Assembly: GCA_024734495.1 (NCBI GenBank)
Contig: JALMQS010000028.1
Coordinates: 124,001-188,000 of the forward strand
Direction: 5' to 3'
Length of the DNA: 64,000 nucleotides
Source: Forficula auricularia
Lineage: Eukaryota; Arthropoda; Insecta; Dermaptera; Forficulidae
Part shown: positions 1 through 64,000 of the stretch, piece after piece
Layout of the letters: each line of letters opens with the position of its first letter
Numbering within the stretch: position 1 is the stretch's first letter
Program-made: the position numbers and the translations under genes
The notes under the pieces: model-generated
What the model was told of the DNA's origin: nothing
Database searches by the model: none
The model's input: the letters and a program-made list of their open reading frames with translations, nothing else

Positions 1-470
1 AAATTCGGCCAGAGAAATAATCCATACTGCTCTTGTGATTCCATTTCTATTGGCGATATTAACCACGTACTTCTGGCTGTGTGACACACAGTCAAAAAGA
101 TTGATCGTTTATACCTGAATATGAAAGGAAGAAATGATTTACCACACGTGCAGAGATCCTATTAGCATCTCTAGACCAAGGAGGGCCAACTGCAGACTCC
201 TTTATTAAGACACCTAGTTTCCACTGGTTTCCAACTATAATCCAACGACTTTAGTTATTTGTTTTAATTAGTTTTGTTTTATTTAGTTTTATTTTATTTG
301 TTTATACACCTATTCGACGTGAATCTGTGACGACTGGCTAAATGGGCATCAAGTTCCCGAGGCCAAGGTAGAAAAAAAAAAAAAAAAAAAATTAAATTGA
401 GTAGGTAAACAATTTTTTTTATAGAGAAATGTTTGCGTGAATTTAACAGAAAATAAGTTGACGTCTTCTG
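1..470. other. AT-rich stretch, no gene seen
   Basis: No coding signal or recognised element. It holds a poly(A) run near 371-391. The small minus-strand reading frame across it is a low-complexity artefact. Confidence 0.5.
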
Positions 471-960
471 ATGTGGCCATCCACTTGACTTTACCATACA
501 ACCTGGCCCCTCACTTATATTTAATATTTAATAAAATTATTTATAATCATTTAGGGGGGGGTTAGTTTTTGCATTTTTAGACTCCTGGAACCCACTGATT
601 ATGTATACAAAATTTGGTTGAGTTTGGTAAATGGCAAAGATTTTTATTTTTTGACCGTCCGCCCCCCCCCCCATTTCGGGCGGTTAGTTTTTGCATTTTT
701 AGACTTCTTGGGACCCACTGATTATGTATACAAAATTTGTTGAGTTTGGTAAATGGCCAAGATTTTCATTTTTTGACCCTCCGCCCCCCCCCCCCCCCCC
801 CATTTTGAGCGATTGGATTTTGAATTTTTAGACTTGGGGGTCCAGTGATTATGTATACAAAATTTGGTTGAGTTTGCTCGAATGGCCTAGATTTTTAATT
901 TTTAACCCCCACCCCCCCTCGACGCACCTAATTTTGAGTCGACATGCACCAATCTAATCA
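471..960. repeat. Dispersed repeat with three degenerate ~120-bp tandem subunits
   Basis: The start (CTGATGTGGCCATCCAC, then CTTATATTTAATA) recurs near 3497 and 4079. From about 558 a subunit containing GTTTTTGCATTTTTAGACT, then TGATTATGTATACAAAATTT and a poly(C) run, is present three times (about 558, 680 and 811). The unit is non-coding and of unknown class; the poly(C) runs are its most striking feature. Confidence 0.6.
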
Positions 961-1052
961 GCTCTTAATCTCAACGGACCAAAACTACGTGTGAAATTTG
1001 GTTTCTGATATTCACACTAGTTTTGAGTTAGCTCGTCCACAAATTTGGTAAC

Positions 1053-1157
1053 GCACAGACTAACTAATTAACTAATTAATTAACTAACTAATTAACTAAC
1101 TAACTAACTAGCTAGCTAGCTAGCTAGCTAACTAACTAACTAACTAACTAACTAAAC

Positions 1158-1201
<44 letters not shown>
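1053..1201. repeat. Microsatellite (TAAC)n / (TAGC)n
   Basis: A nearly uninterrupted tetranucleotide run. TAAC/TAAT units pass through a block of GCTA units and back to TAAC. It is a simple repeat and not an arthropod telomere motif. Confidence 0.9.
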
Positions 1202-1654
1202 CAATAGTTCGGAGGTAAAAATACTAAAAGTCCCGAGTCCTAGCTATCTGGCTTAGGGGTGGAAGGGGGAGGGGGTGAAAATGTCCCGTTTTTTGGTTTT
1301 TTGCTTATATCTCAAAAACGGTGGGTCGTAGGGAAAAAGTTACTCTTATCAAAATAAAAGGTTATAATATTGACTACAAGACTGTTTCTATTTAATTTTT
1401 CTTTATTTTTTATGGTTTTTGAGATATTTGGCCGCGAATATCGTTTTTGTATGAAAAGAATAAAACTTCCTTTATTTTTCGTCAAAATTTTATCTCTATC
1501 ACCTCAGCCTTTCGTTTTACAGTAAAAGTCCTCAGAAAAAGTTGTAGACCATTCAATTTCCTTTAAAATGTTATATAAATTTATGATTTTATTTTCAAAT
1601 CGTCTGAAGTTATAGCAATTTAAAAATTTCAGGTCGATTTATACATTTTGTTCG

Positions 1655-2337
1655 AAAACCCAGCAATAGACCAGTATATAAGGGGGTTTCAGCTTACATT
1701 AATTGCGGGAAAATATTGTTTTTCTAGGATCGTTTGGTATAGGTGTCGGTATTCCAAATCTAAGTTTGCGACCTTTAAAGTGGGAGGGACAACTTTTGGT
1801 GGCCGAAAATCCTCCAAATTTTCGGACTTTAACCCAAAAATTCGCACTTTTTTCGATTTCTTCCCATTTCGACCATGATGGAGCACGTTTTTGACAAAGA
1901 CCATTCTATACATTTTTAAACTAGTTTAAATTTCCTACAATTTAAACAAAGTTATATTTTAATTGGATACTGGTAAGTCATCAAAATCTCCTAGAGAATG
2001 ATACAGAAATGAAGTTTCTATGAGAGTGGTTTTAATTTTATGAAAGAAAAACTGAGATTTTTTGAAAAATGAATCATTTCCTGTCCGGGAAATTCTGGAT
2101 ATCTATAAATCTAAGAGTTTTATCAAAAAAGTCGTACAAGCAAACGTTCAAGTCAATAAAATTTCCTAGAGAAAGAGATAGAAATCAAGTTTCTAAGATC
2201 AGTGCTTTTCATTTTATCAAGGGAAAACTGAGATTTTTTGCAAAAAATTGCACTTTTTCAAAACTTCAACCTAATTGCGGCACGGGTTACCATTATACGA
2301 TTAAGATGCAACTTCAGAGAACACTGGGCAAAGGTGG
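1655..2337 (+). repeat. Fragment of the 45-kb-type inverted-repeat element
   Basis: The start (TTTCAGCTTACATTAATTGC, then AATCTAAGTTTGCGACCT and GGACAACTTTT) matches the left arm of the element at 45068-46808. The rest follows that element's inner subrepeats (AAGTCAATAAAATTTCCTAGAG and similar). It stops abruptly at the hAT transposase remnant beginning near 2338. The small frames in it are not conserved between copies, so I do not call them genes. Confidence 0.65.
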
Positions 2338-2865
2338 ATCATAAATCGGTTTTTAAATGCATCGGATGAGGCAAGATTGGGAACCAACTTAAAAGAAAAT
2401 CTGCTGGAATTATCTGCCGATGGAATGTGGAACTTAGAATTCAAGTCTGTCAATTTAGATACCTTTTGGTTAAAAAGAAAATCAGAATACCCAGAATTAA
2501 CCACATAAGTGTTTAATTACATTTGCCTCTTCTTACTTGTGTGAGATGACGTTTTCGTCAATGGCCCATATAAAGAGTAAACACAGAAAACATCTAAATT
2601 TAGAAACCGATTTAATTCTATGTGTAGCAAAAACGGATCCACGATGGGAGAAATTAGTTAATGAAAAACAGGCGCAATCTTCAATCAATGTGAATGTGAC
2701 TCATATATATTTTTTTATTCTTGTTGATTTGTGTTAACCTACAAATGTCCTTTAATTAACATTTTCTTAATAAAAATATATTTTTAAACTGTTGTTTTTT
2801 TCTTTTTTACTGAGGCTACGCGACCCCGTTATAGAGCTTCGCGACTCACAGGTTGAAAAACACTG
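2338..2865 (+). pseudogene. hAT transposase C-terminal remnant with 3' terminal repeat
   Basis: Translation gives a peptide with ...ENLLELSADGMWNLEF... and LDTFWLKRKSEYPEL up to about 2504. After a frameshift near 2505 it continues as ITFASSYLCEMTFSSMAHIK, then SKHRKHLNLETDL and DPRWEKLV. This is the C-terminal dimerisation region of hAT transposases (the Tip100/Buster/ZBED-like group): FW..YPEL, then CE..FS....IKSK.R..L...L. The catalytic domain is missing. Past the reading frame, the end at about 2835-2865 reads in reverse as CAGTGTTTTTCAACCTGTGA, a typical hAT terminal repeat. The copy is dead: truncated on the left by another repeat, and frameshifted. Confidence 0.85.
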
Positions 2866-3039
2866 CTATAGATGAATCCTAAAGTTATTTAGAGAATAAT
2901 TTATTTATTTATTCTTGTATTAATAAATATGGGGCATTATTTGAAAATTCAAAAACAATAATTAAGGTGGCAATTTAAGCCTAAATTATATATTTTAAGC
3001 AACAAAATTTTAATATCTGCTTGGACCAGTGCTTAAACT

Positions 3040-3415
3040 GCAACTATATCTAATAATAAATGAACAATTTATATTTAAGTTTATTAATAATGACTAGGGC
3101 AGCTTTAGTGTACCGAGTTTTGAAAAAGTTTTCACTTTTTTATTATTTAATATGCCAGTGAGCTATTCTTTCATTAGATCTGATCGATGATAATAACGAT
3201 AAAGAGCGCCGATAGAATGCTCTCTCTTTCTCATGTGTATTGCAAGGATGCCTAATACAAGTTAAAACCTGTACCAAATACAAGGTCAAACCTGTTTCAG
3301 ACTATTAGAGATTAATTTCTTAATTTCTATTATTCTAGAATGCCCTTTTGCACTCGGACCAAAACGATACTCATTATAGAGAGAGAGAATATTTAATTTC
3401 ACTTACGCCCATGCA
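3040..3415. repeat. Dispersed repeat shared with 53090-53460
   Basis: Shared blocks include AGTGTACCGAGT, ACTTTTTTATTATTTAAT, CCTGTTTCAGACTATTAGAG and TTTGCACTCGGACCAAAACG, in the same order and orientation as at 53090-53460, where the sequence lies inside a hAT-bounded element. This copy may be a fragment of the same hAT family. No coding capacity. Confidence 0.7.
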
Positions 3416-3496
3416 ATACAATATACTATTCTTATTATTTTCTTTATAAACATATTGAATTGATTGAAAAAAATAATAATAATCACACATATTAAA

Positions 3497-3640
3497 TAAA
3501 CTGATGTGACCATCCACATGACTTTACCATAGACTTTTGGCTCCTCTCTTATATTTAACAAAATAATTTTTAATTTTTTACGAACCCCCCTCCCCCCCTC
3601 CTCTTCATTTTGGGCCGATTATCTATTAATGGGTGGTGAT
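3497..3640. repeat. Second copy of the 471-960 repeat family
   Basis: Contains CTGATGTGACCATCCACATG, then CTCTTATATTTAACAAAA and a C-rich run. Non-coding. Confidence 0.6.
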
Positions 3641-4078
3641 CAAATTTTACAGAAGCTGTGGGGGTGGACATAAAAAAGTTTGCTCGCAAATGTTTTAGTC
3701 ATAGTGTGACTAGAACGTTTTTTTTTTTTAATTTCACTAAGTATGTGACTTAGAGAATATTAAAATTTTATCTCGATAAAACTTAATCACACTACGAATA
3801 TAGAGACAGAAAGACTGACAGAAGAACCTGTCGAAACAACAAAGTTTCTATTAAGAAGGGAAGCCTAAAAAAGCTCTACTCTATATCCATTGGATTAAAT
3901 TTTGTCTCTGAATTAAATTAGAAACTTAGTTTTGTTTTTTCATTCTCACCAATCCGTACCAAAAAGGCTTCCCTCCCTCTTGAACAGTCTGGCGTGCATA
4001 CTCTTCTATTTCACTTCTGGTTGCATATCCTACAGGCGTTTCCATAGTCTGGACAGGAATGCAAAATTTATAACTCAA

Positions 4079-4560
4079 TAAACTGATGTGGCCATCCATA
4101 TGACTTTATCATACACCTGGCTCCTCTCTTATATTTAATAAAATAATTTTTAATTATTTACGTAACCTGTAATTTTGAACCCATTAACAATTAATAATAC
4201 TTCGTGTTAATTATGAGACTATTCTATTAGAAATATCAGATTTCTTTGATTTTTGTTTGAAAATATTGATATTTTGACCCCTTCCCTCCTCCTTTTGGTC
4301 ACTATTAATTTCACATAGTGAGTCATTTTCATAAGGTGCGTATGCTAAATTTCGTACAAAATTGATCAATGGGTCTAAGACTTATATTGATATTTTTTTA
4401 GCCACCCCCCCACCCCATCCTTTTAATTATTGTTTCGATTTCAACCAAAATCTAATCAGATTTTAATCTCAATATAAAGAATCTACATCTGAAATTTTGT
4501 TTTGATATTCACACAAGTTTTTGAGCAAGAACGTACACAAAATTTGGTAACATACTAACA
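4079..4560. repeat. Third copy of the 471-960 repeat family
   Basis: Begins AACTGATGTGGCCATCCATA and continues with the same CTCTTATATTTAATAAAA block, followed by C-rich degenerate sequence ending near AAATTTGGTAACATAC. That last block resembles the end of the first copy (AAATTTGGTAACGCAC, near 1041). Confidence 0.6.
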
Positions 4561-4899
4561 GAAATTTTGACAATATCATTAATTCTAGAAAAATATAATT
4601 TTTTCAATGCTCACTCTTTATGGCTTTTTTATAGAGCAAAACGCCATTGTTTCACTCAATCTTTTTTAAACAAAATAGTTTCAGCCGTTTTTTAGATATT
4701 TCGAAAAAACGAAGCAAAAAAAACACTTTTTCATGCACGATTATAATACATGACCATTTGACCATACCCTGTATGGTAAAGTAAAATGGCTTCGATTCTC
4801 TACCCTCGTAATGTGTTCAGTAGCTTGAAAGCTACTTTCAAAATGTAAATAAATACTTGATAAGAAAATCATCATTGGGATTCAGTTCCATAAGTTATT

Positions 4900-5201
4900 A
4901 ATGTAATTTTTATTTTTCATTTTCAGAGGATGAGGAACAAAATAAGTGTTTATTTAGGACTTATCAATTGCAACGTTTGGCCACTTTTATTGCAGCTTCT
5001 TCAGGCTTCTTTCAATAGAAATGTATTCGAGTGTCTATATATATAATAATGGCAGAGCTTAAGCAATTGACAAAGTGTTTGGAGCTTTATTTATCAAGAG
5101 CCTGAAGAAGCTGCAATAAAAGTGGCGAAACGTTGCAATTGATAAGTCGTAAATAAACACTTATTTTGTTGCTCATCCTCTGAAAAACAAAAATTACATT
5201 A
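4900..5201. mobile_element. Foldback element with hammerhead-like cores in both arms
   Basis: The left arm (4900-5012) and right arm (5098-5201) are near-perfect reverse complements around an ~85-bp loop. The right arm reads CTGAAGA (5102-5108), then a GC-containing hairpin region, then GAAACG (5127-5132). The left arm carries the same motif on the minus strand, but with CAAAC in place of GAAAC. The layout fits a non-autonomous Penelope-type or other hammerhead-bearing retroelement; the class is inferred. Confidence 0.65.
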
Positions 5202-5621
5202 AAAATTACCTTGCTAAGAATAATTGAAAGCAGTGTTTTCAGGAATAATAAGAGGCTCGCCGAAGGCAGGCTTCGTGATTTGTAAATACCTACAATTAAG
5301 TAAGTGAGAAAATAGCCCAAATATCGGAGAAAATAGTTAACAAGTAGCAATTGGCAGAAAAATTTGTTATTAATAAGTTGTACTTCAGTACCAAATTTAT
5401 TATTATAGACTTCGACGGGCCTCTTGCTAGCCCCCCCCCCCCCCCCGCCTTCTGAACCATCCACCTCACTTCTTCCAAACCCCAAGAACCCCTCATCCGC
5501 CACTTCACGAATCCAGCTGTTGTCATTTTTTTAAAAATTACTTGCTGGCGTTCTTGCAAATCTTTCTAGGCTATTCTTATTTCCCCTCTATTGAGTCATT
5601 TCCCCTTAAGTGTAACAAAAC

Positions 5622-5984
5622 GGCCGGCCTCCCTGGTGTAACGATCAGAATGTCTGGCTGGCAACGCGGAGGTCTCGGGTTCGATTCCCGACTATACCCA
5701 TCCATTTTTTCTGTAACTATAGGGTCTGGAAAAAAATTAAGTGGGAGATAAATTTAACCTAATTAATCGAACGGAGAATTTACCACTGCTCGAAGCCCTT
5801 AAAAACTTAGTAAATTGGATTATATCTAACTTTCTGAGATTTGGCTTGTGATCCCGGTTTCTTTCCTTTTCTACTCTGTTCTTTTCACGATGGAGAGGCC
5901 ATTGTGAAAAGCCCATACATGCCTTTAGGGGATGCACCTTCTGGTGTATCTCCTTCTCACATCAATATCATTAAAGAAAAAAAC
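5622..5984 (+). mobile_element. tRNA-derived SINE with LINE-derived 3' tail, copy A
   Basis: The 5' part (about 5624-5702) resembles a tRNA (Gly- or Ala-like). It has A-box-like TGGTGTAACGATCAG and a B box inside GGTTCGATTCCCG, so internal RNA polymerase III promotion is expected. From ATTAAGTGGGAG (about 5736) to ATCAATATCATTA (5973) the sequence matches the 3' UTR of the LINE at 53929-54917, beginning exactly at that LINE's stop codon. It ends in an A-rich tail. A second copy lies at 17244-17521. A SINE with a LINE-matching tail is normally mobilised by that LINE's reverse transcriptase; that dependence is inferred. Confidence 0.88.
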
Positions 5985-7482
5985 ATTTCAAACAGAAACG
6001 TCGCTAAAGAAGTTTCACTTAAAAAAATATATATATTGTAATGCAGCAATTAAATTTGAACTCAATTCTCGAACCAAATGTAGCAATTAATTTGGGACCT
6101 CCAAAGGAGTAATAAGTATTATACAAAGTCAAAAATATTTTTTAAAAAGCTTTTAAACATATTATAATATAAATATATTTACGAGAATCAACAATTACTA
6201 TACTACAGATACTAACAGATGAAATTGGAATTAAATATCAAGAAATGTCTTTGTTTTGTGATGAATATGTCTTGTCTAATTGTGAAAATTAGAGGGGCTA
6301 ATTAACGGGTAGGTAAATGCATTGCTCTTATGGGGGAATGGAAATTGTTTCTCCGATAACTTCGCTGCCATTGGAGGGGAGAATTCTCTATTTCATTACA
6401 TATAATTATATTAATTCTATATATTCCAAATAGATATCACCTCTTGACGTAATTTTCTCCACAATAGTCCACTAAATTATCATTTCTGTTAAATTTAATT
6501 AATATAAGTAATTGGTATATATCGATAAAATTAGCTTTTTATATGAATAAAAAACTAGTCTAAAATGGATGGATAATAATAATTATCTTGTTATTTTGTG
6601 GTTGGCTATTAAAATCTTTTTCCAAGTAGCAAATCCTTATTTTTGTTAAGATGCTGATATTTGAGATTTTCTTTTATATATTTATTTTGGTAAGAACTTC
6701 CATATAATGAAACTCGCTTCAAGTCATGAATTTTTCACAAGATCATATTACTTGCCAAGTCTTTTCTTCGGGATTTATTATGTTAAGTTAAATCATTTTA
6801 AAGAGAGTTTTTAGAAAAACAATCACTCTCGTCTTAAATGTAGCAATTTATATTATATGAAAAGGCTTCATTACCCAATCTTAAATAGCCTCAAGCTATC
6901 CAATCGCTAATGAATACTTACTAAATTTTATACTGTAAAATATTATATAAAAAAATGTAACTAGAATGAAATTGGTTTAAAAAGTGGTCTCTAAACGGGG
7001 AAGGAAATTGTATAGCTGTTTTAGAAATATTTCACTTGAGAATGGAAGAAAAATCGAATTTTTGCTTACCTCTTCCTCTTGAACAAGTCTGAGCTTGTCC
7101 GCTGGGTCGCTGACCCAAGCGCGGTAGCCTAGTCCTGAGTCAATTATTTATCAATACCTATACAATTTATGAAAATTTTCCATTTTTGAATTTTATTAAG
7201 TTTATTACCATTACAACATTATTTTCTTAGAAAAGTTTGACATTTTTACGGATTTATATTTTAGCACAATTCTACTAATAGGTAAGTAGGAAATCTTGAA
7301 TGAGAAAGTGATGAGTGTATGTAATTTAATTTATAGGTATAATTTTTTTATTATTCCAATATTTAATTTTTCACAAATGAACACCTTGGTAAAAAAAAAT
7401 GCAGACTACGAGGTTTACAAAAAAGCACCCCATGATAATTATTGTTTTATAATATCACCTGCAGGTGCTGTTTCGGCTTTAT
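5985..7482. other. AT-rich stretch, no gene or recognised repeat
   Basis: No reading frame of interest. A small GC-richer hairpin (TGGGTC-GCT-GACCCA) sits near 7103-7118; its meaning is unknown. Confidence 0.5.
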
Positions 7483-7517
7483 TTTACTAATATTCTGGCT
7501 AGACTATTAAATTAAAA

Positions 7518-7625
7518 CAGGCGGGAATAAAATTCAGGGAGAGAAGACTAATCTACAATCTATATCAAAACCAGACGGCAATTATAAATATTGGAGATGA
7601 GCAAAGAGAAGCCAAAATAAATAAA
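7518..7625 (+). pseudogene. LINE reverse transcriptase, upstream piece
   Basis: Translates as QAGIKFRERRLIYNLYQNQ, then TAIINIGDEQREAKINK, the stretch just before the (K)GVRQGC motif of non-LTR reverse transcriptases. The continuation KGVRQGCVLSPLIFN starts at 9282 in the same frame, so the break at 7625/9282 is an insertion in what was one reading frame. The fragment is too short to have been flagged as a gene by length. Confidence 0.85.
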
Positions 7626-7762
7626 CTGCAACGGATCGTTGCTAAACTTTATCCAAATTCATTTGAAATATTAATATGTTTGTTCCTTTATTATTAATCA
7701 GATATCACTTGCAATTTGTAGTTCATATTGACATTAATTCAAAAATAATTCTCATTTAATAG

Positions 7763-8545
7763 TCGAGGAATAACCATTCTACATTGGATTTTTGACATTT
7801 CGGTTATTATTGTAACCATTGCTGAAGAAACCAATAAAAACCGAAACATCCAAAATTCAATATAGAATGGTTATTCCTCAAGTATCAGATGAGAATCAAT
7901 CGCTACTTTTGATTTTAACTCGATTCCTCTATGTCTTCAGCAATGGTTACCAATAAAAACCGAAACGTCAAAAATCCAATATAGAATGGTTATTCCTCAA
8001 GTACTAGATGAGAATCAATCGCTATTTTTGGCTTAAAGTCGATTCCTCTATGTCTTCAGCAATGGTTATCAATAAAAACCGAAATGTCAAAAATTCAATA
8101 TAGAATGGTTATTCCTCAAGTACTAGATGAGAATCAATCGCTATTTTTGGTTTAAAGTCGATTCCTCTATGTCTTCAGCAATGGTTACCAATAAAAACCG
8201 AAATGTCAAAAATCCAATATAGAATGGTTATTCCTCAAGTACTAGATGAGAATCAATCGATATTTTTGGTTTAAAGTCGATTTCTCTATGTCTTCAGCAA
8301 TGGTTACCAATAAAAACCGAAACGTCAAAATTCCAATATAGAATGATTATTCCTCAAGTACTAGATGAGAATCAATAGCTATTTTTGGTTTAAAGTCGAT
8401 TTCTCTATGTCTTCAGCAATGGTTACTAATAAAAACCGAAACGTCAAAAATCCAATATAGAATGATTATTCCTCAAGTACGAGATGAGAATCAATCGCTA
8501 TTTTTGGTTTAAAGTCGATTTCTCTATGTCTTAAGCAAAGGTAAC
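7763..8545. repeat. ~120-bp tandem array with an inverted first unit
   Basis: Direct units, each with CCAATAAAAACCGAAACGTC, TAGAATGGTTATTCCTCAAG and TCTTCAGCAATGGTTAC, start near 7831, 7950, 8070, 8189, 8308 and 8427, a period of 119-120 bp. Just upstream, 7763-7828 carries the same unit on the opposite strand (GAGGAATAACCATTCTAC ... GTAACCATTGCTGAAGA), so the array opens as a head-to-head palindrome. Near that junction CTGAAGA (7822-7828) and GAAAC (7843-7847) form a hammerhead-like pair; later units keep GAAACGTC but not CTGANGA. Confidence 0.9.
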
Positions 8546-9008
8546 GGATAAGAAAACAACGCAGTTGCTATGGTTACTTATAAAAATTTCTCCCAAATTT
8601 TTAGCATTTTACAGAGAGAAGCCTATCCATTCTTACTTAATCAAGGCTAAATGAGCTATATTAAAACTTTCAAATGAATAAATTTTAAAGAATTTAAAAA
8701 ATTAAAAAAAGTACTCTCTTACTCTAGAGTAAAGTACTTTAAAATATAATTTTACTAAAAACTTTATTTAACCTTTTTTGTGGTCCCCAAGGTACTTAAT
8801 TAGGATATTAAATTTCATCAAAATTGGTTAAGTCATTTTCAAGATATTTCGAAAAAACTAAAAAGTACTGTAATAAAGTACTAATGTTTGTGGGCCGATA
8901 TGTACCAAAAACTAATCAGCGCTTCATTTTGTTAAAAGAATGCCATGTTTTCAATTTCATTTCAATCGGTGCAGCGGTGTGGAAAAAATCGTGGGCCAAA
9001 AAAACGAT

Positions 9009-9060
9009 AACATCCATCCATCCATCCATCCATCCATACATACATACATCCATCCGCACG
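9009..9060. repeat. CATC/CATA microsatellite
   Basis: A run of CATC units passing into CATA and back. It lies inside the insertion in the LINE. Confidence 0.9.
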
Positions 9061-9281
9061 CACTAAATGAAAAAATCGCACTTTTTGGCCTCTCGACGAG
9101 ACCCCATGTAATTTTTGGCAAAACCGTCACGTGCTAAAATTCAACCTAATTGAATACTACAATTTGTGACTTTAATTGAGTCCATGGGTTCCGTAGTCTT
9201 TACCTGAGGACCCTTTGAAGCCACGCTTGCCCCGAGAGCGATTACAATACTTTACCCATGCTTTGCATTGGATAAAGTAAA

Positions 9282-10203
9282 AAAGGTGTAAGACAAGGAT
9301 GTGTGCTGTCACCCCTGATTTTCAACTTATACATAGAAGAAGCGATTAAAGAATTCAAAGACAAAATTGATACAGGTATCGAAATCCAAGGTCAAAAGAT
9401 CGCTATGTTAAGATTTGCCGATGACATTGCCCTTCTAGGAAGCAATAAAAAAGAATTAGAGGACGCCTTGAATGGAATTAACCAAATCCTAATAGAAGAA
9501 ATCAAAATGAAAATAAACAAGAATAAAACGAAGGTCCTAGTATGTACAAAAAAAGAACAAACGAAACAGGAATGCATCAAAATTAACCAAGAAAACCTAG
9601 AAGGAGTTAAAGAATTCCACTACCTAGGAAGTAAAATAACATGGGATGGGAGAAGCGAAAACGAAATTAAATCAAGAATTGCCCAAGCAAAAATGGGGTT
9701 TAATTCAAAACAAAAACTACTATGCTCCTCCTCAATTAGCTTAGAAAACAGGAAGTTGCTATTGAAGACATATGTATGGAGCATAGCCATGTACGGGTGT
9801 GAAACCTGGACAATTAGAAAAGCGGAGAGAAAGAGATTAGGTGCTTTCGAAATGTGGTGCTACAGAAGAATGATGAATATTAAATGGATGGATAAAATTA
9901 CAAATGAAGAAGTTCTTGGAAGAATCGGAGAAAGAAGAACCTTGTGGAAGAGTCTGAAGAAGAGAAGAGGTCAGATGATGGGGCACATACTAAGACATGG
10001 GGGATTGCTTAGGGATATCTTGGAGGGGGAGATGGGAAAGAAAAGGGGAAGGGGAAGACACAGATTAGAATATTTCAACCAAATAATTGGGATATGGGAT
10101 GCCAGACATTTAGAGAGGTCAAACAGCTGGCGGGGGACAGAGTCGAGTGGAGACGGATTGTTGCATCAAACCAGTCTTAGGACTGTATACTCAATGATGA
10201 TGA
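9282..10203 (+). pseudogene. LINE reverse transcriptase, downstream piece and C-terminus
   Basis: The open frame contains KGVRQGCVLSPLIFNLYIEE, then the catalytic FADDIALLGS motif (the YxDD-type box of the palm), then the thumb and the C-terminal region with YLGSKITWDGR, YGCETWTIRKAERKR and RRGQMMGHILRHGGL. The frame runs about 300 residues to a stop at 10209-10211, just past the element end. The N-terminal endonuclease and the first RT blocks are missing (5' truncation) or separated (insertion), so it cannot be functional. The family is non-LTR retrotransposon, common in insects; RTE-like is my best guess. Confidence 0.9.
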
Positions 10204-10233
10204 TTTACTAATATTCTGGCTAGACTATTAAAT

Positions 10234-10909
10234 AGCTAATAATTTTGTTGCTATCATTAAAATGAAATAAAGTGTCAAGGTAATTTAATTAATTTTTTTT
10301 AATTTCTCAGAATTTTAATAAAAGAAAAATTATTTTAATTTTATCTAGGTTGTAATTGTAAGTTACAATTACAAAAATTTCTCCAGTAAGTATAACATTG
10401 GATCTTATTGCACTAAAAATATACCACGGCTGCGCTATATATCCCATTTTTGTAATAACCTGACATTGACTTTACTTGAAACAAGCCACAGAATTTGTCT
10501 TTCTCAGATCATCGTATATGGCAAATAAATATGTAGTAGTCGTCTGGGTAACCCAAAAGACCCGGAGACGCTGTCGGGAGATGTAGGCAGAGTTTTCTGT
10601 TCTGTATGAGCGTTCGAGTTCCCTGGAATTCTCTAGCAGTGAGATAGGGTTTGGAATGCATAGAGCAATAGTAAATAGTCTTTTGAATCTTGCCAGGAAC
10701 AATTATTTCCATTGCTGACATTAAAGTAAACACGCCCCGTTGATGCTTGATATCAATACACTCTATTTATTAGTGCTGACGAACTTTGTTTAAATCTAAT
10801 TTGGATTACAATACTCGTGATAACCTAAAAAGGGAATTTCTTAGAATGTTCAGTATAATACTAAAATAAAAGATTTCACTGTCGATGGTAACAGAATTGT
10901 TTTTATTTT
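10234..10909. other. AT-rich stretch, no gene seen
   Basis: Two overlapping minus-strand frames of ~75 codons at 10472-10733 match nothing I recognise and lack supporting signals. Confidence 0.45.
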
Positions 10910-11403
10910 AGGTTAAAAAATAAAATGAGAGATGGAGTCTTCTGTTTTTAAATAAAATAATTTTTAATTATTTCTAGAGACTATAGTTTCGAAGGCATTG
11001 CCTTCATCATCAGTCTATCACAAATATTTCAGAATTTAGTTACATTCAAATTAAGATTTATACATTAAAAATTTTGAAAAATATGTTTTTTCATGTTCCC
11101 TCTTGGGAGATTAGAATGTAAATAGAGCAATGTCAGGGTTACTCGTCTTCTTTTTGTTTAGGCTTTTTGTAAAGTGTTTTATCTTCTAATCGCCCAAGAA
11201 GAAACATAAAAAAAAAATAAAAAAACATTATATTTTTCAAAATTTTCAATGTATAAATCTTAATTTGAATGTAACTAAATACTGAAATATTTGTGATAGA
11301 CTGATGATGAAGGCAATGCCTTCGAAACTATAGTCTCTAGAAATAATTAAAAATTATTTTATTTAAAAACAGAAGACTCCATCTATCATTTTTTTTTCAA
11401 CCT
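10910..11403. mobile_element. Foldback element with hammerhead-like cores in both arms
   Basis: Arms of about 220 bp (10910-11130 and 11175-11403) are near-perfect reverse complements; the tips read AGGTT / AACCT. Both arms keep the motif CTGATGA - GAAGGC/GCCTTC hairpin - GAAAC: minus strand at 10986-11013, plus strand at 11301-11328. The GAAGGC/GCCTTC stem is a perfect 6 bp. Confidence 0.75.
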
Positions 11404-11816
11404 ATAATACTAAAATGTTTGTAAATTTAAAATAAAGGTCTACTGATAAATAAATTTAGAACTTTCTAGATTCAGAAATTCCGGTTCAAAAATGCAGGAA
11501 ATCAGGAAAAAATCTAATTATCATTTGAGAGCTATGAGTGCAATACAGTTCAAATGTTTACATTAATAGACTAAACATCTTTGCCAAATTTCAGAACTCT
11601 AGCTCAAAACGATCGCTAAGAAAAAATTCAAATCTAGAAAATTTACAAAGTGAGTCTTAAAAAATATTTACTTTTTTCTTCTATTTTGTTTTATCAGATG
11701 AGATTAAAATTAAACCTATACAAAATTTAGATTTGTTATGTTTGTTTTACTGAAAAAGATTAAACTTGAACCTAAGCTTAAATTACATAATATGTAAATT
11801 TATTAATCTTGATTTT

Positions 11817-12160
11817 CAGGACCGTCTTTACGCAAAGGCCTAATAGGCCGGGGCCTAGGGCCCCAGGCATGTTAGGGTTCCCCGGCATGTTAGGGTTCCC
11901 CGGCATCGTCTATAGTCTATACCCACTAAGTCCACACCTAATGAGTTAATAACTTTCAACAATTAACCGTAAGCCCCCAAACCTTCAGAACTACATACAC
12001 ATCGAGAGGCTGATATAAAATTTAAAAACCGACCATAAACTCTAAACCCATCTACCCCACACACATACACACACACAGCGAGTGACTAATAAAATTTACT
12101 AGTGCAGAGCTACTACTAGGGGCCCCAACCCCCCATCGATACCTGGGCCTAGGGCCGCAT
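11817..12160. repeat. GC-rich remnant, possibly a hAT-type MITE
   Basis: Starts CAGGACCGTCTTTACGCAAA, followed by CCTAATAGGCC and GGCCTAGGGCC, with a short tandem duplication of GGCATGTTAGGGTTCCCC. Near the far end GGGCCTAGGGCC recurs (about 12148-12159). Non-coding. The CAG... start and paired GGCCTAGGGCC blocks suggest a hAT-like MITE, but the right end is not defined. Confidence 0.45.
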
Positions 12161-12186
12161 ATTAAATATATATATATATATAATAA

Positions 12187-12267
12187 CGAGCTGCTCCAGG
12201 CGTGCCTTTGGCACGCCCTCTACAGCTCGCCCTTCCGGGCAGATGGCCCTGGCGGGCCGCGTCTCGG
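12187..12267 (+). other. GC-rich cloverleaf-like element, copy 1
   Basis: An abrupt GC-rich island in AT-rich DNA. It can fold into three hairpins: GCGTGCC/GGCACGC, GCCC/GGGC and GGCCC/GGGCC. A short CGAG/CTCG pairing closes them. The same architecture and much of the sequence recur at 38167-38244, both after TAACGAG. It is not tRNA-like in sequence (no B box). Function unknown; a structured non-coding RNA or a transposon end are both possible. Confidence 0.6.
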
Positions 12268-12289
12268 CATGTGATTATTAGGTCTGTAA

Positions 12290-13030
12290 TATATATTTGT
12301 AATATTTTGCCCCCTCTTTCGCCCCCACGCACTCATTTTGGCTATTGATTTTTACAGCATACATTTTATATAGTCTTAAAAACTAATATTACAAAATTTG
12401 ATCTATATCGGAGAGAGTATTAATTTTTTGCCCCCACTCACATTTTGGGAGGTTGAAATTATTTTTCAGATATTTGGAAATAAATAACTCTCATTTTTCT
12501 AAAGAGTAAATGTACAAAAAAGCTAAATATTTCTATATTTTGCTTCCCCCTCGTCCCCATACAGTCAATTTTGATAGTTGATTTTTACAGAAATAGTTTC
12601 TTAAAGTAATAAAGAATAACTCTACAAAATTTTATCAAGATAGGAGAGAGTTTTAATTTTTGCCCCCACTCACATTTTGGATAGTTGAGAGTCGAATTTC
12701 AAAAAATCCTGAAATTATTTTTTAGATATTTGTATTTAGAATTTTATTAAGAAAAAATCAAGTAGATATCTTATCGTTCTTAATTGAAAATGCATAATTA
12801 GTGTAAACACATTGCAAAGATATTTTGCCCCTTTTGACCCCTTTAGAGGTCGAATTTCAAAAAATCCTGAAATATTTTTTTAGATATTTTAATTTAGTAT
12901 TTTTATAAGTAAAAAGCAAGTAGATATTTTATCGTCCTTAAGAGATATCGCATAACCAGTGAAAACACACTTTGCCCCCTTTGACCCCCTTAGGGGTCGA
13001 ATTTCGAAAAATCCTTCCTTTGTGAGCCCC
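12290..13030. repeat. Degenerate tandem-like C-rich repeats
   Basis: Blocks such as TTTTGCCCCC, TGATTTTTACAG, CCCCCACTCACATTTTGG and GTCGAATTTCAAAAAATCC recur with spacings of roughly 120-240 bp. No coding capacity. Confidence 0.55.
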
Positions 13031-13686
13031 TATGTCATAGATGTAATATCCTCTCAATATTTTATGTTTCTATGTCCAGTGGTTCTGGCTGTTTTGATGA
13101 TGAGTGAGTGAGTGAGTGTATCGGGCAAAGAAAGAACTTTATATAATATATATAGATTTTCTTTCTTTAATTATTTAATAACTTATTTTTATTCTATTTA
13201 TCACAAATTTCTTGATCAACTAAGGGAATTCGGATTTACTTACTGCTACTTACTTATAATAATTCTTAAGTATTTATTCTAAGGTTAAAAACTAAAACCT
13301 GATGGATAAAATTCAACAGAGAAATGAAATAATATTATTAAAATTTGCATTAATTTCTAAAAACAAGAATTTTAGTTTTTATGGATAATACCTACGCCTC
13401 CATCCTTACGATTGATCCATTTTTCCTTCGCTTTGGAAATGCAAGAGTCTTTCGAGGTTAGCGACCTCTTTATAACGTAGTTTCGGCGGCCCGCTTGCTA
13501 GCCAGGAGGCACGCCCCCTGGACCCTCAGCCCATTGAACCCCACCCTCACCCCCACTCCATTATTACGAGTCATCACTTATGTATTCCTCATTAAATTAT
13601 TTGGTTACTTCCAAAATTTGTCAATTCTACTAAATAGTTATTATATATATTATAGTTAAAAAATGTATAATTTATTTACCATAGCC

Positions 13687-13937
13687 CAGAGTTTCTCAAC
13701 CTTTTTTGGCCCACGGAATAGTAAAATTTGTAAAAAATTCGCGGACCAGTGATATTTTTTTAACAACAAAATTTTACAGGTATTAAAGAACTACTACATA
13801 AGTTGATTTTAACATTTTTATTATCATTTACTTACAATAATATTTAAATGTAAAGATATGTAATTATATACATATGCAGACTAGTAAAATTTCTCCGCGG
13901 ACGCAGACTCTACCGGACCAGCGGTTGAGAATAGCTG
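13687..13937. mobile_element. hAT MITE (251 bp)
   Basis: The left end CAGAGTTTCTCAACC pairs with the right end GGTTGAGAATAGCTG. The flanks carry an 8-bp target duplication, CCATAGCC on the left and CCCTAGCC on the right (7/8), as expected for hAT elements. No coding sequence, so it is non-autonomous. Confidence 0.85.
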
Positions 13938-13945
13938 CCCTAGCC

Positions 13946-16379
13946 TATTCTAGAAACGACACTGCACTTTATTATTTTTCTAGACTATAGCGGTATGTTT
14001 TTTGTCAGTGTATTTTTATTCGATTTAAATAAGGACAATATTTGTATAATTAACAAATAATAAATCCGAAAAAATTGGGAATTGTTTCCGTATTGTAGTT
14101 CCGCCACTGGTTCGACTGTATGTATCATTTATATATGTATCAAACTGTAAATTTGAAGAAAAGTAAAACTTTTTCAAGATTCGGTGCGCAGTTTGCGGTT
14201 TCGTTGAATTAATAATTTGATGATAAATATCTAGATCATTCTATCTCCATCATTTTTAGTCTTTTTCTTCGATCAGATTCTAATCAAACAATTGCTCATT
14301 CGCCGATTTATTAAATATTAAAAAAATGAAAAATTATTTACATTAGAGACTCTTTGTGAAACACCACTATAACCCGTTAAATAATAATTCCTTTGTTTAA
14401 TATGTTTCACTATAAACCAACACCGCTTTCCCTAAACTTTATTAGAGACGCCTTTATAATTAATTAATAATAAACTTAAATATAAAATAGATTGTTCATT
14501 TATGCCTATATATTATAACATTGATTTAAAACCTGAATAAAATCATTCCAAAAATTATGTTTTATTTATTTTTGAACCAGAAGTTCTAAAGCTAGAAAGC
14601 CCAAAATCTAATTAGCTCCCTGTAGAAATTTGAAACTTGTTGATGGAGAGAAACGGTTGATATATATTATACAAAGTGTCACATTTCATTGCTCTTACTC
14701 CATGTATGAAAATTCACCTTTTCTTCTGATTTTTTGCTTTGTTAAGTGAAGTTCTGAAGGTAGCCTAAATTTTAAAGAATTCTTAGATTTGACAAAAAAT
14801 CACACACCTTTTAGCACCAGAACAACCTTTACATTTTTTTTATTTTTTCTCCTTGTTTCGGACATTTCTAAAAACGATAAAAATATAATTTTCAAATGAA
14901 TTCAATACCTCAGTACGCTCGAGAATGAAACGAAGTCTCATAGGCGATTAGAGAAAATGTAAAACGTGTTTGCCTGATTCTAGATCAACTAAATTTAGTG
15001 AGAATTCTGTTCAGAATAAATATCTTTTCTTTTGTTTTTTGAGTTTTCTATTTAATTCAATTCTAAAAAAAGGGGCAGCTAATTTGATATTCTGAGGACA
15101 TCGCACTCTCTGTGTTTTTATTTACAAAAGTTTCTATCTCCAATTGATTAGGTCTTCTCTTATTTAGTAAATTTTAACTCTGCCTTGCGTTCATCCTTTT
15201 AATATTAAGAAATGAGATGCTTAATTCAAACAATATCCTTCATTAGCAGTTTTTCTCTTCGGAAACTGTAATTCTAATGATTCTTTAATGATGCTCTTAA
15301 TTGTGCCTTATGGCAAGGTACTTTTGGAGAATTATTGGCGCCTAGATACCGAAAAGTAATAGTAAGGAGGTTGCATCTCTACTTTCCCTTTCAGCTTGGT
15401 CCCATGAGTCCCGTACAAAAGATTGATCTGAGTTCTTGTTCATTTTATCTCGATTCAAGTCTCAATACTATAAATTAAGTAAATCCGAGAATTAGATGAT
15501 TACTTTTTGAAAAGATATCTGTTAGGGAAGTCATTTTTTTTATTCTTTTTTTTATTTTAACCTTTGATTTAATTCCAAGTTTTACACCCATCCTTAATCT
15601 TAATTCGGTTCAAAGCGGATTAGGATTTAGAACATCATCAAATGGAATGGTAGGCTACTGAAGCTTGCAGGGCGTATGAAAATTGAATTCACGAAATTTA
15701 TTTTTGTTTATTCGTTTCTTTGAAAGGTGGAAAATTGTAACTCAACCAGGATTTTCTTATCTGTTTCGATAATTTAGGAATACAGAGTCATATAAATTTT
15801 ATAGTCCTAAAATTTTTAAATTTCTTTTATGAAAAACCTTATTTGGACTTTTAGGAACTTCAAATTCAAAATCCATTCAGAAAATCAGAAAAATCCGAAT
15901 CATTATTTGAAAATCGTTCGAATGCACAAACGTTTCTATCAATAATCTAAATTTTTTAGCTAAGTTCAGTTTTTTATTTAGAAAATTATATTTTCCTCAA
16001 TTCAAAATCGTTTTTTTTTAATTCAAAATTTATTTTTATGTTTTCTTCAAATTTACTCTCAGTTCGTATCATTTATGTGAGAGATCAAGTTATCGATAAA
16101 AATATATTTAAATTTTATAAGAAAATCACAAATGGAGGTGATCTATTAGGTCCGAGATGGAATGGATTATTTTTAATTATAAGTCAAAATGGATGTTATT
16201 TACCTCTTCGGGAATGGAACCCAAGTGCCAATAATAGCAATCGGCTAATCTGTGAAAATTAAAAACTATCCATTTTTCAGATTATCGTAGCTCATAAACT
16301 AAATAGTATAAACACTTAAAATCTAATTTTTATCAAAATCGAAAATTGTATTAAAATTTTAAAATAATGATTATTTTAG
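13946..16379. other. AT-rich stretch, no gene; one dispersed repeat block
   Basis: At 14485-14595 the blocks TGTTCATTTATGCCTATAT and TTTTGAACCAGAAGTTCTA match the reverse complement of about 36150-36260, and more distantly 53020-53110. The rest holds nothing I recognise. Confidence 0.5.
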
Positions 16380-16600
16380 GAAGGGTTGAAAATAAAAAGT
16401 ATTTTTTTGCAACGAAATTTTCTCTGGAGAGAGACAGACTGGTAGAAACTTTAATTGAATGTAATGGAAGGAAAGGAGGAAGGATTCCAATAAATTACAC
16501 CTTATTTTATATGTGTTAATTTTTTCTTTCCTCACTACCTCTGGGCTGCCTTCCATTACATTCAATAAAAAGTATTGTTTTACAATGAGTTGTGAATTAT
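16380..16600. repeat. Snapback repeat, family with 19255-19480 and 56435-56690
   Basis: GAATGTAATGGAAGG on the left is the inverse of CCTTCCATTACATTC on the right, with CACCTTATTT and TGTGTTAATTTTTTC between. GGGCTGCCTTCCATTACATT and the CTCTGGAGAGAGACAGACTGG block are shared with the other two copies. No coding capacity; probably the end of a foldback or retroelement. Confidence 0.6.
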
Positions 16601-16815
16601 CCCCATAAAGATCTCTTTAATTAAAATAGGCTAAATTGTTTTAAATTTAATTTATTTTAAAATTACTGTGTGAGAGAGTCTCAAAGTGGCCAATATTGAA
16701 GAATTTTCGTATCTGTCGGTTTTCAGAGGTACTAATCTTAAAATTATGAAAAAATTTCGCAAATTCATTTATCCCCTTCTTATCAACGTTATATAAAAAA
16801 TATTGATATCTTAAG

Positions 16816-17049
16816 CAGGGGTGTCAAACCCCCTAGTTTCATGACCCCCCTCCCCCCAGTTTCATGTGAAGAACCCCTTCAATTTATTCTCTTCTAAAGA
16901 ATTAGAAGAACTTTTTATTTCCTTTTGTTGAAGTCTTGGCCGTTTTTATTTTTCCTAAAATGCAAAAATTTTCACCCCCCCTCCTCTAGGCCTGAAATTG
17001 CAATGACGCACTCTGCGTCTTAATTTCCACCCTCTTATGGGCACCCCTG
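16816..17049. mobile_element. Candidate hAT MITE
   Basis: The left end CAGGGGTGTCAAACC and the right end GCACCCCTG are inverted and match the CAGGGGTGTC termini of the hAT elements at 26794 and 50684. Flanking 8-mers (ATCTTAAG / TCTCAACA) do not match well, so the target duplication is decayed or the ends are slightly off. Confidence 0.5.
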
Positions 17050-17243
17050 TCTCAACAATTTTGGAAGATATAAGGTATGAAACCGTCTGTATATGAGTCC
17101 GACTGGTCGGCTTATTTCTTAATTTTGGTTTGTATAATAATAATAATATTTATTTTGAATAGACTCAATACAAATACAGTATACAAAAAGTTTTTAGAAT
17201 AACAAAATTGTGATTCTCATGCATTAGAAATACATCAAAGAAC

Positions 17244-17521
17244 AGTCTGTCTCCTTGGTGTAATGGTCAGCATATCTGGCTGGCAACCCGGAGGTCTCGG
17301 GTTCGATTCCCGGCTATACCCAGACAATTTTTCTGTAAGTATAGGGTCTGGTAATAAAAATTAAGTGGGAGATAAATTTAACTTAATTTATCGCACGGAG
17401 AATTTACCACTGCTCGAAGCCCTTAAAAAACTTAGTAAATTGGATTATATCTAACTTTCTGAGATTTGGCTCGTGATTCTGGCTTCTTTCCTTCTACTCT
17501 GTTCTTACCACGATGGAGGGG
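17244..17521 (+). mobile_element. tRNA-derived SINE, copy B, 3'-truncated
   Basis: The tRNA-like head has TGGTGTAATGGTCAG and GGTTCGATTCCCGG, closer to a real tRNA than copy A. It is followed by the tail beginning ATTAAGTGGGAGATAAATTT. The tail stops after CACGATGGAGGG, where a different sequence takes over; a 35-bp inverted match of that sequence lies at about 17900-17935. Copy A runs about 80 bp further. Confidence 0.85.
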
Positions 17522-18000
17522 TTTCAGAATGAAAGTAATGAGTTTATATAAATCTTTTCTATATATTACATTATAATTAGATATTTGACCCTTATGTGAG
17601 GTCATCATATATCCCATCATTTTTTATTTACAAACAGAAAAATCCAAATTAGAATCTAATTACTTTTAAATCACATGCATTTTTTTCATTCAATCAAATT
17701 ATACAAATTCTTAATAAAAATTTCAAAAAAGTTTCTATACATTAAGTTCAAGAAAACAACTGTTGGCTCATATCACACAGGATAGATGTATAAATATTGG
17801 AAAGAAACATACAATCTCTTTTAAAATTGATAGCCTTATCACCTGCTATTTTTTATATATAGCATTTCGGCTATGGATCTTTTATAGTAGTTATCAAGAT
17901 TTATATAAACACATTACTTTCATTCTGAAACTTTTGGGTCCAGGCACGTTATAAATTCGCATGAAGCTAAAAGAAATTTTTATTTTTGACAAGGCTTGGT
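17522..18000. other. AT-rich, short inverted repeat only
   Basis: TTTCAGAATGAAAGTAATG (about 17521) is repeated in reverse near 17915-17933 (CATTACTTTCATTCTGAAA). No gene seen. Confidence 0.5.
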
Positions 18001-18240
18001 TCGATCACATATGTGTACCGCATTTTGTGTATAACTGTAAGTCTCAATAACCAACTTGGTCAACTTATAATTTTTTATAAAAAAATATATCAATTAACAT
18101 CCATTTGTAAAAATTTGTTTAGCCTAATTGACTGAAGATGGCCAAATAAAATTCAGGCCGAAACGTCTCATTAAAGGTGTTTTATTGAACCCAGTGATTC
18201 CATCTTTGGCTGATACCTCCTCCTTCATCTAGTATAGTTT
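18000..18240 (+). repeat. Hammerhead-bearing repeat, related to 58190-58375
   Basis: CTGAAGA at 18132-18138 is followed by GGCC ... GGCC (stem) and GAAACGTC from 18160. The related copy at 58190-58375 keeps GACCGAAACGTCTTATT and the surrounding sequence (AACCAAC.TT..TCAACTT upstream, TTTTATATTGAA downstream) but has lost CTGANGA. Confidence 0.6.
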
Positions 18241-19040
18241 CATCACAGCCACGAACTCTTACAATAGAATAGACTAGTTTGTGAATTTTAACTTTTTTTA
18301 AATATACTTACTTAGTGTAAGAAATTATTATACTATTATAAAAAAAATACAAATATTCAGCAGGTTTAAAAAGTACAAAAATGGATTAGTGGTCAAATTT
18401 GTATGCACACTCTTTGAATTAATGCTTTTACATGTATACCCTTATATTATTTTTAAGCCAACTGATAGAAGCTATTTATAGCTAGAGATCTTTTGAAAGG
18501 GACTTACTTATAACATACTAGTATCCCTTTGAAGTGGCCCATTCAGGCATTTATCCCTTCAACATTTCAAATTGAACAGACCTTAATCATGTCATTCACG
18601 ACTAGTAGTAATAAACTTGACACAAGTCGGAGTCAGGAGGCTTTCAATCCAACCCCCACCTAAAATAATAACTTCAAATAGACATCTATATCGCTATTTA
18701 GTGGAGGCAATTTATGTTTTATTATCCAATGTATCATAGTATTTCTTCCACAATAATTTATTTATTAATTTAATTTCGAATAAACGTTTTATGTGGATAA
18801 TATAAACTCAACAGAGTATCGATATTATCGATTATATTATTTATTTATATAGAGAAGTAAAGAAAAGTGAAATTAAAGGAAAGAGACGCGCATGGTTCTT
18901 TAATGAAAAGCGCTTAAATAAATAACTACCTAACGGCGGTCTATTCACTATGGTACAATCAATACCGTCATTTTAAATTATTAAACAAGATTGAAAAAAA
19001 GATAGAGAGAGAGAGAAAGTGGATGGGTGTGAGGGAGATG
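18240..19040. other. AT-rich stretch, no gene seen
   Basis: No coding signal and no recognised repeat. Confidence 0.45.
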
Positions 19041-19160
19041 TGTTATTCCAGGATGACATCGTTCGGGAAATTCCAGACATAAAAAATTTCTAATAAGATT
19101 CATTAGAAAATATTTTGGTTAATTTCACTTACCGTTGTTATTCCAACAACAGATAAAAAA
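19040..19160. repeat. Dispersed repeat shared with 20760-20880
   Basis: GATGACATCGTTCGGGAAAT, CAGACATAAAAAAT and GTTGTTATTC occur in the same order near 20760-20880. Identity falls away inside the unit. Class unknown. Confidence 0.6.
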
Positions 19161-19254
19161 TAAAAGAAATTAGATAGGTTCTTTAATAAAATATTTGAAA
19201 ATGGTGTTTTATATACCTAATAGTAAAAAAACATAAAAAAACACATTTATTCAA

Positions 19255-19480
19255 AGTAGGTAATGGAAGGCATCCCAGGAGTAGTGAAGAAAGAAAAAAT
19301 TAACACATATCCAATTAAGCGTGAAAACAAATGGTTTGAAGGGAAATGAGGAAGGAATCCAATAAATTACACCTTATTTCAATATGTGTTAATTTTTTCA
19401 TTCCTCACTACCCCTGGGCTGCCTTCCATTACTTTCAATTAAAAGTTCTACCAGTCCGTCTCTCTCCAGACAAAATTCCG
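19255..19480. repeat. Snapback repeat, second copy
   Basis: AATGGAAGGCATCCCAGGAG on the left is the inverse of a CTGGGCTGCCTTCCATTA block on the right. Both arms include AAAAAATTAACACATAT or its complement. It ends with TTCTACCAGTCCGTCTCTCT, shared with 56435-56690. Confidence 0.65.
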
Positions 19481-19944
19481 TGCAAATACATTTATTCATT
19501 TTTTGTAAGACCTGAAGGGCAAAACCTCTTTAGGTAGATCCTAAGTGAAGTATTTTTTTTATTAATATTTCCATTAGAAAATCCCATCTGAAGAACGGGG
19601 TAAGTCCATTTTTTGGAAATTAGCTTATGCCCATTCTGTTGGCCAGACATCGTCACTACAGGTCAGTTAAATCACTTTCAAATAACGCATTAAATCACCG
19701 AGATTCGCAGGTATTTATTTTTAAAGGAAACAGAAAGAACGTTCCAAGTCTGCCTTTTTTCATAATTTAACTGTAGTTGTCATTTTTTAAAATGTACTTC
19801 CTTTATAAGAAATTAATTGTGATCATATAATTAATTATATTTCTTACTCTCGATTAGGTTGTTTTAAGTTTTTTTTTTTTTTTTTAATTGAAAGTTTAAA
19901 TTTGTTCTCTTGAAAAATTTACGAAAAGTGATTTACTCCGTTTT

Positions 19945-20048
19945 TTCGTGGGGTCTTATTGGTGTAGAGACCAAATTATTGCTAGTGGGCCGGGCTTGAA
20001 CCCGGGATTGATTCGTAGTTAAAGACTAACCACTCTGACAACCTGACT
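19945..20048 (-). repeat. tRNA-like SINE head or tRNA pseudogene
   Basis: On the minus strand GTCAGGTTGTCAGAGTGGTT is followed by CCCGGGTTCAAGCCCGGCCC. These are a good A-box region and a perfect T-arm/B-box, resembling tRNA-Leu or Ser. The 5' and 3' ends do not pair as an acceptor stem and the sequence continues into AT-rich DNA, so I do not call a functional tRNA gene. Confidence 0.55.
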
Positions 20049-20342
20049 TTTACTTTAAAATGTACCTACTAAATAAATAAATCGGAAATTAATTTTCTTT
20101 AGTACCAGAAAATTTCTAGTAATTTAATTAAAAGCACTTACGATTTTATTTTTAATCATGTTGAATTCTGAAGAAAAATTTATTTTCTCTTTTTATTTCA
20201 TTTAGAAATAAAAATGTGATTCTTAAAAATATATTTTTAATATACGTATAATTCGCAATACAGTTGCTGGATGTTGTTCTCTTAATTTATTATTTAAAAA
20301 TATTTTTTGAAACAATTCGGAGGCCTTGGGGAACTTTTTGAA

Positions 20343-20501
20343 GATGTAATTCAATATGAACAACACTAATTAATTGTGAGTTAGTATTTTATTATGTCAG
20401 CGGTGTTTTTAGGTAGTACAAATTGTCCACCTAAAAACACCATTGATATAATAAAATACTAACTCACAATTAATTAGTGTTGTTCATATTGAATTACATC
20501 A
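20343..20501. repeat. Near-perfect 73-bp-arm hairpin
   Basis: The left arm (20343-20415) and right arm (20429-20501) are almost exact reverse complements around a ~13-bp loop. The arms include CAACACTAATTAATTGTGAG and AGTATTTTATTAT. The tight loop fits a snapback MITE or a recent inverted duplication. Confidence 0.85.
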
Positions 20502-20759
20502 TATATTTTTAATTCAACTTTCCTTCAGTCCATATAAACTATATTTTTATTTTAATGCCTTTAGTCTTTGATATTTGCAGTTGACTTTGAGTGAACAGAA
20601 ACACTTATTTTTAAGAGTTTTATGTAGTTTTAGTTTTGTACTAAATATTGACGGTTTTTGATAGTTTTGATGACAATATTCATTCATTCTTTAAGTGAAT
20701 ATTATTAAGTAAAAAACTATAAAAATAGATAGTGGAAGAAAAAGAGATTCATAATTCTT

Positions 20760-20880
20760 TGATGACATCGTTCGGGAAATTTCAGACATAAAAAATCCCA
20801 AAGATTGATTAAAAAACTTTTTGGTTATTTTCAATTGCAGTTGTTATTCTAATAAAAGTAAAAAAGTAAAAAAAAGTTAA
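20760..20880. repeat. Second copy of the 19040-19160 repeat
   Basis: Shares GATGACATCGTTCGGGAAAT and CAGACATAAAAAAT with the first copy. Confidence 0.6.
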
Positions 20881-21779
20881 ATTTAATCGGTACTATAAAT
20901 GAAATATACTTGAGTTTTTCATCAGGAAAAAACAAAAATAAATATGGCAATGGCAATTAAAAAACAAAAAATACCTCTAAAAGTGAATTCGTAAATATCT
21001 AGAGAGATAATGAATATCGCTCGAAGCTGATCTTTTTTGTAGGATATTCATAAATTAACCAGCTTTTGTGTATTCACCTACTGCAATGAAAGATAGACAG
21101 AGAATAAATTCGAGTTGCAAAAAATAATTTTTTGGGAAATAGCGAGGATCAATTTCAAAAAATCCACTCTCGAATAATCCGAAGGATAGACCTGTTCACA
21201 CGTTTCTTTTAACAGAATTGAAACGTATGATACAAAGGGAGGTAGATGAAATATATATTCTACAAACATAATTTTGTTTTTCAGCAGGCAGAAGGGTTGG
21301 TTAGATTTGGGGAGTGAGGAGAAGTTTTATTTTTCCTGTGTTAACTTCTGTTCTCGTTGACGGTTTGAAAAATAAAATCCAATACCAAATACATATACAC
21401 AAAAATAAAATCCAATACCAAATACATAAAGGTGTAAATGGTCATAATTTTTCGAATAATGGATTTGGGATATGAAATATGAGTCCATGTAAATTTTCAA
21501 ATTTTTTCGACTATGTACATACAAGGAAACTTTCTTTTTGTTTTTTTGCCCATAACTTCTTGAAAAATGGACTATATTAGACCATTTTTTTTAAAAAAAT
21601 TTGTTTTTTATGTACTTTTCAGAAAAAAATATGTAAAAATTATTACAATCGATTTTTTTGTTTGAAAATTTAAATAATTTTTTTTGAAAGTGAGTATTTA
21701 ATTCTTTTGTAAATTTGTTATCTCGAAATTGTATTTATTATTATTATATATTAAAAAAAAATAGTAATTGTCAAGATCC

Positions 21780-22090
21780 CACAATCAGACCGCTCTTCAA
21801 AATTGTTCATAAAGAGAAACAAAGAGGTTGTCCTCTGCTTGATGCAAATATATGTACATACACACATTGGTATATACAAAAATATATATATATGTAAATA
21901 TAATTTTTATTTGTTTGAGACTATAGTTTCGAAGGCTTGGCCTTTTATCATCAGTCTTTTTTAATTATAAATATTATTTTTCATGGGGCAAATATCCAAG
22001 CGATAGTGGCCTCATGAAAAAATAATATTTATAATTAAAAAAACTGATGATGAGGGCCAAGCCTTCGAAACTACAGTCTCAAACAAATAA
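21780..22090. mobile_element. Foldback with hammerhead-like cores (AAACAAAGAGG family)
   Basis: The outer sequence CATAAAGAGAAACAAAGAGG then TTGTCCTCTGCTTGATGCAA recurs at 61540 and, inverted, at 61810, 62560 and 22810. The palindrome proper is 21909-21985 with 22012-22088. The right arm has CTGATGA (22044), stem GAGGGC/GCCTTC and GAAAC (22067); the left arm has the minus-strand equivalent at 21926-21954. No protein. Confidence 0.75.
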
Positions 22091-22139
22091 ATAATATATA
22101 TATATATGGATGAGGGGTGAACCGCGACCTAATATGCTG

Positions 22140-22440
22140 TACAGCTACTTCCACTTGTACTTCCAAATATTTCCAAGTACTTCCAAATATTTCCAAGCAA
22201 TTCCAAATATTTCCAAGTAATTCCAAATATTTCCAAGTACTTCAAAATATTTCCAAATACTTCAAAATATTTCCAAGCACTTCCAAATATTTCCAAGTAC
22301 TTCCAAGTATTCCCAAGTACTTTTAAATATTTCCAAGTACTGTCACACCTACTTCCAATCGCGGATCACTTCCAAATATTGATCCATAGTACTTCCAATA
22401 TATTTCCAAGTACTTTTAAATATTTCCAACAGAGGTGTAC
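22140..22440. repeat. 20-bp minisatellite TTCCAAATATTTCCAAGTAC
   Basis: About a dozen diverged copies of the 20-bp unit. An apparent reading frame across 22117-22326 merely translates the repeat (KYFQVLP-type heptads) and is not a gene. Confidence 0.9.
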
Positions 22441-23586
22441 GACCTACTTCTATGTATACCTTTATGAATCAACAACTCTGCTACTCTCAATTATAAATAT
22501 ATACGTGTTTGAGATAAAAAATTTTCAAAAGAATTAAAAAATACAACATTTTTGCATATACCTACCTACAACATATTTTACATATTTTTTCTGAAAAATA
22601 CAGAAAAAAAATGGTTTAGTATTGTATATAGGTATTATGGTATTTTTCAAGATGTTATAGGCAAAAAACCAATAAAATAGTTCTCTTAAACGGTTAGTCA
22701 AAAATATTTGAAAACCTTTTTTTAAAAAGTATAAACAAATGTCAAGAAATCAAGTACATATATGGTGTAGAATGCCCCAATTGCCTCATATATATTTATA
22801 TGTTTATTTGTATCAAAAAGAGGATAACCTCATTGATTTTTGTTTATGAATAAAAATTCAGTTGAATTAATTTTTATTGGTTTAACATTTAGTCTTGATA
22901 TAGAAAAATTTAAAGCGATTTCCTGAATTTGATATTGGAAAAAGAATGGCAGATTGTGGAGGAAGTTGCATTCTTGTAGGGGGGGAGAGATAGACTAATG
23001 GGGAAAAACAGAAAACGATATTGGGCTAAGGGAAGGGCGAAAGAGAGGGTGAGATGGAGATGGGAATGACAAACAAGGAAACCCCCGCATCATCCCTCAC
23101 CCAGGCCAAAAGAACAGAAAGAAAAAAGAGAATCCTATCGACGGGGACACAACGATAACAGATGAGATGTTGGGGATCCTCTCTCTAGACGGATCGATTG
23201 GTGAATTTCAACTGAATTTATCATGTTCGCTCTAATTGGTCCAAAAGCTCTTCTTACGATCCAGCGATAAGCTCTCTGTCAGTTGATAGAAAAGGGGTGA
23301 ACTATTCAAATAAATCGTACATAATTGAAGAATTGATCCCATTATTCGTAGAAATAATATTTTTATTAAAAAATTCAATAAGTAGAAAAGAATAATGGAA
23401 TTTGATGGAGTGGCAGCCCAAGAAAATGAAAAAAAACAATACCTATTCAACTAAAACTTTACCAAAGTATTCGCCCTATTAAAATATCTATAAAAGTTCA
23501 TTTTGCCGATATGAACAGAGTCAGATTGCTTTGGAAAATCCCGAGCAAGTTTTGTATTAGAATCAGTATCAGAATCGAATTAAATC
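22441..23586. other. No gene; purine-rich patch
   Basis: Ends of the AAACAAAGAGG family sit near 22445-22490 and 22790-22850. From about 22940 to 23210 the DNA is unusually purine-rich and GC-richer than its surroundings, possibly unique sequence, with no convincing frame. Confidence 0.45.
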
Positions 23587-24003
23587 GGTCATTCAAAAAC
23601 CACATAAGTCAAGATTTTTCCAAACATGCTTTATTTGTTGCGAACACCTTACTTATAGGTAAACCCATAATCTGAGTAAAAACCATGTACGTCAGTATAT
23701 TCCTTCCTCTTCAAACAGTACCCCGAATTCGTCGTTCATTGCTTAAACGACACAAGTGTTTTGTTCAAATTTATTACCATCTAACACTGTTTCTTGCTAA
23801 AACAACATAAGTCAAGAATAAGTTTTTTTTGTTTAAATTTATTATTTATTTATAAATATTATTCGATATCCACAAACTTTTAAGTCCAAACACTATATTC
23901 ATCCTAAAAATTCCTTGAAAATTCATTTACTTATGAATTTCAGAGTTTTGATTGATTCCTGAAAAGTTCTGATTGTATGACTTAGGTGGTTTTTGAAATG
24001 ACC
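23587..24003. mobile_element. Candidate MITE with ~25-bp terminal inverted repeats
   Basis: The left end GGTCATTCAAAAACCACATA matches the reverse of the right end (GGTCATTTCAAAAACCACCT). Flanks AATTAAAT and AATTACAT could be an 8-bp target duplication. An ACATAAGTCAAGA block also recurs internally (near 23810). No coding sequence. Confidence 0.65.
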
Positions 24004-24118
24004 AATTACATAATTTTTATTAGGTTTATGACAAAAGAGTTAGTTGTATTCATTCCATTGAAAAATGAACTCCAAGTACAAAAAATATATCTTTATATAT
24101 TTGTCATTTATGAAGATA

Positions 24119-24704
24119 AATCCAAGCTATGGACCGATAAATGGAGAATTAAATTAAATGAGAGCAAATCGGTACATGTTGGTTTTACCAATAAAAAGAT
24201 TAACTATGTACCGGTATCTCTAATCAAGCGAAGTACCTCGGCATGACATTGGACGTGCGCCTTCGCTGGAAAACTCATGTCAAGAAAAAAAGAGAAGAAC
24301 TAAATAATAAATACCGAAATATGCATTGGATAATGGGCAGACAGTCCTCAATGCTTGTCCAAAACAAGCTGCTCTTATACAATCAAGTCCTTAAACCAGT
24401 CTGGACTTATGGCATTCAGTTGTGGGGGTGTGCCAGCCAGACAAATAGAGACATCATACAAATTTTCCAAAACAAAGTTCTAAGGAGCATTGTCAACGCA
24501 ACGTGGTACATTAGAAACACAGACCTCCATCGGGATCTCGGAATGGAGACGGTCAGAGAAGTCATCAAAAAATCGGCCATAGCCCACCAAGCGAGACTGG
24601 AATCACATATTAATGAAGAAGCTGCCCAACTCCTCGATGTGGACAACACGACATGGAGGCTCAGGCGAATTAAACCGCATGAACTTGTGGAAGGTGTCCA
24701 CTGA
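24119..24704 (+). pseudogene. Jockey-like ORF2 C-terminus, frameshifted
   Basis: Upstream frame: WTDKWRIKLNESKSVHVGFT, then NKKINYVPVSL. After a one-base frameshift near 24218 it continues NQAKYLGMTLDVRLRWKTHV, then QNKLLLYNQVLKPVWTYGIQ and LWGCASQTN. This is the thumb and C-terminal region of Jockey-group reverse transcriptases (YLG..LD..L.W..H, then KP.W.YG.QLWG.A). It ends at a stop at 24702-24704, followed by a ~160-bp 3' UTR. The palm with the YxDD box is absent, so it cannot be active. Confidence 0.9.
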
Positions 24705-24867
24705 TAGGAAGAAAGAAAAAGAAGACAAATGATTTAAAAAAATAATAAATAATCAAATATTATGTAAAATATTGATTAAAATTGTATAAATCTTAAATAT
24801 AAGACTGATATTACTTATTAGCTGCTGGGCAGCTAGATTGTAATTGTTATAATAAAAAAAAAAAAAA
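24119..24867 (+). mobile_element. 5'-truncated Jockey-like LINE with poly(A) and target duplication
   Basis: A 749-bp 3' fragment ending in AATAAA followed by an A-tail, flanked by an 11-bp target duplication TTATGAAGATA (24108-24118 and 24868-24878). Its coding part is described separately. The clean duplication shows insertion by target-primed reverse transcription with 5' truncation. Confidence 0.88.
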
Positions 24868-24916
24868 TTATGAAGATACTATTTTATTATTTTTATATTT
24901 TTTAAAATATATTCAG

Positions 24917-25561
24917 TTTTAATTAACAGGAATAGCAGGGAATTGGACAAAAATAAAAAACAGAGTTTTTATTGAATGGGCCAGACGTTTCGTCGATTAA
25001 TTCAACTTCCTCAGTGGCTCATTCTATCACTTTTTGTCAAACGACAATCTCACCGCGACGAAACATCCTTTAATCCTTTTTATTTAAACTATAATACATT
25101 GTTGGATCATGCCCACTGCTCAAGAATCTGAGAACTTTACACACTTGAACAATCAAAAAATTAAAAACTTTTAATCAAAATTTATCACAAAAAAAATATG
25201 TTTCTACTCTTTAAACAGACAATTTTTTTTTTTTTTAATTTAAAATCCTTTCTTTGTCTGTTTAAAGAGTAGAAACATATTTTTTTTGTGATAAATTTTG
25301 ATTAAAGGTTTTTAATTTTTTGATTGTTCAAGTGTGTAAAAGTTCAAGATTCTTGAGCAATTGGGGCATGATCCAACAATGTATTATAGTTTAAATAAAA
25401 AGGATTAAAGGATGTTTCGTCGCGTAGTGGAATTGTCTTTTGACAAAGAGTGATAGAATGAGCCACTGAGGAAGTCGAAATTAATCGACGAAACGTCTGG
25501 CCCATTCAATAAAAACTCTGTTTTTTATTTTTGTCCAATTCCCTGCTATTCCTGTTAATTA
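24917..25561. mobile_element. 645-bp foldback with paired hammerhead-like cores
   Basis: Long arms are centred near 25235, with tips TTAATTAACAGGAATAGCAG / CTGCTATTCCTGTTAATTAA. The left arm carries, on the minus strand, CTGAGGA - GTTGA/TCGAC - GAAACGTC (24985-25014). The right arm carries CTGAGGA - GTCGA/TCGAC - GAAACGTC (25466-25496). The arms differ at one stem base, going from a G-U to a G-C pair, so pairing is kept. Confidence 0.8.
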
Positions 25562-25621
25562 ATGCTTATTATGGATACGAGTGATCTACCGTTATATTAA
25601 TTTTATTTTACATTGAAATAA

Positions 25622-25949
25622 ATAGTTTTTAAGGAATTTGGTGTTGGTACTTGGTGAAACATTTTTAAATTATTGAATAAAAAATACTTGGTAGGTTTCA
25701 CATTAAGATATAAAAAATAAAACGAATTTATTTTTGGAGAATCTTTAATCTCGATATACTCTATATATTTCGGGTGACTAAAGTAACTTTCTGTTGCTCC
25801 TGAAGATGGGTTAGTCACCCTAAATATATAGAGTATATCGAGATTAAAGATTTTCCAAAATCTTAATGTGAAACCTACCAAGTATTTTTTATCCAATAAT
25901 TTTAAAAAATGTTTCACCAAGTACCAACACCAAATTCCTTAAAAACTAC
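25622..25949. mobile_element. Foldback with partial hammerhead-like core
   Basis: Arms 25622-25777 and 25809-25949 are reverse complements (GGAATTTGGTGTTGGTACTT at one tip). Near the centre CTGAAGA (25800-25806) is followed by GGGT/ACCC and then TAAATATATAGAG. The left arm's complement has GAAATATATAGAG, so GAAA was probably ancestral and one arm is mutated. Confidence 0.7.
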
Positions 25950-26785
25950 TCTAGCATTAACTTTTTGCTAGTATTGTCGCAAAACATCTACCTTAAATGA
26001 ACGATTCATTAAGTACTTTGTAGAAATTACATTTAAATAATATTTTACTATTAGAATTTATTGATCTAGCTATTAAATAGTGAAATGTAAATATATATAT
26101 TTGTTTTGTGCACTGATAACTTATCTTTCATTTTTTCCCCGAAATTCGCATTTTCGAAATTTAGTCACGAGCGAATTCCTCTTTAAAAGCTTGTAAAGCA
26201 ATATCACTATGGGAATAGAAATTCATAAATCATTTTTGAAAGCTGTTTATATTATATTAAAGCTCTAACCAGGAATAAAGAATAGGTGTATATCTTGCAC
26301 GGAGACAATATAAATAAATACATACGGGATAATTTAAAACAGTCAAAATGGAAAATGTTATACCCATTTTATTTCATAATATTGTTTATCTTTTTCTTTC
26401 TTTCATTTACTTACAATTTCATTAAAGTGAATGGTTCAAATAAAAGATAATGTAAATTATATTGATCAGCTTCTGCCTATAATAGCAATATCTAGACTCT
26501 TGAATAGCATAGCGTTACCTTAGCGAAGATATCAAGGTGCGAATTGAGTTATTCCTATTGGGCCTTACAGAAAGAACAAAATTAAATTAACTTAGTTTTT
26601 GCTCTAATTGCTCTATTCAGCTAGTTTGTAGATTTAAGGGTTGGCAAATGATTTTGTACATTGAATTACCTTATAATAAATAAATCATTCAATAAATAGT
26701 AATAATAATGAATTTAATACTTTGGTCATCCCACCAGGGAGGTTTTGTTGATTTCTATCGATAAACACGAGTACTTTACGGTAGA
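25950..26785. other. AT-rich stretch, no gene seen
   Basis: No coding signal and no recognised repeat. Confidence 0.45.
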
Positions 26786-27424
26786 GCCTAAATCAGGGGT
26801 GTCCAACCTTTTGGCTTACAAAAAAATTGTCTAGGAACGCGGATAAAATATTATAATTCTATTGATAGATCTTATTAAAAAAAGATAGTTAATAATGTAG
26901 AAATAAAAACTTTATTATTTGTTTAGCTTATAATGGTGAGCTTCTAATTTTACTTTTCGTAAATTGTATATTTGAAAATAGCTTCTCGTATATCTAAATA
27001 CATACCTACAACCTACATACTTACAAAAAGTGATATCATGTATTATTATTTGTTTATATTTTTTCCTTGCTAGATAATAATATAAAATCCTAATAAAGAC
27101 AATATTCAATTTTTCTTTCAGATCAGTATCTAAGTGTTCTAGAACATTCAATCAGAAAGTTTGCAAGTAGAAAATTTATTTCTAATGAAAATGGAGTCGA
27201 AAATAGACCAAAATTATGATTATTTTTTTCGGAAATCTTGAAATCTAGTTTCAGATTCAAAATTTAAAATTAGCACTTTTATTTTTCCTGTAGATTTTCA
27301 GATTTCTTATTTGAGAAAAAAAAATGATCAGGCCAAATTGTTGGTAATGTTTTCCAGTAGGTATCTAGATATAAATCTCAATGTTTTAAGGAAATTTATG
27401 ACTTTATATTGGGGCACTGGTTTA

Positions 27425-29975
27425 AGTCGAATGGGATTTAGTAGGGTCAATACATTTCAAACCTCACAATATAAATAAAATTTGTTGTTTGATTTTATAT
27501 TTTTATGATTTTTTTTTCATAACTTCCCTATAGGTAGAAAATCACAAAACAGTACTTGAAAAAAATTGTCATAGTGTTTTTTTTTTGGCAGCCATTTTAA
27601 AATGGTATGTTGAGCATATTTTAATGAAAAAACGTGGTTTGCGGAAAGTTCAATTGTCAAGCTATTTTTAGAGATAGCAGAATAATTCAAAAACCAGTGT
27701 GTTCAACATTAAATTAACTTCAGGTATACATTATTTTAATTTTTCTATCATGCAAGAGAATCAGTCATACTCTTCCTGTAAAAACTCGGAAAAAATGTAT
27801 AAATCGTTACTTTTTAAATCTGAAGAAAAAGAGAATCACTAATAATAAGTTATTTCTGTGTTGTATACTTATATAACTACCTGCAGTATAAGTTGTAGTC
27901 CTGAGAATGCACTCGTTTTTTATAGAGCTTTTCAAAAATGACCGAAACATTTTAAATGTCAATTTTCACGGGTCAATATCTGAAAAGGGAGCAAATGAAA
28001 AAATTATGATCAAGACTCAACTGGATTTAGAGTAATAGTGCAGTGAATTTCAGTAAAAACGCTACCCTTTTACACGCTCATGCAGTGTCAATTTAGCAAA
28101 TAAGAGCTTGAAATTATTACAATTGACATTGGTCGAATGATGATTAAATAATTACATACAATAAATGAACAAATATTTCTTAATTTAAATAAAAATAGAC
28201 AGTGATGGGAGTTCTAATTCTTAAACTTGATTTACCGATACATTTGTTGTACTACACTTGCATACAGAATTCACACAATCAGAGGCGTAGCAACGGGGGG
28301 GGGGGTTAGAACCCCCAAAGGCAGGGCTCATGTGATGAGTAACGACAACGACAGACCGTTTCTTTTTTTTATTAATTAAAATGATGAGAGAAGGAGCTAC
28401 ACCAAAAAGGTGCACCCCTTAAAAGGCCTGGGTTGGCTCCTCCATCGTGAAAAGAAGACGAAGAAAAGAGGATTTTATGGGCTGGGTAGGGGTCGAAGGT
28501 ATCTGTGGATCGGGACTTTACAGCTGAAGTTTATAAGTCGCGGGGAAGACGGTGGCTAGGAGCGAGATCCAGTCTCTGGAGGTCATAGGGATAAAACAGT
28601 TTGCGAAAGCGTTTGTCAATTTTTATTCAATTTGAGAGCGAAGGGGTGCTGAGCGTTGGAAAACCGCGTGTTTTTCGTAAAGAGGGCTTTAGGGGGGATA
28701 ATTGATTTTAGCTCGACCGAACAGACACCATGCTAGTATTTGTAAGGAAAGGGCAGAGATGGTTCTTATGGCAAACTAACCGTAATTAAATATATTTCAT
28801 ATGTTTAATCAAGAATTATGTTCTTTTTTAATTTCTTGAAGTACTTATTTGTTTTAACCCAGGCCTTTAGGGGATGCACCTTTTGGTGTAACTCCTCTCA
28901 TCATTTTCATTAATAAAAAAAAGAAACGGTTTGTCGTTGTCGTTACTCATCCCATGAGCCCTGCCTTGGAGAGGTTCTAACCCCTCCGCAATTGCTACGC
29001 CTCTGAGGGCGGTTCTAACCCCCCCCCCTCCGTTGCTACGCCTCTGATTGTGTGAATTCTGTATGCAAGTATAGTACAACAAATGTATCTGAAAATCAAG
29101 TTTAAGAATTAGAACTCCTATTGTCCTAGTGTCCATTTTTATTAAAATTAAGAAATATTTGTTCATTTATTGTATGTAATGATTTAATCATCATTCGACC
29201 AATGTCAATTGTAATAATTTCAAGCTCTTATTTGCTAACTTGGCACTGCATGAGCGTGTAGAAGGGTAGCGTTTTTACTGAAATTCACTGCACTATTACT
29301 CTAAATGTAGTTGAGTCTCGATCATAATTTTTTTGTGAGATATTCCTATTTGTATAAAGAACATTTTGTAAAATTTTCAATTTTTTTCATTAGCTCCCTT
29401 TTCAGATATTGACCTGTGAAAATTGACATTTAAAGGGTTTCGGTCATTTTTGAAAAGCTCTAGAAAAAAACGAGTGCATTCTCAGGACTACAACTTATAC
29501 TGCAGGTAGTTATATAAGTATACAACACAGAAATAACTTATTATTAGTGAGTCTCTTTTTCTTCATAAAAATATATGGATTTAAAAAGTAACGATTTATA
29601 CATTTTTCCGAGTTTTTACAGGAAGAGTATGACTGATTCTCTTGCATGATTGAAAAATTAAAATAATGTATACCTGAAGTTCATTTCATGCTGAACACAC
29701 TGGTTTTTGAATTATTCTGCTATTTCTAAAAATAGCTTGACAATTAAACTTTCCGCAAACCACGTTTTTCATTAAAATATGCCCAACCACCATTTTAAAA
29801 TGCCTGCCAAAAAAAAACTATGACATATAAATTTTTTTTCAAGTACTGTTTTGTGACTGTCTACTTATAGGGAACTCATGATAAAAAATCAGAAAAATAT
29901 AAAATGTTGAGCAATATTACCTGGGGGATTTGAAATGGATTGACCCAGTAGGATTTGAGGAATGATAATTTATTT
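27425..29975. repeat. ~2.5-kb palindrome with LINE-tail junction
   Basis: The left arm (about 27425-28437) and right arm (about 28857-29975) are reverse complements, with indels including ~60 bp near 29330-29400 and a poly(C) length difference near 29020. Matching landmarks include ACAGGAAGAGTATGACTGAT and GTATAACACAGAAATAACTT-type blocks. Each arm's inner end contains the 3' end of the LINE family at 53929-54917; the loop holds the rest of that LINE copy. Confidence 0.88.
28383..28790 (-). pseudogene. Decayed LINE fragment, same family as 54156-54917
   Basis: Read on the minus strand, the 3' tail (CCTTTTTGGTGTAGCTCC, CACGATGGAGGAGCC) and sequence upstream of it match the LINE at 53929-54470. 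Plus-strand landmarks such as AAGACGGTGGCTAGGAGC, GAGGTCATAGGGATA and GGAAAGGGCAGAGATGG have counterparts at 54231, 54265 and 54437. Several indels destroy the frame. Older than the 54-kb copy, and older than the palindrome, whose breakpoint lies in its 3' tail. Confidence 0.8.
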
Positions 29976-30470
29976 TTAAAAGGGTCACGGATATAATAAT
30001 CCCTGAGTATCCATTATTTATTGATATGTAAGAAAGTGCAAAGATATAAAAGACAAGTCCTGACAAGATTTAGACCAGAAGAGAAATTATCAAATAATTG
30101 TGATTGTTCTAGAAACCCCCAATTCCTTGTCTCCTTGTACTAGAATGATAACTATAGACTAGGTTAGTGTTGTAGCATATAAATTACTGAAATAATTAAT
30201 ATTATAGAAAATTAAAATATGAGAAGAAGAAGAATTTTTAAATATTCGAAACTTAATTATTTTTTTATCTCATATAGTTGAGCTTATAATTTAGCTTTTC
30301 GTGAATTTTATTCTTGAAAAAGCTTCACGTATTGTACAAATGTACATTCATATTTCGAAAAAGGGAAAAAATATATCTCTACATATAAATCTCAATGTTT
30401 TAAGGAAGTTTATGAATTTATGTTGTTCATTGCAGTGTTAGGCCACGGGTTGAACAGCTCTGGCCTAGAT

Positions 30471-32870
30471 CTTACGCAGCTTTTAAGAAGAGGTGACGAA
30501 TGGATTGCCTCTATTCAGGCGTTTTCTATTTTTCTAATTTTCTACAATTAAAGAAACAATTTCTCTCGAAATGTTTGCACATTCATTATATTTTTTGTAA
30601 TTGTTTTCTTTTACCCTCTCCCCTCCTCCACCGCCAACCTCTCTCCACCCCACAAACCTGTCCCCAAACCCGGTCGCCCTCTCCCGCATCTTCGGCACCT
30701 AAAATCATTGGAAAAAATATAATTTTTAAGTAAAATTTTTCAAAATATTCTTTTTAATAATTTTTTTCTATATGACATATGTACACTTCACCTGATTCAA
30801 AATTTGATTTAAAATTTCATTTATTAGAGATTTACAATTAATTTATATGGTTATTTGATTGAGCGTAATAATTGGGATTTCGCCCCATATCAATTTTTAC
30901 CAAAAAAGTCAACTCAAACAACCGCGTTATTACCACTAAATATATAAATAGAACAAATAATTAAAAAATAATATGGTATTATTCAGAATTCGCTAAAAAT
31001 TAGACATCAAGTGTTTTTTTATATTTTCAATTATTAAATTATTCATTCTAAAAAAAGTATCTAATTTCATTAGGTTTCTGATTCCAAAATAAGTTATTTT
31101 TATTTCAATTATTTCATATTGATTTATTAATTATTATTTAAATTATTAATTCAATACGAACACATTGCAATCCGAGGGCAATATAAAATATTCAACGTTT
31201 TATAATAATTAGTACCTGGGGAACGGAGCTAATTTTTGGTTTAGTCAAAATCAATATAATAATATTATTTTTAATTTCAAATTCAGGTGAAAAGTTCGAT
31301 TTATATTTGATGCCATAATTAAGTAAAATTAAAATAAAATTTAATTTATTTTTTGTCAAAATTTTGACCCGTTCTGACCACCAACAAGACATCGCTGTAG
31401 TGAACATAATTATAATTAAAAATATATTCATACCCTCGGAGGTTCTTTGTTTGACACTTTTAATTTCTGAAGAAGGAAAAACGATCCTCCGAATAATCTG
31501 GGTTTTTAAGAGAATGAAAATGACTTTCTAATCAATTATTTTAAACAGAATTTGTTTTTTCATTATCTTTGGGCTGCCTTTACATCAATTTAGCAATGAG
31601 TTCTACCAATTCGTCTTCAATAGAGTACTTCTAATTATTTTAATTTCTTCATTTTGATATATATTAATATATATATATATATATACATATATACATATAT
31701 CAAAGAAAAAATTATTTATTGATTGTTTAGCAAATTGTAAAAAATACAAATCTTTTAAAAAAATCAACAACACGTTTCGGGAGAATTTCTGCCTTTTTCA
31801 ATAGTAAATTTTTGTAAAAAATAAAAAAATTAAGTTGCTTCCTCTAAAATTTAGAAAGCAACACTAATTTGTTAAATATTTTTATAAAGACAATTGTACA
31901 TATTGTGACCAGATTACTTTGAAATAATATCAATATTTATGAAAAATTATTTTTCTCTTAAAAATATATATATATATATGTGTGTTTTTGATTATTTATA
32001 TCAAGCACAGGACAGCCTCATAAATTTGTTTGAATTTATTACTCGAAAGAGCCCCGGCCGGTAAGATGGCGATTTCAAAAGATATCTATAATTCATATAT
32101 CATGAATATTAAAATTTACCTGAAACATTTCAACTATTGATACCACATTTAAACTTTTAGACAAGTTTAGCCTTATATCCCTAACAAAACAAAGTTTCCT
32201 AAATTTCAATTTGTTGGTAGTGTTTGTAAATTAATAAATTTTCTCTCTAGTTGCCAGTTTCTAAACTTTTCAAAAGACATCAAAGACCACGTTTCTAATT
32301 GGTTTATATCAATAAATGAATATTAAATACTTAGTTATGTTAATAAGTTCAATAATTAATTAATCAAGTTAATTTTAATTATAAATTTAAAGTATGGAGA
32401 TAATTTCTAAAATTATTTAAGTAAAATCAATAGAAACACTGTTAACCTCAAGCGTTAACGTGGTTATATTTATTAATGAGTCGGCTATTGTATCAAAAGG
32501 AAACTATGCTTAATTTGAGCGCCATCACACATCTGTGCTGTTTTGCATTCGGCTCAATATACGTAGAAGCTCCCAAGGGAGCGAATACTCACCCAGAAAT
32601 CTAATTCGCCTTGCATAATTCCTTTCATCATCAATATGGTGAAGGCAAAAGGAACAATTAATTAGTTTTGAAATTAAACATAGACACACACTATCTAACC
32701 CACACGTCAATAACGTAATATCCTAATATACCTGGGAAAAACTTTGAATAACATTCCTACTAGAAAAGCAATAATTGGATAGATCAAAAGAGCCTAGCTA
32801 GATTATCTATATCCACAGGCGCGAGAATCGGAGGACTGAGCCCCCTACCCATGGACGGTGTGGTCTACTT
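30471..32870. other. AT-rich stretch, no gene; foldback-family ends only
   Basis: Holds (TA)n near 31665-31700, a short GGGCTGCCTTTACATCAATT / TTCTACCAATTCGTCT block near 31570-31615 (a relative of the snapback family), an ACACGTTTCGGGAGAA block near 31770, and a TCAAGCACAGGACAGCCTCA block near 32000 (the AAACAAAGAGG family end). A C-rich patch lies at 30610-30695. Confidence 0.5.
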
Positions 32871-32873
32871 TTT

Positions 32874-33337
32874 AACCGACTTCAAAAAAGGAGGAGGTTC
32901 TCTATTGAATTTTTTTTTCTGTCTATCTTACCTTTTAGTGGATTTTATTTTATTTTTAAGTTATTATTAAAAATTGTAGCTACAATCAGATGGACAAACC
33001 AAATAAAATAATAATAACTTAAAAATAAAATAAAATACACTAAGAGGTATAAAATAATCATCTTATATAGTTACAATTAAACGACGAAATATTAACATGA
33101 AATTACTTTTTGAAGTCGGTGCCAAACAAACTATATAAGGCAAACGTACTAAGTAAGATCCGTCGAGTGCGATTCATAAAATGTATATGTTTGGCACCGA
33201 CTTCAAAAAATAATTTCATGTTAATATTTCGTCGTTTAATTGTAACTAAATAAGATAATTATTTTATCCCTTTTAGTGTATTTTATTTGATTTTTAAGTT
33301 ATTATTATTTTATTTGTTGCATTTAAGTTTTTTTTGT
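32874..33337. mobile_element. ACCGACTTC palindromic element
   Basis: Starts AACCGACTTCAAAAAAGGAG, then passes into the palindromic unit whose arms carry AACGACGAAATATTAACATG and TTGAAGTCGGTGCCAAAC, around a loop containing GTACTAAGTAAGATCCGTCG. The last repeat TTTTTTGAAGTCGGTT is broken at about 33330. No coding capacity. Confidence 0.8.
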
Positions 33338-33448
33338 AACAAAGTCTTTCCTTTAAAAAATTCTAAAAATATTAAATATTAATTTTTTTATTTCCTATTT
33401 TAATGTATATGTATTTATTTATATTTCTTTTTTTTAATATTTAAATGT

Positions 33449-33867
33449 CATCATCATTGAGTATACAGTCCTAAGACTGGTTTGATGCAACAATCCGTCT
33501 CCACTCGACTCTGTCCCCCGCCAGCTGTTTGACCTCTCTAAATGTCTGGCATCCCATATCCCCAATTATTTGGTTGAAATATTCTAATCTGGGTCTTCCC
33601 CTTCCCCTTTTCTCCCCCCCTCCAAGATATCCCTAAGCAGTCCCCCATGTCTCAGTGTGTGCCCCATCATCTGACCTCTTCTCCTCTTCAGACTCTTCCA
33701 CAAGGTTCTTCTTTCTCCGATTCTTCCAAGAACTTCTTCATTTGTAATTTTATCCATCCATTTGATATTCATCATTCTTCTGTAGCACCACATTTCGAAA
33801 GCCTCTAATCTCTTTCTCTCCGCTTTTCTAATTGTCCAGGTTTCACACCCGTACATGGCTATGCTCC
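33449..33867 (-). mobile_element. Second copy of the 7.5-kb LINE, 3' end only
   Basis: Nearly identical to the last ~420 bp of the LINE at 7513-10203, on the opposite strand. It starts at the codons for YGCETWTIRKAERKR and ends at the ATGATG 3' terminus, flanked by a 10-bp target duplication ATTTAAATGT (33439-33448 and 33868-33877). A short deletion after the RDILEG codons (near 33610) removes bases present in the first copy and shifts the frame. The identity indicates both copies inserted recently from similar sources. Confidence 0.92.
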
Positions 33868-33924
33868 ATTTAAATGTATTATTCTATTATTATATCCTTT
33901 TATTTAAAATAATAAATAAAAAAA

Positions 33925-34150
33925 GGTATTTATCTGGGGGCAGGCATGAGTGCCCAGCCTAGTTCGATTCGAGCGGGCGTGCACTGCCAGACTACCCTTT
34001 ACAGTTTACAGGAAACACCTCGAGCCATAATAGGTCTTACGATTATATTGTAGTTAGATTGTATTGATGTTTGGAGGACCTTGCCACCGAGGACTTGTGC
34101 CTTTAAGTAGGTCGAGGAATGAAAATTTATTTATTTATTATTATTATTTA
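33925..34150 (+). repeat. Retroelement 3' end, related to 43495-43620
   Basis: Contains ACCGAGGACTTGTGCCTTTA, then AGTAGGTCGAGGAATGAAAA and a (TTTA)n tail. The minus strand at 43500-43610 carries the same block and tail. The simple-sequence tail and 5' divergence suggest a LINE 3' UTR of a family not otherwise seen here. Confidence 0.6.
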
Positions 34151-34598
34151 TTTTAACGCCCCTGTAACTTCGCACTGAAAACCTGTATTGATTGTTTTTA
34201 ATATATAAATAAATACAAATCTTTTATGAAAAACAACTTTTCTCCCTTTATCAATGGAATTTAAACATTTTTTTTTTCAAAATAGAAAATTTTTATGAAT
34301 TAATTGTAGGTATGTAAAGCAAAACTAAAGCAACATTTTTCTTTTTCTTTTTTTTCTTTTTTTTAATTTCATTGATAAAGAGAGAAATTCTCAACTATTG
34401 GGATTTTAATAATTTTTTGAAGATTCTTTATTATAAAAGATGTGTATTTATTTATATTTATATACATATATTAGACATACTCCATCAAATCTCCATTGAG
34501 TTCTACCAGCCCATCCCAAAAGAAATTGTGTCTAATAAAGTAAGTGACCTAAAATTGGATAGCTTAAAACATAATCCTTAAAGCAGGCACCATAAAAC

Positions 34599-34734
34599 AT
34601 TTGTGTTTAAAATAAGGGCAAATAGGCCCCAAATTCTTTATGTTATGTTGGCCACTCTTTGCAATATTGTTCAGAAGGCAGAATTGCAGCAGAGAGAATT
34701 TGGGGCCTATTTGCCCTTATTTTAAACACAAATA
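34599..34734. repeat. Inverted repeat with 38-bp arms
   Basis: TTTAAAATAAGGGCAAATAG with GGCCCCAAATTC on the left is mirrored by GAATTTGGGGCC and CTATTTGCCCTTATTTTAAA on the right, around a ~57-bp spacer. Confidence 0.8.
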
Positions 34735-34739
34735 TTTAA

Positions 34740-35500
34740 GATTTAAGGTGTCGACTTTAAGGGGTATGTTTTAAGGTGTCCTCGTTTGGGTCACTTAATT
34801 TATATTATTTAAAATATTATTTCAATTATCTGAACCGTATAATTGTATTGTGTGAGAGAGATAAGAAAATTTAATTAAAAAATAAAAAGAAGATATTTTC
34901 AGTGGAATCTGAACTACATGTATGGCTTAAAAGCCTATAAGGATTAGAAGGCTGGCTAACGATGCTTTTCAAAGCTCATTAGATCTGGTTAGCGGAGTGG
35001 AATCCATGTCAACACGGGGTCTGTCACTTGTCAAGTTCATCCGGATGATGGATAGATGAAGAGGAAGGTCATGAGCGGATTCGAGGGTGAAGGGGGGGGG
35101 GAAGTTAAGCAGGGGGAACCCCGAGGATTGGGCTTGCCGGTGCTGATAAGCAAATCTGTCCAGGTCAGGGGAGGATTATAGTTAATAGTTTCCTGTATCG
35201 GATTTTCGCCAAAAGCACACGAGAAATATTGAGCTGTCCTAGAACAACGAACCAAGGCAACCAGCGAGGAAGAAGATCTTAACAAAAGATTGAAAACTAA
35301 ATTGGAAATTAATAAATAGTCAGCTGTTCTAATTTATATACGTCTTTATTTATCAAGATCATCATAGATCCAGTAAATAATCCACTCAAAAAATGTATTA
35401 CTCCGTACGCAAAGCCTGCTTACTGAGCGAGCCTAGTATTTGAATTCACTAAAAAATTTTCAAATTTTTTTTTTATTATTATTGTGTTTGATTATGTTTA
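34740..35500. other. No gene; one GC-richer patch
   Basis: The segment 34940-35280 is less AT-rich and may be unique sequence. A minus-strand frame of ~80 codons at 35037-35285 matches nothing I know. Confidence 0.4.
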
Positions 35501-35504
35501 TTAA

Positions 35505-35960
35505 TTCAAGTGAACATGTCTAATATCCATTCCTCGTTAGGGTCAGCAAGCGACCTTGCAGGGCGGTCAGATTAAATATTAAATTTATAAAAATTTAAAA
35601 ATTTTATTAATTATTTAATTAATTAATTTATTTATTGAAACAAAAAGAAAAATAGTGTGGATTTTTTCATATTATTATTGGGGGCGGTGTTGGTCTAGCG
35701 CAGTGAATCCAAACCTTTTCTAACTATTATAAAAATTAGCGGAACACAACAATAGATCTGCATCCCATGGGTACCAAGTGACTATATTCTTAAATGATAT
35801 TTTTACTTTTGTCTAATCTGTTTTCTATTATTTAATAACAATTAAGTTTTTAACCTATTTTTATTGTTAGTTTTATTTAATACCCTAATGATTTTTGTGT
35901 TCTGCACATTTTAATAACGATCAAAATCGTTCCGTGAATTGAGTTTGCCCCCTTGCGAGC
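35505..35960. repeat. Dispersed repeat shared with 56690-57030
   Basis: The block around AAGCGACCTTGCAGGGCGGT matches the reverse complement near 56945-56975 (CACAAGGTCGCTCGCAG). TTTTTATTGTTAGTTTTAT with ATGATTTTTGTGTTC (35855-35905) matches 56705-56745. The order and strand differ, so rearrangement is likely. Confidence 0.5.
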
Positions 35961-36951
35961 CTAGTATTGAATTTGCTCAAAAAATGTTTGCTCATTGTAT
36001 TGAAAAATGCCTGAAACGAGAAGAAAAATGGTTGATTTTTTGTCTTTTTGTCTGGATTCAGATATCCACGATAAATTAAGAATGAAAAGTCGTAGAAAGT
36101 TCGTTCTTTTGCTAAAATGTTTGTGATTTTAATGAGAAGAAGTGATAATGTTTTGGGTATTAAAGAGTTAGAACTTCTGGTTCAAAAATTCAGAAAATAT
36201 GTTTTGAATGATTTTATTGAGATTTTAAAGCAATATAGGCATAAATGAACAATAATTATCCTTAAAATATTTGGTAATCACTTTTAAACTTTTCTTTTAT
36301 TAAGTCATAATTCTAGTGGGAAAGATTTTGAAAATATTTTATGTGTAATTTCGAATTACTTATTTTGATTAGAATTCCTCGTCCTCAGACAGATTAATAA
36401 TTGGAAATTTCATTTGAACGAATGATCAATCAAATCATTTCAATGTATTATTTGTTTAGCGAGTCTGCATTTTAGATAGGTAGTATATTTATATTAAACA
36501 TCAAGTTTTAGGGGAGAAGAGTTAAAAGGGCGATGACCTCGTGTTTGGGGAACCATAACTATAAATATAATTAATTAACGAACCTATTAACATAAAATAA
36601 ACAAAACGATCTAGACGGACATACACAAATAAAGGGGTAGCTGTGCAGATCCATTTTAATCAAAACCTTTGCTCTAGCATTTATAATCAATAAAATAAAT
36701 AAATTCCTCAGCCAATCAACAAATTCCACCACAGCATTTGGAAAATATTCTAATGCATTCTAATGAGATTTCCTCATTAAAAATGTGCAAACTACGTGGT
36801 TTCAGCAGAAATATATTTCTTTCGAAAAACAATTTAACCATCAAATCATTAATCAAATCTGCTACCTAACTAAAGTTATAAATTTGATATACCTTTATCA
36901 TTTTCAAGGTTTCGCAAATACATATGTTTTAGTTGATACAATTTTGATGGT

Positions 36952-37100
36952 TGTATATGTATATAATTAAGTAATGGAGAGGGATTCAGCCAATGGGTAG
37001 TCTCTGCTGAATAAAAAACTCCCAATTATGGAAAACGTTTCGGCTTTCAGAGGCTACCCATTGGCTGAATCCCTCTCCATTACTTAATTATATACATATG
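36952..37100. repeat. Inverted repeat around a GAAACGTTT motif
   Basis: Arms 36952-37006 and 37049-37100 (TAATGGAGAGGGATTCAGCC / GGCTGAATCCCTCTCCATTA). The loop reads, on the minus strand, CTGAAAGCCGAAACGTTTTC, a shortened version of the hammerhead-like motif. Confidence 0.75.
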
Positions 37101-37820
37101 TTTTAGATTTAATAAGATGCAATCTTAAAATTAACAAGGAATATTTGCTCACTTTAACTGCAATCAAAGAGAGTTTTAACATTTTAATTGATTAATTATT
37201 TTGTGAATAATTAAATTTTTTGAAAGATCAGGAATAAAAAAAATGTTTTATTCAATAAATCTAAAATATCACTAAAAAGAACTAATTATGTAGTATGAGA
37301 CTGTGTTTGTTAAAATTTAAACAACATCTTTAAAATGACAGTGTGAGAGGAAGTCAAATTAGAGGATTTCAGACGGTTTTTGGTTTGAAACTAATCGACA
37401 TCAAATTCTAAAAAAATTATCCCAAATCGTTCATGGTATACCTATAAATCACTATCTAGAATAATTTTTAAATTTCAAGTATTCTGTAAGATATGGTTAT
37501 TTTCTGATCTTTTCGAGAATTTCACGATTCTTATTAGTTTAATTTCTAAGGAAACCTTTTTATTGTGTTGAGCAAGTGAATGTTAATTAGCGTGAGCATG
37601 TTGTTTCAAGTATTCCGCGAAATTACAAAAGCGGCACAAGGAGGCTACTCTTGAACGATTAAATTAATAATTAATATAAAATTAAAATTATTATGTTTTA
37701 CTTTAAATATTTTCATTTTTCAAACTTTACTGTATAACCAGTGTTGCTTCTTAAACTTTTGTTCATTTGAGACGTAATTGTGACAGAAAATTTTTTCGAG
37801 ACTCCATTTTAAAGGTGGGG
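37101..37820. other. AT-rich stretch, no gene seen
   Basis: No coding signal or recognised repeat. Confidence 0.45.
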
Positions 37821-37821
37821 A

Positions 37822-37935
37822 TTCGGGTTGTCCGAACTGGCTAAGGCGCTGGCCCCGCTTCAGCATCGTTGATGACTATGTTCAAGCGGGAGATCCGGGT
37901 TCGAGCTTGGCTAGCATATAAAAATTTCGACCGGC
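37822..37935 (+). repeat. tRNA-like SINE head or tRNA pseudogene
   Basis: GAACTGGCTAAGGCGCTGG resembles a class II tRNA A-box/D-arm, and GATCCGGGTTCGAGCTTGG gives a B-box. The distance between them allows a long variable arm (Ser/Leu-like). Acceptor ends do not pair cleanly and AT-rich sequence follows directly. Confidence 0.55.
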
Positions 37936-38166
37936 TAAAACAAGGCTACTCACTAACTCTACTAACACTTTACTGATGTGGTGTCTAAATGAGCTTTGTT
38001 CCCAGTGAAACAAAAATATTATAGGTACTCCCTAAATAATCATTTTTACTAGTAAATCATAAATAAATTTATTTTGAATCATATCTTTAGTGAACATACT
38101 TATTATGATAATTCTATCATTTATTAAATCTACATATTTACAATTTTTAGTTCTAAATATTATTAA

Positions 38167-38244
38167 CGAGCTTTTCGTGCGTGCCTTCGGCACGCTTTCG
38201 AATCTCGGCCCTCCGGGCTGGTGCCCTGGCGGGCGGCGTCTCGG
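38167..38244 (+). other. GC-rich cloverleaf-like element, copy 2
   Basis: Same order of hairpins as 12187-12267: GCGTGCC/GGCACGC with TTC loop, GCCC/GGGC, and GCCCTGGCGGGC, closed by CGAG/CTCG. The conserved end is GGCGTCTCGG. A reading frame through it on the minus strand is a by-product of base composition. Confidence 0.6.
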
Positions 38245-38828
38245 TCCAAAAATTTTATTCCTCTTAAAAAACCACACTCCAAATGTATACCTGCAAACTC
38301 CCGAAAATACATAGTCTCTTAAAAGTTTCGCCTCATTTTCGTCCTGACACAGCTACAGAAATGAGGCTCTAGATATGAATCTGGAAGTATTTTTTTTTTC
38401 TATAATCTACAGCATTGTGATATTTTTTGTGTGGAAATAGATTTATTGAAATAAGTGGGATCGTGTAAGGAGGAGAATAATATTATATCATTTTTTTTTA
38501 AATTTGGGATCGATAATCGATATAAGGCTCCAAATATTTAAAAGAGATCAGGTGTTGTTTGTATGACAGGCTGCTCCAGTATTGCCATGAGAAACTCGGG
38601 CATGCGTGTCTTAAGTCGTTCAATTTTGTAAAAATCAAAAAATAAGAATAACAAAATTTAGATTTTTAAAAAATTATAAAAAAGTGGCAAATTATTAAAA
38701 AATAAACAAATAATATATAAAATATAAATCAAATAAGATGTGATTAATTTTTTTTCTGTGCGCGAAGAAAAGCGAATTGAATATTTAATTTTTGAGTGGT
38801 GAGGGGGGGGGAGGAATAATTATCAATT

Positions 38829-39460
38829 TATTTAATGTTTCTTAAAGGGAATGCGTGTCGAGTTGGAGTACTTGTACTCTAGCTCGGCAGGCAATAGAAA
38901 GCCAGACATCGTGGCAAAGGATTCGTCGGGGGTGGTGTGGGTTTTGGACGTCCAGATCGTCTCCGCGCTTGCAGGACTGGGTGTTGCCCACCGAAACAAA
39001 ATAGAAAAATATAGGGGCAACTCCAGTCTGGTGGACAATATTGCGGAGCGATTTGGCGTCGGGGCGGGCTCGGTCAGGGTCGAGGCCATCACACTCTCGT
39101 GGAAGGGAGTGTGGTGGCATAAAGCAGTGGGGCCCCTCATCGCCCTGGATATATCGCAAAAAACAATAAACAATTTGACATATAGGGCGATGAGGGGATC
39201 TCTCCTTAATTTTTACACTTTCAGCAGAAGAACATATAGAGCGGGTGGCGTATGATTATTAATTGTAAATACAAAAAAAAAAAGAAATGTGAAATGTGAG
39301 TCAGGATTAATCCTGGCTCTCTCATCCACCCGCTCTGAATCTGAATTTATTTGTTCTGAAGCTGAAGGTGTAATGAACTTTATATTGTAAGCTGAAGGTG
39401 TAACTTTATCTTTGTAAGAGGCGGCCCGCTCCTCGGAGGCCCAATAAACAAAATAAAATC
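38829..39460 (+). mobile_element. 5'-truncated R2-group LINE, 3' end
   Basis: The coding fragment is followed by a ~200-bp 3' UTR with an internal duplication (GAAGCTGAAGGTGTAA / TAAGCTGAAGGTGTAA) and AATAAA near 39445. ATCAATT occurs just before the element (about 38824) and after its A-rich end (about 39459), a possible short target duplication. The surroundings are not 28S rDNA, the usual R2 target. Confidence 0.7.
38851..39255 (+). pseudogene. R2-like restriction-like endonuclease domain, C-terminal fragment
   Basis: The 134-residue frame contains RKPDIVAKDSSGVVWVLDVQ, which fits the PD...D metal-binding motif of the restriction-like endonuclease at the C-terminus of R2/R4/NeSL-type non-LTR retrotransposons, then AHRNKIEKYRGN, matching the conserved K..KY element. 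The rest (WKGVWWHKAVGPLIALDIS) is typical of the C-terminal tail. No internal stops, so the fragment is young or slowly decaying, but the reverse transcriptase and N-terminal DNA-binding domains are missing. The chosen start is just the first Met; homology begins about there. Confidence 0.85.
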
Positions 39461-39544
39461 AATTGGAGTCTTTCATTTCAAATTACAATTACAATTATAT
39501 TTCAAATTTGCCGCAAATATACCGACGGCATCAGCGCTCTCTCT

Positions 39545-39605
39545 CGGCAGCATTCTTTGAGCGTTGTTACAAATTAATCTAGACAAATATATATAGTATA
39601 TGAGA
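39545..39605. repeat. Short dispersed repeat shared with 63241-63300
   Basis: GAGCGTTGTTACAAATTAAT then CTAGACAAATATATATAGTA matches the reverse complement at 63241-63300 almost exactly. Element class unknown. Confidence 0.6.
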
Positions 39606-40668
39606 TGGATCTGCTTGTTTCTTGTCAAATAAAGAATCAAAGAGGACTTAGAATATCTTCAACATTTTTCAAATTTAATCTGTATTTTGATTGTATAATT
39701 GCCAATGATGAGAACGTCGCTAAGTATAAGTATCTAAAAATAATCTAAAAAAATCTAATACAAAATGGCCATTTCACAAATTATTTAAAATTCAATGACC
39801 TACCTAAAATTTATTACATTTTTTTTTTTAATTTATTATTGGCTGCTATTATTATTATTATAATTTTTTCATTTTTCATTGTTTCAATGTCATTGTTGCC
39901 CAATGTTTCGCGCCTCCAAAATTCAGATATTCGACCCAAAATGTGGTAGCGACCCATAGTTTAAAAAGCGCTAGTAAAAACTATATGGGACAAAAAATTC
40001 TTATTAAAAAAGTGGGATAATAGTGGATCTGGTGTGGTGAATTCCGGAATAATTGACCCCTTTGCCTCTACCCCCTTTGGATTAAAAAACATTCTTACGG
40101 CTTATTACTGAATTGGTATGGGATAGAAATGAAGCCGAGTAGTCCATCGAATAGGTGGTCAGAAAATTTATTAACTCTTTTTTTCTAGGACCATGTTCTC
40201 CCATCTTTTCCCTATATTTTACAAATAATTATCTTTGGTTTTTCGTGTGGCTTATATTATTTTAAATTAAATAAATAAAATATATCTACGCTTGATTTTT
40301 ATTTTTAGACAAAATCCATTAAGAATTATTCTGATTTAGAGATAATGCAGCAATTTAATGAAAATAAATGTTCGGGTGGTAGAATGAAACAGACCACGCA
40401 CGATTCTCCCCTAAAACCGTTTTCACTAGCTCGGACGACAACGTGCCAAAAAGCATACAGTGAGATTTTTATGGTACGTGTCAGGATTTGTTTCATTTCA
40501 GGCATTACTAAATCCTACATAAAATAGAGAAAACTCAACAAGACCAGTTAGAAATAAATCTGTTTAAACATTGAATTATATCATTTTGTATATAAATCCA
40601 GTATCAAAGGAGAGCCATGATTTATGAAGAAATTTCGTCTTTGACAATTAAAAATATTTTCTATTTTT
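39606..40668. other. AT-rich stretch, possible hAT end only
   Basis: At 39900-39972 the reverse strand reads GCGCTTTTTAAACTATGGGT then CGCTACCACATTTTGGGTCG, like one end of a hAT MITE. The partner end is not found. No gene. Confidence 0.45.
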
Positions 40669-41746
40669 AACCGACTTCAAAAAAGGAGGAGGTTCTCTAT
40701 TCGACTGAATTTTTTTTTTTTTTTTTTTTTTTTGTGCCTATGTTACCTCATATCTCCGCCAATTGTCAACCGATTTTGAAAAAAAATTTTTTGCATTGGG
40801 TCCAGTCTAGCTTCCGATTGGTCCCATTTTTTTTTCGATTTTTTTCCATAGGTATTAGACCTTTTTTATTAGGTTTGTTTAGACCTAACCTCTTTGTTTA
40901 TGAACCGATTTCGATGGTTCTTTTTTTATCCGAAAGGGGTGTCTTAGGGATGGTGTCATATTAATTTGGTCAAGTTCTGATGATATGATCACTATTAATG
41001 ACATCACTAAAAAGAGAAAAATAAAAATAATTTTTAAGATAAAAATAATTTTTAAGAAAAAAATTTTTAAGAAAAAAATAAAAACCGACTTCAAAAATTA
41101 AGTGCAACAAATATAAAAAAATACACTAAAAGGTATAAAATAATTATTATCTTATTTAGTTACAACTAAACGACGAAATATTAACACGAAATTACTTTTT
41201 AAAGTCGGTGCCAAACAAACTATACCTATAAGCGAGCGTACCCGCCAAACGTACTAAGTAAGATCCGTCGAGTGCGATTCATAAAAGGTATATGTTTGGC
41301 ACCAACTTCAAAAAGTAATTTCGTGTTAATATTTCGTGGTTTAGTTGTAACTAAATAAGATAATAATTATTTTATACCTTTTAGTGTATTTTTATATTTG
41401 TTGCACTTAATTTTTTGAAGTCGGTTTTTATTTTTTTCTTAAAAATTTTTATTTTTCTCTTTTTAGTGATGTTATTAATAGTGATTATATCATCAGAACT
41501 TGACCAAATTAATATGACACCATCCCTAAGACACCCCCTTTCGGATAAAAAAAGAACCATCGAAATCGGTTCATAAACAAAGAGGTTAGGGTCTAAACAA
41601 ACCTAAACAAACCTAATAAAAAAGGTCTAATACCTATGAAAAAAATCGAAAAAAAATGGGACCAATCGGAAGCTAGACTGGACCGAATGCAAAAAAAAAT
41701 TTCAAAATCGGTTGACAATTGGCGGAGATATGAGGTAACATAGGCA

Positions 41747-41784
<38 letters not shown>

Positions 41785-41824
41785 CAATCGAATAGAGAAC
41801 CTCCTCCTTTTTTGAAGTCGGTTA
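40669..41824. mobile_element. Palindromic ACCGACTTC composite (1.16 kb)
   Basis: The outer arms (40669-41080 and 41429-41824) start AACCGACTTCAAAAAAGGAG and mirror each other, including poly(T)/poly(A) runs and GTCTAGCTTCCGATTGGTCC. Between them sits a second palindrome (41081-41428) with AAAACCGACTTCAAAAATTA tips. It is thus a palindrome within a palindrome. The frames in the arms are low-complexity and not genes. Confidence 0.88.
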
Positions 41825-41830
41825 AAAATA

Positions 41831-42172
41831 AAAACCGACTTCAAAAAATTAAATGCAACAAATAAAATACACTAAAAGGTATAAAATAATTATTATCTTA
41901 TTTAGTTACAACTAAACGACGAAATATTAACATGAAATTACTTTTTGAAGTTGGTGCCAAATATATACCTTTTATGAATCGCACTCGACGGATCTTACTT
42001 AGTACGTTTGGCGGATACGCTCGCTTATAGGTATAGTTTGTTTGGCACCGACTTCAAAAAGTAATTTCATGTTAATATTTCGTCGTTTAGTTGTAACTAA
42101 ATAAGATAATAATTATTTTATACCTTTTAGTGTATTTTATTTGTTGCATTTAATTTTTTGAAGTCGGTTTTT
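41831..42172. mobile_element. ACCGACTTC inner palindrome, second tandem copy with flipped loop
   Basis: The same unit as 41081-41428, directly after the composite, with tips AAAACCGACTTCAAAAAATT / TTTTTTGAAGTCGGTTTT. Its loop (TTATGAATCGCACTCGACGG ... GCTCGCTTATAGGTATAG) is in the opposite orientation to the loop at 41213-41295, while the arms are unchanged. Confidence 0.88.
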
Positions 42173-43013
42173 ATTTTTTTCTTAAAAATTATTTTTATTC
42201 TCACACGGCTTTACATACCTCGCCGAGATAGAAGAAAATTAATTATTACAAGCCATCAGTGCCTTTTTATAAAAGTATTTTCGTTATTCTACTACTTTGG
42301 GTAAATTTTTTTAATTGTCACTGATATGCAAAATGAATAGTTTACTATCTTTATCGTACTTGAAGTTTTCTCGATAATATATTTTTTACTAAAAATTACA
42401 ATACATTACTCATGCTTCGCATTGGATAAAGTAACAATTTTCAAAGTTAAAGAAGACTTAATTAAAAAAACTTAAACTATCAAACAAATATGTATGTACA
42501 ATAATTTGCAAATTTGCTTACACTCCTGTAAACAATTATGTAAATGCTTTTTCATAAACAACCTTACGGTCTTATGTGAATCATAGAGCACGGCTGCCCA
42601 TGCCAAGTTCGAGCATTGGCCGTACACGCTGTACTCTATTTATAGGAACAATTTCGAGCCACTTTTGACCTCACTTCAGCTCAGAAGCAATTTGAGATAC
42701 AGGGCGGAAATTATATACATGTAATTATGTAATCGATCTTGTAGAGAGTGTACAAAATTTCAATAATATAGCATAAATAAATTCTGTGACATGGACTTGT
42801 GAAAATACATAGCTAATTTCGGCACTGACTGACAGGTCAACAAAACTTATAAGGTATTTCTAACATTTCCAGCATCATAAAATTTCACATGATAGTAGAG
42901 TTTAGAGTACAAATAAAGGAAAAATTTCAAAGTCTCAAACTTTCTCTATTTCAACCCCTAAAATGAAGGGATGAAATTTGCAGCTATTATATAACTTGTG
43001 CTTCATCTTATAT
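42173..43013. other. No gene; one repeat end
   Basis: Near 42400-42433 lies CATTACTCATGCTTCGCATT, then GGATAAAGTAA, matching the right end of the insertion at 7626-9281. Nothing else recognised. Confidence 0.5.
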
Positions 43014-43336
43014 AAGAGGTTCTCAACCCTTTTCTTCCAATGGACTTCTTCTGCAATTTTGTAAGAATGCCATTCCCCCTTTCCAGTATTTTCTTACTCA
43101 AAAAATTTATTTCAGATAATATGCTTTTAATATTGAAAATACAAGGTATGATATTTTAATTTAGAGATAAAGTTAAGTAATATTTAACTGATGAGACAGC
43201 TGAGGTTTGTTTTTTTCAGTTCTTTAATATGTTCTTTAAAACTTTTGTAATTTCTACGAGATTAATTCCCCCCCTTGAAATAGTCAAATTTTGCCTTGAG
43301 GGGTGGGGAGAATTCCACCCTGGTTGAGAATCCCTG
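43014..43336. mobile_element. hAT MITE (323 bp)
   Basis: The left end AAGAGGTTCTCAACC pairs with the right end TGGTTGAGAATCCCTG, with flanks TCTTATAT and TTTTATAT (8-bp duplication, 7/8). Non-coding; the left CAG tip has mutated. Confidence 0.8.
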
Positions 43337-43494
43337 TTTTATATATTCTATTATATTGCATATTATTTTTTTAGCTTAAAAGTTAAATTCAGTTTTTATT
43401 AATTTTATTTCTAGCTAAAAAGACGAGGTAGGTAAGCCACAATCAGATTGTAAATTTTGAATTAAAACTGTCAAATTTATCCATCTAATCCTAA

Positions 43495-43620
43495 TACTAA
43501 ATATAAATAAATAAATAAATCTTTATTACTCGACCTGCTTAAAGGCACAAGCCCTCGGTGGCTAGTTCAACAAAACATTAATACAAATCAACTACAGAAA
43601 TTGATAAACATAAATACAAA
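43495..43620 (-). repeat. Retroelement 3' end, related to 33925-34150
   Basis: On the minus strand CACCGAGGGCTTGTGCCTTT, then AAGCAGGTCGAGTAATAAAG and a (TTTA)n tail. Up to 43800 the sequence may belong to the same element, but I cannot support its extent. Confidence 0.55.
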
Positions 43621-43869
43621 TCAATTAGAAGAAATTAACAATTAACAAATAAGAAAAAGAAATAAAAATAGAAATGTATGCTCATTAAAAAATAACATGA
43701 ACATAGATTTCCATCAAAAGACAAAACGTAATTTAAATAATTTCGCGCAAAAACCCGATACCAGGAGCAAACGACGCATTAGCAGGAGGATAATCATTAA
43801 ATAAATATATAAATTATTGTGGTTTTAATTGTGTGTTTAAAGTGATTCGAAGGAATTCATTTGAAGCTA

Positions 43870-44500
43870 TTCTAGATTTAATTAAATTAAATATCTTGAA
43901 TATTATTGAAAATTTCATTAGAAAATGAGATATCCCTTTCGAATAGTTGCCGTCATGTGAGAGAACCTCTCATATAAATTAAATTCGAGAGTCAAGAAAA
44001 CATAAATCATTCTCCTCGAGCATGCTACAAACAAACCTCCTAGCTAATTTAATCAAATACTATTTTCGAGAATTAAGAATTATTAAACTGAACACTAAAT
44101 ATTTCATCAATCAAAGAATTACATTCTAATAATGAGTATCGAATTTTGACATTCTAGATTAAGCTAAGATTTTTCTCTTTTAATTTCCATCGAAAATAGC
44201 TTTTGAGATTTTTTTACTAAATGAATATTTGAATTTCTGAAAAATTCGATTCTTTTTATTTTCAAATAAATATAGCTTCTCAAAAAATAAATTTATTATA
44301 TAACATGTTGTTTTTTGGTACGCATAGGTGACAGGCTAAGCGAATTTATTATTTTAATCGTCTGAAACGTGGAGAAAATAATTTTCAACCGTGTTTTTTT
44401 TGCTAGTTAATTATTTAAACCAGCTGTGAAGCCCGCCTTCGTCGGGCATATTGCTATCCAGGAGGATTCTTGATTTTTTTGACGCTGAACTTTCATGGGT
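43870..44500. other. AT-rich stretch, no gene seen
   Basis: No recognised element. Confidence 0.4.
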
Positions 44501-44522
44501 TTTAAAATAATAATAATAATCT

Positions 44523-44560
44523 CCTGATGATGGACTAATAATCCGAAATATATTGAGTTT
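44523..44560 (+). ncRNA. Hammerhead-like core, isolated
   Basis: CTGATGA (44523-44529), then TGGA ... TCC (short stem), then GAAATATATTGAG. It resembles the motif at 25800 in stem position and downstream sequence (GAAATATATAGAG). No flanking palindrome is evident, so it may be a lone remnant. Confidence 0.5.
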
Positions 44561-44663
44561 GTATAAACCTCTTTGAGTTTTATTTCATTCACTGTGAAAC
44601 TACACACCCTTTACTTTATTAATTAATATCATGTTTTACCTAAAACCTACACCACTTTCTCTA

Positions 44664-44882
44664 AGTAAAAAAGAAGATAATTTATACTATCTTTTTATTC
44701 ATAAACTGACGTTTCGGAGGCTATTCCCTCCTTCTTCAAAGTCAGTGAAGAAAATCCAATGCGACATTCTTGTCTCTCTTTCAGTGGAAGTAACAATAAT
44801 ATATTGTATTTCATTCTCAGCAGAATTATAATGTAGTCGGTTTATGAATAAAAAGATAATATAAATTATCTTCTTTTTTTTT
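44664..44882. mobile_element. Foldback with minus-strand hammerhead-like motif
   Basis: Arms 44664-44711 and 44836-44882 (AAGAAGATAATTTATACTAT / TAATATAAATTATCTTCTTT). On the minus strand at 44711-44741: TTTGAAGA, AGGAGG...CCTCC stem, GAAAC. CTGANGA is degraded to TTGAAGA. Confidence 0.6.
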
Positions 44883-45067
44883 AACTGCCTCATCAATATC
44901 CACTCAATTTCACTTATCAGCCCGTCTCCAAAAATTAGATCAATCATTTAAATTTTCTAATTTTAATAAATTTGATATAAACTATTTGTGAGTTTTAAAT
45001 GAGTGGTTCGTGACGGACAGCATAAGTCCTCAATAATAGAAGATAAAAACTAATTCTTAAAAGCTTA

Positions 45068-46808
45068 TAGCCCAGTAAATAGAGGGATTTCAGCTTACAT
45101 TAATTGCAGTAATTTTTTTTTAGGATCATTTGCTATGATGTATGCTTTGGGTATGCCAAATCTAAGTTTGCGACCTCAAAAGTGTGGGGGACAACTTTTT
45201 GGGGACCGAAAAACCTCGAAATTTTCGGACTTTTTCCAGTTGTTCGCTTATAACTCGAAAACAGTTCATATTTTGTAAATAACCGTTCTATAGTAAATTA
45301 AAAACGGCAAAATTTCTGCAACGATTAAAAAATATGCAAAATTGTTTTAGTAGTTCTATTTTTAATGGGATCCAAAAAACAGCCCCCGGGATCACTTTTG
45401 AAAATCCCAAAAACTCGCACTTTTTTCGATTTTTTCCCAATTTGACCATGAAGGTGCACGTTTTCGACAAAGATCAAACTATACATTTTTAAGATAGATT
45501 AAATTTGCTACAATTGAAACAAAGTTTCATCTTAATTGGATAATGGTAGCCCGTGCCGAAATGAAGTTGAAATTTTGAAGAATTGTAATTTTTTGCAAAA
45601 GATCGCAGGTTTTCTTTCATAAAATGAAAACCACTTATCTTAGAAACTTGATTCCTATCTCATTCTCTAGGAAATTTTGGTGACTTGAACGTTTATTTAA
45701 ACCACTTTTTTTAAAAACTCTTAGATTTATAAATATTCAGCATTTTCCATGACAGGAAATGATCCATTGTTTCAAACAATCGCAGTTTTTCCTATATAAA
45801 ATGAAAAACACTCATCCTAAAAACATTCTCATTCTCTAGGAAATTTTGATGACTTGAACGTTTATTTGAATCACTTTTTTGATAAAACTCTTAAATTTAT
45901 AGATATCCTGATTTTCTGGAGAGGATATGATCCGAATCCTCAAAAGCGCCATGGAAAATTCTAATATTTATCAATCTAAGAGTTTTATCAAAAAAAGTGC
46001 TTCAAATAAATATTCAAGTCAACAGAATTTCCTAGAGAATGGGACAAAAATCAGGTTTCTAGAATGAGTCGTTTTCATTTCATGCAGGAAAAACTGCCAT
46101 CATTTTCTGTCATGGAAAATGCTGGATATCTATCTATAAATCTAAGAGGGTTAACCAAAAAGTGGTCTAAGTAAATGTTCAAGTCAACAAAATTTCCTAC
46201 AGAATGACATGCGGATAAAGTTTCTAGAATAAGTGGTTTTCATTTTATGAAGGAAAAACTGTGATTTTTTGCAAAATATTTCAGTTTTTTCAAAACTTCA
46301 ACCTCATTGTGGCACGGGTTACCATTAACCAATTAAAATGAAACTTTGCTTAACTTGTAGCAAATTTAATCTAGCTTAAAAATGTATAGAATGATCTTTG
46401 TCAAAAACGTGCTCCTTTATGGTCAAAATAGAAAAAAAATCAAAAAAAAGTAAGAGTTTTTGGGATAGGTATTCAAAAGTGATCTGGGGACTGTTTTTTG
46501 GATCGTCATAAAAAATCGAGCTACTGGACCAATTTTTTATTTTTTTAATCGACGCGAAATTGTGTCCTCTTTAATTTACTATAGAACAGTTATTTATAAA
46601 ATATCGACCATTTTCGAGCTATAAGAGAAAAACTAGAAAAAGTCCGAAAATTTCGAGGTTTTTCGGCCACCGAAAGTTGTCCCCACACTTTCGAGATCGC
46701 AAACTTAGGTTTGGCATACCCACACTATACCAAACTATCCTAGAGAAAAAATTTTTCCCGCAATTAATGTAAGCTCAACCACTTTTTGATCCTCTATTTA
46801 CTGGGCTA
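45068..46808. mobile_element. 1.74-kb inverted-repeat element with internal mirrored subrepeats
   Basis: Tips TAGCCCAGTAAATAGAGG / CCTCTATTTACTGGGCTA, with TTA on both sides (PIF/Harbinger-like TTA or a TA duplication). The arms extend inward for several hundred bases (AAACTTAGGTTTGGCATACC and its complement). The interior holds four diverged ~170-bp subrepeats (AGGAAATTTTGGTGACTTGA / AAGTCAACAAAATTTCCTA), two in each orientation. A fragment of the family is at 1655-2337. No transposase frame. Confidence 0.8.
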
Positions 46809-46811
46809 TTA

Positions 46812-47865
46812 TTATTTATATTTTAATAGTAGGATAGCTCATCTAGCCCTAGCTTGCTGTGATAAGCTTAGTCTTGAAAAATTTTACCACCAGTGTTTCA
46901 AAATCTTTGTAATATCCCTTTCATAACAATGATTATGAAAATAAATAAACTCCAACATACAAATATATTTATTTTTTTGAAGTTACCTAAATACATTAAA
47001 TATAAAGATCAAATTTTTAAACACCCATCTATACTTATTATAATCGGCTTAGCGCGACGACGCCGACGTGAATTTTTTTAATTTTAATATCCACTAATAT
47101 TTCATGACAAATAAAATTTATTAAAATTAGGAAATTTCATTTTTCACCACCTTAAAACTCATTTCCGAATCCAGGGTGCTTAGGCTAGAATGCTGGGCTT
47201 CACAGCCGGATCATATGAAATTGGCAAAAATCTGCAACCGCTCAAAGGTCAACTTAACGACCAATTATAACTGGGAGCAAAGATTTTGTTTCCTCGATAA
47301 TTTTCTGCAAATAGATGTCAGGAGAAGTGAATTCGCGTAATTTTACATGTAATTATTATTTTATCTATCTCGAAGAGATGTGAGGTCTATTATGATTTTC
47401 GCCAATAATCGATTAGACAAAAAATTTGACTAAAAATCTGAGAAACTAATTTTGATGGATACTAAAAGACAAAAATTTTAATTTAATCGAAAATATAAAA
47501 GTTCGAAGTAGGTCGATAAAAACACGAATCGTTCGAATAGCTGTTGATTTGAAATTGAATAATTCTTTGTAATTGGTTTGGAATAATTTCGTAGACCTCT
47601 CGAGTGCTAAACATCTTATTAGACAAGTATGAGGGTTCTCTGCTGCTTAAGCCATTAAAAGTTCGAGTGTAGAATGAGAAGGCATGCGAGGCCGTAAATT
47701 TCTGTTCACTGAAGGATCTCCAATTTAATTAAATGACTTCTTTGATTTGATTACACGCTTTCGTCTCTTGTCATGATAGTTGGAATGCAATGAATATGCC
47801 TATTGATCTACTAACGATAATCCGCCTTTTCAGGGGTTTAGAGAGAGAGGGGGGGAAGAATTTAA
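46812..47865. other. AT-rich stretch, no gene seen
   Basis: Nothing recognisable; small frames lack support. Confidence 0.4.
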
Positions 47866-47871
47866 GGATTG

Positions 47872-48339
47872 TTTAAGCAGATATTCTATTTTATGTCTTG
47901 GATTTCGTCAAAGTATCAGGAATAAAAAGTTTCAGCATATATAAACAGAAATTTTTCTTTCCCTTAGCTATGCTATATGAAATGGATTCAAAATTTCGAA
48001 TTAGATTTTCCACTGAAAATATAGGTACTTTTTAAAATGCGTAGGTAATACCAATTCTAATAATAATACTTTAAGCAGATATTCTATTTTATGGCTTAGA
48101 TTTCGTCAAAGTATCAGGAATAAAAAAGTTTCAGCATATATAATCAGAAATTTTTCTTTCCCTAAACTACCGTCTATCAAAATGGATTCAAAATTTCGAA
48201 TTAGATTTTCCATCGAAAATATAGGTACTTTTTAAAATGCGTAGGTAATACCAATTCTAATAATAATACTTTAAGCAGATATTCTATTTTATGGCTTGGA
48301 TTTTGTCAAAGTATCAGGAATAAAAAGTTTCCGCATATA
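47872..48339. repeat. ~200-bp tandem repeat, third copy interrupted
   Basis: Units start TTTAAGCAGATATTCTATTT at 47872, 48070 and 48270 and contain GTCAAAGTATCAGGAATAAA and AATTTCGAATTAGATTTTCC. The third unit breaks off at GCATATA and resumes at 49593 with TATAATCAGAAATTTTTCTT, the sequence that is continuous in the second unit. Confidence 0.9.
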
Positions 48340-49592
48340 CTGGGTGAGTTTTTTATCTTGAGACAGTCTTATAACTCAAAAACAGTGCATTATATGAAAA
48401 AAAAGTTTCAATTAAAAGTTTATTTATATCGAGGAGGAAACTAAGCTACGCTATTGTTTGACGACCTAGAACAAGCTTTCAAGAGTATTTCAAAAGTCAA
48501 CTTCCGTTTTTTTAAATAGAAACCTATATGTTTCTGTACATATTCTGAATCTACAAAAAAACTGAACAATTTTCTACGAATTATTTTTTTATCCGACATC
48601 AAATAAACAAATGATTAAATCAATTATATCTCAAAAAAAAAATTATAATAATTATTTTTAACAATTATTCAACTTAATTATCAAAAAATAATGATCAAAT
48701 ATTCAATTATTAAATAAATAATTTAATAATAATTAATATTTTAATAATTTTTCGACATTGGTGTGTGATATTCCAGAGTGTATCCCAAGTCTTCTGGATG
48801 AATTCCAGTTCCAATTTCGTTATTTTGGCCTGTTGTAGTTTCTTCGTAGTCTTTACACTTTCTGTTTTTTTTTAACAGATTTACAACTTGATAACATGAA
48901 GCTCGTGAGGGTGTATCCCTGTCAGGAAAACGCTCGGCATCCATTTGTCATTCATATCATAACACTTGTTCCACATTCACCCCATAAATTAAGACTATTT
49001 CAATTCTATGTTCAACAAAAAATGCTCCATTTTTATTATGGAAATACAATATAACTATCTACCGGATTGACACGAGAAATAAATTTTTTTAAGCACAAGA
49101 ATTTTAAAAAGATCTATTAAGTAGAAAATAATCTCTTAAATATGTGTATAATGAAGTCTTAAGATCATTATAAACACTTATTTTCATCGTTGTGACTCTT
49201 CAATTTAATAATCAATTATTTAATAATTAATTATTTAACCATTATTATTTGATAATTAAGTTAAATAATTGTTAAAAATAATTATTAAGATTATTTTCTG
49301 AGATCTAATTGATTTAATCATTTGTTTATTTAATGTCGGATAAAAAAATAGTTCCTATGAAAGTTGTTCAGCTTTTTTTCCTTGAAGATTAAGGATCCGT
49401 AAAGAAATATATAGGTTTCTATTTAAAAAACAGAAGTTGACCTTGAAATACCCTTGAAAGTTTGTTCTAGGTCGTCAAACAATAGCGTAGTTTAGTTTCC
49501 CCTCTATATAAATAAACTTTTATTTGAAACTTTTTCATATAATGCACTGTTTCTGAGTTATCAGACTGTCTCAAGATAAAAAACACACCCGG
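48340..49592. mobile_element. 1.25-kb foldback with TA target duplication
   Basis: Inserted into the third unit of a tandem array; the second unit serves as the empty site, giving a TA duplication. The ends CTGGGTGAGTTTTTTATCTT / CCGGGTGTGTTTTTTATCTT are inverted and extend into ~400-bp arms (TTGTTTGACGACCTAGAACA and its complement), around a ~420-bp loop. The TA target suggests a Tc1/mariner-type origin. No transposase frame. Confidence 0.9.
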
Positions 49593-49619
49593 TATAATCA
49601 GAAATTTTTCTTTCCGAAC

Positions 49620-50675
49620 AAAAAAGAGATTGAGAATCACTGATCTAAACAACCAAGTATCAATCAATTTTAAAAGTATATTATTATCAACAACTTGAAG
49701 CAATTTTCCCTTGAGTAATTAGTAAAGTATTTAGTTGGTAGCGGCCATTTAGATGACTAATTGCCGGCAATTGCTTGACTAAATGGATCTTTACTGACAC
49801 GACTTGGGACCTTCATAATGAGAAAGTTTTGCCTGAACCATTGGCGACCCTGCATTATTCATGCACAGTACTGTCTAAGGATAAGAAATAAACCGAAGGC
49901 TGTGTCTTTTGCTTGATTTGTATAAAAATACGCATTTCGGTTTCGAATGCTTTCCTTTCGTCTGCTGTCTAATAAAAATATTTCTCACGAATATTTAATA
50001 GCATTTCGGTTTTTAGTTACAAATGAAATTACTTCGTGGGAAAACCTATCTTGTTATATATTAATTAAAATTGTTTTTTACATTTTGATTAAATGGACTT
50101 AAAAACATGCAAGAATTTACACAGTAGATTTTCCGAGTGCTTAAAATTATTAAAAGTTTTTTGGCATATTCATATTTAGAAATGAATATTTTAAACTATA
50201 TATTTTTCTGTATGACATCGTGTCTAGACTGAATTCTAATAACCATGGTAACTTGGAAACGATTGATTGTGCACTATTCTAGAGACTTCGTTTCCGATGG
50301 TTTTTATGTTTGAATTAATTAAATTTTTTAATTGATTCCAACGCCTCTAGAACATGAGCTATCTTTTAGTGAAATAATTATTTCAATATGGTCAATAGTG
50401 CTTACTCTGGGAAAAATAGATCTACATATATATAAAATATGAATATAAACTTATTTCTGAATGAAAAATGGCGATAAAAATGGCATATATTCCCAAAATG
50501 TTACAAAGAGTGTACCGAGTATTAGAAAAAATTATTTTTTTCACTAGTTTAATTTGATTTGATTTAATTATATTCTAGGAAAATTATATTCTTTTTAATA
50601 AGAAAAAGTCCGATTTTATGTTTATAAATGGTGTAATAATAGTTTTTCACCATAAAATTATAAATGCAGTTTACT
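49620..50675. other. AT-rich stretch, no gene seen
   Basis: No recognised repeat or coding frame. Confidence 0.4.
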
Positions 50676-50977
50676 ATCTAGAACAGGGGTGTCCAACCTT
50701 TTAGCCTACATGGGCCACATTTGAAGAAATCAAATTGTCTCGGGTCGCAGATATATTCTAATTCTATTGATATTTGTTAAACAAAAAAAGAAAGTTAATA
50801 ATGTAGAATAATGATATCCACCATGACAAAGTAACAAAAATTGCATAGCACAACAATTTTTGAGTCCTTTTCCTTCATTTTGTCTTTAAATCAATTAGTA
50901 CTTAAAAAATTTTAATTACTGAACTAATAAATACGAGTATTTTAGTAAATGGAAATATGAGATGAAGAATAATTTTT

Positions 50978-52557
50978 AACCGACTTCAAAAAAGGAAGAG
51001 GTTCTCAATTCAAATGATTTTTTTTGTGTCTATGTTACCTGATATCTTCGCCAATTGCGAACCGATTTTGATGATTTTTTTGCATTGGGTTCAGTCTAGT
51101 TTCCGATTGGTTAAGGAAGTTCTTTCACAAATGCAAAAATTCAAGAAGTCTTTGAAACTTGGAATATAAGTCATTAAAAGCATAATACACATACTGTTTA
51201 AATTTGAAGACGATTTACCACACCAAACATGAAATAATTGCAATTAAAAATGACATTTTTCACATAGAGTAGATAGGAAAAGGGTGGGGTATATGATCAT
51301 TATTTAATTTTTTTTCATTGAAAGACTTTCACCATCTTGATGAAAAACTAATATTTGTTAGAATAATATATTCGGAGTAACTTAAAAAAAAATCGAAATT
51401 ACTTACCACGTAGTTTTGATAAAAAACAAAAAAAAAACATATTTGACGACTATTTTTAGTGGAGGGGATATAAGCACAATGGCTTCGAAACGACCGGCAA
51501 GTATGTGTGTATCTATATAGAGATTTCGTAGTGTGAGTGGACAGTCAGGTAAAGAAAAAATACCCTAAAATTTTAGTTCCTTTCATATTTATAGAGTGGT
51601 TAAGAGGCTAAAACTTTTGGCGTGGATTGTCACGAAAGAACCTCCTTAAAATATAAATTTCATTGGTAGGTATTGGACCTTTTTTGTTATGTTTGTTCAG
51701 GCATAACTTCTTTGTTTATGAACCGATTTTAATCATTCTTTCTGCGTTTGGATCAGTATAGCTCCAGATACCTAACTATTTATTTAGTTATTTATTTTAT
51801 GTATGTTCAGCGAGAACTTTTTGCTACGTGGACCGATTTCGATGATTCTTTTTTTATTGGAAAGTGGGTACCTTATGGGTGGTCCCATATTAATTCAAGT
51901 TCTGATGATATGATCGATGATGAAATAACGTAAATCTCCAATTCTTATGAGCAAATAATCAAGATTATAATAAATACAATCTTTTATAAAAAAAATATTA
52001 AAACATTCATTTAAAACCCCCTAAAGTTTCGAGATAATTTGTCTATTTTATTATCATTTTCTGATTCCGACGCTTTCTCTTACGAGATGCATGCAAGGTA
52101 TTATATTAAGCCACTATTAATAACATCACTAAAAAGAGAAAAATAATAATATTTATAAAAAAATAAAAATAAAACCGACTTCAAAAAAACTAAATGCAAC
52201 AAATAAAATAATAAGAACTCAAAAATCAAATAAAAACCACTAAAAGATATAAAATAATTATCTTATTTAGTTACAACTAAAGGACGAAATATTTATATAA
52301 AATCACTTTTTGAAGTCGGTGCTAAACAAACTATATAAGCGAGGTACCCGCCAAACGTACTAAGTAAAATCCGTCAAGTTCGATTCATAAAATGTATATT
52401 TTTGGCACCGACTTCAAAAAGTGATTTCATGTTGATATTTCGTCGTTTAGTTGTAACTAAATAAGATAATTATTTTATACCTTTTAGTGTATTTTATTTT
52501 ATTTTTGAGTTCTTATTATTTTGTTTGTTGCGTTTAGTTTTTTTGAAGTCGGTTTTA
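50978..52557 (+). mobile_element. ACCGACTTC element, full arrangement, interrupted
   Basis: Starts AACCGACTTCAAAAAAGGAA and ends TTTTTTGAAGTCGGTTTT. The order is: outer unit (CTATGTTACCTGATATCTTC), mid-region (AAGTTCTGATGATATGATCG, TAACGTAAATCTCCAATTCT), then the inner palindrome with the TACTAAGTAAAATCCGTC loop. The copy at 55461-56372 has the same order on the opposite strand, so this may be the family's complete unit. Confidence 0.8.
51115..51645. mobile_element. MITE with TTAA target duplication
   Basis: Ends GGAAGTTCTTTC / GAAAGAACCTCC are inverted, and TTAA lies on both sides (51111-51114 and 51646-51649), the piggyBac-type target. It splits the ACCGACTTC element after CTAGTTTCCGATTGG; in other copies the sequence continues uninterrupted. 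No coding frame. Confidence 0.7.
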
Positions 52558-53089
52558 TTTTTGTTATAAAAATTATTAAATATTCGAGACTTCATTAATT
52601 TTTTACCTGATAGTTGAGCTTATAATTTTTTCTTGTAGTGAATTTAATTCTTGAAAATTCACGTAAGTACCTATGTAAATTCATATTTCTAAAAGGGGAA
52701 TAAATATTGTGAAGCCAAGAGTATTTGTTTCATGGTAGATAATTTTTGTATAATTCTAATAAAGAGATATTTTAAAATTTTTCTTTCGGTTCACTGTCTG
52801 TTTGCAGTTCCATAAGAAATGTCTGCAGGAAAAATATTAATATCTAATAAAAATGTATTCAAAATATGCCAAAATTGTGATTTTTCGAAAATCTTGAAAT
52901 ATTTTTTCACATTCAAAATTGAAATTCTTCCTTTATTCTTAAAAAAATTTTGGGGAGATTTTCCATTTCTTCTTATTTTAGAAAGAGCCCTGGTATACTG
53001 ATTATATTTTGGAATATCTGGTTCAAAAGGCAGAAAATATTTTTTGAATTATTCTATTGAGATTTTAAGAGGATGTTATTGTATAGCCA

Positions 53090-53460
53090 TAAATGAACAA
53101 TTTAGAGTATATTTAAGTTATTAATAATTATTAAGGCAGCTCTAGTGTACCGAGTCTTGATATAGTTTTTACTTTTTTATTATTTAATGTGCGGCTGAGC
53201 GATTCATTCATTAGAATCTGATAAATGAAAATAATTACAAAGAGCGCGGAAAGAATCATCTCTCTATCTTTAGAGATAACATGTATTGTAAGCATGCCTG
53301 AAACTGGTCTGGACTTGTAAGTGGGTTCCACTTACAAGAATAGACCTGTTTCAGACTATTAGAGATTAATTTCTTAATTTCTATTACTCTAGAAATGGCC
53401 TTTTGCACTCGGACCAAAACGATACTCGTTAGAGAGAGAGAGAATATTCAATTAGACTTA
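53090..53460. repeat. Segment of the hAT element shared with 3040-3415
   Basis: Same ordered blocks as at 3040-3415, with an extra ~25-bp partly palindromic insert near 53315 (AAGTGGGTTCCACTT). Confidence 0.7.
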
Positions 53461-53766
53461 ATTAAAATTCAGACAAAAATCTACAAAAGAAATTACTTGT
53501 TGAGGCTTTAACTTGAAAGCGCACCGACTCTTGAAAAGTTTTTATTTTTTCTTCTATTTTTTGTATTTTTAATGGCGTTTCCATTTCTTTTCATTTTAGA
53601 AAGAAAAAAATATTATAACGTCAAATTGTATCAGATATGTTTTCCAGAAAGTACATAAAAATCTTTAAGGAAGCTTATAATTTTATTTCGGGCCGCATTC
53701 ATTACAGTGCTGGGCCGCGGGTTTGACATCCCTGATCTAGAAACTACTCATGAACCATATTTATGG

Positions 53767-53885
53767 TAAATACTCTTTTTTTTTTTTTTTTTTTAATGCA
53801 ATCGAATGCAAGAAGGGGTGCACCAGTAAAGATGCAGCTCCTATAGATCTCGAAAGACCCTTGCATTACCGAAGAGAAGGGAAAG
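53767..53885 (-). repeat. Retroelement 3' tail with poly(A), related to the neighbouring LINE
   Basis: The plus strand shows a poly(T) run, then AATGCAATCGAATGCAAGAA and GGGGTGCACCAGTAAAGATG. This resembles the 3' end of the LINE just downstream (AATGATATTGATGTGAGAAG, GAGATACACCAGAAGG) but is clearly diverged. A second, older family member truncated at about 53885. Confidence 0.6.
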
Positions 53886-53928
53886 TTGATTAAGTAAGAG
53901 GGTTTTTTTTTTTTTTTTTTTTTTTTTA

Positions 53929-54155
53929 ATGATATTGATGTGAGAAGGAGATACACCAGAAGGCGGATCCCCTAAAGGCCTGTATGGGTTGGCCCCTCCA
54001 TCGTGAAAAGAACAGAGTAGAAGGAAAAGAAGCCGGGATCACGAGCCAATCTCAGAAACATAGATACAATTCAATATCCAATTTACTAAGGTTTTAGGGG
54101 CTTCGAGCAGTGATAAATTCTCCGCGTGATAAATTGGGTTAAATTTATCTCCCAC
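53929..54155 (-). other. LINE 3' UTR, identical in layout to the SINE tail
   Basis: Runs from the stop codon at 54156-54158 to CATCAATATCATT, then a poly(A) tail (poly(T) at 53905-53928). Blocks include CACTGCTCGAAGCCCCTAAA, GGCTCGTGATCCCGGCTTCT and TCTGGTGTATCTCCTTCTCA, all present in the SINE at 5736-5973 in the same order. Confidence 0.88.
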
Positions 54156-54917
54156 TTAATAATATAAAGGGTGTAGACGTAGGTGTCTATCCACCCCGGC
54201 TTTGAAGGTTTGAAGATTATAGGTGCTGGGAAAGATGGAGGCTGGGAGAGAGTTCCAGTTCCTTGAAGTCATGGGGATATATGTATTGGCGAATGAAGTG
54301 GTCCGGCACTTTTCCAATTTGACCGCGAAAGAGTGTTGGGAGTCGGCAAAACGCGTGCTACGTGCAAAGCATGCTTTGGGGGGAATTATTGATTTTATCT
54401 CATCAGAGCACCTGCCGTGATAGTATCTATAGAAAAGGGAAAGGGCAGAGACATTTCTTCGATGAGCCAGCGAGTCGAGGGAGTCAGTGAGGGTAGAATC
54501 GTTAATTAGCCTGACGGCTCGTTTCTGAATTGCATCCAGGGTAGCAAGAGAATATTTTGAGGCTCCTCTCCATAGATGAGAGCCGTATTCGAGACAGGGG
54601 CGGATTTGGGCCTTGTAGATGGTGAGAAGTTGTGGGAGTTTGTAAAATCGCTTAGACCTGAATAAGAAGCCAATCTTCCTTGCTGCAGATTTCGCCACAG
54701 AGGAGATCTGTTCATTCCAAGACAGGTCAGATGCGACAGAGACGCCCAATAGGCTGTCACACATTTTCAGGGTATTCGAATCGAAGTGAATATCAGGGAA
54801 ATCTTTATTTTCGCGCCTAGAAATTAGACAACATTGAGTCTTGTTTGAATTAAAGTTAACTAAATTTTGAGAGCCCCATTTATTCAGTTTGTCTAGATCG
54901 AGAGTAATCAATAGCAA
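54156..54917 (-). pseudogene. LINE ORF2 C-terminal fragment (CR1/Jockey group)
   Basis: The 253-residue frame reads LDKLNKWGSQNLVNFNSNKT, then KTQCCLISRRE, GVSVASDLSWNEQI, YKAQIRPCLEYGSHLWRGAS, RRNVSALSLFYRYYHG and SRNWNSLPASIFP. This is the thumb/C-terminal region of CR1- or Jockey-group LINE reverse transcriptases. The frame is intact to a natural stop, but the endonuclease and the RT palm are missing: the homology begins abruptly at about 54910, a 5' truncation. The start codon shown is only the first in-frame Met. Directly followed by its 3' UTR and poly(A). A decayed copy of the same family lies at 28383-28790. Confidence 0.9.
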
Positions 54918-54929
54918 AAATAGTTAAAA

Positions 54930-55460
54930 AATTCATTTTCATGCGAACGAACTAAGCAAAGTGTTTCTGATTATTTTTGGTTTTAAAAGTTTATTTTTAA
55001 AAAAGCCTATTTGCGTGTTTATTTTTAAGAGTTAAGGTGTCCTCTTCTGGGTGCAAATATGTATACAATCATATACTCGCAAATAAATTAATATCTTTTG
55101 AAATACACCTTAAGTTTCAAGTTACATGATGTGCCTGATGAAAAAAAGAAACCCTATCGAAGATACATAGTTAGTCCTACCACTAGGCTCTTCAAGATTC
55201 TCAACCATACCAGCCGACTAGAGTATATATCTTGTATCATGGTTTTCCAAATAAACCTTTTCCAATGCAAAGCATGTTTATTTGTTGGACACTATAGCTT
55301 CGAAGGCTCTAATTTCATCTTCCGTTTTTTGTTTATAAATAGTTTTTTTTTCTTGAATGAAGATTCGTTTGTATGAGTGAGTTGGGCTATTCGGATATTA
55401 ATACTATATTTATTTGCATCAAGCAGGAGATATCATCTTTAATTTATCTACTCTTATATT
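54930..55460. other. AT-rich; foldback-family remnant
   Basis: CACTATAGCTTCGAAGGCTC near 55289 matches the CTATAGTTTCGAAGGC end of the 10.9/21.9-kb foldbacks, and TATTTGCATCAAGCAGGAGA near 55410 belongs to the AAACAAAGAGG family. The 92-codon frame across this stretch is not supported. Confidence 0.5.
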
Positions 55461-56372
55461 TGGTTTGTCCATCTGATTGTAGCTACAATTTTTAATAATA
55501 ACTTAAAAATAAAATAAAATCCACTAAAAGGTATAAAATAATTATCTTATTTAGTTACAACTAAACGACGAAATATTAACATGAAATTAGAGCGTACTCG
55601 CCAAACGTACTAAGTAAGATCCGTTAAGCGCGATTCATAAAATGTATATGTTTGGCACCGACTTCAAAAAGTAATTTCATGTTAATATTTCGTCGTTTAG
55701 TTGTAACTAAATAAAATAATTATTTTATACCTTTTAGTGGATTTTATTTTATTTTTAAGTTATTATTATTTTATTTGTTGCATTTAAGTTTTTTGAAGTC
55801 GGTTTTATTTTTTTATAAAATTATTTTTAAATTTCTCTTTTTAGTGATGTTATTAATAGTGACTTAATATAATACCTTGCATGTATCTCGTAATAGAAAG
55901 CGTCAGGCGAATGAATCAGAAAATGATAATAAAATTCAATTCATAAATATAGAAATTGTCTCGAAACGTTTACGGGTTTTAAATGAATGTTATAAGATTT
56001 TTTTTATAAAAGATTTTATTTATCATAATTTCGATTATTTGCTCATAAGAATTGGAGATTTACGTTATTTCGTCGTTGATCATATCATCAGAACTTGACC
56101 AAATTAATATGCACTATCCCTAAGATACCCCCTTTCCAATAAAAAAAGGATCATCGAAATCGGTTCATAAACAAAGAAGTTAGGCCTGAACAAACATAAC
56201 ACAAAAGGTCTAATACCAATGAAAAAAAACGGGACAATCGGAAGCTAGACTGAACCCAATGCATAAAAAACCATCAAAATCGGTTCACAATTGGCGGAGA
56301 TATGAGGTAACATAGACACACAAAAAAAAATCAGTTGAATAGAGAACCTCCTCCTTTTTTGAAGTCGGTTAA
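55461..56372 (-). mobile_element. ACCGACTTC element, full arrangement
   Basis: The reverse orientation of the 50978-52557 order: inner palindrome (about 55461-55810), mid-region (CATCAGAACTTGACCAAATT), then the outer unit ending CCTCCTTTTTTGAAGTCGG. The left arm of the inner palindrome has a deletion (after ACATGAAATTA, 55590). Confidence 0.8.
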
Positions 56373-56434
56373 AAATGAACTATATTTTTAATTGATAATG
56401 AAACTCTCTTCTACTTTCAATAATTTTTAATAAT

Positions 56435-56690
56435 AATTGAATGTAATGGAAAGCAGCCCAGGGTTAGTGAGGAAAGAAAAAATTAACACATATCAAATAA
56501 GGTGTAATTTATTCGAATCCTTCCTCCTTTCCTTTCAAATCGACGTTTCGGAGGATTCTTATTATTTATATTATTAATTTTTTCTTTCCTCACTACCCCT
56601 GGGCTGCCTTCCATTACATTCAATTAAAAGTTCTACCATTCCGTCTCTCTCCAGAGAAAATTTCGTTGCAAAAAAAATTTTATAATAATT
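56435..56690. repeat. Snapback repeat, third copy, with CGACGTTTCGG
   Basis: GAATGTAATGGAAAGCAGCC on the left is mirrored by GGGCTGCCTTCCATTACATT on the right. The middle has TCGACGTTTCGGAGGATTC, the 3' half of the hammerhead-like motif on the minus strand. It links the snapback family to the GAAACGTC foldbacks. Confidence 0.7.
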
Positions 56691-57030
56691 TTATAAGGTT
56701 TTGTTTATTTTTATTGTTAGTTTTATGACTAGTGATTTTTGTGTACCTCAAATTTTTATAGTAACAAAAACTGGTCCATGAGTTACAACCGATTATGAAT
56801 CACAGCGGTAGACTTTTTCACGGGCCTCAAGAATAATAATAAAAAATTAAAAAGAATCTAGAATATGTTTTTATTTTTTGCAATAAATAAATAAATAAAA
56901 TAATTAATTAATAAAATATTCAAATTTTTAACTAAGTCTAATATTTAGTCTGACCACAAGGTCGCTCGCAGATCGTAACGATAAATATATCTATATTGGA
57001 TATGATCATTTGAATTAATAAATATAAATT
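56691..57030. repeat. Copy of the 35505-35960 repeat, rearranged
   Basis: TTTTTATTGTTAGTTTTATG and ACCACAAGGTCGCTCGCAG are the landmarks. Confidence 0.5.
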
Positions 57031-57077
57031 CTATTACCGTGATTTGGTGCTTACTATTTATTATTTAAGTTTGTAAG

Positions 57078-57266
57078 ATGTTAGAAAGAAATAAGCTGTG
57101 CACCAGTACAACTTATGAAATTTTATTGGCATCTGAGATCTTCTTCAATAGTGGATCTGACCAATATGCCAGCACTTCATTGGTGAAATGTATTTTAGAA
57201 TATTTGGAATTACTATTAAAATTTCATAATTTATACTGATACACAGCTTATTTCTTTCTAACACCT
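57078..57266. repeat. Inverted repeat with degenerate hammerhead-like centre
   Basis: Arms GTTAGAAAGAAATAAGCTGT / ACAGCTTATTTCTTTCTAAC. In the loop, the minus strand reads ATTGAAGAAGATCTCAGATG, then CCAATAAAATTTC, loosely like the CTGAAGA...GAAAC motif but without a good GAAAC. Confidence 0.65.
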
Positions 57267-57269
57267 TTC

Positions 57270-58189
57270 AACCAAAATAATAATATATAATAGGTGAAAT
57301 ATGAATTATACTGGAAGAGAAGTGAATTATTTATACTTTTGCACTAAATGTCTACGTAAAACAGCCTCGCGAAAATTCTCATTTTTCATAATCTGAATCT
57401 ATGAATAAATAATGAAAACAAATGTTCTGGTTTCGATTGGCCTTAATTACATGCTCACGCCCCCTGGGTGATTGATTCACCAGTGATATTTCTGCCTTCC
57501 AAAGTCATTAAGATTGTGACTAAAACATCATAATAAATCTAATAGCTCTTGAGGGAAAATGCTAATAGCACAATTTATTCAATATTAATACTTTCGTTTT
57601 GGCTATTGCGAACAAGAGTTGTTGTTGGGTGGTCCACACTGCACACGTGCTGGCAAAATGGAACCCTAAAATAGCAAAAGGGAAATCCCCCTCAGGGGCA
57701 AGGGCAAGGGTGTACCGTCACCCCCTAAACCCACTGGAAAGCCCTTCATCTACCCCCACCACTTTCGAGCCCTAGGCGACCCCCCTTCCATCAAAGAACA
57801 ACCACAACCCCCACAAACATTGTAATTCTAATTGAAAGTGAATTAATTAAAATCGTTTTTGACACACACATACACAGAGACATAGAGAGAGAGTTCTTCG
57901 ATTAACTTAGGAATATATCTAGATGAATTCTAATTAAAGTTGATGAAAATTGAATTAATATTCCACAAAAGCTAGAGGAAGAATTCAGTTTAGTCTCTGT
58001 CTGCATTTCCTTACCATCTACTCGTAACTAGAGCAGGTCCTTACATCATAAATTTAAAATTTAAAATTTAATTAATTTCGTAAGAAATTGTATTATTATT
58101 TTGAAACACAAATTTGAAAAGATATATTAATAGACAATACAAAATAACTTTTTTCTATATTTATTTGTTATTGAAAGTACTAGTACATG
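57270..58189. other. No gene; C-rich patch
   Basis: The segment 57600-57830 is GC-richer and C-rich with no convincing frame. A CA/GA simple repeat lies near 57865-57895. Confidence 0.4.
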
Positions 58190-58374
58190 TCAGCTTTTTA
58201 TGATTGTAGGTAAGTTACAAAAACCAACCTTATCAACTTAAAGTAATATAATAATGATAAGAATGATAATTACTGATGTTAACAACGATTTATGTTGCCC
58301 AGGGCCATTGACCCACAAAATTTAGACCGAAACGTCTTATTCTGGAAGTTTTATATTGAATGCGGTGAACATGG
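58190..58374 (+). repeat. Relative of the 18.0-kb hammerhead-bearing repeat
   Basis: Keeps TTTAGACCGAAACGTCTTAT and the flanks of the 18000-18240 copy. CTGAAGA has become CATTGA, so any ribozyme activity is lost. Confidence 0.5.
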
Positions 58375-58625
58375 GCATAGTTAGGGAGGGGCAAGGGGAG
58401 CAGTGCCCTTCTTACAAAACTCATTGCCCCCCTAGAAAAATAGACCGTATTGATGAACTATACATTTTATGTATTTCTCATTAAATTATTTCATTATTTC
58501 CAAAATTTGTCAATTCTATTAAAAAGTTAGTTATTCTCTAATTGGATTATCGAAAACGAAACCTTGTGGTGGCTAATCAGCTGGTCGGCTCCCCCACATA
58601 GGAAAACTTCCTAACTATGCCAATG
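58375..58625. mobile_element. Candidate MITE with GGCATAGTTAGGAAG-type ends
   Basis: GGGCATAGTTAGGGAGGGG on the left is mirrored by CTTCCTAACTATGCC on the right. Inner blocks (CTCATTAAATTATTT, CCAAAATTTGTCAATTCTA) recur at 13588-13645, so the family has at least two copies. Confidence 0.6.
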
Positions 58626-58753
58626 CCGATGAATCCCACTTTGGGTGATAGATCCATCGATCCAATGCACCTTCATCACAGCAATGATTTCCAACAACAT
58701 TCATACAACTGAAAAGTTCATTGTTGATATTAGTAGACTTAAAATATCTAAAG

Positions 58754-58972
58754 CAGGGGTCCCCAAATTAAGGCACAGGGACCAAATCAGGCCTTTGAAA
58801 CTTTTCCATCTGAATCGTGGCTACTACAGAATTAATTCACAAATACTCACTATATTAATGCCATTTAATAGGGTATTATTAATATAATTCCGTATAATAT
58901 TTTATATACGGCCCGCTCATAGTTTTCAATGTTCACATGTGGCCCTATCTCTAAAAGGTTTGGGGACCCCCG
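58754..58972. mobile_element. hAT MITE (219 bp)
   Basis: The left end CAGGGGTCCCCAAA is mirrored by TTTGGGGACCCCCG, with flanks ATCTAAAG and GTCTAAGG (6/8 target duplication). The middle contains CGGCCCGCTC and ATGTGGCCCT, as in vertebrate and insect hAT MITEs. Non-coding; a short plus-strand frame across it is spurious. Confidence 0.8.
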
Positions 58973-58988
58973 GTCTAAGGAAATCAAA

Positions 58989-59172
58989 AGAGGTTGTCAA
59001 CTAATACATACAAGCTGTCATAGATATTCTATTTTACATGTTTGAAGGGCTAAATCCCCCTTTTCACTATTTTTGACACTAGGGTTCAACTGCCGGGATA
59101 GGGAACACAACCCTTCTGACATGTATTAAAGAATATCCATGACAGCATGGATTTAGTAGATGGCAACACCGC
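58989..59172. mobile_element. Candidate MITE with ~55-bp inverted ends
   Basis: The left end GGTTGTCAACTAATACAT, then AAGCTGTCATAGATATTCTA, matches the complement of the right end (AGAATATCCATGACAGCATG, TAGTAGATGGCAACACC) with several mismatches. It sits directly beside the hAT MITE. Confidence 0.65.
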
Positions 59173-59174
59173 GA

Positions 59175-61479
59175 GATTTATTTCTTAAAATTACTTCAAG
59201 TTTTTTATACACAATGAACTATTTTTATGATAAGGATATAAGAAAATGGAACACATCATATCATCCATGATTGACTCTTGAATTCTAAAAGGAAGATGGG
59301 AAATATTGGGTCGGAGTTAGAAGTGTCCTTGAGGATAGCCAGATATTGAAAGATTGAAGGGCTCGGAAAAAATAAAGCAAGGAATGAGGTCAAGATTTCA
59401 TTGAAATAAATAAATTGGTGAACCTGTTTGTTTGAAATCAATTCAATTTGAAAGATGTTATATGTTTGAAAATTGCATTTAGCTAGACTTAGCCCAGTCG
59501 TGCACTGGAAGCGATAACGCGCTTGAAGATGAAGCGAGACAATTAGCTAATGAAGTAGAGTAGTATTAGTAGTAGTATTTAGTAAATATAGTATTGGCTC
59601 ATTGTAGCGCGTTGTCGCTTCCAGCGGACGACCGGCCTTAGGCTTTGAAGGGGATGAACGCCAAGAAACACTCTGCGCCACTGGTACAGCAAACAACCCT
59701 GCCAATTCCAGTTGGGTTACTTCCATCTGGAACTGATTGATTGGCCTGGAGGAATTTTCACCCTCAAACTTTACGGCAATCATTTCAATGACTATTCTCT
59801 TAAGGGTATTTAACAATACGATACTCCTGGGGTGATCGTGACCATTTGGTCAGTAATTTACTATATCCATCATGAGTTGTTTTAACTGCATACTTACTGT
59901 AAAGGCAAATATTGAAGTAGCTTATCGATTGATTGATTATCCCCAAGAAAAAAGATTAACTCTCTTAAATTTATAATTATAGTCTTTTTTAAATTTTAAG
60001 TTAAAAAAATTTTAATTCATAATTTACTTAATTTAAAAAACTTTAAATTAAATTCAAATAAAATCTACACGGAATCCCTCGAAAGTATGAATAACTCGGC
60101 CAAGTGCGTGCGAGTCGGATGGTGCTTTAATCTTCAAAAATACTTGAGATCTAAAATTCGTTCTTATTTGTGATTAATAAAGAGATAATGAGTTAATTTA
60201 ACAAATTTTTTTAAATTTTAAATTTAATTTAATTTTTATTTTGTATTTATTATTTTTTTATATCCAAACGCCTCACACCCGATCGCGAACCCCGGCTGAT
60301 CCTTTTGTCTATAATATAAAAAAATTCTTCGTTCCTTAATTTTAATTATTTTTTTATTTTTTTTATTTTATTTTAATTTAGTTTAATTTTAATTTTAATT
60401 TCAGTCAAATCGTCACGCTGAGAGGTGACAATAATAATAATCTAAGATTAGACACTTCAGAGCTCACTCACTCTAACATTTTAAAGTGAATTAAATTTAA
60501 AAAATTAGTCTAATTCTGCTTAAAGAGATCTTTACTATATGTTAAAAAAAAATTTATTTTTGACTTGTTAAAAAATTCTCAAAATAGTGATTCTATTAAA
60601 ATAATTTAAATTTGAATTTCTTAAAAATGAATACATATAAGTTGGGAATTTTAAGTTTGTTCTTTATTTAATTTACAACTTTCAATGCTCTGACCGAGGG
60701 ACATACAGATTTATACTAACAGTACCTAGATGGGTGACGTTTTACATTTAATCCGAACCTAAAAAGTCATGGTTGAACATTGCGTATTTATTAACACCGT
60801 GGAATAGAAAAGTATACCTACATTATAGACTAATCACTTTAGGTCTAACTAGAAGGATTTAGGCAGAAAAAGTAGACGCTGATGACGTCACAGCTAGTTT
60901 TTTGTCGCGTTTTATATTATTTTTTAAATGCAAATGAACTTTCTAAATGATTTGATGATGTGAAATAACCCACTAGGATGTAGAAAATTTTTCATTCAGA
61001 AAAAGAAACACTGAATCAAATTTTGCTGGTATTTTTCTAACAAATATGTTTGACTTCCAAAGCCTCACCAAAGGAATAAGTTTTTATTAAATAATTTAAC
61101 TAGGCAGAAACGATAGCCAATAATACTTATTACAATTTTATTTCTTGGTATTGGCTTTGCTAATTTATTCCATTAGAGTGCTTTAGAAGGGATGTGACCC
61201 TGATTTACTTCTATTCAGTTTCTAACCCTAATCCCTCTTCAGGTGAATCCAGAGGGGTCTCCTTCCTTATTTATTGCTTCTCCACCTGTTCTTATTTCCT
61301 GTTAGAGGAAATTGTATTATTTGAGCATACATAGCCTACTCCTTTTGAATGAAACATCTTGAGGGAGATTGTTTCGAAGTGTTTTTTTTTTTACTCTAAT
61401 CACGCATGGAGATAAAAAAACAATCTGACAGAATTTTCTATTTGAAACAATCGCAATAAAACCGTGAAAAGAATTACAC
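59175..61479. other. No recognised gene; fragments of repeats
   Basis: A 28-bp inverted pair (ACTGGAAGCGATAACGCGCT at 59503 / GCGCGTTGTCGCTTCCAGCG at 59609) borders a GC-richer stretch. AACTCGGCCAAGTGCG near 60092 begins a repeat I associate with insect genomes. Very AT-rich elsewhere. A minus-strand 89-codon frame at 59547-59816 is less AT-biased than its surroundings but I do not recognise it. Confidence 0.4.
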
Positions 61480-61860
61480 AATATTTCCAGAGATAATAAA
61501 ATGAAAAGTTTTTGTTTTGCCGAGAGTAGCAGAGTTGTTGATTCACAAAGAGAAACAAAGAGGTCGTCCTCTGATTGATGCAAATAAACATACACCCATA
61601 TATATCTGTATATATAGTTCTAAGCTGACCACCAGTGAAGAAGGAAAACCAAATTTTCAATTTCCATACGATATTGACTCCATGAAAAACATTTATAATT
61701 AAAAAAAAGACTGATGATGAAGACCAAGTCTTCGAAACTATAGTCTCAAACAAATAAATAATATATATATACAGATATATCATCTCTATATATATGTGTG
61801 TATGTTTATTTGCATCAAGCAGAGGACAAACTCTTTGTTTCTCTTTGATAATAAAATGAA
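61480..61860 (+). mobile_element. Hammerhead-bearing AAACAAAGAGG element
   Basis: Left: AGCAGAGTTGTTGATTCACA, AGAGAAACAAAGAGGTCGTC. Right: the same family block inverted (TTGCATCAAGCAGAGGACAA, ACTCTTTGTTTCTCTTTG). Between them: CTGATGA (61711-61717), stem GAAGAC/GTCTTC, GAAAC (61734-61738). The stem differs from the 11.3-kb copy (GAAGGC/GCCTTC) by a paired G-C to A-T change. No protein. Confidence 0.75.
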
Positions 61861-62284
61861 ACATTATTTATCAATAATTGTGTCCCTTAAATTTGTGATT
61901 TCTTGATAATTTGCGATTGATTCAATACTTTCTCTATTTATTTACTAAAGAACAAAGCTGGGTCACCACGATCAAATTAATGATCACAAATAGAGCATTG
62001 CGAGCTCACGAGTGGATCTTTTTTTCTTTTCTTTTATTGGACTCGGGAACATAGATGATACGAGTGGATCTAATTGTGTTTAAATTTCAGCATATTATTA
62101 TAACTGATTTGAGGTAGCAATCAACAATTTTTATAGTAAGTGAAACAGGACACAATGTCGATACAATGTCGAGAGCATTATACTTCGAAAACTAAATAGA
62201 ATACAAACTTCAAATTTAGAAGTTATTTATATTAATTTTTTCTTAATTTAAAAATTCTATTATAATTTTAATTGAAAAGATTTT

Positions 62285-62590
62285 GATTTGCCGAAAGTAG
62301 CAGTGTTGTTGATTCATAAAGGAAAATCAATGAGGTTGTCCTCTTCTTGGTACGAAGAATTGTTCTTTATGTATTATGTGGCTTGCTTGCTATAACAACA
62401 AAGCGAATTTATCTACATATATCCAATCAGCCAAGTGAATATATGAGAAATAATAGATAAAATATTTCTAATTAAAAGACTTCGAAACTATAGTCCCTAA
62501 GAAATAAATTATATATTGTATATTTACATTCGTTATATGTATATGTTTATTTACATCAAGCAGAGGACAACCTCATTGATTCTCTTTATA
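62285..62590 (+). mobile_element. AAACAAAGAGG element, degraded
   Basis: Same layout as 61480-61860 (AGCAGTGTTGTTGATTCATA at the left, TTTACATCAAGCAGAGGACA at the right). Only GACTTCGAAACTATAGTCC of the ribozyme-like motif remains; the CTGATGA half is gone. Confidence 0.7.
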
Positions 62591-63240
62591 TAATTTAAAT
62601 TTTAAAATATGTAAAATATATTCATTCATTTTAAACATAAGACACTAATTTCATTATTTTTCAAATTTAACATTAGATTTTTAAAAATATATTTTGGGAC
62701 CTTCGCCCCAACTGGATGCTACTTTGTGTGAGTGAGGTTAGTAGTCAGAAATTAATTCTAGCAAGCTATGACTTATTGTCTATTGCATTCTTAGTCATTT
62801 CCAATTTTATACCATATATTGAGAGTTCTTACAAATGGATTAGTCCAAAGATTCTCTTTTTTATAATAATAGTTCCTCAGCGAGAACAATTTTTATTCGA
62901 CCAAAACTCTTCTAGACTTGTCTTTGTCTTTGACATGGCTGAACTAGAAGATAGACTAAGTAGGGACTTCAAGCCTTCTATCGGCACTCTTTTCGGAAAA
63001 ATCGTTCATTTTAATTGCCCCTTGAAACTATGCAATCATTTTATTTCATTTTGAGAACCAATATACTTTTCAAAAATAAAAAATCTTTTTTATAGAAATA
63101 TTTGAAATAACGGATAATAATTTGAAAATTTAAAGATCATTCTGAAATTTTGAAATTGACATATATGTATTTATGAAAATACTCTAAATGTTTGAAATTT
63201 TAGGGATGCGCCGCATCCAACACCCATGGCCCGCACGCTA
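62591..63240. other. No recognised gene
   Basis: A 112-codon plus-strand frame at 62716-63054 has no motif I recognise and base use like the surrounding DNA; I treat it as chance. A short GC patch (ATGCGCCGCATCC) lies near 63206. Confidence 0.4.
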
Positions 63241-63300
63241 CTGTTTTATACTATATATATTTGTCTAGATTAATTTGAAACAACGCTTAGAGAAATTTCT
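63241..63300 (-). repeat. Inverted copy of the 39545-39605 repeat
   Basis: Contains TACTATATATATTTGTCTAG, then ATTAATTTGAAACAACGCTT. Confidence 0.6.
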
Positions 63301-63310
63301 CTAATAAAAT

Positions 63311-63385
63311 TACCGTCTTGCCTAGAATCAAACCGACGAACTCTTGAACTAAGGGCACTAGCTCTAGCCATTACGCCATTGAAAC
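63311..63385 (-). repeat. tRNA-like sequence, SINE head or tRNA pseudogene
   Basis: The minus strand reads AATGGCGTAATGGCTAGAGC (A-box/D-arm like), then CGGTTTGATTCTAGGC (B-box like). The acceptor ends do not pair and no SINE body is recognised after it. Confidence 0.5.
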
Positions 63386-63396
63386 ATTAATAATTA

Positions 63397-63722
63397 TGCA
63401 ATTGGATGTTGATGAAAGCAGTCCACGGTGGTTGTAAAAAAATAAGACTATAGAGGTTTTATTATTTTACATTTATTTGTTAAACCGACGTTTCGGAGAT
63501 TTATTCTCTCCTTCTTCAGGGTAACAAAAAGTCAATGAAAGTAGTTCAAAACATAATTACTTTCTGTCTCCTTTGACAATGCCAAAAAAACATTACAAAA
63601 AATTTTTGTACAAAAAATCTCCGAAACGTCGGTTTAACAAATAAATGTAAAATAATAAAACCTCTATAGTCTTATTTTTTTACAACCACCGTGGACTGCT
63701 TTCATCAACATCCAATTGCATA
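63397..63722. mobile_element. Foldback with hammerhead-like core
   Basis: The left arm (63397-63505) and right arm (63623-63722) are near-perfect complements (CAGTCCACGGTGGTTGTAAA / TTTACAACCACCGTGGACTG). Minus strand at 63490-63519: CTGAAGA, GGAGA/TCTCC stem with a 7-base loop, GAAACGTC. The right arm keeps only the GAAACGTC half. It ends near a CCAGTCCGTCTCCTAAAGAA block that the snapback family also carries. Confidence 0.8.
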
Positions 63723-64000
63723 TTTATACCAGTCCGTCTCCTAAAGAAAAACTCTATCAATTAATAATTATATTTTGATTTCTGTTACTAAAACTATATA
63801 TTTTTGATTTAGACTGTGTCGAGATAATATTGTATTCATTTGAACTCGAATGGAAATGAAAAAACACTAATAGATTTTAAATTAAGAAACATTAAATATA
63901 TATTAATTAACGAGGCAAATTTGAAATATAGGTAATTGTCAGCTCGGATTTTAAACTCCAATCGATTTTCATTAACCAGGCAAATTTGAAATATAATTCT

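Follow-up and report, generated by a model that had tools for sequence, protein, structure and literature searches.

Background

Minimal type I hammerhead ribozymes of Penelope-like retroelements (PLEs) have been described by Cervera and de la Pena (2014) and by Lunse, Weinberg and Breaker (2017), both as cited in PMC7761336, and the title of the latter work, as given there, reports cleavage as dimers. According to the available part of a study of an anole PLE, the protein of that element cuts and extends both strands, starting at two adjacent internal sites that match the "tail" (PMC11167929), and the Penelopes of bdelloids are reported to possess inverted pseudo-LTRs (pLTRs), one of which bears a tail, some of the copies having target-site duplications (TSDs) of 8-10 bp (PMC3846280). 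Here we describe a stretch of 64,000 nucleotides from Forficula auricularia (hereafter "the window"), in which a first-pass annotation had noted 13 hammerhead-like cores. It is very probable, in our judgment, that these cores correspond in sequence and pairing to minimal type I hammerheads, that seven of the nine intact ones lie in pLTR pairs of PLEs, and that both target strands, once cut, served to prime reverse transcription.

Results

Hammerhead cores in the window

All 13 previously noted cores of the form CTGANGA-stem-GAAA are present in the window, some of them starting or ending one base off. The loose pattern CTGANGA..GAAA yields 18 matches compared to 3.97 expected, which include 12 of the 13 sites (the exception, at 25800, has lost GAAA); the remaining six (1510-, 19588+, 36349-, 51902+, 56068- and 61219-) are taken as chance or unrelated. 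A strict descriptor, composed after inspection of the sites themselves, allows for one optional inserted base and demands a stem II of at least 3 bp and a palindromic stem III that starts with A15.1 and is followed by H17. It retrieves nine sites (5102+, 10979-, 11301+, 18132+, 24984-, 25466+, 44524+, 61711+ and 63487-), every one with a stem I of at least 2 bp, while 150 dinucleotide shuffles give on average 0.067 sites, or 0.007 if stem I is required.

The conserved core (C3..A9, G12 A13 A14, A15.1-U16.1, H17) is complete at nine of the 13 sites. Two of the other four exhibit a small stem change (21927- and 22044+), and two are dead: 25800+ lacks G12, and in 7822+ stem III is broken and stem II is unpairable (ACC against ACC). 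Helix III is reduced to a bare palindrome (ACGT, ACTATAGT or ATATAT), and the cut site and stems I and III, which the first-pass annotation could not assign with confidence, were placed by taking stem III as this short palindrome. A stem III of 2-4 bp is weak. The minimum-energy folds of 18132, 11301 and 61711 contain stem II and pairs other than the hammerhead stem I, and the folding energy of 44524 is no better than that of its own shuffles (z -0.22). With the same high confidence as in the overall reading, of which this is a part, we regard the window cores as matching minimal type I hammerheads both in sequence and in pairing; self-cleavage is predicted to take place in the dimer. The cores and the elements, including the probable pLTR pairs, are as follows:

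4867-5208: E5, head-to-head pLTR pair, short arm and tail of about 23 nt at left
4972-5004, minus strand: partner of the 5102 core, G12 changed to C (F1 model match at 4960-5015, minus)
5102-5134, plus: F1 core, stem III ACGT, cut predicted after ACGUU
7822-8545, plus: 119-bp tandem array of about six units with hammerhead remnants
10868-11402: E11, head-to-head pLTR pair, left tail from 10868 to about 10911
10979-11013, minus: F2 core, stem III ACTATAGT
11301-11335, plus: F2 core, outward-facing partner of 10979
18132-18167, plus: F1 core
21806-22490: E22, head-to-head pLTR pair, tail at about 22460-22490
21919-21954, minus: F2 core, G10.1 changed to A
22044-22078, plus: F2 core, stem III ACTACAGT
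24919-25562: E25, nearly perfect palindrome in head-to-head layout, about 0.64 kb long
24984-25014, minus: F1 core
25466-25497, plus: F1 core, outward-facing partner of 24984
25800-25830, plus: decayed F3 core, G12 lost, within the inverted-repeat element E258 (25623-25948)
44524-44554, plus: F3 core, stem III ATATAT, cut predicted after AUAUAUU
44708-44739, minus: F1 core, decayed by a C3-to-U change, part of E44b (arms 44667-44710 and 44836-44879)
56434-56677: E56, F1-type pair, 5'-truncated core at 56542 (minus), tail at right
61507-61846: E61, head-to-head pLTR pair of the L181 PLE, tail 61507-61546 on the short left arm
61711-61745, plus: F2 core, letter-identical to the tandem PLE core of L181
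62274-62588: E62, same family as E61, tail on the short left arm
63398-63759: E63, head-to-head pLTR pair, short right arm starting in loop II and carrying the tail 63720-63759
63487-63519, minus: F1 core

Seven of the nine intact cores sit in short inverted repeats whose arms are arranged head to head and whose ribozymes face outward; no inverted partner was found in the window for the cores at 18132 (E18) and 44524. Target duplications flank E11 (14 bp, TATAATACTAAAAT, at 10854-10867 and 11403-11416), E61 (15 bp, GATAATAAAATGAAA, at 61492-61506 and 61847-61861) and E63 (12 bp, ATTAATAATTAT, at 63386-63397 and 63760-63771). The direct repeats beside E62 (13 bp, 62261-62273 and 62589-62601), E56 (13 bp, 56426-56438 and 56678-56690) and E5 (11 bp, 4856-4866 and 5210-5220, not significant alone) have one mismatch each and are, taken individually, not significant or borderline; that of E5 abuts PLE homology at both ends. 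E25 terminates at both ends in the 8-bp TTAATTAA, and because this sequence is self-complementary, a duplication is indistinguishable from the end of the repeat. No clear target duplication was found at E22, E44b, E258 or E7, E22 having only an AT run. The right arm of E22 is broken by a 20-bp tandem repeat (22157-22429), and the core of E62 has its 5' half deleted (remnant 62480-62495). In the 119-bp array, CTGAAGA is present in unit 1, and the later units keep CGAAA with the CTGAAGA segment inverted.

Conservation of stem pairing

The claim that stem II covaries was upheld in eight copies that differ in their stems, including one with a decayed C3, between which the 3' strands were exchanged: the outer three pairs of stem II form in 24 of 24 cases (mean 15.0 and maximum 22 after swapping), and the first two pairs of stem I in 16 of 16 (mean 6.0, maximum 12). 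From the genome, we compared 61 distinct F1/F2 cores (out of 130 cores from 80 sources), found by a search that required the core itself and did not require the stems. They form 3.79 of 4 pairs in stem II (shuffled mean 2.66, maximum 2.93) and 2.57 of 3 in stem I (mean 1.47, maximum 1.84). By a separate measure of covariation, the pairs changed on both sides number two, not above the shuffles (1.8), and the further pair types, seven versus 5.2, are only slightly more numerous; the remaining measures exceed all 500 shuffles. In all 61 distinct cores, a single additional A or T precedes stem II.

Abundance and architecture in the genome

Three core patterns match 30,627, 12,995 and 12,222 places in the 1.06-Gb genome (55,844 in sum), compared to 6, 0 and 0 for the reversed patterns. 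Among the 300 places listed, all on contigs C1-C4, neighbouring cores of the same family less than 1 kb apart are head-to-head in 53 of 62 cases and on the same strand in five. A head-to-head partner is present for 23 of 27 elements among the first 30 F1 loci listed; the full sample, with 35 of 39, includes in addition 12 chosen pairs. Direct repeats of 11-21 aligned bp, at p of 0.02 or less, accompany 24 of these 35 head-to-head elements, and none at that level was detected for the other 11. In 22 of the 24, a gap (the tail, 17-47 nt) exists on one side only; at L141 and L200 there is a gap on either side. The arms stop at many different 5' points, and in 32 of the 35 elements both arms span the cut site; therefore, those elements were not copied from RNAs that had remained open at the cut.

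Relationship to tandem PLEs

The locus L181, a tandem PLE of the same genome, encodes RT (1.6e-16) and C-terminal GIY-YIG (8e-6) domains in a single open frame of 858 aa. Its tandem copies, identical at 2,904 of 2,909 positions, are bounded by pLTRs that hold three hammerhead cores spaced 2,909 bp apart, with the core identical to that at 61711. When mapped on the L181 unit, the tail-less arms of E61 and E62 both end at 284 and the tailed arms at 324 and 328, and the tail in this family corresponds to the start of the L181 long frame (INNSATLGKTKT); in the F2 family of E61, E62 and E22, the tail bases are the PLE sequence just past the pLTR. As in PLEs, the insertions combine an inverted pLTR with an optional one-sided tail and short TSDs, significant repeats being absent from the 11 elements mentioned above. 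A core identical to 5102 adjoins GIY-YIG fragments elsewhere in the genome, and partial PLE frames adjoin E5, E11-like and E63 cores, while the window elements are ORF-less. Searches of the window with the L181 protein and with Pfam on eight frames, which a divergent PLE could escape, detected no PLE-coding sequence past the tails. The E18, E25 and F3 families may be assigned to PLEs by resemblance only.

The Rfam hammerhead families, which had been proposed as a check of the first-pass annotation, with the lack of a match counting against it, gave no match at the gathering threshold or at E 10; we presume that this reflects the reduction of helix III to a palindrome. We set this negative result aside in view of the 55,844 genome-wide matches of the core patterns, versus six for the controls, and of the presence of that core in PLEs of the same genome. 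The earlier suggestion that several non-autonomous families share a hammerhead core, of which PLEs were named as a known home, is supported. The F1 model built in this work reaches only 17-18 bits (E 0.03-0.05) with the F2 copies of the window and 15.8 bits (E 0.17) with those of the PLEs.

Discussion

We envisage that a PLE transcript would be bound near the tail by the PLE protein, which would cut both target strands about 11-21 bp apart. One 3' end would start copying at a distal site, giving rise to the tail, whereas copying from the other would begin some 40 nt nearer the ribozyme, at a proximal site; both cDNAs would stop within a few hundred bases at most and be joined head to head, so that the upstream ORF sequence would not be reached. 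The ribozyme would be carried along as part of the pLTR and would divide tandem PLE transcripts into RNAs of unit length. We give even odds to the generalization that PLE reverse transcription is two-handed and asymmetric, with two cDNAs made from opposite strands from a distal and a proximal start and the tailed one ending early, often inside the hammerhead, that thousands of such events are recorded in this genome, and that the dispersed minimal hammerheads of animals are mostly a distinct non-autonomous class of ORF-less, double-ended PLE insertions.

Such short, non-coding, palindromic, abundant elements with direct repeats at their flanks resemble miniature DNA transposons (MITEs), whose terminal inverted repeats would contain a hammerhead-like string by chance. 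However, the ends are asymmetric, with 17-47 extra bases confined to a single side in 22 of the 24 elements that have a significant direct repeat, rather than symmetric inverted repeats reaching a TSD of fixed length; the flanking repeats vary (11-21 aligned bases), the arms stop at many 5' points, the extra bases are PLE sequence in the E61/E62/E22 family, and the F2 pLTR, tail and core all belong to a PLE (as seen for E61 and E62), all of which makes a MITE origin highly improbable. A still smaller chance, close to negligible, is left to coincidental matches in AT-rich palindromic DNA: six of the 18 loose window matches are of such kind, but the reversed patterns match 0 to 6 times versus 12,222-30,627. 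For the nine full sites as a set, chance is refuted (nine versus 0.067 in shuffles).

Two other explanations retain the ribozyme or the PLE. The elements could be animal retrozymes, i.e. circular RNAs cleaved by hammerheads and copied back as head-to-tail repeats, in agreement with the type I hammerheads in small non-coding units, the size of animal retrozymes reported in part of PMC7229834 (about 170-400 nt), the 119-bp array at 7830-8542 and four same-strand cores at C4:1022704-1023098. A circular template may also fit, because RT on a ligated circle would likewise cross the cut site. Nonetheless, close neighbours are head-to-head (53 of 62) rather than on the same strand (5 of 62), the one tandem array, of 119 bp, is a decayed exception, and the stable helix III formed by most invertebrate retrozymes (PMC7761336, in part) is here replaced by a bare palindrome; hence we find this origin improbable, if slightly less so than MITEs. 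Less improbable, yet still unlikely, is that the pLTR pairs are real PLE insertions in which the ribozyme is vestigial or a mere RNA-structure mark near the ORF start and does not cut. Both arms span the cut in 32 of 35 elements, and the available part of the anole study reports that hammerhead mutants left in vitro insertion unchanged and that the ribozyme cut only with the PLE protein added (PMC11167929). On the other hand, compensatory changes maintain stems I and II in 61 distinct cores, the stem sequences of which differ widely.

The ribozyme class and its link to PLEs are already known; what looks new, within the searchable literature, is the occurrence of the ORF-less form in large numbers and the regular placement of the tail on the 5'-truncated arm. 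The dispersed copies are now resolved into insertions with ends and direct repeats, with one family tied to a PLE with a complete frame, and the analysis suggests why Rfam-based annotation would miss such elements. Each insertion is a readable record of both cDNA starts and ends; therefore, a poorly understood mechanism of retrotransposition could be tested statistically on thousands of events.

Comparison with known systems

With the animal non-LTR retrozymes, as presented in part of PMC7229834, our elements share a type I hammerhead, small size and lack of coding potential, but those form direct tandem repeats and circular RNA, in contrast to the head-to-head pairs seen here. The bdelloid Penelopes share head-to-head pLTRs, short TSDs and a tail (31 bp, on one inverted pLTR); according to the portion of PMC3846280 used here, however, their pLTRs are of low copy number and border, for the most part, ORFs or captured sequence, with solo pLTRs also mentioned, and the word "hammerhead" is absent from the text. 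The Penelope/Poseidon PLE of Anolis (PAc) has in common with our system GIY-YIG and RT, tandem copies, a hammerhead near the ORF start, a tail between two RT start sites, and cutting and extension of both strands, while the available part of PMC11167929 contains no description of short ORF-less products joined head to head. With the minimal hammerheads of PLEs, our cores share type I architecture, almost no helix III, location in pLTRs and dispersal in thousands per genome (PMC7761336, in part). Unlike in that account, the dispersed copies can here be recognized as ORF-less insertions with a head-to-head layout, a single 1.06-Gb genome contains 55,844 matches to three patterns, and an inserted A or T precedes stem II in 61 of 61 distinct F1/F2 cores.

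Hammerhead core, helix III and the predicted cut site

All 13 hammerhead-like sites named in the first-pass annotation are present in the window, where the loose motif CTGANGA..GAAA has 18 matches versus 3.97 expected. According to the flank printout, GAAA is followed in the intact copies by CGTC or CGTT, CTATAGTC, or TATATT; put differently, after GAA comes the palindrome ACGT, ACTATAGT or ATATAT (hereafter families F1, F2 and F3, respectively), and then C or T. Judging from the sequence, we read the palindrome as helix III cut down to a self-complementary stub, with the predicted cut site U16.1-H17 directly after it, and stem I as the bases 3' of the predicted cut pairing with those just 5' of CTGANGA. 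This reading of the flanks places all three elements (stems I and III and the cut site) that the annotation had left unassigned. A descriptor comprising the stub helix III, the cut site and stem I, drawn up post hoc when the sites had already been seen, finds 9 sites in the window versus 0.067 in 150 shuffles, and all nine have one additional A or T 5' of stem II. Thus nine of the 13 original sites fit the full descriptor, whereas four do not: the first stem II pair is lost at 21927, stem III is altered at 22044, stem II is unable to pair at 7822, and G12 is lost at 25800. Loop II of several F1 cores (5102, 18132 and 63487) contains AATAAA, possibly a polyadenylation signal within the ribozyme. 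Sites of the CTGATGATATGATC type at 40977 (+), 41454 (-), 51902 (+) and 56068 (-) were considered as hammerheads and rejected; they are the ends of other inverted repeats, whose arms were delimited by self-comparison.

Inverted repeats with CTGATGATATGATC-type sites
40921-41048 / 41425-41552, arms of one inverted repeat
51895-52048 / 55945-56098, arms of another inverted repeat

The covariation of the stems claimed at the outset is borne out by swapping strands among eight copies with differing stems (one of them C3-decayed), since the strands of the same copy fit better than all swaps. For stem I the first two positions pair in 16/16 cases (22/24 over three positions and 25/32 over four) versus at most 12 after swapping, and for stem II the fit is 24/24 versus a swap maximum of 22. 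In a MAFFT alignment of 11 window copies, standard pairing occurs in 94.9% of the cells over four stem II pairs; 10 cells are changed on both sides versus 3.1 in shuffles, and the number of stem II pairs changed on both sides is two, no more than the 1.8 of the shuffles. A wider set of 61 distinct F1/F2 cores (from 130 cores in 80 sources, including the window) pairs on average at 3.79 of 4 positions in stem II and 2.57 of 3 in stem I, both exceeding all 1,000 shuffles, and the second position of stem II is occupied by GC, AT, TA and CG pairs. When single copies were folded, z was below -2 in five of seven (18132, -1.55; 44524, -0.22); stem II is present in all seven minimum-energy folds, and the remaining pairs in the folds of 18132, 11301 and 61711 are not hammerhead stem I.

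The Rfam covariance models, which the annotation had named as a check, detected no hammerhead family in the window, either at the gathering threshold or at E 10. What matched instead were miRNA-precursor models, several of which fit the long palindromes, together with a single model each for a snoRNA, a coronavirus 5'UTR and a tRNA. In our reading, this silence may reflect an expectation of a closed helix III by the hammerhead models. A covariance model made from six F1 copies recovers all six as well as, at 4960-5015, the partner mutated at G12 (E 1.2e-8), scores the F2 copies at 17-18 bits, and gives a further match of 17.4 bits at 31759 (-).

Head-to-head elements in the window

According to the window self-comparison, seven of the nine intact cores lie within inverted repeats and point outward, i.e. 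are arranged head to head, while cores 18132 and 44524 have no inverted partner. The arms are likely pseudo-LTRs (pLTRs) of Penelope-like elements (PLEs), and the pairs are designated by E numbers.

Direct repeats flanking head-to-head elements
E11, exact, 14 bp
E61, exact, 15 bp
E63, exact, 12 bp
E62, 13 bp, one mismatch
E56, 13 bp, one mismatch
E5, 11 bp, one mismatch
E25, 8-bp palindrome at the ends, ambiguous

No clear flanking direct repeat was found for E7, E22, or the decayed-core inverted repeats E44b and E258. In the alignments of E5, E11, E56, E61, E62 and E63, a one-sided stretch of about 23-51 nt, the tail, separates the end of one arm from the direct repeat, and tail sequences resemble each other within a family.

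Several other features were observed in the window. Within the right arm of E22, at 22157-22429, a 20-bp unit (GTACTTCCAAATATTTCCAA) is repeated in tandem about 13 times. About six units of 119 bp stand in tandem at 7830-8542; AACCGAAACGTC, or something close to it, is retained in the later ones, whose CTGAAGA segment is inverted compared with that of the first, resembling a flipped hairpin loop. Self-comparison reveals nested inverted repeats (86-99%) forming a palindrome of about 2.1 kb at 27628-29769. Two similar fragments of a retrotransposon reverse transcriptase (RT) frame lie at 9276-10208 and 33584-33883, the former with its best named protein matches in an orthopteran, aphids and psyllids, which makes an insect host likely. 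Among eight window frames searched with Pfam, one RT was identified, along with a GIY-YIG match at 24204 that scores 17.2 bits, below the cut-off of 22.6, and that we take as chance.

Copies and coding partners in the genome

In the 1.06-Gb genome to which the window belongs, the F1, F2 and F3 patterns match 30,627, 12,995 and 12,222 times, versus 6, 0 and 0 times in the reversed controls; some of these 55,844 matches may not be intact, because the patterns do not demand stem pairing. Among 62 same-family neighbours within 1 kb (300 places, the first of each match list, contigs C1-C4), 53 are head to head, four show the opposite arrangement and five are on the same strand. A head-to-head partner was found in 23 of 27 elements (the first 30 F1 loci with 3 duplicates removed), and in 35 of 39 once 12 elements picked as pairs are added. 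Of the 35 head-to-head elements, 24 are flanked by direct repeats with p no greater than 0.02, as judged by 100 shuffles per element; a gap of at least 15 is present on one side only in 22 of these 24 and on both sides in two.

From a genome search for GIY-YIG domains, 150 of 3,423 candidates were scored; all 150 exceed the cut-off, and open frames of 825-864 aa occur in several. The tandem PLE at locus L181 comprises two full units of 2,909 bp, identical at 2,904 positions; since they differ at only five, the family has been recently active or homogenised. A single frame contains RT (1.6e-16) and GIY-YIG (8e-6), and the core, CTGATGATGAAGACCAAGTCTTCGAAACTATAGTC, has the same letters as window site 61711. 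On the L181 unit, the arms of E61 and E62 end at 284 and 284 (no tail) and at 324 and 328 (tail), and those of E22 at 289 and 309; the tail is the beginning of the long L181 frame (INNSATLGKTKT). The core of E5 is found at locus L189, roughly 750 bp past a GIY-YIG frame that is divergent (27.6% identity to the L181 protein over 410 aa), and that of E63 at locus L192, roughly 700 bp past a further fragment (32.7% over 110 aa). Between E11 and the L191 pLTR, identity is 73-77%.

Likely insertion mechanism

The anole PLE protein is described as cutting and extending both target strands and as beginning to copy at two neighbouring internal sites, between which the genomic tail lies (PMC11167929). 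By analogy, each element would be made of two cDNAs, one from each cut target strand, a scheme that would yield the observed features: 3' ends facing outward, a duplicated target, arms joined head to head and a tail on a single side. We consider this origin of the head-to-head elements likely.

As to the template, both arms run over the cut site in 32 of 35 genome elements, so that an RNA left open at this point did not serve as their template; a ligated circle may have done so. Cut RNA would be expected to leave short arms ending at the cut, which is seen only in L148 (+5) among the 35 genome elements and in E44b (about -3) in the window. We therefore reject it as the usual template; E56, E61 and E62, and likewise the genome loci L133 and L150, have short arms that end further 3' of the cut.

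Six genome elements combine a significant one-sided direct repeat with a partner whose truncation falls within or beyond the hammerhead, and in all six the truncated arm bears the tail. In the window, the short arm bears the tail in five elements (E5, E56, E61, E62 and E63); three of these have imperfect repeats, and the repeats are clearly significant by themselves in E61 and E63 only. E11, E22 and E25, with near-equal arms or no tail, do not bear on this rule, and E7, E44b and E258 have no target duplication.

Comparison with known elements

Scanning the viral_contigs set with the F1 pattern gave at least 120 loci. Among the matches listed, 0/120 combined a stem II of at least 4 bp with a stem I of at least 3 bp (by script), and the three loci with ORFs examined (L108, L014 and L022) look phage-like or bacterial; for these reasons the loci were dropped. 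Seven of the 120 listed (L068, L076, L082, L092, L093, L098 and L103) carry CTGATGATGGC..GCCGAAACGTCC with a downstream GCGTC or close form and, by their letters, resemble a hammerhead whose helix III is closed.

A literature search for hammerhead-bearing PLE pairs that lack ORFs or stand head to head found none beyond the cited papers, judging by the listings; its scope did not extend to two primary PLE-hammerhead papers (Cervera 2014, Lunse 2017). The ribozyme type, its link to PLEs, the inverted pLTRs and the tails are already known. Within the literature searched, two things are new: that the ORF-less head-to-head form is a main carrier of the minimal hammerheads dispersed in a genome and, as far as that search reaches, the rule that assigns the tail to the short arm.
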